Positions 1-64,000 of a stretch of 64,000 nt of DNA are shown in pieces (positions within the stretch are counted from its first letter, which is position 1; every line of letters begins with the position of its first letter). The position numbers were made by a program, and so were the translations under genes. The notes under the pieces were generated by a model that ran no database searches, was not told the origin of the DNA, and was given only the letters and a program-made list of their open reading frames with translations. Source of the stretch: Clavelina lepadiformis (Eukaryota; Chordata; Ascidiacea; Aplousobranchia; Clavelinidae); assembly GCF_947623445.1 (NCBI RefSeq), contig NC_135245.1, positions 2,797,501 to 2,861,500 of the forward strand, given 5' to 3'.

Positions 1-3000
1 TTACTTTCGGTGAAACAGTCACTTTCTTTTGGAAAACGCGTAATGAACTTAATTTACTGACTTAAGGTGACTTAGCCCAACAAGATTTTACGCATCCTTG
101 CTAAGCCTTACAATTTTCCCGGCCAAGGAACTCACGCGCACACGGCCTTTTCATTCCGAAATTTTATGCTATGAACTTCCAAAGACGATTGTAGGAAAAT
201 CATTACAACGTCATAACATGACGACATCACGTTAAGTGTGACGTAAAATTTTGAGCAGAGCTTTTTTATAACCCATGACTTGAAATTGATAAGAACAAGA
301 AAGAGTTGGTCTCTTCTTCTATCACTCGAGCATAAACATTTTCTCTTTCGTCACTGGTAACAAAAAGGATCTATACAAACATTAACTAAAAATAGAAGCC
401 AAACAATAATAAAGACAATAGAAATCATATGCGGGAGATAACTTTATATCGTTGGTTTAACATTCCTTTACTTTTACGAGTTGCGAAGACGGTACAACTA
501 CAAATACGAACGACACACACGAGAAAAGGGGAAACAATGAGCTGTTTAGTTAGTTACAGACACAATAGACCGATGTGTGAAAATTTAAAAACGATTCGAA
601 AAAATTAACGATAATACAATAGGTGGAGATAAATTGTGGGCAAGGTGTAATAAGCCTGAACAATACCCCTGATAAAAACCCTTAAAGCGTTTCTAGGCTG
701 AAAACTACACCAAGAACCCGATTTCGATAAAACTTCACTTCCCATCAGACGCTTAACTTAAAAATAGCCTACCATTCACACAAAAAAATTCGGCCATTTT
801 TTAAAACCAACATAGGACGTAGGCCTATATAGGCTACGTTATTGACCAAGTCGGTGATTAAAAAATTTAACTAAAACTAATGTAAGCGTCCTCTGCGTTT
901 ATTCATCTTTAAAAGTCGATAGTTAGCCTGCATCATTTACAAATCGCAAGTACCCAAAGCTTTCCAATCAAATGTGGTATACAAATTTACTAACCTCGAA
1001 CAGGATAGGTTGTTGTTGCATTGGTAAGACTGCATGCCACTTAAGACTAAAGTGATGAAACACACGCGATTGCACAACAATACAAAAAAAACATTACTAT
1101 ATAACACATTAGGCTATAAAATGGAATCGCTGTTTCAAATATACAGAATAATCGACTGTTTTCAAATATTAAAACTTCGTATTATTGCAAAATAGTTGAT
1201 GCCTTGTCAATAAAACCAACCAACCGTCTCTCTTTGGAAATGGGGCGTCTTTTTTATTAAAAATCTGTAAATAAGTAATTCAATTATGTTGTTCTGACTA
1301 ACAAGGTTCCAATAGGATTTGCCAAAGTCGATTGTCGATAGAATACCTTCCACTGTTGATAGAAAAATCATATTTAAAAATCTAGAAATTTATTTGCAAA
1401 TTGTTTTTTATTGCACGTTTTTTATAAAACTAAGTTATTAAAACTTTCAAGCGCAAAAACAAGTTGGTTATTAAACAAATTGAGCGCTTGTTCGCAAACC
1501 CAACCACAGAACAAAAAATGTAAAAGCAGTCACTATAAACGAATTTTTTATGGATGTTTTTAGATTTTTCAAATTTTTGTCTTTGATTGCTTTGCACATC
1601 ACGCCGCTGTCTCCAGACTCCGGGGAAAAGTTAAGATTTCTGTTTTTTCTATCTATTTATTCTGTTTTCATATTGGCAACGTAAATGGTAGACTAACATT
1701 GTCTCGGATCTGAACAACATCTCGGATTAAATTGCTGAATGTTGGATTATTACATTTTTGTTTTTCTTTCAAAGACGGTAAATGCCACTGTAGTTGTTAT
1801 AACATGTTTTGTGCAATATTCCAAAGTAGGCTTTGTAATTGTACAGAGTACGAAAATTTTATTAGAATCTAAAGTAGCTTGTGAACAATCAGCGTAACTA
1901 CACATGGATTACAGCAATTTTTTCCGTGTATGTTTCTTCGACCGAAATACTATAATCAGTTTAAACAGCTAATCCCATTTTGTTTTCATGTTATCAAAAT
2001 CTGCCGTTTACATTTTCCCTTTGTTTTACAGATACCAATTACATGAACCAATCCATAGTTAAAAGATGACTTCACAATGCTATTATTAGTTATAATTGTT
2101 TTAAATCAGACGTTTAGGATGGGAAGCTGAGGGTGACAAAGCATACAGTGTGCAACAGCCAATTAAATGACCATTTTTAATGACTGCATTGCAAGGTGCG
2201 AGTTTTGTCAAACTTGCAAACTTGGTGACGCTCTTGATAAGGCGAATTATCTTGGGTTGTCCTCGTTGTTTTCTCAGTATTAAGTGTAACATTTAAAAAA
2301 CAAAACTGAAAAGCAGACCCAACTTTGTAACATTGCACAAAATGAAATCGTCCTTTCCCAGTCGCGTTATGACGGTTGTCAAAAAGGTATGGCGATTAAG
2401 GTTGGCCGATATACAAACTGAAGCCCGAAGTTGGCCGAATATCGCCAGATGGACAATTTTGGATAATAACGATTAACACTGGCAAACCCGCGATCGGCAA
2501 ACGAGTTTACTTATAAATTTTTTGAATGCAGTGAGAAATGGTTGAAACCCAGCTTGGTGGTTTGGCATAACAAAAACTTTCCTAACAATTCAAGTCAATT
2601 AAATCACAATTAAGGTCATTCAGAGAAATTTAGGTTCTCGTTCGCTGCTTAATCGTTTTCCCAACACGGCAAGTTTTTTCAGCTATTGCAGTCATTTGCT
2701 GGATAGCAAAGCTGGGCAACATACTGTTGATATTTCAGCAATCGGTTCAGAAGCGAATTAAGATTCGGGATTTGTTCTTGTTTTGTGAATCTGTGCGAGC
2801 CGATTGCATAGATCTTTATTTTGCTGTACATTTCTAACCACAATACTGTATACATTTCATGCAGACTAAACAGATAATTATTCTGCTGGACGACTAGAAC
2901 CAACTGTAAAACGCACGATAAATTACTGGATATAGGTTTAGTGGCAATTACGTTGAATTTATTGATTGTTAGCCAGTTAATAACAACACTATTTTCATGC

Positions 3001-3429
3001 ACATTTTGAGCTTTTCCCTGTGCATCTGCACATGCTATTAACAACTAGTAGCGATCTTTCGCTCACACCGCGCAAATGACGATAAAATAAAATGATTGAT
3101 TGATTGATTGATATAAAGACATAAAAGAGAGTTCAAATGAATCTCAGAACCAATCATAAGATCAAATGTCTTTTATTGTTCTTTCCGCTTCTGCCCTTTT
3201 TGGTTTATATCAAAATCTTTACATGTTACAACTTACTGCGTAGTTTTGTGTTCTCAGTGTCTTACTATTCAAGATTGACGTTTAGATCAAACTCGACAGC
3301 TTGATCTCTGTTTTAAGTAAAATCTTTCAAAGTCTGAGACGTTCAATGCAGTTAAAAGCAGCAAAAGAAAATACAGTAGATTGGTTAGAAGACGCATCAA
3401 TTGATAGGTGATATTAAAAGAAATCAACG
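1..3429. other. gene-free flank, upstream of the array
   Basis: No exon chain, RNA gene or transposon end can be supported here. The longest open frame (121 codons, minus, 2679-3044) has no recognisable domain and no splice or start context. A short perfect TGAT microsatellite lies at 3093-3112. The array begins near 3430, where the sequence starts to resemble the unit starts seen at 17.9, 34.3 and 37.6 kb. Confidence 0.5.
3093..3112. repeat. TGAT microsatellite
   Basis: About five perfect copies of TGAT directly follow an AATAAAAT stretch. It is an ordinary simple repeat. Confidence 0.9.
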
Positions 3430-4503
3430 GAACAACATCAATTGCACATTCAACGTATTACCAAATCCATACACTCCCAATACATAAACTTGCTAAATTC
3501 AACAACTTCGGTAGCCCTTGGAAATGTGGCACGTTGTGTAGTTGTATGCTGTAAAGTTTAAACATATCACCAGAAAATCAGTTTATTTGTGAGGTGATAA
3601 GATGAAGCGGTTTGTATTGAACTTTAGTTCTTCAACGCTTGTAACGTAACACGGCGGCAGGCGCAGTTAATCTCATTGCCAGCTTTACTACAAAAGCTTG
3701 GCCGGTGCGAAGACTTAGGAAAAAAGTTGTTAGGCGGCTGCTGGCTATTTATAGGCGGACAGTCCGGTGGTTATAGCTGGATTGAGCATCGTTTCTCACG
3801 GTGTTCAGGTATAATAAGTTCATGAGAAAAAGTCGTAGGTTAAAAGCGCTGTAGTGGTAATCAACGGTCTTCAGACCTATGCTTGCATTGATTCAAAAGC
3901 TTTGACAGAAGCCATAAGGGTTGGGAGTTACTCATATACTTAGAACAAACACAAGAGCTAAAACAGTAAAAGCAGCGCATTTTTATGCGTAACTTGGCAT
4001 TAATGTAGAGAAAACGTGTACCCCAGTACCTGCAACGAAACGCTAGATGGGAAGTTTAGATTTTTCTGGACAGAATGACTTAATATGTGAACTTAGATTT
4101 ACAGAAAGGTTTGTAAAAACAATAACCAAAAGTTAAACGTACTAACAGCTGAGTAAATCTTTTTGGCAATTAATCCAATAAAAATACACAGCGAATACAG
4201 TGGTATGAGATTATTGTTTTAGTGTCTCTTTTGCTCAAGCGGCTGCTTTTTGTTTTTATTACAAAAGATTAGGCCGCTACTGGTCATAATCACTAACCGT
4301 CTCAGGAGCAATCTAATTGTTAGAACAGACACAATGGACTGGGCCAAGACCTGACACAAATTAAGAATTTTTTTCTCTTTGCAAAGTTCTCTTTTAACCG
4401 GTTTATCGTTTTGCAGCTGTCGACATTTGTTTAGTACCTCCAGTTGCTGGTAAAAGAGTCTGGTAACCATTGAAATTTTGAGAGTGAGCAATTTTAATAC
4501 TCA

Positions 4504-4505
4504 GC
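4504..4505 (+). promoter_or_regulatory. likely trans-splice acceptor of the long family gene
   Basis: The sequence TTTTAATACTCAG ends at 4504 and the ATG follows at 4510. This would leave a 5-base leader. In tunicates such very short leaders are typical of spliced-leader trans-splicing. The site is seen directly; its use in trans is inferred. A cis-spliced untranslated first exon upstream is the alternative. Confidence 0.5.
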
Positions 4506-4509
4506 AAAC

Positions 4510-5653
4510 ATGAAGTTTAATACAGAGCCAATGAAGAGAATGGTGAGCACTGAAAATAAATTGTTTTTTTAACTACGTAGAATTGCAACAAGCTTTAATA
4601 GATCTAATTTATTGATTTTCAAAACTAAAACATTTGTATTTTATTATTTTATCAGAATCGATAAACCATAATTGCCTAAAACTATTTTCTTTAAGGTTGC
4701 TGTATTGCTTGTTGTCGTAACTCGTTTAAGCAATGAAATTTATGGCACTATGCGACCTCATAAGCGACTACGATGTTGTGATCTTTTTATATTTTGTTAC
4801 TTTACTTGCCCTCCATTAACTGGTTATGATTTTTTGACAGAGTGTTGCGGACTTGCAACGGCTCGAGCAAAACCTCAGCACTTGGTTCCATATGCAAGAA
4901 CGGCAGACAAACATTGCAGCAGCCGCACTTGGCCTGGGACGACCATCCATGTGCTTTAAACCCAACTTGGCGTGCACCAAGGCTACAAAACTGGTATTAG
5001 AAAGACATTCAAAAGCGGTGTTTGATTGTTCTTCTCCAAGAAAGAGTCTTTGCAACGTTCTGAAGCCGCTCGCGCCCAAAGCAGAAGTTAACGGTGACAA
5101 ACCGAGGTTTGTGAAACTTACAGATTTATTGGATGGAATGAACAGGAACAAGGAACCGAAGTCTCCGCGACGTCCGTTTCTCCGTCCGCGTGTTATCATC
5201 AGCCGTTCCGCCAGCAAAAACATTCGTGATACCGGCAATAAAAATGTTCCAAATAACTCTTTGCCTAAGTGCGAATTTTCTTCTTCGATGATCTTTTCCC
5301 CTCTACCCCTAGCTCCTCCATCGCCACTGTTAGAGGCAAACTCACACCCTCGGTGCAAGCTGCAAAAAGCGGTAAAAAGCGGATTGGAGAACAGGAGCTC
5401 TTCATCTGGAAGCCAGCTTGGATTCCCTAATATGGTTCACATGAAGGACAATGCTCAACATGCGGCTTCCAAATCAACTTCTATCGGCTCCCCGATAAAG
5501 AAGCATCGTTTTAAGCGATCCCGATCCTTGTGGAAATCAGTTACTCTTCGAGAGCACCAAAAGAAATGCGAGGAAAGGGTCCGAGCTCTGCAAAGTCAGG
5601 CCAATCTTCTTCAGAGGAAGAAAGCCATTTTATCTTCTTTCTCAAAACAATAA
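4510..5653 (+). CDS. GLGRPSMCF-family protein, complete long form
   Basis: Two exons, 4510-4542 and 4841-5653, give 281 residues; I do not recognise the family. Exon 1 encodes MKFNTEPMKRM and ends in an ATG codon directly at the donor GTGAGC, phase 0. Exon 2 opens SVADLQRLEQNLSTWFH, followed by the conserved AAAALGLGRPSMCF block (about residues 40-53), a Ser/Pro/Lys-rich middle, and a basic C-terminus with RSLWKSVTLRE and KKCEERVRALQSQ that could form a short coiled coil. There is no signal peptide or membrane segment; the basic Ser-rich make-up suggests a nuclear or nucleic-acid-associated protein, which is only an inference. The conserved upstream module is at 4176-4218. AATAAA overlaps the stop (5649) and recurs at 5811. 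This is the only long copy in the window with its own ATG exon, an intact donor and a full C-terminus, so it is the best candidate for the functional parent. A distant bZIP was considered, but the basic region lacks the bZIP signature. Confidence 0.75.
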
Positions 5654-6063
5654 ATAAACAAATAAGCATACTTGAGACAATATAGCCTTAAATGATTTAT
5701 TTTTTTATTTGGAATTATTTTTGCATGAATGTTCATTATTCATTTATTCTGTTTGTTTCAGCTTTTGTGTATTTCTTACTTTGAGCGTTCAAACTTCATT
5801 TGTTGCTTTTAATAAATTATTTGGAAAAAACCGAAGAAATTTTATTGATGCGCGTAAAGCCATGACACACTCTTGATAAGTGAAAATGTATTGTAGTATT
5901 TGTACTACAAAGAAACGGTTCTGAACAAAAGATTAAGCCTTTTACAGCCAGTACATAAACCGTCTCACTATAGGTCGTGCGATTTACCACGAGTAGCAAA
6001 AAAGACTTTTTTGATTAACCTATATTTGCAAATGCGACGCAAGCTGTCGAGCGAAATGTTCAG
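5654..6063. other. 3' flank of the long gene
   Basis: Holds a poly(A) signal at 5811 and then AT-rich sequence up to the start of the first palindrome. No gene is seen. Confidence 0.5.
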
Positions 6064-9000
6064 CGAACCGAACAGACAATAATTAAGAAAAAGAGAATCG
6101 GCCGAAAATGCTGTAATTATGCATGTCCCAACGCTCTTGCAGTGAATTCCCTATAGGTCGCTCGGAAAATATAATCTGCCAGTTTATATGGAAAAGAAAC
6201 TAAGAATTGCATGACAGATGACTGCATTTCACCGTAAGCAGGTCATGCGGATAATTGTATGTAGGCGGTTAAGTTAGAAGGAATGATGGATAAAAAGTTA
6301 GTTTCATAGTTATTTTAATTTTAAGAACAAGATAAAGTTGGGTAGGGTTACAGTTTACACTATTGTTATAACTTTCTAGTTAAAAGTTCGCAATAAACCA
6401 TAAAAATAGCGCGGAACTGGAAAAAAAATAAACGGTACGGTATGCATTGTCTTCAAGTGAAAGTAGAAAGCTAAGAGGTAAAATGGTCCTTAACGTGCGT
6501 TTTTTTCTTTCTTCAAAACAAAGTAGAAGATCATGTTCTTGACTATATCAGCGATTTGCACTCGTTTAACATGAATATGACAAAACGCCCTCAGGATATT
6601 TGGTCGTAATTCAAAACGAAGTTCTTAAAATGGGAGCATGCTGTAATATAGTATAGGGGGCATTTAAAGCATTCATATATAAAGTTCTCAAGTATTTCTT
6701 GTATTATATATACCAGTTATCGTGATGAATTGTTGCATTTACGATGTTAAATAAGCTTGGAATGGACAATCCATTTTTTTGTTAAAAGATAAAACTGTAC
6801 ATAAACAATTTAGGTCAATCATATAATTAAACTGAATGTTATTCAAACCAGTCATTCAAATGTTTCAGGGTCGACGTTGCTAACACATTTCAAAATATTT
6901 TTGTTGAACTTCAGTTATAAATCTGACCAAGCTGCTACCAAAGAACACTCCACTGTAAAGCATATCAGATTAGAAACATGCTAGAAACCGACGTGTAAAG
7001 AATTAATTTACTGCAATGAACACAAACATAAAACACCTTCCTGATAGTGACCGATCCCCATTTGACCTATATACAACGATCGTAAATAATTATGAACTGG
7101 CGCCATCAAGACTCAATATATTCAATATATCGATTTCGCAAACTTAAAATCAAACACAACAAAAGAAAACGATAAAGAAAAGGAACCATAAGCACAGGTG
7201 CGGTAACCTTAACAAATCTGCATTTGTTAGAGGTCGGCATGGAATTTCTTGATAAGTTCATAGTTTACTGTATTTTATAGTTCCTGGTGATTTCACCATA
7301 TTTCTTTCCCATCGGGCCCAAGGCGAAAATGTGACGTAATGTGATGTTCATACAATGGTTACGTCAAACCCTAAAAAACTATGATTCCCAATCAGGAAGC
7401 AGCAACATTATGATGGTGGATGAATATAAAAATTTTTCATTCGTTTTATGAATTTTTAAAAAAGCCATTTAAGACTTTGCACTTAAGTGTTGAGTTTGAA
7501 CATTAGAGGCTAGATTCTCGCTGGAGTAATGGAAGACAGTCAGATCTTTACCGTTGAAACGTATATGTACTTTGTTTCTTAAGCGATTTGTCATCATGTA
7601 AACCTTAATAGAACTGTGCGCTCCAGGAGGCAAAACCTAAAAGCCACGTTTCCAACGTCCTTAAAAAGACTTCTGGGCATTCTGGCATATTTGATATTAG
7701 TTTCGTTCGAGCGCTGGTAAATTTTCAGTACCAATGCTTTTGCAGGTGACAGCATATAGGCCTATAAAGTTTCTGTTTGAACTTTGAAAACGATCGAAGC
7801 AGATATTTTGGCCGTCAGTTGGGAGCGAAAAGAACACGCAGCAGTACCGTTTGAAAGTTAAAAAAGTGTATGCCTATACGATAATTCGTATAATTGTAAT
7901 GTGTTTGTAGATTTTTTAAACATAATTCAGTATTAATGCAACAAATGAATACTTGTCTTATGACTTTTCAAATATTAACGGACACGTTTTGGCTTTTATC
8001 AACATAATTTATTAAAATTTCCAACCAACATAAATCAAATAAACACAACCCGATTAATATATAAATGAATGAATATATAAACTGCGTAAAACATAAAATG
8101 TCTAGTACAAAAATATTTTACAAAAAATACCAAAGACATTATAATGGCCAATAATAATCAATGCACTTCGACATTCGAAATGTGGATGATGAAAGGTTAA
8201 AGACAGAACTTCTAGAATTTTCTACTTGTTGAAATAACATAAGTTGGATTTCCAGGTTCTTGACCCTCTCCTCGGTTTTCTTCTGATGTTGATTTTGCAA
8301 GGTCTTCTTTCTCAATGAGCGAGAGCCCTTGTGTCTGCGTTTGTTTCTGCGCTTTATTTTCTGGGCGTTGGTGGGAGACGATCTGGAGATCGGTGAAGGA
8401 ACACGAGATTTGACTGAACTATCAAGTTTGACGGCTGGTTGAAGTTCAGAAGTATCCTGTAAAAAATAACAACTAATGAACGGCTTCAATGCTAATAAAT
8501 TAAATTTATGATCTAACTAATATAATCGAAGTTATTGTTGTTCATGAAACTTATTTAAAAGATAGAAAATAAATCTATCATTAATCAATAAAACTTTTAT
8601 GTGGTTTAGAAGAAAATTATTTTTGGTGCTCACCATATTTGCAATTGGCTCGGTTTTGAAGTTCACTTTTAAATCGGATTGGCAGAATTCTTTCACCAAA
8701 TGCAGATATAGCTTATAGAAACAAAATGACAACAGCTGTAAAGAATACTTCAACCAATTAAAAAGTTCACAGCAAAAACAAATTACAAAAGCATTCCTAG
8801 TCTGACAATATTGTTTCAACAGTTAGATGACGTGTGAGGCGGTTTCTGATTTGTCACTACGGCTGAATCTTTCCTAATCAAAAAAATCAGCGGTCAAATG
8901 CAGTAACGCACATAGGACACACGCGGAAACAATAATCTGAATCCACTGTCACTAGATGTGTTTTATTGCTGAAACAGACTCAACTAACAGCTTTTAAACC

Positions 9001-9474
9001 TTTCGGAAAACCAAATTATGCGTTTAAACTACCTGTTTCTATAGAAATATTATTTTTCTAAGTTTACGAATTTAAATTTGAACCTAAATTTTGTACTTTC
9101 CACCCCTACGCATGTCGCGACATCTTCAGCCTGTCAGTTGCTCCTGTAGTGGTTAGTGCTTAACACCATGAGACACATGTTCTACTGTGGTTTTTGGAGT
9201 TGTGCTGCGCTTTTAAAGAAAATGTACAGGTCTGGAGATTTTTCCTTAACGATTTCGCAATGATCAAGCTTTCTAATTGATAAACAGAAGATATAGTTTC
9301 CTTTGCTTACCGCTGCCTTGTGTAAGCGCAATCTTACTATGCCTTGATTGACAGATGGATGAAAACGTTTTGGAACTTGATTAGATCATGTTATATCGAA
9401 AGGACCAGATAAAAATTTACGTTGGGATAGAGAAGAGCTCTAAACCGTGATTGTGCTTTATTTTATCAGGTTTA
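6064..9474. repeat. palindrome 1, left arm
   Basis: Reads as the reverse complement of 9667-13015. Matching landmarks are CCTATAGGTCGCTCGG near 6150 against CCGAGCGACCTATAGG near 12920, and the minus-strand gene copy at 8139-8735 against the plus-strand copy at 10413-11009. Paired coordinates sum to about 19,145 throughout. The arms differ by scattered substitutions and small indels and end near 6064, where homology stops within a few bases. Confidence 0.9.
8139..8735 (-). CDS. GLGRPSMCF-family short form, copy in left arm of palindrome 1
   Basis: Exon 1 is 8735-8634 (acceptor TTTACAG, donor GTGAGC) and exon 2 is 8456-8139, 105 codons plus stop. The codon matching the ATG of the complete copy at 28720 is GTG here (8666-8664), and the second ATG of exon 1 has become ATT, so the only conserved in-frame start left is the ATG abutting the donor. 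Exon 2 begins DTSELQPAVK, lacks the GLGRPSMCF block, and carries RSSPTNAQKIKRR, a very basic RRNKRRHKGS stretch, SLRKKTLQNQHQKKTEERV and a C-terminal IDYYWPL. It is the most diverged of the four short copies. It may be expressed from the short start or be decaying. Confidence 0.55.
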
Positions 9475-9666
9475 AATTAAAGAATGTCTGTCACATTTGG
9501 CCAAACTTTGTCGCTTGGGACAAAGTTATAATTATAATTGTAAAAGTTATTTATCAAAGCTTTTTGGCAGTATATGGATTTGGTAATTTTAAGTAAGTGC
9601 AAGGGCAGAAATGCAATTTTGTTGATGCTTTTATTTCATTCGGCGTTGCACAATCATCAACCCATG
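9475..9666. other. spacer of palindrome 1
   Basis: About 190 bp separate the arms. Much of it resembles the 3' tail of the tandem units (for example 14780-14900), so the palindrome seems to have formed around a fragment of such a unit. No coding potential is seen. Confidence 0.7.
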
Positions 9667-12600
9667 CAAATCTGATAAGATAAAAGTATAATCACGGTTT
9701 AGAGCTCTTCTCTATCCCAACGTAAATTTTTATCTGGTCCTTTCGATATAACATGATCTAATCAAGTTCCAAAACGTTTTCATCCACCTGTCAATCAAGG
9801 CATAGTAATTAAGATTGCGCTTACACAAGGCAGCGGTAAGCAAAGGAAATTATATCTTCTGTTTATCAATTAGAAAGCTTGATCATTGCAAAATCTTTAA
9901 GGACAATTTCTCCAGACCTGTATATTTTCTTTAAAAGCGCAGCCCAACTCCAAAACCCACAGTAGAACACCTGTCTCATGGTGTTAAGCACTAACCACTA
10001 CAGGAGCAACTGACAGGTTGAAGATGTCGCGACATGCGTAGGGGTGGAAAGTACAAAATTTAGGTTCAAATTTAAATTCGTAAACTTAGAAAAATAATAT
10101 TTTTATAGAAACAGGTAGTTTAAACGCATAATTTGGTTTTCCGAAAGGTTTAAAAGCTGTTAGTTGAGTCTGTTTCAGCAATAAAACACATCTAGTGACA
10201 GTGGATTCAGATTGTTGTTTCCGCGTGTGTCCTATGTGCGTTACTGCTTTTGACCGCTGATTTTTTTGATTAGGAAAGATTCAGCCGTAGTGACAAAATC
10301 AGTAACCAGCTCACACGTCATCTAACTGTTGAAACAATATTGTCAGACTAGGAATGCTTTTGTAATATGTTTTTGCTGTGAACTTATTAATTAATTGAAA
10401 CATTCTTTACAGCTGTTGTCATTTTGTTTCTGTAAGCTATATCTGCATTTGGTGAAAGAATTCTGCCAATCCGATTTAAAAGTGAACTTCAAAACCGAGC
10501 CAATGGCCGATATGGTGAGTACCAAAAATAATTTTCTTCTAAACCACATAAAAGTTTTATTGATAAGTGATAGATTTATTTTCTATCTTTTAAATAAGTT
10601 TCATGAACAACAATAACTTCGATTATATTAGTTAGATCATAAATTTAATTTATTAGCATTGAAGCCGTTCATTAGTTGTCATTTTTTACAGGATACTTCA
10701 GAACTTCAACCAGCCGTCAAACAAGATACTTCAGTCAAATCTCGTGTTCCTTCACCGATCTCCAGATCGTCTCCCACCAACGCCCGGAAAATGAAGCGTA
10801 GACACAAGCGCAGACACAAGGGCTCTCACTCATTGAGAAAGATGACGCTGAAAAATCAACATCAGAAGAAAACCGAGGAGAGGGTCAAGAAACTGGATAT
10901 CCAACTTATGTTTTTTTTACAAGTAGAAAATTCTGGAAGTTCTGTCTTTAACCTTCCATCATCCACATTTCGAATGTCGAAGTGCATTGATTATTATTGG
11001 CCATTATAATGTCTTTGGTATTTTTTGTAAAATATTTTTGCACTAGACATTTTATATTTGATGCAGTTCATTCATTTATTTATTTATTAATCGGGTTGAG
11101 TTTATTTGATTTATGTTGGTTGGGAGTTTTAATAAATTATGTTGATATAAACAAAAACGAGTCTGTTAATATGTGAAAAGTCATAGCACATGTATTTATT
11201 TATTGCATTATTACTGAACTATGTTTAAAAAATCTACAAACACATTACAATTATAAAAATTGTTTTATCGACATAATCTTTTTTAACCTTCAAGCGGTAC
11301 CGCTGCATATTCTTTTCGCTCCAAACTGAGTGCCAAAATAATCCCTTCAATCGTTTTCAAAGTTCAAACAGAAACTTTATAGGCCTATATGCTGTCACCA
11401 GCAAAAGCATTCGTACTGAAAATTTACCAGCGCTCGAACGAAACTAATATCAAATATGCCAGAATGCCCAGAAGTCTTTTTAAGGACTTTTGAAACGTGG
11501 ATTTTAGGGTTTGCCTCCTGGAGTGCACAGTTCTATTAAGGTTTAGATTATGACAAGTCGCTAAAGAAACAAACTACATACACGTTTCAACGGTAAAGAT
11601 TTCAGTGTTTTCCATTACTCTAGCGAAAATCTAGCCTCTAATCTTCAAACTCGAAACTTAAGTGCATAATCTTAACTGGCCTATTTAAAAATTCAAAAAA
11701 CGAATAAAAAACTTTAATATTCATCCGCCATCACAATGTTGCTGCTTCCTGATTGGTAATCCTAGTTTTTCAAAGTTTGACGTAACCATTGTATGACCAT
11801 CACATTACGTCACATTTTCGTCACGTGCCCCAAGGGAAAGAAATATGGTGAAATCATCAGGAACTATGAAATGCGGTAAATTATGAACTTATCAAGACAT
11901 TCCATGCCGATCTCTAATTATTGCAGATTTGTTAAGGTTGCCGCACCTGTGGGTAAGGTTTCTTTTCTTTATCATTTTCTTTTATTGTGTTTGATTTTAA
12001 TTTTGCGAAATTGGTATATCTAGGCCAAATGGGGCTCGTTCCTTATCAGGAAGGCGTTGTATGTTTGTGTTCATTGCAGTAAATTAATTCGTTACACGTC
12101 GGTTTCTAGCATATTTCTAATCTGATATGCTTTGCAGTGGTGTGTTCTTTGGTATCAGCTTGGTCAGATTTATAACTGAAGTTCAATAAAATATTTTGAA
12201 ATGTGTTAGCAACGTCGACCCTGAAACATTTGAATGACTGCTTTGAATAATTTTCAGTTTAATTAAGTGATTGACCTAATTTATTAATGTTCAGTTTTAT
12301 CTTTTTCCAAATAAAATGGATTGTCCATTCCAAGTTTCGTTTAACATCGTAAATGCAACAATTCATCACGATAACTGGTATATACAATACAAGAAATACT
12401 TGAGAACTTTATATATGAATGCTTTAAATGCCCCCTATACTATATTATAGCATGCTCCCATTTTAAGAACTTCGTTTTGAATTACGACCAAATATGCTGA
12501 GGGCGCGTTGTCATATTCATGTTAAATGAGTGCAAATGGCTGATATAATCAAGAATATGATCTTCTACTGTGTTTTGAAGAAAGAAAAAAACGCACGTTT

Positions 12601-13015
12601 GATCCATTTTACCTCTTAGCTTTCTACTTTCACTTGAAGATAATGCATACCGTACCGTTTATTTTTCGCCAGTTCCGCGCTATTTTCATGGTTTCTTGTG
12701 AACCTTACAAGTTAAAAGTTATAACAATAGTGTAACCCCACCCAACTTTATCATGTTCTTAAAATTGAAATAACTATGAAACCAACTTTTGTCCACCATT
12801 CCTTCTAATTTAACCGCCTATATACAACTATCCGCATGACCAGCTTTCGGTGAAATGCAGTCATCTGTCATGCAATTCTTAGTTTCTTTTCCATATAAAC
12901 TAGCAGATTCTATTTTCCGAGCGACCTATAGGGAATTCACTGCGAGAGCGTTGGGACATGCATAATTACAGCATTTTTGGCCGATTCTCCTTTTTTAAGT
13001 ATTGTCTGTTCGGTT
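9667..13015. repeat. palindrome 1, right arm
   Basis: Inverted partner of 6064-9474. It is also directly repeated at an offset of 18,238 and then 18,235 bp in the right arm of palindrome 2; the 3-bp change is one extra Tyr codon at the end of the short gene here. The direct copies look closer to each other than the two arms of palindrome 1 do. Confidence 0.9.
10413..11009 (+). CDS. GLGRPSMCF-family short form, right arm of palindrome 1
   Basis: Exon 1 is 10413-10514 (acceptor TTCTTTACAG, donor GTGAGT, phase 0) and exon 2 is 10692-11009. The ancestral start position is GTG (10482-10484); the next in-frame ATG is 10503, giving MADM before exon 2. Exon 2 encodes DTSELQPAVKQDTSVKSR, RSSPTNARKMKRR, a basic run, SLRKMTLKNQ, KKTEERVKKLDIQL and the C-terminal IDYYWPL: 105 residues, very basic, with no membrane segment. 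AATAAA is at 11131 and the upstream module at 10171-10218. Its exon 1 is the nearest upstream first exon for the two exon-1-less long copies at 14065 and 19077, and all acceptors are phase 0. Confidence 0.6.
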
Positions 13016-14064
13016 CTATTTGCTTATGGTTCTATTATCTAGTACGTGGCAAGTACAGCTTTATTCCTTATCTTTGTACAATGCAACTCGACCTAACCAA
13101 GTGCGAAAACAATTTTACCAACTTGGCAATAATCGCACCTTCTGTTTACCAACTTGACTTGAAGCTTGGTCGGTGCGAAAACTTTAACAAAAAACAAGAG
13201 AAGTCTGCTGAAAAGCAACAGAATTAAAATCGCGTTTTACAGTCTTCAGCTTGAAAAAATGCAGTAACTATCAGGAGAAACTAACCGACTAAAGTCACTT
13301 TAGTTGTAACTTGTAACAAGAATGATGTTCTGATCTAAGTGTAGTTTTAGGAGAGCTTTAGAGTGCAAAGCCTTATACGTGTAAATACAATAACGTTTAG
13401 CGAATTTTAACGTATACATATGCCTAACTTGACGTGCTGTATAACTGGCGAAAAATCGAGTTTTGTCGTGCAGTGAAATGTTAACATCGCAATTAATTTT
13501 TTTAGAAATAAATCAGGTAGCACGTGAACTTTGAATTAAGGAAAGGTGTCTAACCTAAAACATAGCACAAGTTAAGATGATTTGGTCTGTTTCAACACCT
13601 ATAAATAATAAAACACAGCCAATGACAGTGGTTGCAGATTATTGTATCAGTAAGCCTTACCTTTAAGTACGGGTTTCTTTTGTGTTTCCTAATCAATAGT
13701 CATCTCATAGGATACATAATCACTGAAACATAGGAAAACAATTGCTCAAAAGTTAGGAACCTTTGAGCAAGATTTTTGTTTCAGATTTCCTTATTGACTG
13801 AGACATCGCTTTGCAGGTGATGACAATTTGTTAGTGATATATTTTAAATGTTGAACAACTTTACAATATCGTGTTTGAAATAATATATTCATGGTTGAAA
13901 AAACAAAATTTCAACAATGTCTGTTGCCGTAACTTGTTTAACAAATTAACTTTATGGCACGATGCGAACTTATTGGCGACTAAGATGTTGTGATTTTAAA
14001 ATATTCTGTTGCTTTACTTGCAAATTAAAATTATTCATTTTAACTGGTTATGATTGTTTAACAG
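13016..14064 (+). other. 5' region of tandem unit 2, first exon lost
   Basis: Contains a stretch conserved in every unit with CAACTTGGCAATAATCGCACC near 13120, the upstream module at 13587-13650, and the conserved acceptor GCTTTGCAG near 13810. Compared with the copy at 38638, the end of exon 1, its ATG and donor and the start of the intron are missing after TTTCAAC near 13916. What follows matches the middle of the intron in the 4510 gene. Confidence 0.65.
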
Positions 14065-14742
14065 AGTGTTTCGGACTTGCAACGGCTCGAGCAAAACTTC
14101 AGCACTTGGTTCCATATGCAAGATCGACAGACAAACATGGCAGCAGCCCCACTTGGCCTGGGACGACCATCCATGTGCTTCAACCCCAACTTGGTGTACA
14201 CTAAAGCTACAAAACTGTTATCAGAAAGACATTCAAAAGCGAATTTTGATTGTCCTGCTCCAAGAAAGCGTCTTGGCAAGGTTCTCAAGCCGCTCGCGCC
14301 CAAAGCAGAAGTTAACGGTGACAACCCGAAGTTTGTGACACTTACAGATTTATTGGATGGAAAGAACATTAACACGGATCCGAAGTCTCAACGACGTCCG
14401 TTTCTCCGTCCGCTTGTCACCATCAGCCGTTCCGCTAGAAAAAATATTCGTAAAACCGGCAAGAAAGATGTTCCAAAGAAGTCTTTGTCCACGTGCGAAT
14501 CTTCCTCTTCAATGATTTTTTCTTCTCTACCCCTAGCTCCTTCGACGCCATTGTTTGTGGCCAAGTCACACCCTCGGTGCAAGCTGCAAAAAGCGGTAAA
14601 AAACAGATTGGAGAACAGGAGCTCTTCATCTGGAAGCCAGCTTGGATTGCCTAATATGGTTCACATGAAGGACAATGCTCAGCATGCGGCTTCCAAATCA
14701 ACTTCTATCTCCTCCCCGATGAAGAAGCATCTTTATAAGTGA
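14065..14742 (+). CDS. GLGRPSMCF-family long exon 2, lacking its own exon 1
   Basis: The acceptor TTTAACAG ends at 14064 and an open frame of 225 codons runs to TGA. It opens SVSDLQRLEQNFSTWFH and keeps the AAAPLGLGRPSMCF block, the KPLAPKAEVNGDNPKF block and the Ser-rich middle. It stops after KKHLYK because the Arg codon CGA of the other long copies reads TGA here, which removes about 50 C-terminal residues including the coiled-coil-like segment. The ATG exon and donor are deleted. It could be an alternative terminal exon served by exon 1 at 10413-10514, be trans-spliced directly and start at the internal ATG of FHMQDRQ, or be a pseudogene. The open frame over 225 codons argues against a very old pseudogene but does not prove use. 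Confidence 0.5.
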   Translation, partial: SVSDLQRLEQNFSTWFHMQDRQTNMAAAPLGLGRPSMCFNPNLVYTKATKLLSERHSKANFDCPAPRKRLGKVLKPLAPKAEVNGDNPKFVTLTDLLDGKNINTDPKSQRRPFLRPLVTISRSARKNIRKTGKKDVPKKSLSTCESSSSMIFSSLPLAPSTPLFVAKSHPRCKLQKAVKNRLENRSSSSGSQLGLPNMVHMKDNAQHAASKSTSISSPMKKHLYK

Positions 14743-16078
14743 TCCTGATTTAGACCTCTCTGAACTTTGTTTAATTCTAAAAGTTATTTATCAAAACATT
14801 TTGGCTGTATATGAATTATGTAATTTTATCCATGTGCAAGGGCATAAACGCAATTTTGGTTGCTGCTTTGGATTCATTTGGCGTTGCGCAATCATCAACT
14901 CATGCATTATTTTTGCCAATTCATTTTTGTTTGCTGTATTCATACATCGCTACGTGTGGAATCAATTACTCGCAATCATTCATCTAAATCTCAAACACAG
15001 AATGCAATTAAGAAAACATGGGATTGAATAAAAAGTCTGTAAGAGTCATAATTACTAATTTGCAGAAAGCTCTGTATTGACTAACTTTTAAAGTGAGAGG
15101 TACGTCCAAAAACAAGTCGGCCTTAAATCGAAGAGTTGATGTCAGTTAATTTACTGGTGAATGAATTTTTAATCATATGAAGTGGTTAGGCCATAATTGC
15201 AATAAGTAAGTGGCAAAAATGCAAATTAATCGCTTATGACGAAGATCGCAATTCTTATTACATCAATATGATAGAAAAAAATATGAATGACTTAATAGGT
15301 GTTTGGATGAAGTCTGAATAGAATGTTTCCTGTGAATGACAAGTAAAGATTAATAGAAAATATTTTGAGTCAAGTAAGCCTAAACTAGCTTACCGTTGGT
15401 GTATTTGGACTGGTTAGTGTAAAAGCTAACCTAGAGTACAGTTCAGTGTCGGCTGTTGACTCTGACTGCGATAAAAGCAAGAATGGTTTATCAGTTTATG
15501 TGCTGTCGTCTGCGACATTCTTCTGCTAAACATAATTATTTTTTGCTAATAATCACCTACTTATGGACATGGATTCCATCGAAAACGCGTTAGCTGACTT
15601 ACCATTCCTCATACAATTTATCCCAGTCAACAAGCATATGGTTTATACATTGTGACATCGTAGTGACCGTCGTCTCTGTCATATTAGGAGATTAAATTTG
15701 TCATACAATTTTAGCAATAATTGCTTAACCATTACATGTTATTAATATTCCTTTCACCAGCATACTAACTGACAACTAATCTTTGATTTAAATGCAAATC
15801 GTTTTTTGACTTGCCCCTCACATTAATGATATGATGTCAGAATAAAGTACAAAGCGAATTTTCAAAGATTTTAGACGTTTCTCCTTTTGGTGATTGATAT
15901 AGTTGAATCAAAACTTTTGACGGCTTGCGATCTCCATCGTCACGAAAAAGTACAAAGGCTGGCACTTATCAAAAATAGAAACCGAAGTATTCAACAGCTT
16001 TGAATACAGAAAACACAGACGAATCGTCCAAAATATGCATCATTTGATGGGTAGTGCTCACTGCTTACTTGTGCATTG
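14743..16078. other. 3' tail of tandem unit 2
   Basis: Non-coding sequence shared by all units (compare 21674-22793, 32978-34313, 36457-37576). The small open frames here do not keep their frame between copies. It ends at the target site of the MULE-like element. Confidence 0.6.
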
Positions 16079-17922
16079 GGTACTACGACACCTTATCGAA
16101 AGACACTTTATCGAAAGACACTTTATCGAACGACACCTGATCGAAACGACAGCTGATCGAAAGACACTTTATCGAACGACAGTTAATCGAGCCGACAGTT
16201 GATCGAAAGACACTTTATCGAAACGACAGCTGATCGAACGACATTTTATCGAACCGACAGTTAATCAAAACGACAGTTGATCGAACGACACTTTATCGAA
16301 CCGACAGTTCAAGCAAGATTTTAGCGTGTTTCTCAAACATTGGAACAATGAGCCATTGTGATGTGCGGTCTTTGTAATGGTGTGCATTAATGAATTGTGA
16401 TGTATATATCATAAAGTTGACGATTTATATTTTATATCTATATTTTATATTTGTATCATAAAGTGTTCGATTTCGCATGGCGGCCGGCCCGCCCACATAT
16501 TAATAAGATATCACAAGAATACGCACGAGAATTACTAAGTACGAGATTGTCTGTACAGTAGACTAGACTAGTCATTATAGATACAAAGAGTAAGGAATTG
16601 AAGGCAAAATTTAATAGCAAGGGGCATGTCGCTGTCTGACTTTTACACAAAGTAGCTTCTTGAAAGTGGTCTTTATCCCAGCTTGACCGACAGCGCAAAA
16701 TAAATGGCTTCGATGCTTGGTAGCACGTACACATGTGAACAAATGTTTTCAACAATGAAATTCACGAAAAGCAAGCTAAGATCACGCATTTCCGACGCCT
16801 ATTTAGAAAATGTTCTGGCTCTTGCTTCATATGACTTGCCACCAGATGTTGAAAAACTTTCACAAAGCAAGCAGCATCAAGTGTCACTTTAATGCTGTGT
16901 TGTTGAAGTGTGAACACAACGGTTCCAACGAATTGTTAATTGAACAATTGAGTGCTGGAATCGATGGCCCACCACGGAAGAAGCGCTACGACGCTGTCAA
17001 CCAACGTCTGAGGAGCATAGTTGAAAATTATGACTCAACAAACATGGACATAAAAAGTTATCTTCGAGCAATTGCACACAACTTGTGATTAAATGAATGC
17101 GATTGAAATGTGCACTTCGTCAGTTGTCGTGCTTTTAACAGTGCATGTTGTCAGTTCTTTTAATAAATTGTCGTTCTTTTAACAGTGCATATCGTCAGTT
17201 GTTTCAATAAATTGTGGATCTTTTAACCCTATCCTAACCAGGCTCGCGAGTTTACTAAAAAAACTAGGTGTGGCCAACCCCGCACACACATTTGCAATCG
17301 TTAATTACTAGAAACCTATGCGTCGTAGACGATGAGATTATTACAGGTTAGTAGAAACATCATCTGGCTTCCTGTATACATCATAATTGTAAAACTAAAG
17401 AAAGTGAATTTAGTGTAAATTAGGTATTTCTAAAAGTGACACATTTCTATAAATTCTTCTTGTTACGCCGCGCCCCCGCTGTGAAAAGAGAACGAAAAAG
17501 AATAGTTAGTCAAGTTATTGGTGCGTAAATGAGTAATACGTTTCAATGCGGAGAGAGAGCAAAATTATATAAATATCACAATATCTCAAAAATTGCAAAA
17601 TCTAACTTTATCAAACAAACATGGACAGATAGCTGAACATCACAATGACCCATTGTTTCAATGTTTGAGAAACACGCAAAAATCTTGCTTGAACTGTCGG
17701 TTCGATAAAGTGTCGTTCGATCAACTGTCGTTTTGATTAACTGTCGGTTCGATAAAGTGTCGTTTGATCAACTTTCGGTTCGATAAAGTGTCTTTCGATC
17801 AACTGTCGTTTCGATCAGGTGTCGTTTCGATCAGGTGTCGTTCGATTAAGTGTCTTTCGATAAAGTGTCGTTCGATTAAGTGTCGTTCGATAAAGTGTCT
17901 TTCGATAAGGTGTCGGGTCACG
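16079..17922. mobile_element. MULE-like non-autonomous DNA transposon with captured hAT fragment
   Basis: The 1,844-bp element is flanked by a perfect 8-bp target duplication, GTGCATTG (16071-16078 and 17923-17930). The second copy of the region, near 34306, has the uninterrupted site. Ends read GGTACTACGACACC and GGTGTCGGGTCACG. Each end carries about 230 bp of short repeats of the type CGACACTTTATCGAA, inverted relative to each other. The interior retains the last part of a MULE transposase (about 16919-17088, ending IAHNL then stop). It also has a piece of a hAT transposase, absent from its sister at 20074-21665. It cannot encode a complete transposase. Confidence 0.88.
16597..16892 (+). 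pseudogene. hAT transposase C-terminal fragment captured in the MULE-like element
   Basis: Translating forward gives KAKFNSKGHVAV, then in another frame SDFYTK and LLESGLYPSLTDSAK, then GSTYTCEQMFSTMKFTKSKL and LRSRISDAYLENVLALASYD. This is the hAT dimerisation region of the type found in GTF2IRD2, EPM2AIP1 and ZBED-like proteins. One frame change and two in-frame stops (TAG in the YTK-LLE link, TAA before MASML) break it. The last 62 codons (16704-16892) are open. It replaces about 100 bp of MULE coding sequence seen in the sister element. Confidence 0.8.
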
Positions 17923-17930
17923 GTGCATTG

Positions 17931-19076
17931 AATGCAAAAACGACAATTACACTTATAGGGTTGATAATTAATACGCGACACAAACAAATCCAATCACTTC
18001 CAATATATGTTTTGCAAAATTAACAACTTTAGGAGCCGCTGAAACTGTATCTACTTCCAAGCAGTAAATTGTAATCTTAAATATAATGAATACTCATTAT
18101 TTTGAAGTCGAAAAAGATAATGTAACCAAGGTTCGTAGCGCTTTGTGGCAAATGCAACTTTATTCCTTATCTTGGTACAATGCAACTCGACCTAACCAAG
18201 TGCGAAAACTATTGTATCAACTTGGCAATAATCGCACCTTCTGTTTACCAACTTGACTTGAAGCTTGGTCGGTGCGGAAACTTTGACGAAAAACAAGAAA
18301 AGTCTGCTGAAAAGCAACAGAATTAAAATTGCGTCTTACAGTCTGATCTAAGTGTAGTTTTAGGAGAGCTACAAGTGTAAAACCTTATACGCGTAACTAC
18401 AATGGTGTTTAGCGAATTTTAACGTGTATTAGCCTATAACTTGACGTGCAATATAACTGGCGAAAAACCGGATTCTGTCGTGCAGTGAAATGTTAATGCT
18501 ACAAGTAAATTTTTTAGTAACAAATTAGGTAACACTAGAACTTCGAATTACGGAAAGACGTCTAGCCTAAAACATAGCACAAGTTAAGATGATTTGGTCA
18601 TTTTCAACACTTTTAAATAATAAAACTCAGCCAATGACAGTGGTTGCAGGTTATTGTATCAGTAAGCCTTACCTTTAAGTACGGGTTTCTTTTGTGTTTC
18701 CCAATCAATAGTCATCTCATAGGATACATAATCACTGAAACATAGGAAAACAATTGCTCAAAAGTTAGTTACCTTTGAGCAAGATTTTTCTTGCAAACTT
18801 CCTTATTGATTGAGACATTGCTTTGCAGGTGATGACAATTTGTTAGTGATTTAATTTAAAGGTTGAATAGCTTTTTAATATCGTGTTTGAAATAATATAT
18901 TCATGGTTGAAAATCAAAAAGTCACCAATATTTGTTGCCGTAACTTGTTTAACAAATTAACTTTATGACACGATGCGAATTTATTGGCGACTGCGATGTT
19001 GTGATTTTAATATATTCTACTGCTTTACTTGCAAATTAAAATTATTCATTTTTAACTAGTTATGATTGTTTAACAG
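17931..19076 (+). other. 5' region of tandem unit 3
   Basis: Runs on from the interrupted unit start (GTGCATTGAATGC) and holds the CAACTTGGCAATAATCGCACC stretch near 18210, the upstream module at 18618-18663 and the conserved acceptor near 18825. As in unit 2, exon 1 with its ATG and donor is missing. Confidence 0.65.
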
Positions 19077-19850
19077 AGTGTTTCGGACTTGCAACGGCTC
19101 GAGCAAAACCTCAGCACTTGGTTCCATATGCAAGATCGACAGACAAACATGGCAGCAGCCCCACTTGGCCTGGGACGACCATCCATGTGCTTTAAACCCA
19201 ACTTGGCGTGCACCAAGGCTACAAAACTGTTATCAGAAAGACATTCAAAAGCGAATTTAGATTGTACTGCTCCAAGAAAGCGTCTTGGCAACGTTCTCAA
19301 GCCGCTCGCGCCCAAAGCAAAGGTTAACGGTGACAACCCGAAGTTTGTGAAACTTACAGATTTATTGGATGGAAAGAACATTTACACGGATCCGCAGTCT
19401 CAACGACGTCCGTTTCTCCGTCCGCGTGTCACCATCAGCCGTTCCGCTAGAAAAAATATTCGTAATACCGGCAAGAAAGATGTTCCTAAGATGTATTTGT
19501 CCAAGTGCCAATCTTCCTCTTCGATGATCTTTTCTCCTCTACCCCTAGCTCCTCCATCGCTACTGTTAGAGGCAAAGCCACATCTTCGGTGCAAGCTGCA
19601 AAAAGCGGTAAAAAACGGATTGGAGAACAGGAGCTCTTCATCAGGAAGCCAGCTTGGATTCCCTAATATGGTTCACAGGAAGGACAATGTTCAGAATGCG
19701 ACTTCCAAATCAGTTTCTGTCGGCTCCCCGATAAAGAAGCATCGTTTTAAGCGATCCACATCCTTGTGGAAATCAGTTACTCTTCGAGAGCAACAGAAGA
19801 AATGCGAGGAAAGAGTCCGAGCTCTGCAAAGTCAGGCATACAATGAGTAG
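19077..19850 (+). CDS. GLGRPSMCF-family long exon 2, lacking its own exon 1
   Basis: The acceptor TTTAACAG is followed by 257 open codons. It contains SVSDLQRLEQNLSTWFH, AAAPLGLGRPSMCF, KPLAPKAKVNGDNPKF, the Ser-rich middle and most of the C-terminal module, including KRSTSLWKSVTLRE and KKCEERVRALQSQA. It then diverges into YNE and a stop, where the 4510 gene continues with NLLQRKK. Directly after the stop a CATACT repeat leads into a second, partial copy of the CCGATAAAGAAGCATC segment, so the 3' end has been rearranged by duplication. No ATG exon exists in the unit. Possible modes of use are as for the copy at 14065. Confidence 0.5.
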   Translation, partial: SVSDLQRLEQNLSTWFHMQDRQTNMAAAPLGLGRPSMCFKPNLACTKATKLLSERHSKANLDCTAPRKRLGNVLKPLAPKAKVNGDNPKFVKLTDLLDGKNIYTDPQSQRRPFLRPRVTISRSARKNIRNTGKKDVPKMYLSKCQSSSSMIFSPLPLAPPSLLLEAKPHLRCKLQKAVKNGLENRSSSSGSQLGFPNMVHRKDNVQNATSKSVSVGSPIKKHRFKRSTSLWKSVTLREQQKKCEERVRALQSQAYNE

Positions 19851-20073
19851 CTCTATGAGTCATACTCATACTCATACTATACAAATATCAGCTCTCCGAT
19901 AAAGAAGCATCTTTTTAAGCGATCCTGATTTGGACCTCTCTGAACTTTGTTTAATTCTAAAGGTTATTTATCAAAGCATTTTAGCTGTGTATGGATTTTG
20001 TAATTTTATGTATGTGCAAGAGCATAAATGCAATTTTGGTTGTTGCTTTGATTTCATTTGGCGTTACACAATC

Positions 20074-21665
20074 CGTGACCCGACACCTTATCGAAAGACA
20101 CTTTATCGAACGACACTTAATCGAACGACACTTTATCGAAAGACACTTAATCGAACGACACCTGATCGAAACGACACCTGATCGAAACGACAGTTGATCG
20201 AAAGACACTTTATCGAACCGAAAGTTGATCAAACGACACTTTATCGAACCGACAGTTAATCAAAACGACAGTTGATCGAACGACACTTTATCGAACCGAC
20301 AGTTCAAGCAAGATTTTTGCGTGTTTCTCAAACATTGAAACAATGGGTCATTGTGATGTTCAGCTATCTGTCCATGTTTGTTTGATAAAGTTGGATTTTG
20401 TAATTTTTGAGATATTGTGATATTTATATAATTTTGCTCTCTCTCCGCATTGAAACGTATTACTCATTTACGCACCAATAACTTGACTAACTATTCTTTT
20501 TCGTTCTCTTTTCACAGCGGGGGCGCGGCGTAACAAGAAGAATTTATAGAAATGTGTCACTTTTAGAAATACCTAATTTACACTAAATTCACTTTCTTTA
20601 GTTTTACAATTATGATGTATACAGGAAGCCAGATGATGTTTCTACTAACCTGTAATAATCTCATCGTCTACGACGCATAGGTTTCTAGTAATTAACGATT
20701 GCAAATGTGTGTGCGGGGTTGGCCACACCTAGTTTTTTTAGTAAACTCGCGAGCCTGGTTAGGATAGGGTTAAAAGATCCACAATTTATTGAAACAACTG
20801 ACGATATGCACTGTTAAAAGAACGACAATTTATTAAAAGAACTGACAACATGCACTGTTAAAAGCACGACAACTGACGAAGTGCACATTTCAATCGCATT
20901 CATTTAATCACAAGTTGTGTGCAATTGCTCGAAGATAACTTTTTATGTCCATATTTGTTGAGTCATAATTTTCAACTATGCTCCTCAGACGTTGGTTGAC
21001 AGCGTCGTAGCGCTTCTTCCGTGGTGGGCCATCGATTCCAGCACTCAATTGTTCAATTAACAATTCGTTGGAACCTTGTTCCTGCTTAATTTTTTTGACG
21101 AGTCTGCGAAGCGTCGGATGGGATATTGAGACACGCTTGCTGAACGCATTGTGCCATCCTTCAATGCAATTATTCAATTCCTTACTCTTTGTATCTATAA
21201 TGACTAGTCTAGTCTACTGTACAGACAATCTCGTACTTAGTAATTCTCGTGCGTATTCTTGTGATATCTTATTAATATGTGGGCGGGCCGGCCGCCATGC
21301 GAAATCGAACACTTTATGATACAAATATAAAATATAGATATAAAATATAAATCGTCAACTTTATGATATATACATCACAATTCATTAATGCACACCATTA
21401 CAAAGACCGCACATCACAATGGCTCATTGTTCCAATGTTTGAGAAACACGCTAAAATCTTGCTTGAACTGTCGGTTCGATAAAGTGTCGTTCGATCAACT
21501 GTCGTTTTGATTAACTGTCGTTTCGATAAAGTGTCTTTCGATCAACTGTCGGCTCGATTAACTGTCGTTCGATAAAGTGTCTTTCGATCAGCTGTCGTTT
21601 CGATCAGGTGTCGTTCGATAAAGTGTCTTTCGATAAAGTGTCTTTCGATAAGGTGTCGTAGTACC
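20074..21665. mobile_element. MULE-like non-autonomous DNA transposon, second copy, inverted
   Basis: The 1,592-bp element is in opposite orientation to the one at 16079. Ends are CGTGACCCGACACC and GGTGTCGTAGTACC, with the same repeat-rich ends. The flanks ACACAATC (20066-20073) and CTACAATC (21666-21673) are an 8-bp target duplication with two changes. The unoccupied site ACACAATC followed by ATCCGC is at 36449 in the duplicated region. The interior keeps the uncorrupted MULE end. Confidence 0.85.
20908..21177 (-). pseudogene. MULE transposase C-terminal remnant
   Basis: An 89-codon open frame: NNCIEGWHNAFSKRVSISHP, then LRRLVKKIKQEQ, then RKKRYDAVNQRLRSIVENYD and YLRAIAHNL. The N-x-x-EGWHNAF and HPT pattern is typical of the C-terminal end of animal MULE transposases, including FLYWCH-linked ones. 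The catalytic DDE part is absent, so this is the tail left in a non-autonomous derivative. Confidence 0.8.
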
Positions 21666-21673
21666 CTACAATC

Positions 21674-22793
21674 ATCCGCTCATGCATTATTTTCGCCAAT
21701 TCATGTTTGTTTGCTGTATTCATATATCGTTACGGGTGGAATCAATTACTCCCAATTCCCAATCATTCGTCTAAATTTCAAACACAAAGTAGAATTAGGA
21801 AAACATCGGATAAAATAAAAAGTCTTTTAAGAGTCATAGTTACTAATATGCTGCAGAAAGATCTTTATTGACTAACTTTTAAAGTGAGAGGCGCGTCCAA
21901 AAACAAGTTGGCCATAAATGGAAGAGTTGATGTGAATAAATATGCTGGTGAAAGAATTTGTAATCATATAAAGTGGTTAGGTTATAATAGTAATAAGTAA
22001 GTGGCAAAAACGCAAAGTAATCGCTTATGACGATGATCGCAGTTCTTATTACATCACAATAATAGAAAAAAATAGGAATGACTTAGGTGTTTGGATCAAG
22101 TATGAATATAATGTTTTCTGTGACGGACAAGTAACGGGTAATAGGAAACATTTCGCGTTAAGTAAGCCTAAACTAGCTTACCGTTGGCGTATTTGTACTG
22201 GTTGAAGTAAATGCTAATCTAGAGTACAGTTCAGTGTCGGCTGTTGACTCCAACTGTGATAAAAGCAAGAATACTTTATCAGTTTATGTGCTGTCCTCTG
22301 TGACATTCTTGTGCTGAATTTAAAAATTATCGAAGTGTTATGCGGTAAAAAATGATGCGGAATAAGAAAATCTATAAAGCTTTAACGTGTATTTCTATAA
22401 GTTATTATATAGGTTGAAATATAACCTGTGAACGAAAAAACAATTGTACTCAACTCCAAATCTTACTTTTCATGTTATTACTGTGATCTACAAAAATAAA
22501 TATATATGATAAAATACATAAATAATGCAATAAAAGGTTGGGTAATTGTCCTTCGTTTACAACCGTTAAAACCTTCACAAGTCACATTATGAAACAAATC
22601 CACATAATAATAAATCAAACAACGGCTTTCTTTTTGGTGATTGATATAATTGGATCAAAACGTTTGACGGCTTGCGATCTCCATCGTCACGAAAAAGTAC
22701 AAAGGCTGACACTTATCAAAAATAGAAACCGAAATCTTCAACAGCTTTGAATACATAAGACACAGACGAATTGTCCAAAATATGCATCAGTTG
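21674..22793. other. 3' tail of tandem unit 3
   Basis: Matches 36457-37576 at a constant offset of 14,783 bp. No gene is supported. It stops at the third MULE-like element. Confidence 0.6.
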
Positions 22794-23264
22794 CGTGACG
22801 CGACACCTGATCGAAAGACACTTTATCGAACGACACTTAATCGAACGACAGTTTATCGAAAGACACTTAATCGAACGACAGCTGATCGAAACGACACCTG
22901 ATCGAAACGACAGTTGATCGAACGACACTTTATCGAACCGACAGTTGATCGAATCGACTGTTGCTTCTCCCGCACACAGTCATAGCAAAACGTGGGGTAC
23001 CGTTGCATTGTTTGCTGTAGAAAATTAAAATTTGGTGACTTTTCATTAAAAATGTTCAGCTATCTGTCCATGTTTGTTTGATAAAGTTGGATTTTGTAAT
23101 TTTTGAGATATTGTGATAGTTATATAATTTTGCTCTCTTTCCGCATTGAAGCGTATTACTCATTTACGCACCAATAACTTGACTAACTATTCTTTTTCGT
23201 TCTCTTTTCACAGCGGGGGCGCGGCGTAACAAGAAGAATTTATAGAAATGTGTCACTGTTAGAA
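22794..23264. mobile_element. MULE-like element, third copy, truncated at an inversion junction
   Basis: Starts CGTGACGCGACACC with the subterminal repeats, then the inner sequence with GGGGGCGCGGCGTAAC near 23215, and ends abruptly at AGAA (23261-23264). There the inverted left arm of palindrome 2 takes over. The other end of the element is missing. The homologous place in the second copy (after 37576) has no insertion. Confidence 0.8.
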
Positions 23265-26200
23265 TTGCATGACAGATGACTGCATTTCACCGAAAGCTGG
23301 TCATGCGGATAGTTGTATGTAGGCGGTTAAGTTAGAAGGAATGATGGATAAAAAGTTGGTTTCATAGTTATTTCAATTTTAAGAACATGATAAAGTTGGG
23401 TAGGGTTACACTATTGTAATAACCTTCTAGTTAAAGGTTCGCAATAAACCATGAAACTAGCGCGGAACTGGAAAAAAAATAAACCGTACGGTATGCATTG
23501 TCTTCAAGTGAAAGTTGAAAGCTAAGAGGTAAAATGGTCCTTAACGAGCGTTTTTTTCTTTCTTCAAAACACAGTAGAAGATCATATTCTTAATTACATC
23601 AGCGATTTACAATCGTTTAACATGAATATGACAACGCGCCCTCAGGATATTTGGTCGTAATTCAAAACGAAGTTCTTAAAATGGGAGCATGCTATAATAT
23701 AGTATAGGGGGCATTTAAAGCATTCATATATAAAGTTCTTAAGTATTTCTTGTATTGCATGTACCAGTTATCGTGATGAATTGTTGCATTTACGATGTTA
23801 AACGAAACTTGGAATGGACAATCCATTTTATTTGGAAAAAGATAAAACTGAACATTAATAAATTAGGTCAATCACATAATTAAACTGAAAATTATTCATA
23901 CTAGTCATTCAAATGTTTCAGGGTCGACGTTGCTAACACATTTCAAAATATTTTATTGAACTTCAGTTATAAATCCGACCAAGCTGCTACCAAAAAACAC
24001 TCCACTGCAAAGCATATCAGATTAGAAATATGCTAGAAACCGACGTGTAACGAATTAATTTACTGCAATGAACACAAACATAAAACAACTTCCTGATAGT
24101 GACCGAGCCCCATTTGGTCTATATACAACGATCGTATATAATTATGAACTGGCGCCATCAAGCGACATTCAATATATCAATTTCGCAAACTTAAAATCAA
24201 ACACAATAAAATAAAAAGATAAAGAAAAGGAACCATAAGCACAGGTGCGGTAACCTTAACAAATCTGCATTTGTTAGAGATCGGCATGGAATTTCTTGAT
24301 AAGTTCATAGTTTACCGTATTTCATAGTTCCTGATGATTTCACCATATTTCTTTCCCATCGGGCACAAGACGAAAATGTGACGTAATGCGATGGTCATAC
24401 AATGGTTACTTTAAACTCTGAAAAACTATGATTACCAATCAGGAAGCAGCAACATTGTGATGGCGGATGAATATTAAAATTTTTCAATCGTTTGTTGAAT
24501 TTTTAAATAGGCCATTTCAGATTTTCCAATTAAGTGTTGATCGAGTTTGAAGATTAGAGGCTAGATTTTCGCTAGAGTAATGGAAAACACTCAAATCCTT
24601 ACCCTTGAAACGTATATGTAGTTTGTTTCTTTAGCGACTTGTCATAATCTAAACCTTAATAGAACTGTGCGCTCCAGCAGGCAAACCCTAAAATCCACGT
24701 TTCAAAAGTCCTTAAAAAGACTTCTGGGCATTCTGGCATATTTGATATCAGTTTCGTTCGAGCGCTGGTAAATTTTCAGTACGAATGCTTTTGCGGGTGA
24801 CAGCATATAGGCCTATAAAGTTTCTGTTTGAACTTTGAAAACGATTGAAGGGAATATTTTGGCACTCAGTTTGGAGCGAAAAGAACATGCAGCGGTACCG
24901 TTTGAAGGTTAAAAAAGATTATGTCGATAAAACAATTTTTATAATTGTAATGTGTTTGTAGATTTTTTAAACATAGTTCATTAATAATGCAATAAATGAA
25001 TACATATGCTATGACTTTTCACATATTAACAGACTCGTTTTGGTTTATATCAACATAATTTATTAAAATTCCCAACCAACATAAATCAAATAAACTTAAC
25101 CCGATTAATAAATAAATAAATGAATAAACTGCATAAAATATAAAATGGCTAGTGCAAAAATATTTTACAAAAAATACCAAAGACATTATAATGGCCAATA
25201 ATCAATGAACTTCGACATTCGAAATGTGGATGATGGAAGGTTAAAGACAGAACTTCCAGAATTTTCTACTTGTAGAAAAAACATAAGTTGGATATCCAGT
25301 TTCTTGACCCTCTCCTCGGTTTTCTTCTGATGTTGATTTTGCAGCGTCATCTTTCTCAATGAGCGAGGGCCCTTGTGTCTGCGCTTTATTTTCCGGGCGT
25401 TGGTGGGAGACGATCTGGACATCGGTGAAGGAACACGAGATTTGACTGAACTATCTTGTTTGATGGCTGGTTGAAGTTCCGAAGTATCCTGTATAAAATG
25501 ATAAGTAATGAATGGCTTCAATGCTAATAAATTAAATTTATGATCTAACTAATATAATCGAAGTTATTGTTGTTCATGAAACTTATTTAAAAGATAGAAA
25601 ATAAATCTATCACTTATCAATAAAACTTTTATGTGGTTTAGAAGAAAATTATTTTTGGTACTCACCATATCGGCCATTGGCTCGGTTTTGAAGTTCACTT
25701 TTAAATCGGATTGGCAGAATTCTTTCACCAAATGCAGATATAGCTTATAGAAACAAAATGACAACAGATGTAAAGAATACTTCAATTAATTAATAAGTTC
25801 ACAGCAAAAACATATTACAAAAGCATTCATAGTCTGACAATATTGTTTCAACAGTTAGATGACGTGTGAGCTGGTATCTGATTTTGTCACTGCGGCTGAA
25901 TCTTTCCTAATCAAAAAAATCAGCGGTCAAAAGCAGTAACGCACATAGGACACACGCGGAAACAACAATCTGAATCCACTGTCACTGGATGTGTTTTATT
26001 GGTGAAACAGACTCAACTAAAGCTTTTAAACCTTTCGGAAAACCAAATTATGCGTTTAAACTACCTGTTTCTATAAAAATATTTTCAAAGTTTATGAATT
26101 TAAATTTAAACCTAAATTTCGTAATTTCGACCCCTATACGCAAGTCGCGACATCTTCTAGCCTGTCAGTTGCTCCTGTAGTGGTTAGTGCTGAACACCAT

Positions 26201-26895
26201 GAGACACGTGTTCTACTGTGGTTTTTGGAATTGAGCTGCGCTTTTAAAGAAAATGTACAGGTCTGGAGAAATTTTCCTTAAAGATTTTGCAATGATCAAG
26301 CTTTCTAATTGATAAACAGAAGATATAATTTCCTTTGCTTACCGCTGCCTTGTGTAAGCGCAATCTTACTATGCCATGATTGACAGGTGGATGAAAACGT
26401 TTTGGAACTTGATTAGATCATGTTATATCGAAAGGGGCAGATATAAATTTACGTTGGGATAGAGAAGAGCTCTAAACCGTGATTGTGCTTATTTTATCAG
26501 GTTTAAATTAAAGAATAGCTGTTACATTTGGCCGAATTTTTCGCTTGGGACCTGTTACAATTCTAAAGGTTATTCATCAAAACATGTTGGGTGTATATTG
26601 ATTATGTAATTTTATCTATGTGCAAGGGCACAAATGCAATTTTGGTTGATGCTTTTATTTCATTTGGCGTTACACAAGCATTAACTCTTGCATTATTTTC
26701 GCTAATTCATTTTTGTTTGCTGTATTCATATACCGCTACGTGTGGAATCATACACTCCCAACTCCCAATCATTCATCTAAATCTCAAACACAAAATACAA
26801 TTAGGAAACCATGGGATAAAATAAAAAGGCTACTAAAGATTCATAGTTACTAATATGCAGAAAGCTCTTTATTGGCTGACTTTTAAAGTGAGAGG
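23265..26895. repeat. palindrome 2, left arm
   Basis: Reverse complement of 27525-31165; paired coordinates sum to about 54,430. The arms are visibly more alike than those of palindrome 1. For example the short-gene exon 2 on both arms shares the same replacements and the single-Tyr ending IDYWPL, which suggests exchange between the arms. Confidence 0.88.
25186..25767 (-). CDS. GLGRPSMCF-family short form, left arm of palindrome 2
   Basis: Exon 1 is about 25767-25666 and exon 2 is 25488-25186. The donor GTGAGT is intact, but the upstream acceptor of the other short copies (TTTACAG) reads TTTACAT, so the 5' end of exon 1 is uncertain. The ancestral start is GTG (25698-25696); the next in-frame ATG gives MADM. 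Exon 2 encodes 100 residues: DTSELQPAIKQ, RSSPTNARKIKRR, SLRKMTLQNQ, KKTEERVKKLDIQL and the ending IDYWPL. It is five residues shorter than its siblings because the doubled basic RRNK segment is missing. Confidence 0.5.
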
Positions 26896-27524
26896 CACGT
26901 CCAAAATCAAGTCGGTCTTAAATCGAAGAGTTGATGTCAGTAAATATACTGGTGAAAGAATTTTTAATAGTATGTAGTAGTTAGGCAATAATTGCAATAA
27001 GTAAGTGGCAAAAACACAAACTCATCGCTTATGACCAAGATGGCGATTGTTATTACATCACAATAACAAAAAACAATAGAAATGATTTAGGTGTCTGAAT
27101 AAAGTATGAATAGAATGTTTCCTGTGACAGAAAAGTAACGAATAATAGAAAATATTTTGCGTTAACTAAGCCTAAACTAGCTTACCGTTGGTGTATTTGG
27201 ACTAGTTAATGTAAAGGCCAATCTAGAGAGCAGTTCAGTTTTAGCTGTTTGCTCTAACTGTATTAAAAACAAGAACACTTTGTCAGTTTATGTGCTGTCG
27301 TCTGTGACATTCCTGTGCTGAATATAAGCATTACTTGCTAATAATCACCTACCTATGGACATGTATTCCATCGAAAACGCGTTACCTTGCTTGCCGTAGC
27401 TAATATAGACCTAATTTAATATAATTATTGCTAAAGTTGTATGGCAAACTTGGCCACCTAACATGACAGAGACGGCGGTTATTATGACGTCACAATTTAT
27501 AAACCATATGCTTGTTGACTGGGG
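26896..27524. other. spacer of palindrome 2
   Basis: The left part (to about 27390) matches the plus-strand unit tail at 15085-15590. The right part is the inverted match of about 15600-15730, so the turning point of the inversion lies near 27.4 kb inside a unit tail. No coding potential is seen. Confidence 0.65.
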
Positions 27525-30500
27525 TAAAGTCAGTCAATAAAGAGCTTTCTGCATATTATTAACTATGGTTCTTAGGCCTTTTAATTTTATCCCATGTTTT
27601 CCTAATTGTGTTTCGTGTTTGAGATTTAGATGAATGATTGGGAATTGGGAGTTGGGAGTGCTCGATTCCACCCGTAATGATATTTGAATACAGCAAACAA
27701 AAATGAATTAGCGAAAATAATGCAAGAGTTGATGATTGTGTAACGCCGAATGATATCAAAGCAACAACCAAAATTGCATTTATGCCCTTGCACATAGATA
27801 AAATTACAAAATCCATAAACAGCCAAAATGTTTTGACAAATAGCTTTTAGAATTGTAACAGGTCCCAAGCGAAAAAGTTCGGCCAAATGTAACAGATATT
27901 CTTTAATTGAAATCTGATAAGATAAAAGTGCAATCAGGGTTTAGAGCTCTTCACCAGCCTAACGTAAATTTTTATCTGGCCCTTTCGATATAACATGATC
28001 TAATCAAGTTCCAAAACGTTTTTATCCACCTGTCAATCATGGCATAGTAAGATTGCGCTTACACAAGGCAGCGGTAAGCAAAGGAAATTATATCTTCTGT
28101 TTATCAATTAGAAAGCTTGATCATTGCAAAATCGTTAAGGAAAAATCTCCAGACCTGTACATTTTCTTTAAAAGCGCAGCACAACTCCAAAAACCACAGC
28201 AGAACATGTGTCTCATGGTGTTCAGCACTAACCACTACAGGAGCAACTGACAGGCCAAAAGATGTCGCGACATGCGTAGGGGTGGAAAGTACAAAATTTA
28301 GGTTCAAATTTAAATTCGTAAACTTAGAAAAATAATATTTTTATAGAAACATGTAGTTTAAACGCATAATTTGGTTTTCCGAAAGGTTTAAAAGCTATTA
28401 GTTGAGTCTGTATCACCAATAAAACACATCCAGTGACAGTGGATTCAGATTGTTGTTTCCGCGTGTGTCCTATGTGCGTTACTGCTTTTGACCGCTGATT
28501 TTTTTGATTAGGAAAGATTCAGCAGCAGTGACGAAATCAGAAACCAGCTCACACGTCATCTAACTGTTGAAACAATATTGTCAGACTAGGAATGCTTTTG
28601 TAATTTGCTTTTGCAGTGAACTTTTTAATTAGTTGAAGTATTCTTTACAGCTGTTGTCATTTTGTTTCTATAAGCTATATCTGCATTTGGTGAAAGAATT
28701 CTGCCAATCCGATTTAAAAATGAACTTCAAAACCGAGCCAATGGCCGATATGGTGAGTACCAAAAATAATTTTCTTCTAAACCACATAAAAGTTTTATTG
28801 ATAAGTGATAGATTTATTTTCTATCTTTTAAATAAATTTCTTGAACAACAATAACTTCGATTATAATAGTTAGATCATAAATTTAATTTATTAGCATTGA
28901 AGCCGTTCATTACTTTTCATTTTTTACAGGATACTTCAGAACTTCAACCAGCCATCAAACAAGATAGTTCAGTGAAATCTCGTGTTCCTTCACCGATGTC
29001 CAGATCGTCTCCCACCAACGCCCGGAAAATGAAGCGTAGAAACAAGCGAAGACACAAGGGCTCTCACTCATTGAGAAAGATGACGCTGAAAAATCAACAT
29101 CAGAAGAAAACCGAGGAGAGGGTCAAGAAACTGGATATCCAACTTATGTTTTTTCTACAAGTAGAAAATTCTGGAAGTTCTGTCTTTAACCTTCCATCAT
29201 CCACATTTCGAATGTCGAAGTTCATTGATTATTGGCCATTATAATGTCTTTGGTATTTTTTGTAAAATATTTTTGCACTAAACTTTTTATGTTTGATGCA
29301 GTTTATTCATTTATTTATTTATTAATCGGGTTGAGTTTATTTGATTTATGTTGGTTGGGAGTTTTAATAAATTATGTTGATATAAACAAAAACGAGTCTG
29401 TTAATATGTGAAAAGTCATAGCACATGTATTTATTTATTGCATTATTACTGAACTATGTTTAAAAAATCTACAAACACATTACAATTATAAAAATTGTTT
29501 TATCGACATAATCTTTTTTAACCTTCAAGCGGTACCGCTGCATATTCTTTTCGCTCCAAACTGAGTGCCAAAATAATCCCTTCAATCGTTTTCAAAGTTC
29601 AAACAGAAACTTTATAGGCCTATATGCTGTCACCAGCAAAAGCATTCGTACTGAAAATTTACCAGCGCTCGAACGAAACTAATATCAAATATGCCAGAAT
29701 GCCCAGAAGTCTTTTTAAGGACTTTTGAAACGTGGATTTTAGGGTTTGCCTCCTGGAGTGCACAGTTCTATTAAGGTTTAGATTATGACAAGTCGCTAAA
29801 GAAACAAACTACATACACGTTTCAACGGTAAAGATTTGATTGTTTTCCATTACTCTAGCGAAAATCTAGCCTCTAATCTTCAAACTCGAAACTTAAGTGC
29901 ATAATCTTAACTGGCCTATTTAAAAATTCAAAAAACGAATAAAAAACTTTAATATTCATCCGCCATCACAATGTTGCTGCTTCCTGATTGGTAATCCTAG
30001 TTTTTCAAAGTTTGACGTAACCATTGTATGACCATCACATTACGTCACATTTTCGTCACGTGCCCCAAGGGAAAGAAATATGGTGAAATCATCAGGAACT
30101 ATGAAATGCGGTAAATTATGAACTTATCAAGACATTTCATGCCGATCTCTAATTATTGCAGATTTGTTAAGGTTGCCGCACCTGTGGGTAAGGTTCCTTT
30201 TCTTTATCATTTTATTTTATTGTGTTTGATTTTAATTTTGCGAAATTGGTATATCTAGGCCAAATGGGGCTCGTTCCTTATCAGGAAGGCGTTGTATGTT
30301 TGTGTTCATTGCAGTAAATTAATTCGTTACACGTCGATTTCTAGCATATTTCTAATCTGATATGCTTTGCAGTGGTGTGTTCTTTGGTATCAGCTTGGTC
30401 AGATTTATAACTCAAGTTCAATAAAATATTTTGAAATGTGTTAGCAACGTCGACCCTGAAACATTTGAATGACTGCTTTGAATAATTTTCAGTTTAATTA

Positions 30501-31165
30501 AGTGATTGACCTAATTTATTAATGTTCAGTTTTATCTTTTTCCAAATAAAATGGATTGTCCATTCCAAGTTTCGTTTAACATCGTAAATGCAACAATTCA
30601 TCACGATAACTGGTATATACAATACAAGAAATACTTGAGAACTTTATATATGAATGCTTTAAATGCCCCCTATACTATATTATAGCATGCTCCCATTTTA
30701 AGAACTTCGTTTTGAATTACGACCAAATATGCTGAGGGCGCGTTGTCATATTCATGTTAAATGAGTGCAAATGGCTGATATAATCAAGAATATGATCTTC
30801 TACTGTGTTTTGAAGAAAGAAAAAAACGCACGTTTGATCCATTTTACCTCTTAGCTTTCTACTTTCACTTGAAGATAATGCATACCGTACCGTTTATTTT
30901 TCGCCAGTTCCGCGCTATTTTCATGGTTTCTTGTGAACCTTACAAGTTAAAAGTTATAACAATAGTGTAACCCCACCCAACTTTATCATGTTCTTAAAAT
31001 TGAAATAACTATGAAACCAACTTTTGTCCACCATTCCTTCTAATTTAACCGCCTATATACAACTATCCGCATGACCAGCTTTCGGTGAAATGCAGTCATC
31101 TGTCATGCAATTCTTAGTTTCTTTTCCATATAAACTAGCAGATTCTATTTTCCGAGCGACCTATA
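27525..31165. repeat. palindrome 2, right arm
   Basis: Inverted partner of 23265-26895 and direct copy of the right arm of palindrome 1. From 29244 the offset to the first copy is exactly 18,235 bp, with only scattered substitutions visible. Confidence 0.88.
28651..29244 (+). CDS. GLGRPSMCF-family short form with intact ATG
   Basis: Exon 1 is 28651-28752 (acceptor TTCTTTACAG, donor GTGAGT) and exon 2 is 28930-29244. The start ATG at 28720 gives MNFKTEPMADM, matching the MKFNTEPMKRM of the 4510 gene, then 104 residues from exon 2: 115 in all. Features are RSSPTNARKMKRR, a basic run, SLRKMTLKNQ, KKTEERVKKLDIQL, and the ending FIDYWPL. It is the only short copy with ATG at the ancestral start. 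AATAAA is at 29366 and the upstream module at 28408-28458. The protein is small, basic and soluble. Function is unknown; the EERV-x-x-L-x-x-QL stretch could be a short coiled coil. Confidence 0.65.
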
Positions 31166-32299
31166 GGGAATTCACTGCGAGAGCGTTGGGACATGCATAA
31201 TTACAGCATTTTTGGCCGATTCTCCTTTTTTAAGTATTGTCTGTTCGGTTCTATTTGCTTATGGTTCTATTATCTAGTACGTGGCAAGTACAGCTTTATT
31301 CCTTATCTTTGTACAATGCAACTCGACCTAACCAAGTGCGAAAACAATTTTACCAACTTGGCAATAATCGCACCTTCTGTTTACCAACTTGACTTGAAGC
31401 TTGGTCGGTGCGAAAACTTTAACAAAAAACAAGAGAAGTCTGCTGAAAAGCAACAGAATTAAAATCGCGTTTTACAGTCTTCAGCTTGAAAAAATGCAGT
31501 AACTATCAGGAGAAACTAACCGACTAAAGTCACTTTAGTTGTAACTTGTAACAAGAATGATGTTCTGATCTAAGTGTAGTTTTAGGAGAGCTTTAGAGTG
31601 CAAAGCCTTATACGTGTAAATACAATAACGTTTAGCGAATTTTAACGTATACATATGCCTAACTTGACGTGCTGTATAACTGGCGAAAAATCGAGTTTTG
31701 TCGTGCAGTGAAATGTTAACATCGCAATTAATTTTTTTAGAAATAAATCAGGTAGCACGTGAACTTTGAATTAAGGAAAGGTGTCTAACCTAAAACATAG
31801 CACAAGTTAAGATGATTTGGTCTGTTTCAACACCTATAAATAATAAAACACAGCCAATGACAGTGGTTGCAGATTATTGTATCAGTAAGCCTTACCTTTA
31901 AGTACGGGTTTCTTTTGTGTTTCCTAATCAATAGTCATCTCATAGGATACATAATCACTGAAACATAGGAAAACAATTGCTCAAAAGTTAGGAACCTTTG
32001 AGCAAGATTTTTGTTTCAGATTTCTTTATTGACTGAGACATCGCTTTGCAGGTGATGACAATTTGTTAGTGATATATTTTAAATGTTGAACAACTTTACA
32101 ATATCGTGTTTGAAATAATATATTCATGGTTGAAAAAACAAAATTTCAACAATGTCTGTTGCCGTAACTTGTTTAACAAATTAACTTTATGGCACGATGC
32201 GAACTTATTGGCGACTAAAATGTTGTGATTTTAAAATATTCTGTTGCTTTACTTGCAAATTAAAATTATTCATTTTAACTGGTTATGATTGTTTAACAG
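31166..32299 (+). other. 5' region of tandem unit 2'
   Basis: Near-identical to 12931-14064, with the upstream module at 31822-31885. Exon 1 is missing as in unit 2. The 89-codon open frame at 31193 is repeated at 12958 only because the DNA is duplicated. Confidence 0.65.
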
Positions 32300-32977
32300 A
32301 GTGTTTCGGACTTGCAACGGCTCGAGCAAAACCTCAGCACTTGGTTCCATATGCAAGATCGACAGACAAACATGGCAGCAGCCCCACTTGGCCTGGGACG
32401 ACCATCCATGTGCTTCAACCCCAACTTGGTGTACACTAAAGCTACAAAACTGTTATCAGAAAGACATTCAAAAGCGAATTTTGATTGTCCTGCTCCAAGA
32501 AAGCGTCTTGGCAAGGTTCTCAAGCCGCTCGCGCCCAAAGCAGAAGTTAACGGTGACAACCCGAAGTTTGTGACACTTACAGATTTATTGGATGGAAAGA
32601 ACATTAACACGGATCCGAAGTCTCAACGACGTCCGTTTCTCCGTCCGCTTGTCACCATCAGCCGTTCCGCTAGAAAAAATATTCGTAAAACCGGCAAGAA
32701 AGATGTTCCAAAGAAGTCTTTGTCCACGTGCGAATCTTCCTCTTCAATGATTTTTTCTTCTCTACCCCTAGCTCCTTCGACGCCATTGTTTGTGGCCAAG
32801 TCACACCCTCGGTGCAAGCTGCAAAAAGCGGTAAAAAACAGATTGGAGAACAGGAGCTCTTCATCTGGAAGCCAGCTTGGATTGCCTAATATGGTTCACA
32901 TGAAGGACAATGCTCAGCATGCGGCTTCCAAATCAACTTCTATCTCCTCCCCGATGAAGAAGCATCTTTTTAAGTGA
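32300..32977 (+). CDS. GLGRPSMCF-family long exon 2, lacking its own exon 1 (unit 2')
   Basis: Copy of 14065-14742 at an offset of 18,235 with a handful of changes: it reads QNLSTWFH where the first copy has QNFSTWFH, and ends KKHLFK. The same TGA ends the frame, so the truncation predates the large duplication. The nearest upstream first exon is 28651-28752. Confidence 0.5.
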   Translation, partial: SVSDLQRLEQNLSTWFHMQDRQTNMAAAPLGLGRPSMCFNPNLVYTKATKLLSERHSKANFDCPAPRKRLGKVLKPLAPKAEVNGDNPKFVTLTDLLDGKNINTDPKSQRRPFLRPLVTISRSARKNIRKTGKKDVPKKSLSTCESSSSMIFSSLPLAPSTPLFVAKSHPRCKLQKAVKNRLENRSSSSGSQLGLPNMVHMKDNAQHAASKSTSISSPMKKHLFK

Positions 32978-34313
32978 TCCTGATTTAGACCTCTCTGAAC
33001 TTTGTTTAATTCTAAAAGTTATTTATCAAAACATTTTGGCTGTATATGAATTATGTAATTTTATCCATGTGCAAGGGCATAAACGCAATTTTGGTTGCTG
33101 CTTTGGATTCATTTGGCGTTGCGCAATCATCAACTCATGCATTATTTTTGCCAATTCATTTTTGTTTGCTGTATTCATACATCGCTACGTGTGGAATCAA
33201 TTACTCGCAATCATTCATCTAAATCTCAAACACAGAATGCAATTAAGAAAACATGGGATTGAATAAAAAGTCTGTAAGAGTCATAATTACTAATTTGCAG
33301 AAAGCTCTGTATTGACTAACTTTTAAAGTGAGAGGTACGTCCAAAAACAAGTCGGCCTTAAATCGAAGAGTTGATGTCAGTTAATTTACTGGTGAATGAA
33401 TTTTTAATCATATGAAGTGGTTAGGCCATAATTGCAATAAGTAAGTGGCAAAAATGCAAATTAATCGCTTATGACGAAGATCGCAATTCTTATTACATCA
33501 ATATGATAGAAAAAAATATGAATGACTTAATAGGTGTTTGGATGAAGTCTGAATAGAATGTTTCCTGTGAATGACAAGTAAAGATTAATAGAAAATATTT
33601 TGAGTCAAGTAAGCCTAAACTAGCTTACCGTTGGTGTATTTGGACTGGTTAGTGTAAAAGCTAACCTAGAGTACAGTTCAGTGTCGGCTGTTGACTCTGA
33701 CTGCGATAAAAGCAAGAATGGTTTATCAGTTTATGTGCTGTCGTCTGCGACATTCTTCTGCTAAATATAATTATTTTTTGCTAATAATCACCTACTTATG
33801 GACATGGATTCCATCGAAAACGCGTTAGCTGACTTACCATTCCTCATACAATTTATCCCAGTCAACAAGCATATGGTTTATACATTGTGACATCGTAGTG
33901 ACCGTCGTCTCTGTCATATTAGGAGATTAAATTTGTCATACAATTTTAGCAATAATTGCTTAACCATTACATGTTATTAATATTCCTTTCACCAGCATAC
34001 TAACTGACAACTAATCTTTGATTTAAATGCAAATCGTTTTTTGACTTGCCCCTCACATTAATGATATGATGTCAGAATAAAGTACAAAGCGAATTTTCAA
34101 AGATTTTAGACGTTTCTCCTTTTGGTGATTGATATAGTTGAATCAAAACTTTTGACGGCTTGCGATCTCCATCGTCACGAAAAAGTACAAAGGCTGGCAC
34201 TTATCAAAAATAGAAACCGAAGTATTCAACAGCTTTGAATACAGAAAACACAGACGAATCGTCCAAAATATGCATCATTTGATGGGTAGTGCTCACTGCT
34301 TACTTGTGCATTG
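32978..34313. other. 3' tail of tandem unit 2', with empty MULE target site
   Basis: Non-coding. GTGCATTG occurs once at 34306-34313 and runs straight into AATGCAAAAACG. This is the unoccupied form of the site filled at 16079. Confidence 0.7.
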
Positions 34314-35459
34314 AATGCAAAAACGACAATTACACTTATAGGGTTGATAATTAATACGCGACACAAACAAATCCAATCACTTCCAATATATGTTTTGCAA
34401 AATTAACAACTTTAGGAGCCGCTGAAACTGTATCTACTTCCAAGCAGTAAATTGTAATCTTAAATATAATGAATACTCATTAATTTGAATTCGAAAAAGA
34501 TAATGTAACCAAGGTTCGTAGCGCTTTGTGGCAAATGCAACTTTATTCCTTATCTTGGTACAATGCAACTCGACCTAACCAAGTGCGAAAACTATTGTAT
34601 CAACTTGGCAATAATCGCACCTTCTGTTTACCAACTTGACTTGAAGCTTGGTCGGTGCGGAAACTTTGACGAAAAACAAGAAAAGTCTGCTGAAAAGCAA
34701 CAGAATTAAAATTGCGTCTTACAGTCTGATCTAAGTGTAGTTTTAGGAGAGCTACAAGTGTAAAACCTTATACGCGTAACTACAATGGTGTTTAGCGAAT
34801 TTTAACGTGTATTAGCCTATAACTTGACGTGCAATATAACTGGCGAAAAACCGGATTCTGTCGTGCAGTGAAATGTTAATGCTACAAGTAAATTTTTTAG
34901 TAACAAATTAGGTAACACTAGAACTTCGAATTACGGAAAGACGTCTAGCCTAAAACATAGCACAAGTTAAGATGATTTGGTCATTTTCAACACTTTTAAA
35001 TAATAAAACTCAGCCAATGACAGTGGTTGCAGGTTATTGTATCAGTAAGCCTTACCTTTAAGTACGGGTTTCTTTTGTGTTTCCCAATCAATAGTCATCT
35101 CATAGGATACATAATCACTGAAACATAGGAAAACAATTGCTCAAAAGTTAGTTACCTTTGAGCAAGATTTTTCTTGCAAACTTCCTTATTGATTGAGACA
35201 TTGCTTTGCAGGTGATGACAATTTGTTAGTGATTTAATTTAAAGGTTGAATAGCTTTTTAATATCGTGTTTGAAATAATATATTCATGGTTGAAAATCAA
35301 AAAGTCACCAATATTTGTTGCCGTAACTTGTTTAACAAATTAACTTTATGACACGATGCGAATTTATTGGCGACTGCGATGTTGTGATTTTAATATATTC
35401 TACTGCTTTACTTGCAAATTAAAATTATTCATTTTTAACTAGTTATGATTGTTTAACAG
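34314..35459 (+). other. 5' region of tandem unit 3'
   Basis: Copy of 17931-19076 at an offset of 16,383, with the module at 34998-35045. Exon 1 is absent. Confidence 0.65.
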
Positions 35460-36233
35460 AGTGTTTCGGACTTGCAACGGCTCGAGCAAAACCTCAGCAC
35501 TTGGTTCCATATGCAAGATCGACAGACAAACATGGCAGCAGCCCCACTTGGCCTGGGACGACCATCCATGTGCTTTAAACCCAACTTGGCGTGCACCAAG
35601 GCTACAAAACTGTTATCAGAAAGACATTCAAAAGCGAATTTAGATTGTACTGCTCCAAGAAAGCGTCTTGGCAACGTTCTCAAGCCGCTCGCGCCCAAAG
35701 CAAAGGTTAACGGTGACAACCCGAAGTTTGTGAAACTTACAGATTTATTGGATGGAAAGAACATTTACACGGATCCGCAGTCTCAACGACGTCCGTTTCT
35801 CCGTCCGCGTGTCACCATCAGCCGTTCCGCTAGAAAAAATATTCGTAATACCGGCAAGAAAGATGTTCCTAAGATGTATTTGTCCAAGTGCCAATCTTCC
35901 TCTTCGATGATCTTTTCTCCTCTACCCCTAGCTCCTCCATCGCTACTGTTAGAGGCAAAGCCACATCTTCGGTGCAAGCTGCAAAAAGCGGTAAAAAACG
36001 GATTGGAGAACAGGAGCTCTTCATCAGGAAGCCAGCTTGGATTCCCTAATATGGTTCACAGGAAGGACAATGTTCAGAATGCGACTTCCAAATCAGTTTC
36101 TGTCGGCTCCCCGATAAAGAAGCATCGTTTTAAGCGATCCACATCCTTGTGGAAATCAGTTACTCTTCGAGAGCAACAGAAGAAATGCGAGGAAAGAGTC
36201 CGAGCTCTGCAAAGTCAGGCATACAATGAGTAG
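35460..36233 (+). CDS. GLGRPSMCF-family long exon 2, lacking its own exon 1 (unit 3')
   Basis: 257 open codons with the same translation as the copy at 19077, and the same rearranged 3' end. Such identity between two copies 16.4 kb apart means either a very recent duplication or ongoing conversion. The unoccupied site for the second MULE-like element lies just downstream at 36449-36456. Confidence 0.5.
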   Translation, partial: SVSDLQRLEQNLSTWFHMQDRQTNMAAAPLGLGRPSMCFKPNLACTKATKLLSERHSKANLDCTAPRKRLGNVLKPLAPKAKVNGDNPKFVKLTDLLDGKNIYTDPQSQRRPFLRPRVTISRSARKNIRNTGKKDVPKMYLSKCQSSSSMIFSPLPLAPPSLLLEAKPHLRCKLQKAVKNGLENRSSSSGSQLGFPNMVHRKDNVQNATSKSVSVGSPIKKHRFKRSTSLWKSVTLREQQKKCEERVRALQSQAYNE

Positions 36234-37576
36234 CTCTATGAGTCATACTCATACTCATACTATACAAATATCAGCTCTCCGATAAAGAAGCATCTTTTTA
36301 AGTGATCCTGATTTGGACCTCTCTGAACTTTGTTTAATTCTAAAGGTTATTTATCAAAGCATTTTGGCTGTATATGGATTTTGTAATTTTATGTATGTGC
36401 AAGAGCATAAATGCAATTTTGGTTGTTGCTTTGATTTCATTTGGCGTTACACAATCATCCGCTCATGCATTATTTTCGCCAATTCATGTTTGTTTGCTGT
36501 ATTCATATATCGTTACGGGTGGAATCAATTACTCCCAATTCCCAATCATTCGTCTAAATTTCAAACACAAAGTAGAATTAGGAAAACATCGGATAAAATA
36601 AAAAGTCTTTTAAGAGTCATAGTTACTAATATGCTGCAGAAAGCTCTTTATTGACTAACTTTTTAAGTGAGAGGCGCGTCCAAAAACAAGTTGGCCATAA
36701 ATGGAAGAGTTGATGTCAATAAATATGCTGGTGAAAGAATTTGTAATCATATAAAGTGGTTAGGTTATAATAGCAATAAGTAAGTGGCAAAAACGCAAAG
36801 TAATCGCTTATGACGATGATCGCAGTTCTTATTACATCACAATAATAGAAAAAAATAGGAATGACTTAGGTGTTTGGATCAAGTATGAATATAATGTTTT
36901 CTGTGACGGACAAGTAACGGGTAATAGGAAACATTTCGCGTTAAGTAAGCCTAAACTAGCTTACCGTTGGCGTATTTGTACTGGTTGAAGTAAATGCTAA
37001 TCTAGAGTACAGTTCAGTGTCGGCTGTTGACTCCAACTGTGATAAAAGCAAGAATACTTTATCAGTTTATGTGCTGTCCTCTGTGACATTCTTGTGCTGA
37101 ATTTAAAAATTATCGAAGTGTTATGCGGTAAAAAATGATGCGGAATAAGAAAATCTATAAAGCTTTAACGTGTATTTCTATAAGTTATTATATAGGTTGA
37201 AATATAACCTGTGAACGAAAAAACAATTGTACTCAACTCCAAATCTTACTTTTCATGTTATTACTGTGATCTACAAAAATAAATATATATGATAAAATAC
37301 ATAAATAATGCTATAAAAGATTGGGTAATTGTCCTTCGTTTACAACCGTTAAAACCTTCACAAGTCACATCGTGAAACAAATCCACATAATAATAAATCA
37401 AACAACGGCTTTCTCTTTGGTGATTGATATAATTGGATCAAAACGTTTGACGGCTTGCGATCTCCACCGTCACGAAAAAGTACAAAGGCTGGCACATATC
37501 AAAAATAGAAACCGAAGTATTCAACAGCTTTGAATACAGAAGACACAGACGATTCGTCCAAAATGTGCATCAGTTG
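36234..37576. other. 3' tail of tandem unit 3'
   Basis: Non-coding and equivalent to 19851-20073 plus 21674-22793. Small open frames shift between copies and are not supported. Confidence 0.6.
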
Positions 37577-38356
37577 ATGGGTAGTGCTAACTGCTTACTT
37601 GTGAATTGAATCCAAAAACGACAATTACACTCACATGGTTGATCATACGCGACACAAACAAATCCAATCACTTCCAATATATGTTTTGCAAAGTTAACAA
37701 CTTTTGTAGCCGATAAAAATGTAGCTATTTCTTAGCAGTAAAGTTTAATCTTAATTATTATGAATACTCATTATTTTGAAGTCGAAAAGGATGACGTAAT
37801 CAAGGTTCGTAGCGCTTCGTGGCAAGTGCAACTTTATTCCTTATCTTGGTACAATGCAACTCGACCTAACCAAGTGCGAAAACAATTTTACCAACTTGGC
37901 AATAATCGCACCTTCTGTTTACCAACTTGACTTGAAGCTTGGTCGGTGCGAAAACTTTAACGGAAAAAAAGTCTGCTGAAAAGCAACAGAATTAAAATCC
38001 TGTTTTACAGTCTTCAGCTCGAACAAATGTAGTAATCAGGAGAAACTGTCAGACTAAACTCACTTTAGTTGTAACTTGTAACAAGAATGATGTTCGGATC
38101 TAAGTGTAGTTTTAGGAGACCTACAAGTATGAAGCCTTATACGTGTAACTACAATGGCGTTTAGTGAATTTTTATGTATATTGACCAAACTTGACATGCA
38201 GTATAATTGGCGAACAAATCGGATTCTGTCGCGCAGTGAAATGTTAACATCGCAATTAATTTTTTTAGAAACAATTCAGATAACACGTGAACTTTGATTT
38301 AAGGAAAGGCGTCTAGCCTAAAACATAGCACAAGTTAAGTTGATTTGGTCTTTTCC

Positions 38357-38413
38357 AACACTTATAAATAATAAATCACAGCCAATGACAGTGGTTGCAG
38401 GTTATTTTATCAG
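38357..38413 (+). promoter_or_regulatory. conserved upstream CCAAT-containing module
   Basis: A block with AATAAA-T-CACAGCCAATGAC, CAGTGGTTGCAGGTTATT and ATCAG lies about 230-330 bp before exon 1. Related blocks precede every family copy: 4176-4218, 10171-10218, 13587-13650, 18618-18663, 28408-28458, 31822-31885 and 34998-35045 on plus, and about 8925-8980 and 25968-26020 for the minus-strand copies. The core GACAGTGG is kept in most of them. Position and conservation suggest a promoter element; no TATA or initiator is evident. Confidence 0.5.
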
Positions 38414-38637
38414 TAAGTGTTCCTTTTGTGTTTTCCAATCAATAGTCATCTCATATGATATAATAATCACTGAAACATAGGAAAACAATTGCTCAAAAGT
38501 TAGGTACCTTTGAGCAAGATTTTTGTTGCAAATTTCCTTATTGACTGATATACTGCTTTGCAGGTGTTGACAATCTGTTAGTGATTTATTTTTATTTTTG
38601 AATAACTTTCCTACGTCGTGTTTGAAGAAATATATTC

Positions 38638-39478
38638 ATGATTAAAAAAACAAAAATTCAACGGAGAACCAGCGAAAAAATGGTGAGTAACTGACGACGA
38701 GGTTCTTGTTTGACCGCATGAAAACTCCAATAACGATTCAACGATTTTTCTTATTCATTTTACAGAACATTTTTGGATAGTCCCTTTAAAATAATCGTTC
38801 TTTGCTTTAAATTTTCAAGCTAACTACAACGTGTTACAATATTTTGCTTAGTTTATACTACCGCGACAAATATTTTTCAAGCCATCCAACATGTTATAAT
38901 TAACACACACTTCCAATGTGCGCAAAATGCATGATGAGCATGCTGGTATAGACCGAACGCCTAACTTGTCAGCATGCGCAAAATAGATTTTAACAAATTT
39001 TGAAATATGAAGCCGGCTGTGTAACCGGCAGTAAAACTTATGTTAACGTTAATTTAGTATTATTTTCTTACAGACTGTATCCGACTTGCAAGTCTCACAA
39101 AGGAAATCAGTCCGCAGGAAATTGCAAATGCAGGATTTGACGATAAACACAGCAGCCGCCGCAATAGGTCTTGGGAGGCCTTCAATGTGTTTTACTCCGG
39201 ACATCTCTAGCATCAATGCTACCAAGTCGGTGCTGGACAGCCGATTAAATCCGCGTTCGAATGTCAACTCTTCTCCAAACCGCTCCCCCACGAATAAGCG
39301 AAATTTCAAACGAGCTGGCTCTTTGCGGAAAGCTGTCACTAGACGAGAATATCTTAAAAAGTTGGAGCAGAGCGAACAACTGATGAAAATCCAGGTCGAA
39401 CTTCTTCGCAGAATGAAACTTATTGAGAATCTTCCGTATCCTACCAACAAACAAATATCAAAATGTCCTTTTACTTAA
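38638..39478 (+). CDS. GLGRPSMCF-family compact form
   Basis: Exon 1 is 38638-38682 (MIKKTKIQRRTSEKM, donor GTGAGT, phase 0) and exon 2 is 39074-39478, giving 149 residues. Exon 2 begins TVSDLQVSQRKSVRRKLQMQ and has AAAAIGLGRPSMCFTPD as in the long copies. It then passes almost at once to NRSPTNKRNFKRAGSLRKAV and TRREYLKKLEQSEQLMKIQ, as in the short copies. It therefore links the two types. Relative to the short genes, a 1-base shift in exon 1 puts the ancestral N-terminus out of frame; a different upstream ATG or the ATG at the donor restores entry into exon 2. The C-terminus has regularly spaced Leu residues consistent with a coiled coil. AATAAA is at 39621. Function is unknown. Confidence 0.7.
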
Positions 39479-40300
39479 ATTATTATCCGCATACAGTTTA
39501 TTTATACTTTTATTTCGGGATTTATTTTGTTCAAGATCTGAGTTATATGTTTCGCGTCAGTAATATATTTTGTTTTCTCGTGTTTAGTTTAGTGTTTTAT
39601 TTCGGCCACTTCGCTTTTTTAATAAAAAACTTATAAACATAAACCGAAGTGATGCGAAGAGTCAATGTGACCTCAATAGCACACTTGATGAGTGCAAGTA
39701 AACGGAATGCAAGGAACGATCTTGCGCAAGTCAGTTAACCTTTTATTTGTATATACATCAACCGCTTTGCGTTGCTGTAATTTATCACTCGCCACTAAAA
39801 ACAGTCTTTTTATTAAATTATAAACTATTTTGGCAACGCAAAATTATCAAAGAGACCCGTAGATGATAGGACCAAAAAGCTCATCAAAGGCCGGTTAATT
39901 TACAACTACTGCAATTGTGAATGTCTTAATACAGTTAATAGACACTCGCAATGATTTCCATTCGAGCTCATTCACAAAACAGGGGCAACTAGAACAAAGC
40001 GGCCGTTTTATAGTTGAAAGACACTGGGTGACTGTTTTTTCCCGAAGCAATTCACACAAATAACAATAATAGCTAAATCAAGTCTGCATATGAGGAAAGT
40101 TATCCATGGCATCTTAGAAAAACCGCTCTCGCTCAAAGGTTTTAAAGGTTCGACTTTTGCGCTTTTCTTAAATTTCTTCAACTACTCAACGATATCCGTA
40201 TTTTGATTGAGATTAAATTCAAACTCAAGAACTGTTTCAATCCCGTCTGAACAAGATACTCAAAGATAGGCGACAAAGATTTTACCGAATATATACAAAT
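39479..40300. other. 3' flank of compact copy
   Basis: Poly(A) signal at 39621; otherwise no feature is seen. Confidence 0.4.
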
Positions 40301-40800
40301 ACAGCAAACTAAAATAAATTGATTAAATATGCATCAATTGAATGATAATAATGCTCAGTGTAATGAACGCATCAAAAACAATTGCATTAATGTCTCTCTT
40401 TATGCACATTATCACAAAATCGATAAATGTTTTGCAAATTTAACATCTTTTTGTAGCCGGTGGAAATGTAGCAGAATCCAAGCGGTAAAGTTCACGCCTG
40501 ATACCAGAAAGATTCGTTGTCAGGGGATTGAAAAGAAAAGTACAACGACGGTTTGAAGCTTTTTGCAGGTGCAAATTTATTTCTAATCTCGGATGTCAAC
40601 GTAAGACGATTTCATGAAGTACGAAAACCAATTATCGTATAACACGGCGCTTTCGCAAAGGTAACACGGTGGCAAGGAAAATGCGAACGTTGTCATTATA
40701 ATTGTTTACCAAATTGAAGCTTGGGTGATGCAAAAACCTTTTACGATTGTTTAGTGATAATCGATGCGTATAAAACTATACTGACAAGTAGAAGAAATGA
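40301..40800 (+). repeat. degenerate start of a further tandem unit
   Basis: The string AAATGTTTTGCAAATTTAAC and the following TTTGTAGCCGGTGGAAATGTAG resemble the unit starts near 18000, 34390 and 37690. GAAGCTTGGGTGATGC near 40715 echoes the GAAGCTTGGTCGGTGC of intact units. No family exon follows, so this is the decayed edge of the array. Confidence 0.55.
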
Positions 40801-41458
40801 TTGTGCATCAACGCAAGTAAGCGGCATGGTATGATAACCTTTATCCTTGGAATGAGGAAAGTCTTTACAAGACTTAAACGTAACGATGATTCCACATCAC
40901 TTGAGCCTCGGCTACCGAGCTTGCCTTTGTGTAAGTTCTGATTTTCACAATTTTTTTGCTCGAATTTAGAATTGCTAACCACTCGATTACTGAGCCGAGG
41001 ATGATGTTGTTCCAAATTGCGGTTTTAGTAACATTAAAACACCAGACTACAATCGCCAATCAACTTACAGCATCTTGGTTTTCGCATTCATCGTTGTCCA
41101 AGTCGAGCGACAAAGACGCTTTCAAGTTTATTGTATAACGCTTGTAAGACGTTGACGTCCGTTAGTGGTCGCTATCAGCAAACTTGCGCAGAGACTAAAT
41201 TCGCAGAAACTTTTTTAACTTGTCGGGAAAACGATGAATTGCTGCAGTTGTAATGCGTCGAAAGAATGATTGAAAGCAGCCCTCGAAAGTAAGCCGCAGA
41301 AACGATGACACTGAAAACTTAACAACTGCCGAGAGCTTCTACAATCGAATCGATGCGGTGCCACAGCATTGTAGTCACCAAAAAGCCATCAGATACTTGA
41401 GTTACATGCTGATTTCGATTACTTTTGAGTTTCCACTCACCGCAAACACAGTTTTAGT
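40801..41458. other. intergenic, nothing supported
   Basis: Several short open frames overlap on both strands, without domains or splice context. Confidence 0.4.
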
Positions 41459-41911
41459 CAGGGGTGTCCAAACTTTTTGGCCAAAGCGTCACATGCGATT
41501 TATGAATGATATCTGCGGGCCACTTGAATGTTTACTGCTAATTTCCAATTAAAACCATCACACCAAAATTCTAATCTTAGAAATACGAATTATCCTCTTT
41601 TACAATTATAAGAACAATAAACATACCAAGATATAGTAAATTTAACAAAGTTTTTACTACACGTCGACATTTCAATGTAAAGTTTGGCACTGTTTTTCTC
41701 AAACAAGTTTGGCAATATTTGGTGAGATGGACGATGTAGCAATGCAAAACGAGTTTTCCATATGACTGTCAGAAATTAGTAAACAAACAATAAATGCCAA
41801 TTTCTCGGAATGTAAGTTTGCCATAAATTCAGTTGACAATATAAGTCATTTCGAAAAATACTGCGCGGACAACTCAGAACCTTCCCTCGGGCCACGGGTT
41901 GGACAACCTTG
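41459..41911. mobile_element. small hAT-like non-autonomous element
   Basis: The 453-bp element has ends CAGGGGTGTCCAAAC and the reverse complement of CAAGGTTGTCCAAC. It is flanked by GTTTTAGT (41451-41458) and GTTTAAGT (41912-41919), an 8-bp target duplication with one change. The CAGGG ends and 8-bp duplication are the hAT pattern. No transposase is inside. Confidence 0.75.
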
Positions 41912-41919
41912 GTTTAAGT

Positions 41920-42655
41920 CATAACTAAGTAACAAATTTACGTTTTTTGCCATTTTGTGTATGATTGTATGGCAATACTTGCTTATAACCACTACATATT
42001 ACTGTAATACAAATCCTTTCTCCGATTTATTTACTGATAATTACTTTTAAGTTTGAGAGCAATTTGTTTTTGGGCTTTCCTCTCATTCTAAACGATAACT
42101 TTTGATTAATAATTGGAATTGTCAAATTAACAAAATAAACAAAAAAACTTGAATATACGATAAAAGGTATTTTTTATCCTACTAAATGGTGATAGATAAT
42201 AATTAATTAACTATATGATAAAATATTATTAGTTCTAATTCACTTTTGGATACTGCCTTTGTTTCAAACGACAATCGGCGATTACGTGTGGAAATGAGCG
42301 ACAAAAAATCAGGTTATTCAACATGGCTACCACAAGACGCCCTCGGGATATTTTGTAGTAAACCTAATTTTAAGCGGCGGTTTTTAGCACCGAGTTCTTA
42401 GGCGCTCGCTGTACAAGAAGTAGAAATGTTGCTGTTACGAATTTATTCAAAGTGTGGAAGGACAAAACGTTTAAGTTGTGGCTATTTGGTTGGAAGTTGA
42501 AATACGTACGCTAAGAAACTGTCGAGTTGTTGTTGACAACATGTTTGAAAATAAATTAACCGATTTACTGTAGGAAAAAACAAAGCAGAAATGTTTGCAA
42601 ATCATTGAGTCAAGGTTGCTTTCACCAACGTAAAATAAAACAGTAACTAAGGGAA
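41920..42655. other. intergenic, upstream of the first sulfotransferase gene
   Basis: AT-rich. An acceptor-like ATAAAACAG ends 12 bases before the ATG at 42656 and could be a trans-splice or leader acceptor. No other feature is seen. Confidence 0.4.
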
Positions 42656-45566
42656 ATGGTAAAGCAATGGAACCTCGTGCACAGCAGATGCAGATTGCCA
42701 TGGATTGCTTTGATAGCTACCATATTATTTTTCATCAAGTTTTTCAAGTCTAACGGGGCAACAATTGGGGAAATCAAGGAATTTGAAACGCGATATAAAG
42801 CCAATGAAGAAAAAAGTTTCATTTCCCAAAGAAATCAAAGCGAATTGTCCAAGAATGGAGACAGCAACATTACGCCACACTTTAGCACACATAAGGTGTC
42901 CCACAGTGAAGAACATTGTTGAAATAGACACTTAACAGCCTGTTGCTCTCAACAGAGCTTAACGTATAGCGTGAGCTTCAATCCTGTGGCATAAGGCCTT
43001 CGTGTTTATTATTTACTTAATTTGTTGCAGAAAATCAGCAGCTGCAGATCATTGCCAGACATCGCCTACATCAAAACACATAAGACTGACAGCAGCACTC
43101 TTCGTATCATCTTGGCAAGTTTAGCTCGAAAGCGCAGTCTTCCAGTGGTAGGTGATTACAGAACATTGCTGCTCAGTTTAAGCCTATCTGAAACTTAAAT
43201 AAGCTGTGAAAACTTAAAACTCTATCATGAACGTCAACAACCAATCGTTACTTTTGTAAGCAAAAAAGTGATAATTTTAAAATGTTTTAATTAGTTATAC
43301 TGTATGGTAGTTAAATGACAATCAAAACTGTTTTTTCTGGTAAGTGATTGATCTTAATAGGCGACAAGTAGTATACCGACATATTTCGGCGGATATCCAG
43401 GACATATGAATGAAGAGTTTTTCTTCAAGCGGTCAGGAGAAGATTTGGTTCCTGTTACTCCCGGAGATCATTTTGTAATCGTAGATCACTGCAGACTCAA
43501 CGCAACTCTACTGAGGGAACTTATGAATAAAAACACAGTGTAAGTTAATGTTTGTTGATTGTGCGGGTCCGACCCTGGTATCGTGGCTGCCCATGCTGGC
43601 CATCAGTGGTTATGCTACAATATGTAAACTGACAGTAACACCGCATATGTCTTAACTTTTAGCATTGTCATACACAAACAAGAAGAATGTAACTTAGATT
43701 TGCCAAACCACTGCATTCTAGTTGCTGGATTTAAATTTGAGTTTAAATTAAATTAAATTTAAATTTGTTCCTGCAACTGAATAAAATTTGATAATGATAG
43801 GGGGTTGTGGTGTCTTAGAGCTAAAAATCTTAAGTCAGCGTTAAAGAAAAACTTTGCGGCCTTCACTTTTTTGGTTGATTTTGTACGGTATACACGCACA
43901 TACAATATGCGCATCTAGGACACTTTCCGGTTGAGTTTATCATGCACAAATCAAGTCAAAAGAAGATATTTCGTGTTTGCTCAAAATCTCTTTTCAGTAG
44001 ACGTTGGTAAGCTAAACTATTTCTACTTCGCTGGCGTTAGTTTCTCTCATTCCAATCTGCTTCTACTTACCTGTAAATTAAAAACCCTCTGAATTTTGGC
44101 AAATAATTAGCTTTTAATTCATGCATCGATTCCGTGGTCTAACAAAAGCTTAATCTGTTCATTGCCCGAAGCTTAATTGACGCGTGTTGCGTTTTATCTT
44201 CGGGCAGGTTGTTTTTTACTTCACCCTACAAAAATTTATTCTAGTTTTGCTTTTGAAATAAAATCCTCTACATTTTAACCCCAGGCGGTCAATTTCTGCT
44301 CAACAGCTTTTCAGCATTTGTGCTTTTTTCTCTGTCTTTGTCATCACGCTGTCTTTTTTGCCTGCAACATTGGAAATTTTGTAGAATTTTAAATATCTGT
44401 AAATTTTTAAGTACAACAAATCTTTGCAGATTAATATCCATTCTTCGTCAACCGTGGTACCAGTTCCAATCATCTTTCTACTACTATTATACGAGCTTTA
44501 GGAGCAGACGACCAAACATGAAGATAAGCTGCTTTCCCTATCCGTACATCGAGATCGCAAAAGGCAAGGATTATTCTCTCCTGGAGTACTTAAACTTGGC
44601 TTATGAAAACTTAAACGACTCAATACCTTGGTTTTTCAGGTAAGATGAAACCATAAACGTAGCCTATAACCTTGCACTTTGCGATGAAGCCTTTTTTGGT
44701 AAAATCTGTTGCGTTTGATGCCGTCATATTTTCAGGAGCAAGAACTACCAAGCGTTTGATCTTGGACTCGATCCGATGTTGGATGACGATGGGGAAATAA
44801 AGATCCAGGTGCAGAGACTCAGCTCCCAAATTGATTTCATGATGATAATGGAGTACAGGGAGGAATCCCTCATCTTGCTCAAAGTAAGAGGATTTTCTTC
44901 TTGTCATAATTGTTTTTATGTTTGCCATTTCTTGAGTATAAACAGATGTGCATGACCTTTTGAAAGGAACTGTTGTGCATGGACTGGAGCGATCTGTTAA
45001 AATTCGGACCGGGTCATACGTCATACACGTCCATCGACGTGGAGGCTTACCCTCAAATGTTGAAAAAGTTCAAAAAAATGTACAAGTTGGTAAGTCTTGT
45101 TTGAATATTTGTTTGCTTAAGTACATATTCTTTGTGCTGTTAACTTTAGCTCGTACGTGTGTCATCATCTTCTGTTTCTGAAGTGATTTGCTACTACTTT
45201 CCCTGTCTTCAGGACATCGCGCTGTATGAGCACTTTAACGCCACCTTCTGGCGAAGAGTGGAGCAGTACGGGAGAGGAAGAATGTACGATGACGTCATCA
45301 CTCTACGCAATAAGAGAGACGAGAAAAGAGCGGAAAATGACTCAAGAAAATTGCTGGAAATTTCTCCGGTCACTTTAGGCCGCAGAAAAAGAAGTATCGA
45401 TATACATCAGGAAATCTACGCATCAGTTCCCAAAACTTTATCGAAAGAATATAAGTTGAGCGTTCTTCGGAGCAAAATTGAACGTAACAGCCGGGGACTA
45501 ACGAATCGACAAATATCTCGCCTTGCGAATTATATGACTGATAATCATGGCTGGTGCCCTTTATGA
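42656..45566 (+). CDS. gal3st: galactose-3-O-sulfotransferase-like protein, copy 1
   Basis: Seven exons (42656-42895, 43031-43147, 43361-43539, 44430-44639, 44736-44883, 44967-45089, 45213-45566) join in phase to 456 residues, the usual family size. It is a type II Golgi protein: a short cytoplasmic end, then a membrane anchor at about residues 16-30 (WIALIATILFFIKFF). The family transfers sulfate from PAPS to the 3-OH of galactose in glycolipids and glycans. The 5'-phosphosulfate loop is YIKTHKTDSST at the start of the lumenal domain, with Asp where the family normally has Gly or Ala. The 3'-phosphate motif is SILRQPWYQFQSSF. FGGYPGH, DHCRLNAT and PWFFRSKNYQAFDLG are further family blocks. 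FNATFW and LNATLL are possible N-glycosylation sites. Its tandem partner starts 1.2 kb downstream with the same exon phases, and exons 3, 4 and 5 have identical lengths. The Asp may lower PAPS binding; the acceptor cannot be deduced. Confidence 0.88.
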
Positions 45567-46787
45567 AATTAAACATTTAACATCACTGCTTATGGAACAA
45601 ATGTATTATCTGCAATCATTAGCAGGTTTTGTTTTTGTTATTGATTTTATATTTTATCGATTTCTCACCCAAAATACAGTATTATAGTGTAAAATATATT
45701 GTAAGTTCGTCCGTTCTTGTTTGTATACCGAACATAGCGAATATTTACTTTTCAACTTCCCGAATTGCTTCAAGCATATGGCAAACATTTACACGTTGAA
45801 CATGTGAATATTCGAAAGAAAATTTGTAATTATAGATGCTAACCGCTCCGCGAAAAAATAAGTAGTTAATCTAATGTTCATAGACTCTTTTAAGTTTCAC
45901 TTATCTACAAAGCTACTGCGGTTTAAGATTAAAAATAGAGATAAAAGGAGTTTATGAAAGCAAATGGCAATAGCAAATATTAGCTAAAACCTTGTTAAAT
46001 TGAATTTTCATGCTTTTTTGCGCCCTGGAAATCGTTTTCCGCTGTCAAATGCTGTTTGATCAAGTCAATATACAACTTTATCTGAAACACACACTTACCC
46101 AGAAAGAACCGGTTATTTTGAAACGATACAACACAGTACTGTAAATAGCTGCGGGCTAGCTTGACTCGCTATAGAGTGGTTAAAGTCATAATAAAAGACT
46201 TACTATCGCCGGCTTAACAAGAGAATTGTAAAATTCAGTATGTTGAGCGGCGACTAAATCAGGTTCAGTGATATAGCAACAAAGATTAAAATAAAAAGAT
46301 AATTGAAACCAAAAAGTGGGCAGATTTGCAGCTCTCTAACATTTGTATGCCTGATGCGTATACATGATACACGCAGTTATATAAATGCTTCCAGATTTAG
46401 TTATTATGTTGGAACGTATTGATTTTCTAGGCGTAGGGAAAGAGGCTAAAAGTTAATTGTATAGTAACAAAATTTACACTTGATATTTTAAACAGGTAAA
46501 ACTGACCGAAAAGATCGAAAAATAATATTTTTGCCCGCTCGTATTTGTTAACTAAAATTATATTTATTTATCCAATTTCTCCTTTTGTTTAAACCATAGT
46601 GTTATCTGTTAATTGCAGAAGGTGTTTATTAACAACTGGTTTATATTAGCGGTAAATTACTGCAGGTTAATATTCAATAAAATAGTTGTTAGGAATAAAA
46701 ATAAACTTTGGAAATCCAAAGAATGTGAATATTGCACTTATGCAATGACAAGAGTACGTCGCAATGAAGCCAAATTTTAATTAAAGT
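45567..46787. other. intergenic between the sulfotransferase genes
   Basis: AT-rich with no gene seen. TTTTAATTAAAG just before the downstream ATG is an acceptor-like site and may receive a spliced leader. Confidence 0.4.
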
Positions 46788-49545
46788 ATGATGATAAAAC
46801 TAAGAAAATTTAAGCTGAACAAAGTGGGCTCTCTTTGTGCTTTCTTTCTATTTGCTGTTACCGTGGTTGGAATTTATATGAAAGATAAAGAAAAAAATTT
46901 CAAGCTGGTTAAGTACAAATCGGGAGAGAAAAACTATTTCGACTTTTCTCATAAAGATGAAAAGCGGAGCACAGTCTCGGAGATCATAAATGAAGTTGTA
47001 CGTAAAAGAAAACTATTATTAGAAAATATTGCAAATGAATATTATTAAGATAATAACTTAATCTTTGTATTATGAGATGCTACTTTTGATCAATATTTAT
47101 TTCATTTCGCGATCTCGTAGTATTTATTTGCAGCAAAAAATACTGTTTTCATATTATATGAACAGGCGGAGGATGGCGCCCAAACTAACAAGGCCGATAC
47201 GACGGCGTCAAAGTCTCCATCCAAGTGTAAGCCTCACCTTCAATTTGCCTACATTAAGACGCATAAAACCGGTAGCAGCGCAGTTCGGAATGTCGTTCAG
47301 CCTTACACAGCGAAGCACAATTTACGCGTGGTAGGTTACGTATGGTTCACTTTGCTCCCAGCTGAGTCAGTTTATTGCACTCTTTCCAAACACTTAGCCT
47401 ACTTCTTTTCGCTGTAACTTTTGGTTTCTAAAACATTTCGTACAGGCTACGAGCGGGATAAAGAATTATTTCGGCGGATATCCGGGACGTGTGAGAAGTG
47501 AATTTATACTCAAATACACTTCCGAAGGCCTAGTCCCGTTTACTAAAGACGATTCTTACATAATATTAAGTCACTGTCAGTCACCGTCACCAGCTGAGTC
47601 AGTTTATTGCACTCTTTCCAAACACTTAGCCTACTTCTTTTCGCTGTAACTTTTGGTTTCTAAAACATTTCGTACAGGCTACGAGCGGGATAAAGAATTA
47701 TTTCGGCGGATATCCGGGACGTGTGAGAAGTGAATTTATACTCAAATACACTTCCGAAGGCCTAGTCCCGTTTACTAAAGACGATTCTTACATAATATTA
47801 AGTCACTGTCGATTTGACGGAACTTTGCTTCGTGAGATAATGGATAAAAACACCAAGTGAGTTGTGAATTTATATATTGTAGACACTTAATCATTGGTTT
47901 TTCTTTTCTTTCTGGTCCATTTAACCTGGTGCCATCTTTGTAAAATTGCATTTGCATAAAAGTAATTCAATTCCATAGTCTTCATCGTCTTTAATCAGCC
48001 ATGGATGATCAGAAACCTTTGTTACTCTTTTCTGTTTTTTTTAGGTACATATCCATTGTCCGTGAGCCTTGGTACCAGTTCCAGTCATCTTTCCACTTTT
48101 ACTACACCTGCCCTAGAAGCAAAAAAACCTTCCTGTCAACCGGTTGCTACGTCTACCCATACATTGAAATAGCAAAGGGCAAAGAGCTTTCACTCTTTGA
48201 ATACTTCAACCTGGCCTATGAGAATTTAAACAGCTCCATACCCTGGTTTTTCAGGTTAGTTTTTTGATTTCATAGACATCTAACTATTTAACTTTCATTA
48301 AAACAATGGCGTTCAGCAGTGTCAGATGATAAAGACAACAAAATGAGAAAACATAAAAAAACTGAAACATTTATCTGTCTGAACATGTTTTATTGCGTTA
48401 CTTTTAAATTATCTAAACAGCAAACTGTTGTACTCGTTTCATTACAATGATCTGGACAGAGAGTAGATCTACACTTGTTACATAGGCTATTTTATTCCAT
48501 CAAATTTCATCGTTTTACTGCAGGAGCAAGAACTACCAAGCGTTTGATCTTGGTCTTGATCCGATGTTGGATGACGATGAGGAAATAGAGATCCAGGTGC
48601 AGAGACTCAGTTCCCAAATTGATCTCATGATGATAACAGAATACATGGATGAATCTCTTATTCTGCTCAAGGTATCTTGTATTAATATAGCCTATATGGG
48701 CTACTTGAATTATTTTTGATCTCGGATCAAAGAAACTTCACTTTTCGTTATCCCTGATATGTTTTATTCATATCTCCGGAATCACAAAATCTCCAGAATC
48801 TTCTTACTTTTTCCATATCTTATTTTAGCTAGCCTGGACTTTATTTTTATAATAACTTAGGCCTATTTCGCTTTAGTTAAACGCAACCAACCAGATCTGT
48901 CGTATACCTGATACATATAGCATTTCAAGTGCGGTAAATCAAAATAGGTTTGATTTTGTTACTTCATTTCTTTCTCAGGATCTGCTGTGTATGGATTGGG
49001 ATGATGTGACAAGTTACAAAGGAGAAAACAAAACGCCATACACTTCAATCACACTGGAGGAATACCCGGAAGTGATGAAAAAGTTCAATAAGATGTTTAA
49101 GCTGGTATGCAAATTGCCATAATTGTTTAACTAAAAGTTTAATGATTATAAAATTAACAGCAATCAACAAATTACTTTTGTCTGTTTCACGTGGAAATTT
49201 CAGGATGTGGCTCTTTATCGTCGCTTTAACGCCACCTTCTGGCAGAAAGTAGAGGATTATGGTCGGGAAAGGATGTACAATGACGTCATGACACTGCGCA
49301 GATTGAGAGAAAAGCGAAAAGAAGATAATGACGTGAAAGATGAAGAATTATCCCGCTCGCGAAGAAATAGCGTGGCCGACTCACATTACAAACTTTACGC
49401 GACCGTTCCAAAAGCTCCAACTAGGAATTATGAGTTGAACATTTTAAAACGGAAAATAGCAGAACAAAGCCGAGGGTTGAACCCAAGTCAGATAATTGAC
49501 CTTGCCGATTACATGGCTGATAACTACGGCCTGTGTCCTCTGTGA
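46788..49545 (+). CDS. gal3st: galactose-3-O-sulfotransferase-like protein, copy 2
   Basis: Seven exons (46788-46997, 47166-47330, 47678-47856, 48045-48254, 48524-48671, 48979-49104, 49204-49545) give 459 residues; the exon 1 end could also be 46994. The membrane anchor is at about residues 13-31 (VGSLCAFFLFAVTVVGIYM). The PAPS loop is YIKTHKTGSSA (Gly retained) at about 99-109 and the 3'-phosphate motif is SIVREPWYQFQSSF near 188-201. The blocks FGGYPGR, SHCRFDGT and PWFFRSKNYQAFDLG follow, and the C-terminus NYGLCPL matches copy 1 (NHGWCPL). Exons 3, 4 and 5 have the same lengths as in copy 1 (179, 210, 148), so the pair arose by tandem duplication. Exon 3 is preceded by a broken second copy of itself (see 47358). 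AATAAA is at 50146. It is predicted to be Golgi-resident and to act on terminal galactose. Confidence 0.9.
47358..47578 (+). repeat. tandem duplication, first (non-functional) copy of exon 3 region
   Basis: The 221-bp segment recurs at an offset of 232 bp (47590-47810), with 11 bases (47579-47589) between, and I see no difference between the copies. This copy holds the end of intron 2 with its acceptor CGTACAG and the first 133 bases of exon 3 (from 47446). It lacks the last 46 bases and the donor. Reading on from it runs through duplicated intron to a stop, so the message must skip it and use the downstream acceptor at 47677. Confidence 0.9.
47590..47810 (+). repeat. tandem duplication, second copy, continuing into functional exon 3
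   Basis: Same segment as 47358-47578. Here exon 3 goes on to its donor GTGAGT at 47857. Confidence 0.9.
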
Positions 49546-51544
49546 GCATTACCACGGAGAAACGTTTTTATTGGCCTACGCACTGTGAACCGTTTCCGAA
49601 GCGGGGTTGGATGTTTCGAATGCAGCAGTCAGCATATAGCCCATCAGCGGTGTAAGTTATGGAAGCAAAACTGACTTGTTTGGAATACAACAGTATCGGC
49701 CGGTTCGAAGGTCTTGTCCTATTAAAACTGTCGATTTCCAAGACCAAGCAACCCTTGGAAAACTAATAAGAGCATTAAAACTTGTAATTTCATGCGTGGT
49801 ATAAAAACACATCGTAGAGTATGGATGAAAGCCATTGCAGCCAAAATACGCAAGATCAGGCCAGAGTTTGTACCTTATCAGAATGGACTTCAGACAAATC
49901 ATCACCACGAGCAACTCACTACCTCACCTGTTCCACAAATATTAATGTTGAATCTGTTTAACTGCGTCATTACCTTTACCTGTTAGAAATTCATTCTTTC
50001 AAATATATACCTCGGGAGCCTTCAAATGGCGGATCTCGATCCGAATCTTTTCAACTTTTTGTGTGTGCTGCAGCACATTTCACTTTTGACTTTTACAAAG
50101 TTATTAATATGTTGTTGGACCTACAATGTAGGGTACATTTACATAAATAAAGCACCATAAAAATTAAATCATGTCCAATATGTTTACTATTCGTATTTAG
50201 TGGATCATTATGTTGTCAGGTTTGGCTGTGGTGGATCATGGCAGAAATCATTTGAACACCCCTGATATTTATCAATACATAGTATACCGAGAAATTCCTG
50301 TTTTGAACAAGTTCAAACAATGGTAAGGCGTGGAGTTGGTTTGCGCATTGTCTAATGTCGGCCGCAATCCGGTGATCCATTATTTTACCAAGATAGTATG
50401 GAGCGTTTATAAGTGAAGAAGCTTACACTAATTCTCCCTTCAAATACAGATGCTTGGTCAGTAAATGTGGGTAATTTATGCGGAATAAAACTGCTCTTAT
50501 GGAAAATCAGATACAGCCAATTCTGTAAAAAGCAGGAGCCAAAATATAAGTGAAGTTTTTTTTGAAGAGAAAAACAAACGCTACGTTATAAATTGACAAA
50601 AAGTCACCAGGAAGAAAGTACTAGGTTACACAAGATTCTGATACAGATATAACAACGAAAAGAAGATATCCAATTCGGCAAAACTGTTAAAAGAATTAGC
50701 TTAAGATTCGCTCAAATTAATTAAGAACTTACATTGATTTGGAAAAACATTGCAAGTTAAAAGCTAGGTGGAGCACCAACCTTGTTAAATGTCTGAAATT
50801 TGCGTAAGAACGACTCAAAAACGCATTTTTTCTTTTCTGTTTGAAGGAAATACGACAATCGGTTGATGGAACATTCGCGCCCACCATCATACATGTAGTT
50901 ATAATGTCACAAAATACTGCTCTAAACGAATAACAAAACAAATGTCGTCAGGCGATGACGTAAGAATGAGTGAACAATTAAGCAGCTGGCCAGAGGTCAC
51001 GTGATTTGACTTACAAGGAACTTTCCCAATCGCTTGGGTGAATTTAAACGAAGACTCATCAATGGTGCACAAACCTTTGTTAATAAAGCGCTTCCAAATC
51101 CACAAGAGAACCGGACAGCATGTTCTATTCACGTACTGAGTTTACAGCGACCGAGCCACGGGAGCTTTGACGCATTTTTCCGGGTTATTGCACATTTTTG
51201 AAAGGGGACAGCATATTGGGTAAGAAGTTTAACAAGGCATCTATTTTTAACATTACGAGGATCGCCCAAGAAATGTGGTGGCAAATATGAGCTTGCTGTT
51301 CTTCTGCGTAAAGTATCGGTATTGTACGCACTTGAGCACGGAGTAAGAATGTACTCAAACACACAATTACGTTTCGGTGCCCTGGTTTTATGAGAAAAGT
51401 TTCAGTCTAAAACTTGGGCCGCTTCGCGTGTTTTAATAACGCAATAGCCACAGCACCTGGCTGAGCCTGGTAAAATTCTCTGTAAAAGTTTTCTAGTGCG
51501 ATTAATAAAATAAGGAAATGGTAGAATAAGCCTCGAATAAGAAA
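49546..51544. other. intergenic between sulfotransferase copy 2 and GIT
   Basis: The two genes converge here. Seen: AATAAA at 50146 for the plus-strand gene, and ATTAAA on the minus strand near 51432-51437, a possible GIT poly(A) signal. Short open frames have no support. Confidence 0.5.
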
Positions 51545-54500
51545 CTACATTGAAGACGCTGACGAGGACCCTTGCGATTGGAGCTTTGTTGTCATGGTAA
51601 CGAGCTCCTTCTCGGCCTTGGCAATGTCATAGGCGTTCTTTATAATCTCCTCGGTGACCTGAAATCAAACAAAAATCGATTTTTTTGCGTAACAAGTGAA
51701 ATCTAAACAGTAATTTTTTGCTGCAAGCGACAAACAACGAGAAAAAACGTATCAAAACAAGTTTTAAGTGATACCGATGTACTACAACAACTTTACATTT
51801 AAGCAAAATTACAATTAAAAATAGCCTGCCCTCTTCAAAGAGTGAACCGAACCTGTTTCGAATTGACAGCGATTCCTTGATCTGCGACTTCTATGCATCG
51901 ACTCTTTAGTTTCCCCGCTCCTCCGATCAATTTCTTGAGAACAGCCGACATTTCCTTATCGTCTGGATTCTGGAAATTGAGCAATACAAAACAGTGATTA
52001 TGATAAGGAGACAGTTATCGCGTGTGAGAAACCTATGTTACGTTATGCTTAGTGATTATGGCACTTTATAACAATGTGGTTATGTCAACAACATGCAGTT
52101 TCTGCTTCGGTGAAGTTTCTGTAAGAATTTCTAAACAACTTTTGTCACCGTATCCCAACTTACCTCTGGAAATAAATCCACAATCTCTTGCACAGCAATA
52201 CGAATGTTCTCGGAGCAATTAAGATAACTTTCCATCCTGCTTTTTTGAGCCGCTTGCAGAAGATTTTGAATATTACGAGTAACCTAAAGCATTTAAAAAT
52301 AACCATAAGCGTTTCAACAATGTAATCAACTCACTACTTGCCATTTACAGACATACATGCGCTTGATATGTGATGTGCAATTATACAAAAGAACAAATAA
52401 TGGCGATGATTAAACCAAGAACAATACAAACGTAACAAGTTACAATTAAAGACAAAGATGATTTTTCCTCTTCGTTCCATGTCTTTTATCTAATTATTAT
52501 AACATCTATTCCTAATTATTTTGACCAGGTCTTACAGTTTCTGTTTTCCTTATGACTTCCTCTGCTCGGGGAAGTTGTTTCGAGGTGGGAAGCGGGTCTT
52601 GTTCCCTCATCTCGTCTTCATCCTTGTTATCGGATGCAATAACACCTCCAGACAAGGATTCGGGAGATTTAGGTTTATCTTGAGGAATGTTGTTGTTTTC
52701 GTTCGTATTAGACGTTTCGCTGCCATTTTTCGATGACCTTTGCAACAAAAATGAGCTTTTAAAACGCAAACTACACCGACAAACATAAAACTAACAGAAC
52801 TAAATATGAAAGGGTCTTGAAATTGCAATAAGAATTAAGGAATAAAAATATATAGATAGTATAACAAAAATTATTGAGAAAAACAACATACCATAACAGT
52901 AAATAACAACATCTAGACATGAACAGTTAAATAGCAAGAAGCTGTTGATCAAGGGCTACAAAGTATTAAGATATTAACTTAGTACAAGCCTTGTTAATAA
53001 ATCATTTACTAGCCTACAACTTACTGCTTATCAGCGAGGGTGTCTAGAGAGCCAGCACTGCCCTTTCTAGCACGAACATCACCGTTTCCACCAACTGATG
53101 CAATGTTATTGTCGTATTCGCTTCCAGTACTGTTGTGAGGGCTCTGTTCTCTTAGGTGAGGCGTCTTTTTCAGTGCCCTGCCACCATCCTGGGTAGTATT
53201 TACATTCATCATGTGACGACTGGTTTTGTTTACTTAGAGCTTATCAATCAACAGGTTATTTCTCATCAGGCGTGCCACATCACCCGGGTCATCAATTTTG
53301 GTGGAATTGAACTCTGTATTGGCTTTTCTATTTCATCTAACTTTACCGACCATACCTTCTCACAACGTCTAATGTGAGATTAATTTTAACTTTGCAAAAG
53401 CGTTTCAACACTGAATAACGTTAAACGCATATTCACTTAAGTTATATCAACCATAATTCAATTTTTAAAAATTGGTAATATGGTTAAATTGAAAATCTGA
53501 ACTGCTGTCACTGATACAACGACAGCAGTTCAGATTTAATTGGGTACAGTCAGCTAAGCAGTTTTAGTTTCAAAAAGTTTTCAGTTGTTTAAGTTCAAGT
53601 GTGGGCCGCAAAACTTAGTTGAATCAAATATCTTCCAGTTGTTTGTGACATAACAATCACTCTTTTGCACTAGATGAGCAACAGCCTGCACTATTGACCG
53701 GAAGCATCTTTCATAGCGGCTAATCTATTTAATAAGCTTGGAAGTTTATTTTTTAACTTACACCACTTTGACCAGGACCATCAACTTGAGTGGCACCCTC
53801 GCAGTTAGATAATACCCCGTGCTGAGTTTCGTGGATTGTGCGCCTGCGTTGTTCACGGCTGTCCATCGAGGAAAGTGAGGATTGGCTTCCGGCTACTACA
53901 AAGCGTTTCACTTTAGTATGTCAACAGAACTCGATGGATGCATGCAAGTAGAAAACGTCAACTTACAAGATTCAGTCGCATTGTAAACAGAAGTTGGCCG
54001 GCTTAGATTGTTCCCAGTTACACTGCTTCCTGTTCTTGAACCAACTGGACCAAGGTTTGGTGCTGGCGGTTTCGACACAGCTTTTCGTTCCATTGGCTTG
54101 AAAGCGGACGAGTACTGGTTGACCTGCTGCTTTTGCTTGAGAAGTTCGTGATTGTGTTTTGCCAACGAAGTCACCTGCAAGTATTTAAGCAACGCTAGAT
54201 GTTACATTTCAGGATGTAATACGATACAACCAAAGCAAGTAAAACAATGATCAATTAAGTAAAACAACAGACAGAACAGTAACAACAGAAGTACTTCTGT
54301 GTGTCCAGTGTTAACTGTATCACAAAGAGAGTTAAAATTAGTATGTGTGCAGTTTTTCGTCTACATTTGAAGGTTTGTTTGGTCCATACCTTGTTTGACA
54401 GATCCCGATTGAGTTCAAGGAGCTTCGTGCATTTTTCCTCTGATTCTTGAAGTTTTTGTTTTAGGACGAGATATTCATTGAGAGGAATACTAACTGGTTG

Positions 54501-57500
54501 TGAAGGACGAACTACGATATAAACAAAATATAATAATAACAGAAGAAACAGCAGAAAAATTCTGCAAAATTTCTATAATGGCGCACACCACATTAGATGC
54601 TGATACAATGACTCGCACAAACAAATCGTAACACAATGACACAATGTTTCTTGCGCTTTTGTATCAAATTTTCACACAACAATTTATGTCGCACATAATT
54701 TTAAACATTTCATATTTTATTAATAGTCAGTTAAAATCAAATTTTATCAGATATTACAGAACATTGTCCTGCTTACCTGCTGAGTCTTCAATAGATTGAT
54801 AATCAAGGCCATCCGGAGGCAGGTCGTAAATTGGATCTTCATTGCAATAGTCTTTCTTAGGTGGAGACTGACAAAGGTTTAATGACCCATCTAGTTTCAA
54901 GAACAGACCTTAGTATGGGTCACTTGAAAAATTGTTGAAGAAATTTCTTTTCCTTACACAGTTACGATTCAGACACAGTGGAAGTGCAAAACTTGCGTTT
55001 GTTCAAGACCACAGCAAAAAATTAAAAAACCGGTTTGTTTTAACCGTATTTAGCTTTATTTTAACCTTTTTAGAACACTAACTACAAGCAATATACAGTT
55101 TTAAAGTGAGCTAGCTTGATAAGTTATTACCAACCACACAATGTTAACATAAAAACGACTTAAACTATATAAGTGCAGTTTGAAAAATAATGAAATGCTA
55201 AGATGTTGGCAAAAACCATTGTTACTGAACAACACTGACTGAAGTTGTAACATCAGAACACCAGGTAACTAGTTAACTACTAGTTAATTACTGGGTAACT
55301 ATAATAACTGTAGAAACCAAGAGAAAATGTTGATGTGTACCTCTAACATAACTGTTATCAAAATGCAAGAAACATTAAAACTAAAACCCATGGAATCAAT
55401 GTATAGCTCACCATAGGCAGACTGACGGCGAACAATGTCATGCAATATGTCACTGATGAGTACAGCAAATTCCCGTGGAGTGAACCTAGCAAGCTTCTGA
55501 CGACCCTGGTTTCTAACAAGGTTTATATCAAAGTTTGTTAGACAATGTAAGTTACTGCAAAAATTTCATGTTGGAATACAAAACATGTTAAACGCAAAGA
55601 CGTGTATGTTGTATGCATATTCACGTCGCAAGATTACACAAATCAGACAATACACAAGAATACAAATTAACACATCAATGTCTTATTATTTTGACCACGA
55701 TTTCCAATTGCGGCATAGATGTAATTCCTCAGTAGCAATTGATTTAATTCATTTCTTTCTAGATTCAGTGTAAATCTTATGTTTGCTTTAAATCTTCTAA
55801 AGATTTACATCCCTAGCACCTTTGTGTTTGTTTTAAATCGTCAAATTGTACCTTGTGGTTGTGTAATCGGGGTTCACTGTTAGAAAGGGAACAGCAATGT
55901 GGTCGTTAGGGACAATCTTTGCCCCAACCTGCCTCACTTCCTGCCAGATTTGTTCAGTTTCACGGCGGTCCACTTCGTCATAGACGTCCATCGCCAGTTC
56001 TTCAAAGATCTGATTACTCAGCTAAAATTTATATGATATCTCTTTAATGTCAATCATGCATTGCTAAGTTGAGTTTCGACAAAATAACAATAAATTCACA
56101 ATTAGGACAACACGTGCAAGAAACATTTCTAACTCCAATAAAAATAGCATGTTTCAGAAAAACTTTTGTCCTTCCTCAAGGTTAAAAGTCATTCACATTA
56201 TCCCAAATACAAGCAACATAATTAAACAAACCGCTTGCAGTCTTTTCCGTCCATCCTGTCCAACACCATTATTTCTTGCTTTCGACATTGCATAATGATT
56301 TTTGCTTTTATGATCTATTAATACACATTAGTTAGGGAGGAATAGTGTTTAACATGTCAAAATCATTGCATTGCGATCACTTCATACTTTATTTGAATAC
56401 AGACACAAATTTTGCTAAATTTACTAAGCTGCACAAAAAATAATATGTTGCAATATATTAAGTGTGTTGATGTTGTTAAGTGCAATCTTGTCTCATTACC
56501 ACAAATAAGCAAACAAAATTATGCCGATATCACACAAACTAACCTGGCTTCAAACCCCACACAAAATTAGACAGCCTGTCCGAGAGTTCATATTGCAACT
56601 CTATCAGTCTGTCGGCAATCTCATTATGACCTTCTGCACGTGCTAGGTCTTCAGGTGTCAGCCGATTGGTGTCTCGGGCGGCAGGGTCTGCACCGTAGGT
56701 TACAAGCAATTCAATCTGGTATGCTTGGCCGGCTTTGGCAGCGACGTGCAATGGTGTATTTCCTCTTTCCTGGTAATAATCGGTTGCCGTTAATGCAAAT
56801 AAACTGTAAATTGATGCAAAACCTGCTTTTGTTTAATGCAGTTAATATAGTAATATACTGCCTAAACAGAAAAACCAAACAGAAAAGTTGCGTTATTTTC
56901 ATAGGTCAATTTCTTTTGGTTGATATTTGGGTCAGGAAAATATGTGGAGCGTTTTTAGTATACTGTAAATCAATACTGGTTAATATTGACAAAGCGAAAC
57001 CTTGAAGAGTCAGATGCAACAAAAGGAACATTTACTTACAGAGTGAAAGAAATTAGCATGAGCACCAAGTGATAGAAGTCGAAGGCTGGTGTCCAGGTTG
57101 GCAGTTCTCACGCTGGAATGTAATTGCTTCCCGAGATCCTCATCGTGCTGTCGAGGAGGACGGTGTACATAGGCAAGCTGCTCATATTTGGCGCGAATGA
57201 AGTCATTTTTAGTGCTGCTGCAATAGGAATTTAACACCACAAGTTAGATAAGTGATGTTGTTACGACCAATTAGTTAAAACCGCAAGTCAGCAACTATCT
57301 AAAATTGACAAAGCCAAAAAAGAATAAATTAAATAAGTAAGTAGCTAGTTTGCAAATACACTTACTGGATGGAGTCCGATGGGTTTGGTTTTCTTTTTCC
57401 GCTACGAATTTGCTGGGGATCGAGCAGAGAATGTTCCCAAATGGAGTTGGCACCGACCAAGACCAACTGTTTAACCATGTTCAATTGATTTTCATGCCAT

Positions 57501-58233
57501 ATGCTCTTTTGCAGATGTTTTACCTGCAAATGTGTAATAAAAGTGTTACCAGTAGCTAACGAAATTGTTGGTAATTCAGCAAAAAGTTATTTGTCGTTTT
57601 CAGGATTGTTAATCCCTTTTAAAATTTCGGTCATTTTTGTTGCCAAAAACATGGTTTGTGGAACATAATTACGCAGAGCACAACAACAACGCACCACATG
57701 TCCCTCAGTCATTGTTTCATTAACTATTCATTAAAATGTATTAATATCAGTAATTAATAATATCATATCCATCGTATGTATGCATAATATGTATATATAC
57801 ACATTTAACTTCAATGCTGACTGGATACCACTTTATATACATATTTTTAACAATTTTATACATATTTATAGTAGAGAATAATTTATATACTTGAGACACA
57901 TGACGGCCAAGGTTTCTGTGGACCCCTGCACAGTCATTGCACATGTAGACCCCTCTGTTGACGGATGCCCAGCATGGCTCTGAATATGACGACAATTAAT
58001 TAATAATTTGTTAGTTCCCATAAAAATCATAGCAAGGATTGACAACAGCATATTACACTGAATTAGAGTGACCGGATACAAACTTAACTTTGAAAGAAAG
58101 TGTAGGCCATATATGTCATACTGTATTTATTCACAGATGCTATAGACGTAGTAGCAAATTATAATGTATGTATACCTGGTGCACTACAATCTGCACAAAT
58201 CTCTAAGGTGGTGCGTATTTTTGGCTTCGTCAT
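51545..58233 (-). CDS. GIT: ARF GTPase-activating protein GIT
   Basis: Seventeen exons join in phase to 784 residues: 58233-58176, 57979-57891, 57523-57366, 57217-57040, 56769-56544, 56314-56232, 56021-55852, 55512-55412, 54890-54777, 54511-54390, 54174-53967, 53892-53762, 53188-53025, 52737-52536, 52283-52164, 51969-51853, 51658-51545. GIT is an ARF-GAP and scaffold that pairs with PIX and binds paxillin at focal adhesions. The zinc finger has C13, C16, C33 and C36, with catalytic Arg41 in GVHRNLGRH. Ankyrin repeats span about 130-235 ([23 protein letters not shown]). The Spa2-homology repeats are [20 protein letters not shown] (265-284) and [15 protein letters not shown] (about 330-344). 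A coiled coil (about 400-450) starts [17 protein letters not shown]. The FAT-like paxillin-binding domain (about 660-784) includes [20 protein letters not shown] and [18 protein letters not shown]. Length and domain order match vertebrate GIT1/GIT2. There is no break. EPCW replaces the usual DPxW next to the zinc finger. Confidence 0.96.
53493..53537. repeat. perfect 17-bp hairpin in a GIT intron
   Basis: AAATCTGAACTGCTGTC and its exact reverse complement are separated by 11 bases, within the intron between exons 12 and 13. The outer flanks (AATTG before, AATTGG after) can extend the pairing with a bulge. It could be a transposon relic or a structured RNA. Confidence 0.8.
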
Positions 58234-58250
58234 CGTCTATGACCTCGTTG

Positions 58251-58252
58251 CC
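58251..58252 (-). promoter_or_regulatory. probable leader acceptor of GIT
   Basis: On the minus strand CTCGTAAATTAG ends at 58252, leaving an 18-base leader before the ATG at 58233. As for the gene at 4510, this fits spliced-leader addition; a cis-spliced untranslated exon upstream is the alternative. Confidence 0.45.
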
Positions 58253-58771
58253 TAATTTACGAGTACTGATTATGTTATTGTAAGTCAGGAAACGACAACT
58301 AGCAAACTAGTCAATTTACAAAGCAAATTACTTTTCCATTTTCAACATTTGTTGAAATTTTTGTATCAGATAACAAACTTGTATATAATATATATTTATA
58401 TATATATTTTCAACAAATCTGCAAGAAAATGTATTATTTACAAATCATCAAAAAATACTGTGCATTTAAGATTTTCAGTGTACCAACCATTGATTAAGAG
58501 TACACAGCAATATATAGTATATAATTAGAAAAGTTTGAATAACCTTCTCGTATATCGTATCAACTTTTATATAATAATGAAAGAAGCAACACGACAAATC
58601 TGTGAATCATTTCCATTTTCCGCAATAAAACTAGCTATGTTTAGTCATATCTGCTAAATCACCTCTGATACAGAAATGTTTGCATCACAGTGATTTGACA
58701 TTGACAGCTCCGCTATTGCTTCAATATCAACATTTACAAGTTGGTATCCTTTGTTTAGTGTAAGTTATAGA
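58253..58771. other. GIT upstream region
   Basis: AT-rich with a TATATA-rich stretch at about 58381-58410. No conserved promoter motif can be named. Confidence 0.4.
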
Positions 58772-59124
58772 CAGGGTTGCCATACCGTCCTTATTTATAA
58801 GATTTGTCCTTATTTTAAAGGTCCGTGTCTTAGAAAATATGTTTGTCCTTATTTCTAAGAAATGTCCTTATTTTCACTTACGTCCTTATTTTTAGGGCGG
58901 AGGTGGGCACTTTTGTCCTTATTTTGGGCATTTTGTCACCTTTACGATACCATTTTGTACCAAAGAGATACCAAAATTATGAACATGCAGATAGTGTCTC
59001 GTTTTTTTTTTGTTTTTTTTTAGGAACATTGGTTGCTTTCTCTTGTTGTACACTGTTTAAGGTGGTATTCCTCGTTGATTTTCTAGTCGTCCTTATTTTT
59101 GAGTTGAGACTGATGGCAACCCTG
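58772..59124. mobile_element. small hAT-like element with internal GTCCTTATTT repeats
   Basis: The 353-bp element has ends CAGGGTTGCCATAC and TGATGGCAACCCTG, flanked by a perfect 8-bp target duplication GTTATAGA (58764-58771 and 59125-59132). Seven copies of GTCCTTATTT lie inside, six in the left half and one near the right end. No transposase is present. Perfect flanking repeats suggest a fairly recent insertion. Confidence 0.85.
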
Positions 59125-59132
59125 GTTATAGA

Positions 59133-60725
59133 GCTATCTTATTCGATAACATTCATTTACATATTGGTAGCAAGTGATATATATTTTTTATCACTATTGC
59201 ACTGTCACCAGGATTACTATTAGCACTTTCTGCTATTACAGAAGAACAAATATTTCAGGTGGTAGGAGTAGTGCACAAAGATACAACAACACAAAAACTG
59301 CAAACATGAACACACACTAATGTATCCAACTATATTGGACTAAGGTTAATAAAAAAGAAACATGCACAGATTGTAGTGTGTTTTTCTTGTACAGTATAAA
59401 ACAATAGGCCACAGCCTACTAAGCAAGTATATTCTGCAGACAATTTACAAACCTAGTTGTCTAAAATATATAATTAATTAAGCTATTGCCATGACTGGAC
59501 TACACTGCATATGTTTCCGTAAAGTTATGTAAAATTTAGTCATAAATACTCTGGGGGATTTAGTGTCCAAGACAAAACAGTAGCTTTACATTCAATGATT
59601 TGCCTATCAACCACGTCTGCATTTTTGGACTTTTCTTAACAAAATCTTGTGTGTGCAACCAGTCTATCTGGTGCATTGTTTAACACCTGGCAATTAGAAA
59701 TAGGCAGAACTTTGTCAAAAAAGTACAGCTGGTAAATAAATTTCTGAAAAAGCTGCAAGAAAGGTGTAGAAATTTCAAACATTTTTTTTTTCAAAAACTA
59801 CACATAGTCCCGTAACAACAATTAGGGCTCGAATTCCTTTTTAAAAAAATAATGAATAAATTTAACTTGAAAAATGTAGCATTTTAATGTAACAATTTTA
59901 TAAAATATAATTTGTACGTCAATGCCAAACAGAGGATAAAACTTTAAAAAATTAGTGGTGTTTTTTTCATTTGACACGCACTACATAAATACACAAGAAA
60001 TGCGCACAAATGTACTCGCTTCAGTTGCTTGTTCTAACTTCTTTATGACAGCATGATATTGGATAACAAACAGATAATATTTTATATACGTTGAATATGC
60101 AGATATGCATAGGTTTATCTATAACGAAGTCTCACAGTTCTAGCATAGCCTTGGAACATTGTGATATTTTTGTCTTCGCATTGTGTTAAATGCTTTTAAT
60201 GATAATACTAATAAAAATGAAAAGATGACCTATAAATATGTTCAGCAATCTTTTTCAACAAGATCTTGGGTACGCAAAATGTCTAAGGGCTGTTTTCAGG
60301 TGTCCGTTTTGATGCTTTATCAAGCCCTTGTACAGTATCAACTTACAAAAAGAAAAATACCAAAACAGAATACATCTGAATATGATAATTTGACAGCAAA
60401 TATAGTCTACAGCTACTGTACACCATTGCATATTAATCACTAAGTTTGTCGGTTTACAGGGTACTGTCTCCAAAAGCAGTATGAAGCATATTGTTGTAGG
60501 CACTGCGTCTGCATGGCCTTGTCAATTTTTTTGCTTTATATTGACCGACAGTGTATTAAAAAAAGATTTTAAAAATCAATAAATTCAGGTTTGGAGCAAG
60601 ATTTATTATAATTTATCATTAACAAATAATTTGGACAGGCATTTTTTAATCTGGCAGCATATTAGTATTCAGTTTAACCACAATTTTCCCTCCCTAAGTG
60701 AAGGATCCTGCCAGCCTGTTGCAGT
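59133..60725. other. intergenic, nothing supported
   Basis: AT-rich, with short open frames only. Confidence 0.4.
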
Positions 60726-60771
60726 ATTAATTGTACCATGTTGCATTGCAGTTGCAGATGGTACAATTAAT
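60726..60771. repeat. 14-bp perfect hairpin
   Basis: ATTAATTGTACCAT and its reverse complement ATGGTACAATTAAT are separated by 18 bases. It lies just outside the left arm of the fold-back-like repeat and may belong to it. Confidence 0.7.
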
Positions 60772-60839
60772 CACTTAAATAAATGTACGTTTTCAAAAAA
60801 CTTTCAATCTAATTTTGCAGTTACAACCCTTCAACAAGC

Positions 60840-61790
60840 TATCTAACGGTCATTTCATTATAATAGGAACAAAAATTTCAACTTTTGGAACCACCCTATT
60901 TTTTATTTGTTTAAATGATGCTATTCTATTTTCTATGATAGGTAAAAATTTGCCTGTGAAAAAATGTCAAATGTATGCAATTTGTTTAATTTCAAAAACG
61001 AAAACTGATGCATTTTTTTATTGAATGTAGCTTGTATAGTGTTTAAGAGGTGAAACTGAGAGTGCCAAGTAGCCAAGTTGTTATAAGTTGTTACTGAAAG
61101 CAAGTGGCATCATATAGGTAAGACGTAAATTTTAAATCAAATTTTCAAATGTGTTGCGCACTATAATGAGTGATGCAAATGTAAGGAAGATGCAGTATTT
61201 GTTACAACATATATGAAGATGAACTACAAAATACTGAAAAGTGCAACTAAAAAAAGAAGTTTGTAAAGACAAAATCAAATAACAAGATTTTTTGCTACAA
61301 TAGATGAGACTTAGATTTAGAAAAACTGACTATGGTACTTTGCCATGACTATTATGTGAATAGAGAGTGTAACAATATACTGTCTGTTTCCTCTTTTTCT
61401 GTAAAAATTAATTTTTTCCAAAAAAGTTACGCATCATTCTTTTCATGTCGTTTAAAGTTAGGGTGTGAAAAATATTTATCTCAAAAACTAAAGGCTGTAG
61501 CTCGTTTTCATGTGAATAAGTAGAAAGCCCACTCCTGAAAACATAGGGGTAGATCAAAATATGTTCCAAATACAATGAGTGGATCTCGAAATATTACAGT
61601 TTGTTTGTTGCTCCTTTATTTGAAACTGCCTAGTGGTGAAAAACGATTTTGTCCAAAACTCAAAAACCACAAATCTGACTTTCGTCAAATTTTCACTATT
61701 CATCTCAGAAAATTGAATAGAATCATTTAAGCAAATAAAAAATAAGGTGGTTCCAACCAAGGTAACACATTATAATGAAATGACCCCTAC
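60840..61790. repeat. fold-back-like inverted repeat
   Basis: The left side has TCATTTCATTATAAT followed by GGAACCACCCTATTTTTTAT and TTTAAATGATGCTATTC. The right side (about 61690-61785) carries the inverse, with GAATAGAATCATTTAAGC, ATAAAAAATAAGGTGGTTCC and ATTATAATGAAATGA. The arms are diverged and the borders are not resolved. It is probably an old non-autonomous DNA element. Confidence 0.55.
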
Positions 61791-64000
61791 GGCCTAAGTG
61801 AACCAGTATATTTTAGAGGCACCTAGGCCTATCCAGAAACACAAAATTTAGGCATGCACTGAAATTATTTCTTATTGTATATATTTATTATGAACAGGCA
61901 TTGAACAACTAACTTTGTCTAGCTCGTTTATTATTTATTAATCGGCATAAAACCAATAGAGTTTGGCACGTGCATTGAAAAGTCTTGTGTGCCACACTTT
62001 CCAAGAATCACTATAAAAGTTCACAGCGTAACACACATGCTAATGATCATATCATATATCTGCATAGCAACATGCAAAAATTAACAAACACATTACTAAA
62101 TAGATTTAACCATCTTGTTTGTCGACATTTCGGCAGTCAGACAGTGGTGCACTTTAGGTGCATAATTTTGCTTTAATTTTAATTATTTATTAGTTAGGCA
62201 GAACTTCTGCGCACTGATGGAAAGTAGGGCATTTTTCGATGATAAATCGTGCGTGCAAACGAAAATTTGGGGTGATGACGTTTAGAAAAGTCTCAATTTT
62301 CTGTATAGGCTAGGCCTATCAACTATAAATTGGTATTGAAATAACTACATTTTATTCTTTGTTTCTTATAAATCAGCGTGAGAATAAAAAATTCGGTCTG
62401 AACGTTGATGAATCTCTTGCGTGCGGTTACCACCTTTCAACTATGGTGTCTTGCCTAACTATGCAGACCGTGACACCGGCCTTACAGTACCGGCATCAGC
62501 CTTGCCCAACTCTGCAACCAAGCACCAAGCTATTTGTTAACTAGGCTTACTGAACAACCGGTAAGGCTGTACGAGACGTACTTAATAAGGTAATAAACAT
62601 ATAGTGCAAGCTACTATCTTTCCCAAGTCCTCTAATGGGCGATTTAAACAGGCCAAAGCTAGCTTAGGCCTAGCCCTAGAACAATGCAAAAAGCTCCACA
62701 CTAAGCCAAGTACTATTCACTTTTGTGGCTCCTGCTGAAGGTGGCGTCAAAAAACATCAGTCCAATAATTTTTTGCTCGTTTGGTTGTGCGCATGCGCGA
62801 AAAATGCACTGTCTGTAAATTTTATGAGAATTGAGCTCCAGGTCTAACGAAATACACGTGAATTTCTTAACATTTCTTTACTGTTTTTGTTACTTTTTGG
62901 CATCGGCATCTCTATTTTTTTTAACAAAAATTGCAAATTAGAGACTCATTTATGCATTCCGACAAACGTCGGACAAGTCCTGAGTGGTGAACCTATAGCT
63001 CAACAAAAGACACTACGCTATATATATTTATTGAGCTGTGTATGGTCTAGGACTTCGGTTAACTTGAATTTGTTTTATTGGCAAAAAACATGTGCTGAAG
63101 CACATGCATAACTGGACGACGTCTCTAAAGAGCATCTGTGTGTCTCCTTGTTTAAACAACGATTAATTCGTAAAACGAATATTGAACAAAAGAGAAAAAC
63201 ACAATGAATTTTCGGCAAATGAACCTGGTGTCCAACCGTTATTTAACGGACAATCGAAACAAGCCTTTCATACGTTAGGCTATAGCTTACTGGAGGAGTA
63301 GGCCTACAGTATGCTATACCATATAGTCTTACAACAAACAAACAAGCGAGCCATGTGACTATTTTGTAATTTTGAGGACGAGGTTAAAAGTTGCTGAACG
63401 AGGATAGCGAGTTGAATAAAAATAGTTAAATTTAAATTGGCCTATTTTAGGCTTGAAATTAACTTAAAATTGTAGGTCTGCAGTAGCCTACTGTAGATAC
63501 TGGACTATCAGTAGACGATGATATATGCGACTCTTTCTTTAAGTTAGAATTTTTATGGAGAAATTATATATATGACATCTAATCAAAGTATTGGGAAAGT
63601 TTGCAAAAAATAAGTCTACAATGTAGCATTGTAAAAGATAGGCGAAATTTGAGCAAAGCGGCAGATTGTCATCAAAAAAGTATCACGTATCATCACATAT
63701 CAAAACTTTTCTGCAGATAAAACAAAAGCGCTTTGTCAATGTAGGCAATGAAACAGCCACAGTAAATTACTTGATAAAGTTAAAGTTGACTTTTAACAAC
63801 AATTTTCCTTAAAACATTTTATTTTTATCCGCAAACTACATTCATTGTGAATTTTTATACACTGCATAGTAAATAAGATATCTATGATCTTGTGTAACAT
63901 GTGCGACAACCTAGATGTTAGCATTTTGAGTCCTTGTGCGATCATATTTTAATTTAACTGACATTAAAGCAATTGATGTTTTATATTTTTACTGCCTTAT
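61791..64000. other. gene-free right end
   Basis: No exon chain, RNA gene or element end is supported. AGGCCTA-type motifs recur (about 61805, 62318, 63301). Confidence 0.45.

Follow-up and report, generated by a model that had tools for sequence, protein, structure and literature searches.

Two interrupted palindromes, each containing one head-to-head pair of short two-exon genes, lie within a 35-kb tandem array on chromosome 6 (C6) of the ascidian Clavelina lepadiformis. The site pattern of their arms suggests that the locus probably arose by inverted duplication and tandem copying, together with patchy ectopic gene conversion among the arms. The window analyzed was the 64,000-nucleotide stretch C6:2797501-2861500, to which all positions without a chromosome prefix refer. 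Its GC content was 35.9%, and that of chromosome 6 is given as 36.0% (PMC10884593). The genome sequence searched comprised 209,060,895 bases in 95 contigs, the published assembly being 210.1 Mb in 102 scaffolds (PMC10884593). COX1 had no match in the sequence searched.

Structure of the palindromes

The arms were delimited by blastn of the window against itself. In palindrome 1, positions 6065-7073 paired with 13016-12017 at 91.9% identity and 7125-9473 with 12019-9668 at 92.5%, defining a left arm L1 (6065-9473, minus strand), a right arm R1 (9668-13016, plus strand) and a centre of 194 bp (9474-9667). In palindrome 2, 24172-26883 paired with 30254-27526 and 23261-24125 with 31114-30252, both at 93.6%. 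The left arm L2 (23261-26883, minus strand) and the right arm R2 (27526-31114, plus strand) were separated by a centre of 642 bp (26884-27525). The inner 584 bp of L2 paired with 27526-28116 at 90%, and beyond the extent of R2 that pairs with L2 the match to L1 continued to 31251. An earlier sequence-only reading had described both palindromes, with ends and spacer sizes that self-alignment showed to be right to about 100 bp.

As a background control, inverted self-matches (E ≤ 1e-8) were sought in six arbitrary 10-kb stretches of chromosomes 1-6 (60 kb in total), and none of the six held one longer than 53 bp. The parts of the window that flank the cluster (1-4600 and 40500-64000) had a longest inverted match of 72 bp. 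Because the control stretches held only short inverted matches, inverted repeats of several kilobases are atypical of this genome, judged on the 60-kb sample. A dispersed transposon was rejected as the identity of the arms, since 2 kb of the L1 arm matched just seven places in the genome: four in the window, one at C6:1.89 Mb and two that were short and weak. The C6:1.89 Mb locus (C6:1886180-1891437), about 0.9 Mb from the window, holds one short gene and one g39-like gene, is 88-89% identical to the window arms and the g39 unit, and is non-palindromic, its longest inverted match being 64 bp. Searches for RNA families (gathering threshold) and tRNAs (bacterial settings) found none.

Tandem copying and the truncated centre

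A segment comprising R1, the genes B and C and flanking sequence (9668-22793, plus strand) recurred at 27910-37576 in three pieces: 9668-16078 at 98.8%, 17923-20073 at 99.8% and 21668-22793 at 98.4% identity. The 18-kb tandem copies differed by two transposon insertions. A simple tandem copy of one palindrome does not explain an L1-L2 identity of 91.6% beside an R1-R2 identity of 98.8%, a likeness that with its flank runs over 6.4 kb.

In a comparison with palindrome 2, the match of the palindrome 1 centre to the left inner arm ended at 9668, where the match to the right inner arm began; some 1.2 kb of the palindrome 2 centre was skipped, with about one base in common at the join. In palindrome 2 the inner arms are longer, in agreement with the C6:1.89 Mb copy. 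Given this break and this agreement, the most fitting interpretation is that palindrome 1 is a relative of palindrome 2 with a deletion in the centre, and that the 194-bp spacer is an unpaired piece of inner L1 with no partner in R1. All ten genome matches of 9440-9700 lay on C6, either in the window or at 1.89 Mb. The centre of palindrome 2 consisted of the continuation of the 3′ flank of one GLGRPSMCF gene and, beginning near 27423, a roughly 100-bp dispersed repeat with at least 30 matches genome-wide, the query itself counted in.

The short genes and the GLGRPSMCF family

Each arm carries one short gene of two exons, transcribed outward. The R1 gene (10488-11009, plus strand) has an exon-1 motif at 10488-10514 and exon 2 at 10692-11009, and would encode 109 aa with a pI of 10.5; the R2 gene (28726-29244, plus strand) has the motif at 28726-28752 and exon 2 at 28930-29244, for 108 aa. 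On the minus strand, the L1 gene (8139-8660) has the motif at 8660-8634, ending in ATG/GTGAG, and an open frame with exon 2 at 8456-8139, and the L2 gene (25186-25692) has the motif at 25692-25666 and exon 2 at 25488-25186. Products of 101-109 aa are predicted, assuming that translation starts at an ATG within exon 1 or at its end. Exon 2 was open in all five short copies, and the indels were whole codons. By pairwise Nei-Gojobori estimates, which here and below rest on few sites, dN/dS of the four window copies was 0.23-0.52 against the C6:1.89 Mb paralogue and 0.37-1.14 among themselves; the L1 gene had the highest dN against the other copies.

The GLGRPSMCF motif was present in six plus-strand genes, all outside the arms. 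Gene A (4510-5653) has exon 1 at 4510-4542 and its main open frame at 4838-5653, and gene g39 (38657-39478) has an exon-1 motif at 38657-38682 and its main open frame at 39053-39478. Gene B (14062-14742) has an open frame of 226 aa that lacks the C-terminal segment, and gene C (19074-19850) an open frame of 258 aa; in neither was the exon-1 motif found. B′ (32297-32977) is the tandem copy of B, and the translation of C′ (35457-36233) is identical to that of C. The dN/dS of g39 against its copy at C6:1886180-1886602 was 0.25, and values among A, B and C were 0.81-0.99. Because of the latter values and the missing exon-1 motif, B, C and their copies may be decaying; judged from these ratios, the short genes and g39 look more constrained.

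The sequence-only reading had called the arm genes short GLGRPSMCF-family genes in head-to-head pairs. The pairing was confirmed but the motif itself is absent from all four, and their kinship is instead supported by the exon-1 motif and the C-terminal segment. The exon-1 motif, F-x-x-E-P with ATG/GTGAG no more than a few codons behind it, occurred at six places in the window, once before each short gene, before A and before g39. It occurred twice at locus L031, before its short and g39-like genes, and was not found, with the narrow DNA pattern used, in the other 10 loci scanned. At the start of exon 2 the short genes have DTSELQ, A has SVADLQ and g39 has TVSDLQ; in B and C, SVSDLQ stands at the corresponding place of the open frame. 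In a profile comparison the C-terminal part of the short genes aligned with other members over 39 columns (probability 88%, E 2.9e-6).

None of four members (A, C, g39 and the R1 short gene) matched Pfam over the cut-off. The best Pfam match among 15 members scanned was to DUF2208 (E 0.00052, in one of the 15, not gauged against its cut-off), and no convincing PDB match was obtained (best E 0.073 and 1.2). A geminin-like coiled-coil identity was without support from any library match and was rejected. The family is one of small, seemingly basic proteins expanded on ascidian chromosome 6; the sequence reads as that of a basic protein whose C-terminus is possibly a coiled coil, and which, as a guess, is perhaps nuclear.

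Exchange between arms

The four arms were aligned with the C6:1.89 Mb copy, giving 2956 gap-free columns between 1100 and 4230, of which 442 were variable. Differences were counted, leaving out coding columns, for an inner part of 1.4 kb (5′ flank and gene) and for the outer part, the border having been chosen after the data were seen. L1 and R1 differed at 45/1063 inner columns (4.2%) versus 149/1579 outer columns (9.4%; Fisher p 2.7e-7). The same contrast was obtained for L1-R2 (48/1063 versus 150/1579, p 1.2e-6) and L1-L2 (49/1063 versus 128/1579, p 0.00045). The distance from L1 to the paralogue was flat (102/1063, 9.6%, inner; 140/1579, 8.9%, outer; p 0.54), so constraint fails to explain the inner likeness of L1. 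Indeed, paralogue distance was flat along all four arms (p 0.12-0.69).

No inner/outer contrast was seen for L2-R2 (52/1063 versus 85/1579, p 0.59) or R1-L2 (48/1063 versus 85/1579, p 0.36), and for R1-R2 it was reversed (58/1063 inner, 8/1579 outer, p 5.5e-16). Because the R1-R2 differences concentrate in the inner part, a recent copying or exchange between R1 and R2 ended near or inside the short gene. Expressed relative to paralogue distance, the mean of the four L-R distances was 0.46 in the inner noncoding part and 0.72 in the outer part, with overlapping bootstrap intervals (0.31-0.67 and 0.60-0.87, respectively).

Of the 26 four-arm informative sites of the inner part, 11, 7 and 8 supported the three possible pairings, respectively. 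The within-palindrome pairing L1R1/L2R2 was not dominant, with 11 of the 26 sites overall and, among noncoding sites, 8 of 19, equal to L1R2/R1L2. The inner sites were arranged in blocks, forming 10 runs where 18.0 were expected (reached by 15 of 20,000 shuffles); the noncoding sites by themselves formed 8 runs against 12.8 expected (293 of 20,000 shuffles). A second alignment of these columns lost one inner site and left the order of the remainder unchanged. Of the outer informative sites, 49/50 supported L1L2/R1R2 but carry little independent weight, R1 and R2 being near-identical there. A scan with a free border located it within exon 2, at column 2261, and none of 5000 shuffles gave one as strong. 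Because R1 and R2 are near-identical outside that border, the scan and its Fisher test mainly mark the end of the R1/R2 likeness.

A GENECONV-like longest-run test was applied to ten pairs with 2000 shuffles each, uncorrected for the ten pairs. The observed run was reached by 34 shuffles for L1-R1, 5 for L1-L2, 16 for L1-R2 and 0 for L1-paralogue; by 19 for R1-L2, 0 for R1-R2 and 569 for R1-paralogue; and by 869 for L2-R2, 11 for L2-paralogue and 29 for R2-paralogue. A homogenized tract within diverged paralogues was found for L1 against R1, R2 and L2, and was absent for L2-R2. Arm-to-arm conversion is in part supported by these site patterns: the suggestion, made from the sequence at the outset, of a conversion-driven locus fits the inner 1.4 kb, with L1 as the clearest case, but not L2-R2, which lacks the contrast. 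In addition, about 400 columns of L1 (3200-3600) were 97.5-98.5% identical to the C6:1.89 Mb copy, a stretch that adds to the outer divergence of L1 and hints at exchange across some 0.9 Mb between L1 and that copy.

Proposed origin and alternative explanations

In the proposed model, a short gene with its flanks would have been duplicated inversely to give a head-to-head palindrome, and the palindrome with its adjoining genes would then have been copied in tandem. About 1.2 kb would later have been lost from the centre of palindrome 1. Thereafter, ectopic gene conversion among the arms would have patched the inner 1.4 kb. In the outer arms, L1 and L2 would have diverged, and R1 and R2 would have been made alike by separate recent copying or exchange. 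Under this presumed order of events, the extra copies may act as added expressed copies of the short gene.

A serious rival, to which a real though minor chance is given, is unequal crossing-over combined with recombination between strongly diverged haplotypes of this outbred ascidian, with no conversion between inverted arms. Ascidian heterozygosity is high, such recombination could yield similar mosaics, and the mosaic is known here from one assembly. The close likeness of R1, R2 and their flank beside the lower L1/L2 identity likewise indicates that a large exchange or duplication took place recently at least once. However, the short alternating blocks of inner sites would demand several exchanges with close breakpoints, and 19 of the 26 inner sites group an L arm with an R arm, though two thirds would be expected by chance.

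Inverted duplications without later exchange, with selection on the gene and promoter keeping the inner part alike, are disfavoured and improbable: the coding part is indeed constrained relative to the paralogue, but the distance to the paralogue does not differ between the inner noncoding part and the outer part, and the informative sites lie in blocks. An assembly artefact, in the form of joined haplotypes or fold-back errors, is given very little credence. The assembly was built from 117-fold HiFi coverage of DNA sheared to 12-20 kb, using hifiasm and purge_dups, with a QV of 67.4 (PMC10884593), and the window contains no N. For the palindromes themselves such an error is unlikely because their arms are 6-8% diverged, the sheared DNA was longer than either palindrome (7-8 kb), and joined haplotypes would produce direct, not inverted, order. 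An artefact may underlie the 18-kb tandem copy, which at 98.4-99.8% identity and with two transposon insertions resembles an allelic difference.

Comparison with known palindromic gene pairs

The sequence-only reading had likened the locus to ampliconic palindromes of sex chromosomes. Like those of mammals (PMC8981503), the palindromes have kilobase inverted arms around genes and signs of arm-to-arm exchange, but mammalian arms are more than 99% identical, whereas those found here are 92-94% identical (91.9-93.6%) and 3-4 kb long, and the assembly names no sex chromosome. A sex-chromosome reading was rejected, the window being on chromosome 6 and the genome note showing a dash under sex chromosomes (PMC10884593).

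The nearest known parallel is that of the autosomal Hsp70 and amylase pairs of Drosophila, which are closer than the sex-chromosome palindromes. Two Hsp70 pairs (Hsp70Aa/Ab and Hsp70Ba/Bb) and Amy-p/Amy-d are reported to be oriented as palindromes and to undergo ectopic conversion; this orientation has been argued to possibly limit copy-number change (PMC3924832). In Stratiomys hsp70, homogeneity weakens away from the coding part (PMC3071340). As in Drosophila, the genes form mirror-image pairs, Hsp70 also having two such pairs on an autosome (PMC3924832), and self-alignment showed the same tight inverted orientation of paralogues. In contrast, the Drosophila genes belong to another protein family, and conversion there is described from shared polymorphism and cross-species data (PMC3924832), whereas here the mosaic is seen in one assembly alone and the genes of one pair are not clearly each other's closest relatives. 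Among the open-access PMC papers listed in literature searches, none was found on this locus or the GLGRPSMCF family. The locus provides autosomal palindromic genes with mosaic arms in a non-vertebrate chordate, and the C6:1.89 Mb copy, some 0.9 Mb from it, offers a non-palindromic yardstick from within the chromosome.

Inverted copies on chromosome 7

It is conceivable, though doubtful, that members of the family recurrently form inverted pairs, as in the C6 palindromes and in a separate array on chromosome 7 (C7), and that inverted order is kept by selection for conversion repair with less copy loss or gain. Were the pairing old and recurrent, the family would allow a test of whether this order is favoured for conversion without copy-number change. 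At C7:3.47-3.66 Mb the C-terminal half of g39 had at least 18 matches; among the matches listed, 7 were on the plus and 11 on the minus strand, two had an internal stop and one was short. Strand switched 14 times in 17 steps, as in 0.4% of shuffles, a test that treats steps as independent, yet some pair units are tandem copies, so that it overstates the case. Two opposite-strand copies occurred within the stretch in five of the first eight C7 loci examined, with an inverted match of 312-317 bp at 89-92% identity. The partners showed no inverted match over the intervening kilobases, except for 138 bp at 79% in locus L027. Because the inverted likeness covers mainly the exon (about 310 bp), the chromosome 7 array consists of inverted exon pairs, not large palindromes.

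Genes B and C, and relatives of g39

At 13900-13945 and 18910-18955, the GLGRPSMCF-motif genes B and C look like fusions of a 5′ flank of the type belonging to gene g39 with an intron and exon of the type belonging to gene A. The exon-1 motif (F-x-x-E-P, followed within a few codons by ATG|GTGAG) and its splice donor were both missing from these fusion-like genes. The C-terminal half of g39 has at least 18 relatives on chromosome 7, which form an array on alternating strands (C7:3474966-3657621; loci L023-L030, L035 and L036); within this array one pair recurred 15.3 kb away.

Transposon insertions

Two transposon copies lay in opposite orientations at 16079-17922 and 20074-21665, were 99.6% identical over 1 kb, and both carried 15-bp subterminal repeats. 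The tandem copy of this segment contained neither transposon, and the empty sites were located at 34306-34313 and 36451-36456. The first insertion was flanked by an 8-bp target duplication, GTGCATTG; the putative duplication of the second agreed at 6 of 8 bases. A transposon ORF, which we take to be MULE-transposase-like from its appearance, had no Pfam match over the cut-off.

Neighboring genes

A tandem pair of galactose-3-O-sulfotransferase genes occupied 44257-49545 (Pfam matches at 45150-45563 and 49135-49542). A tandem repeat lay inside this region at 47358-47810; it is exact, with a period of 232. Minus-strand exons at 56539-57995 matched ankyrin and ArfGap and are presumably GIT-like.
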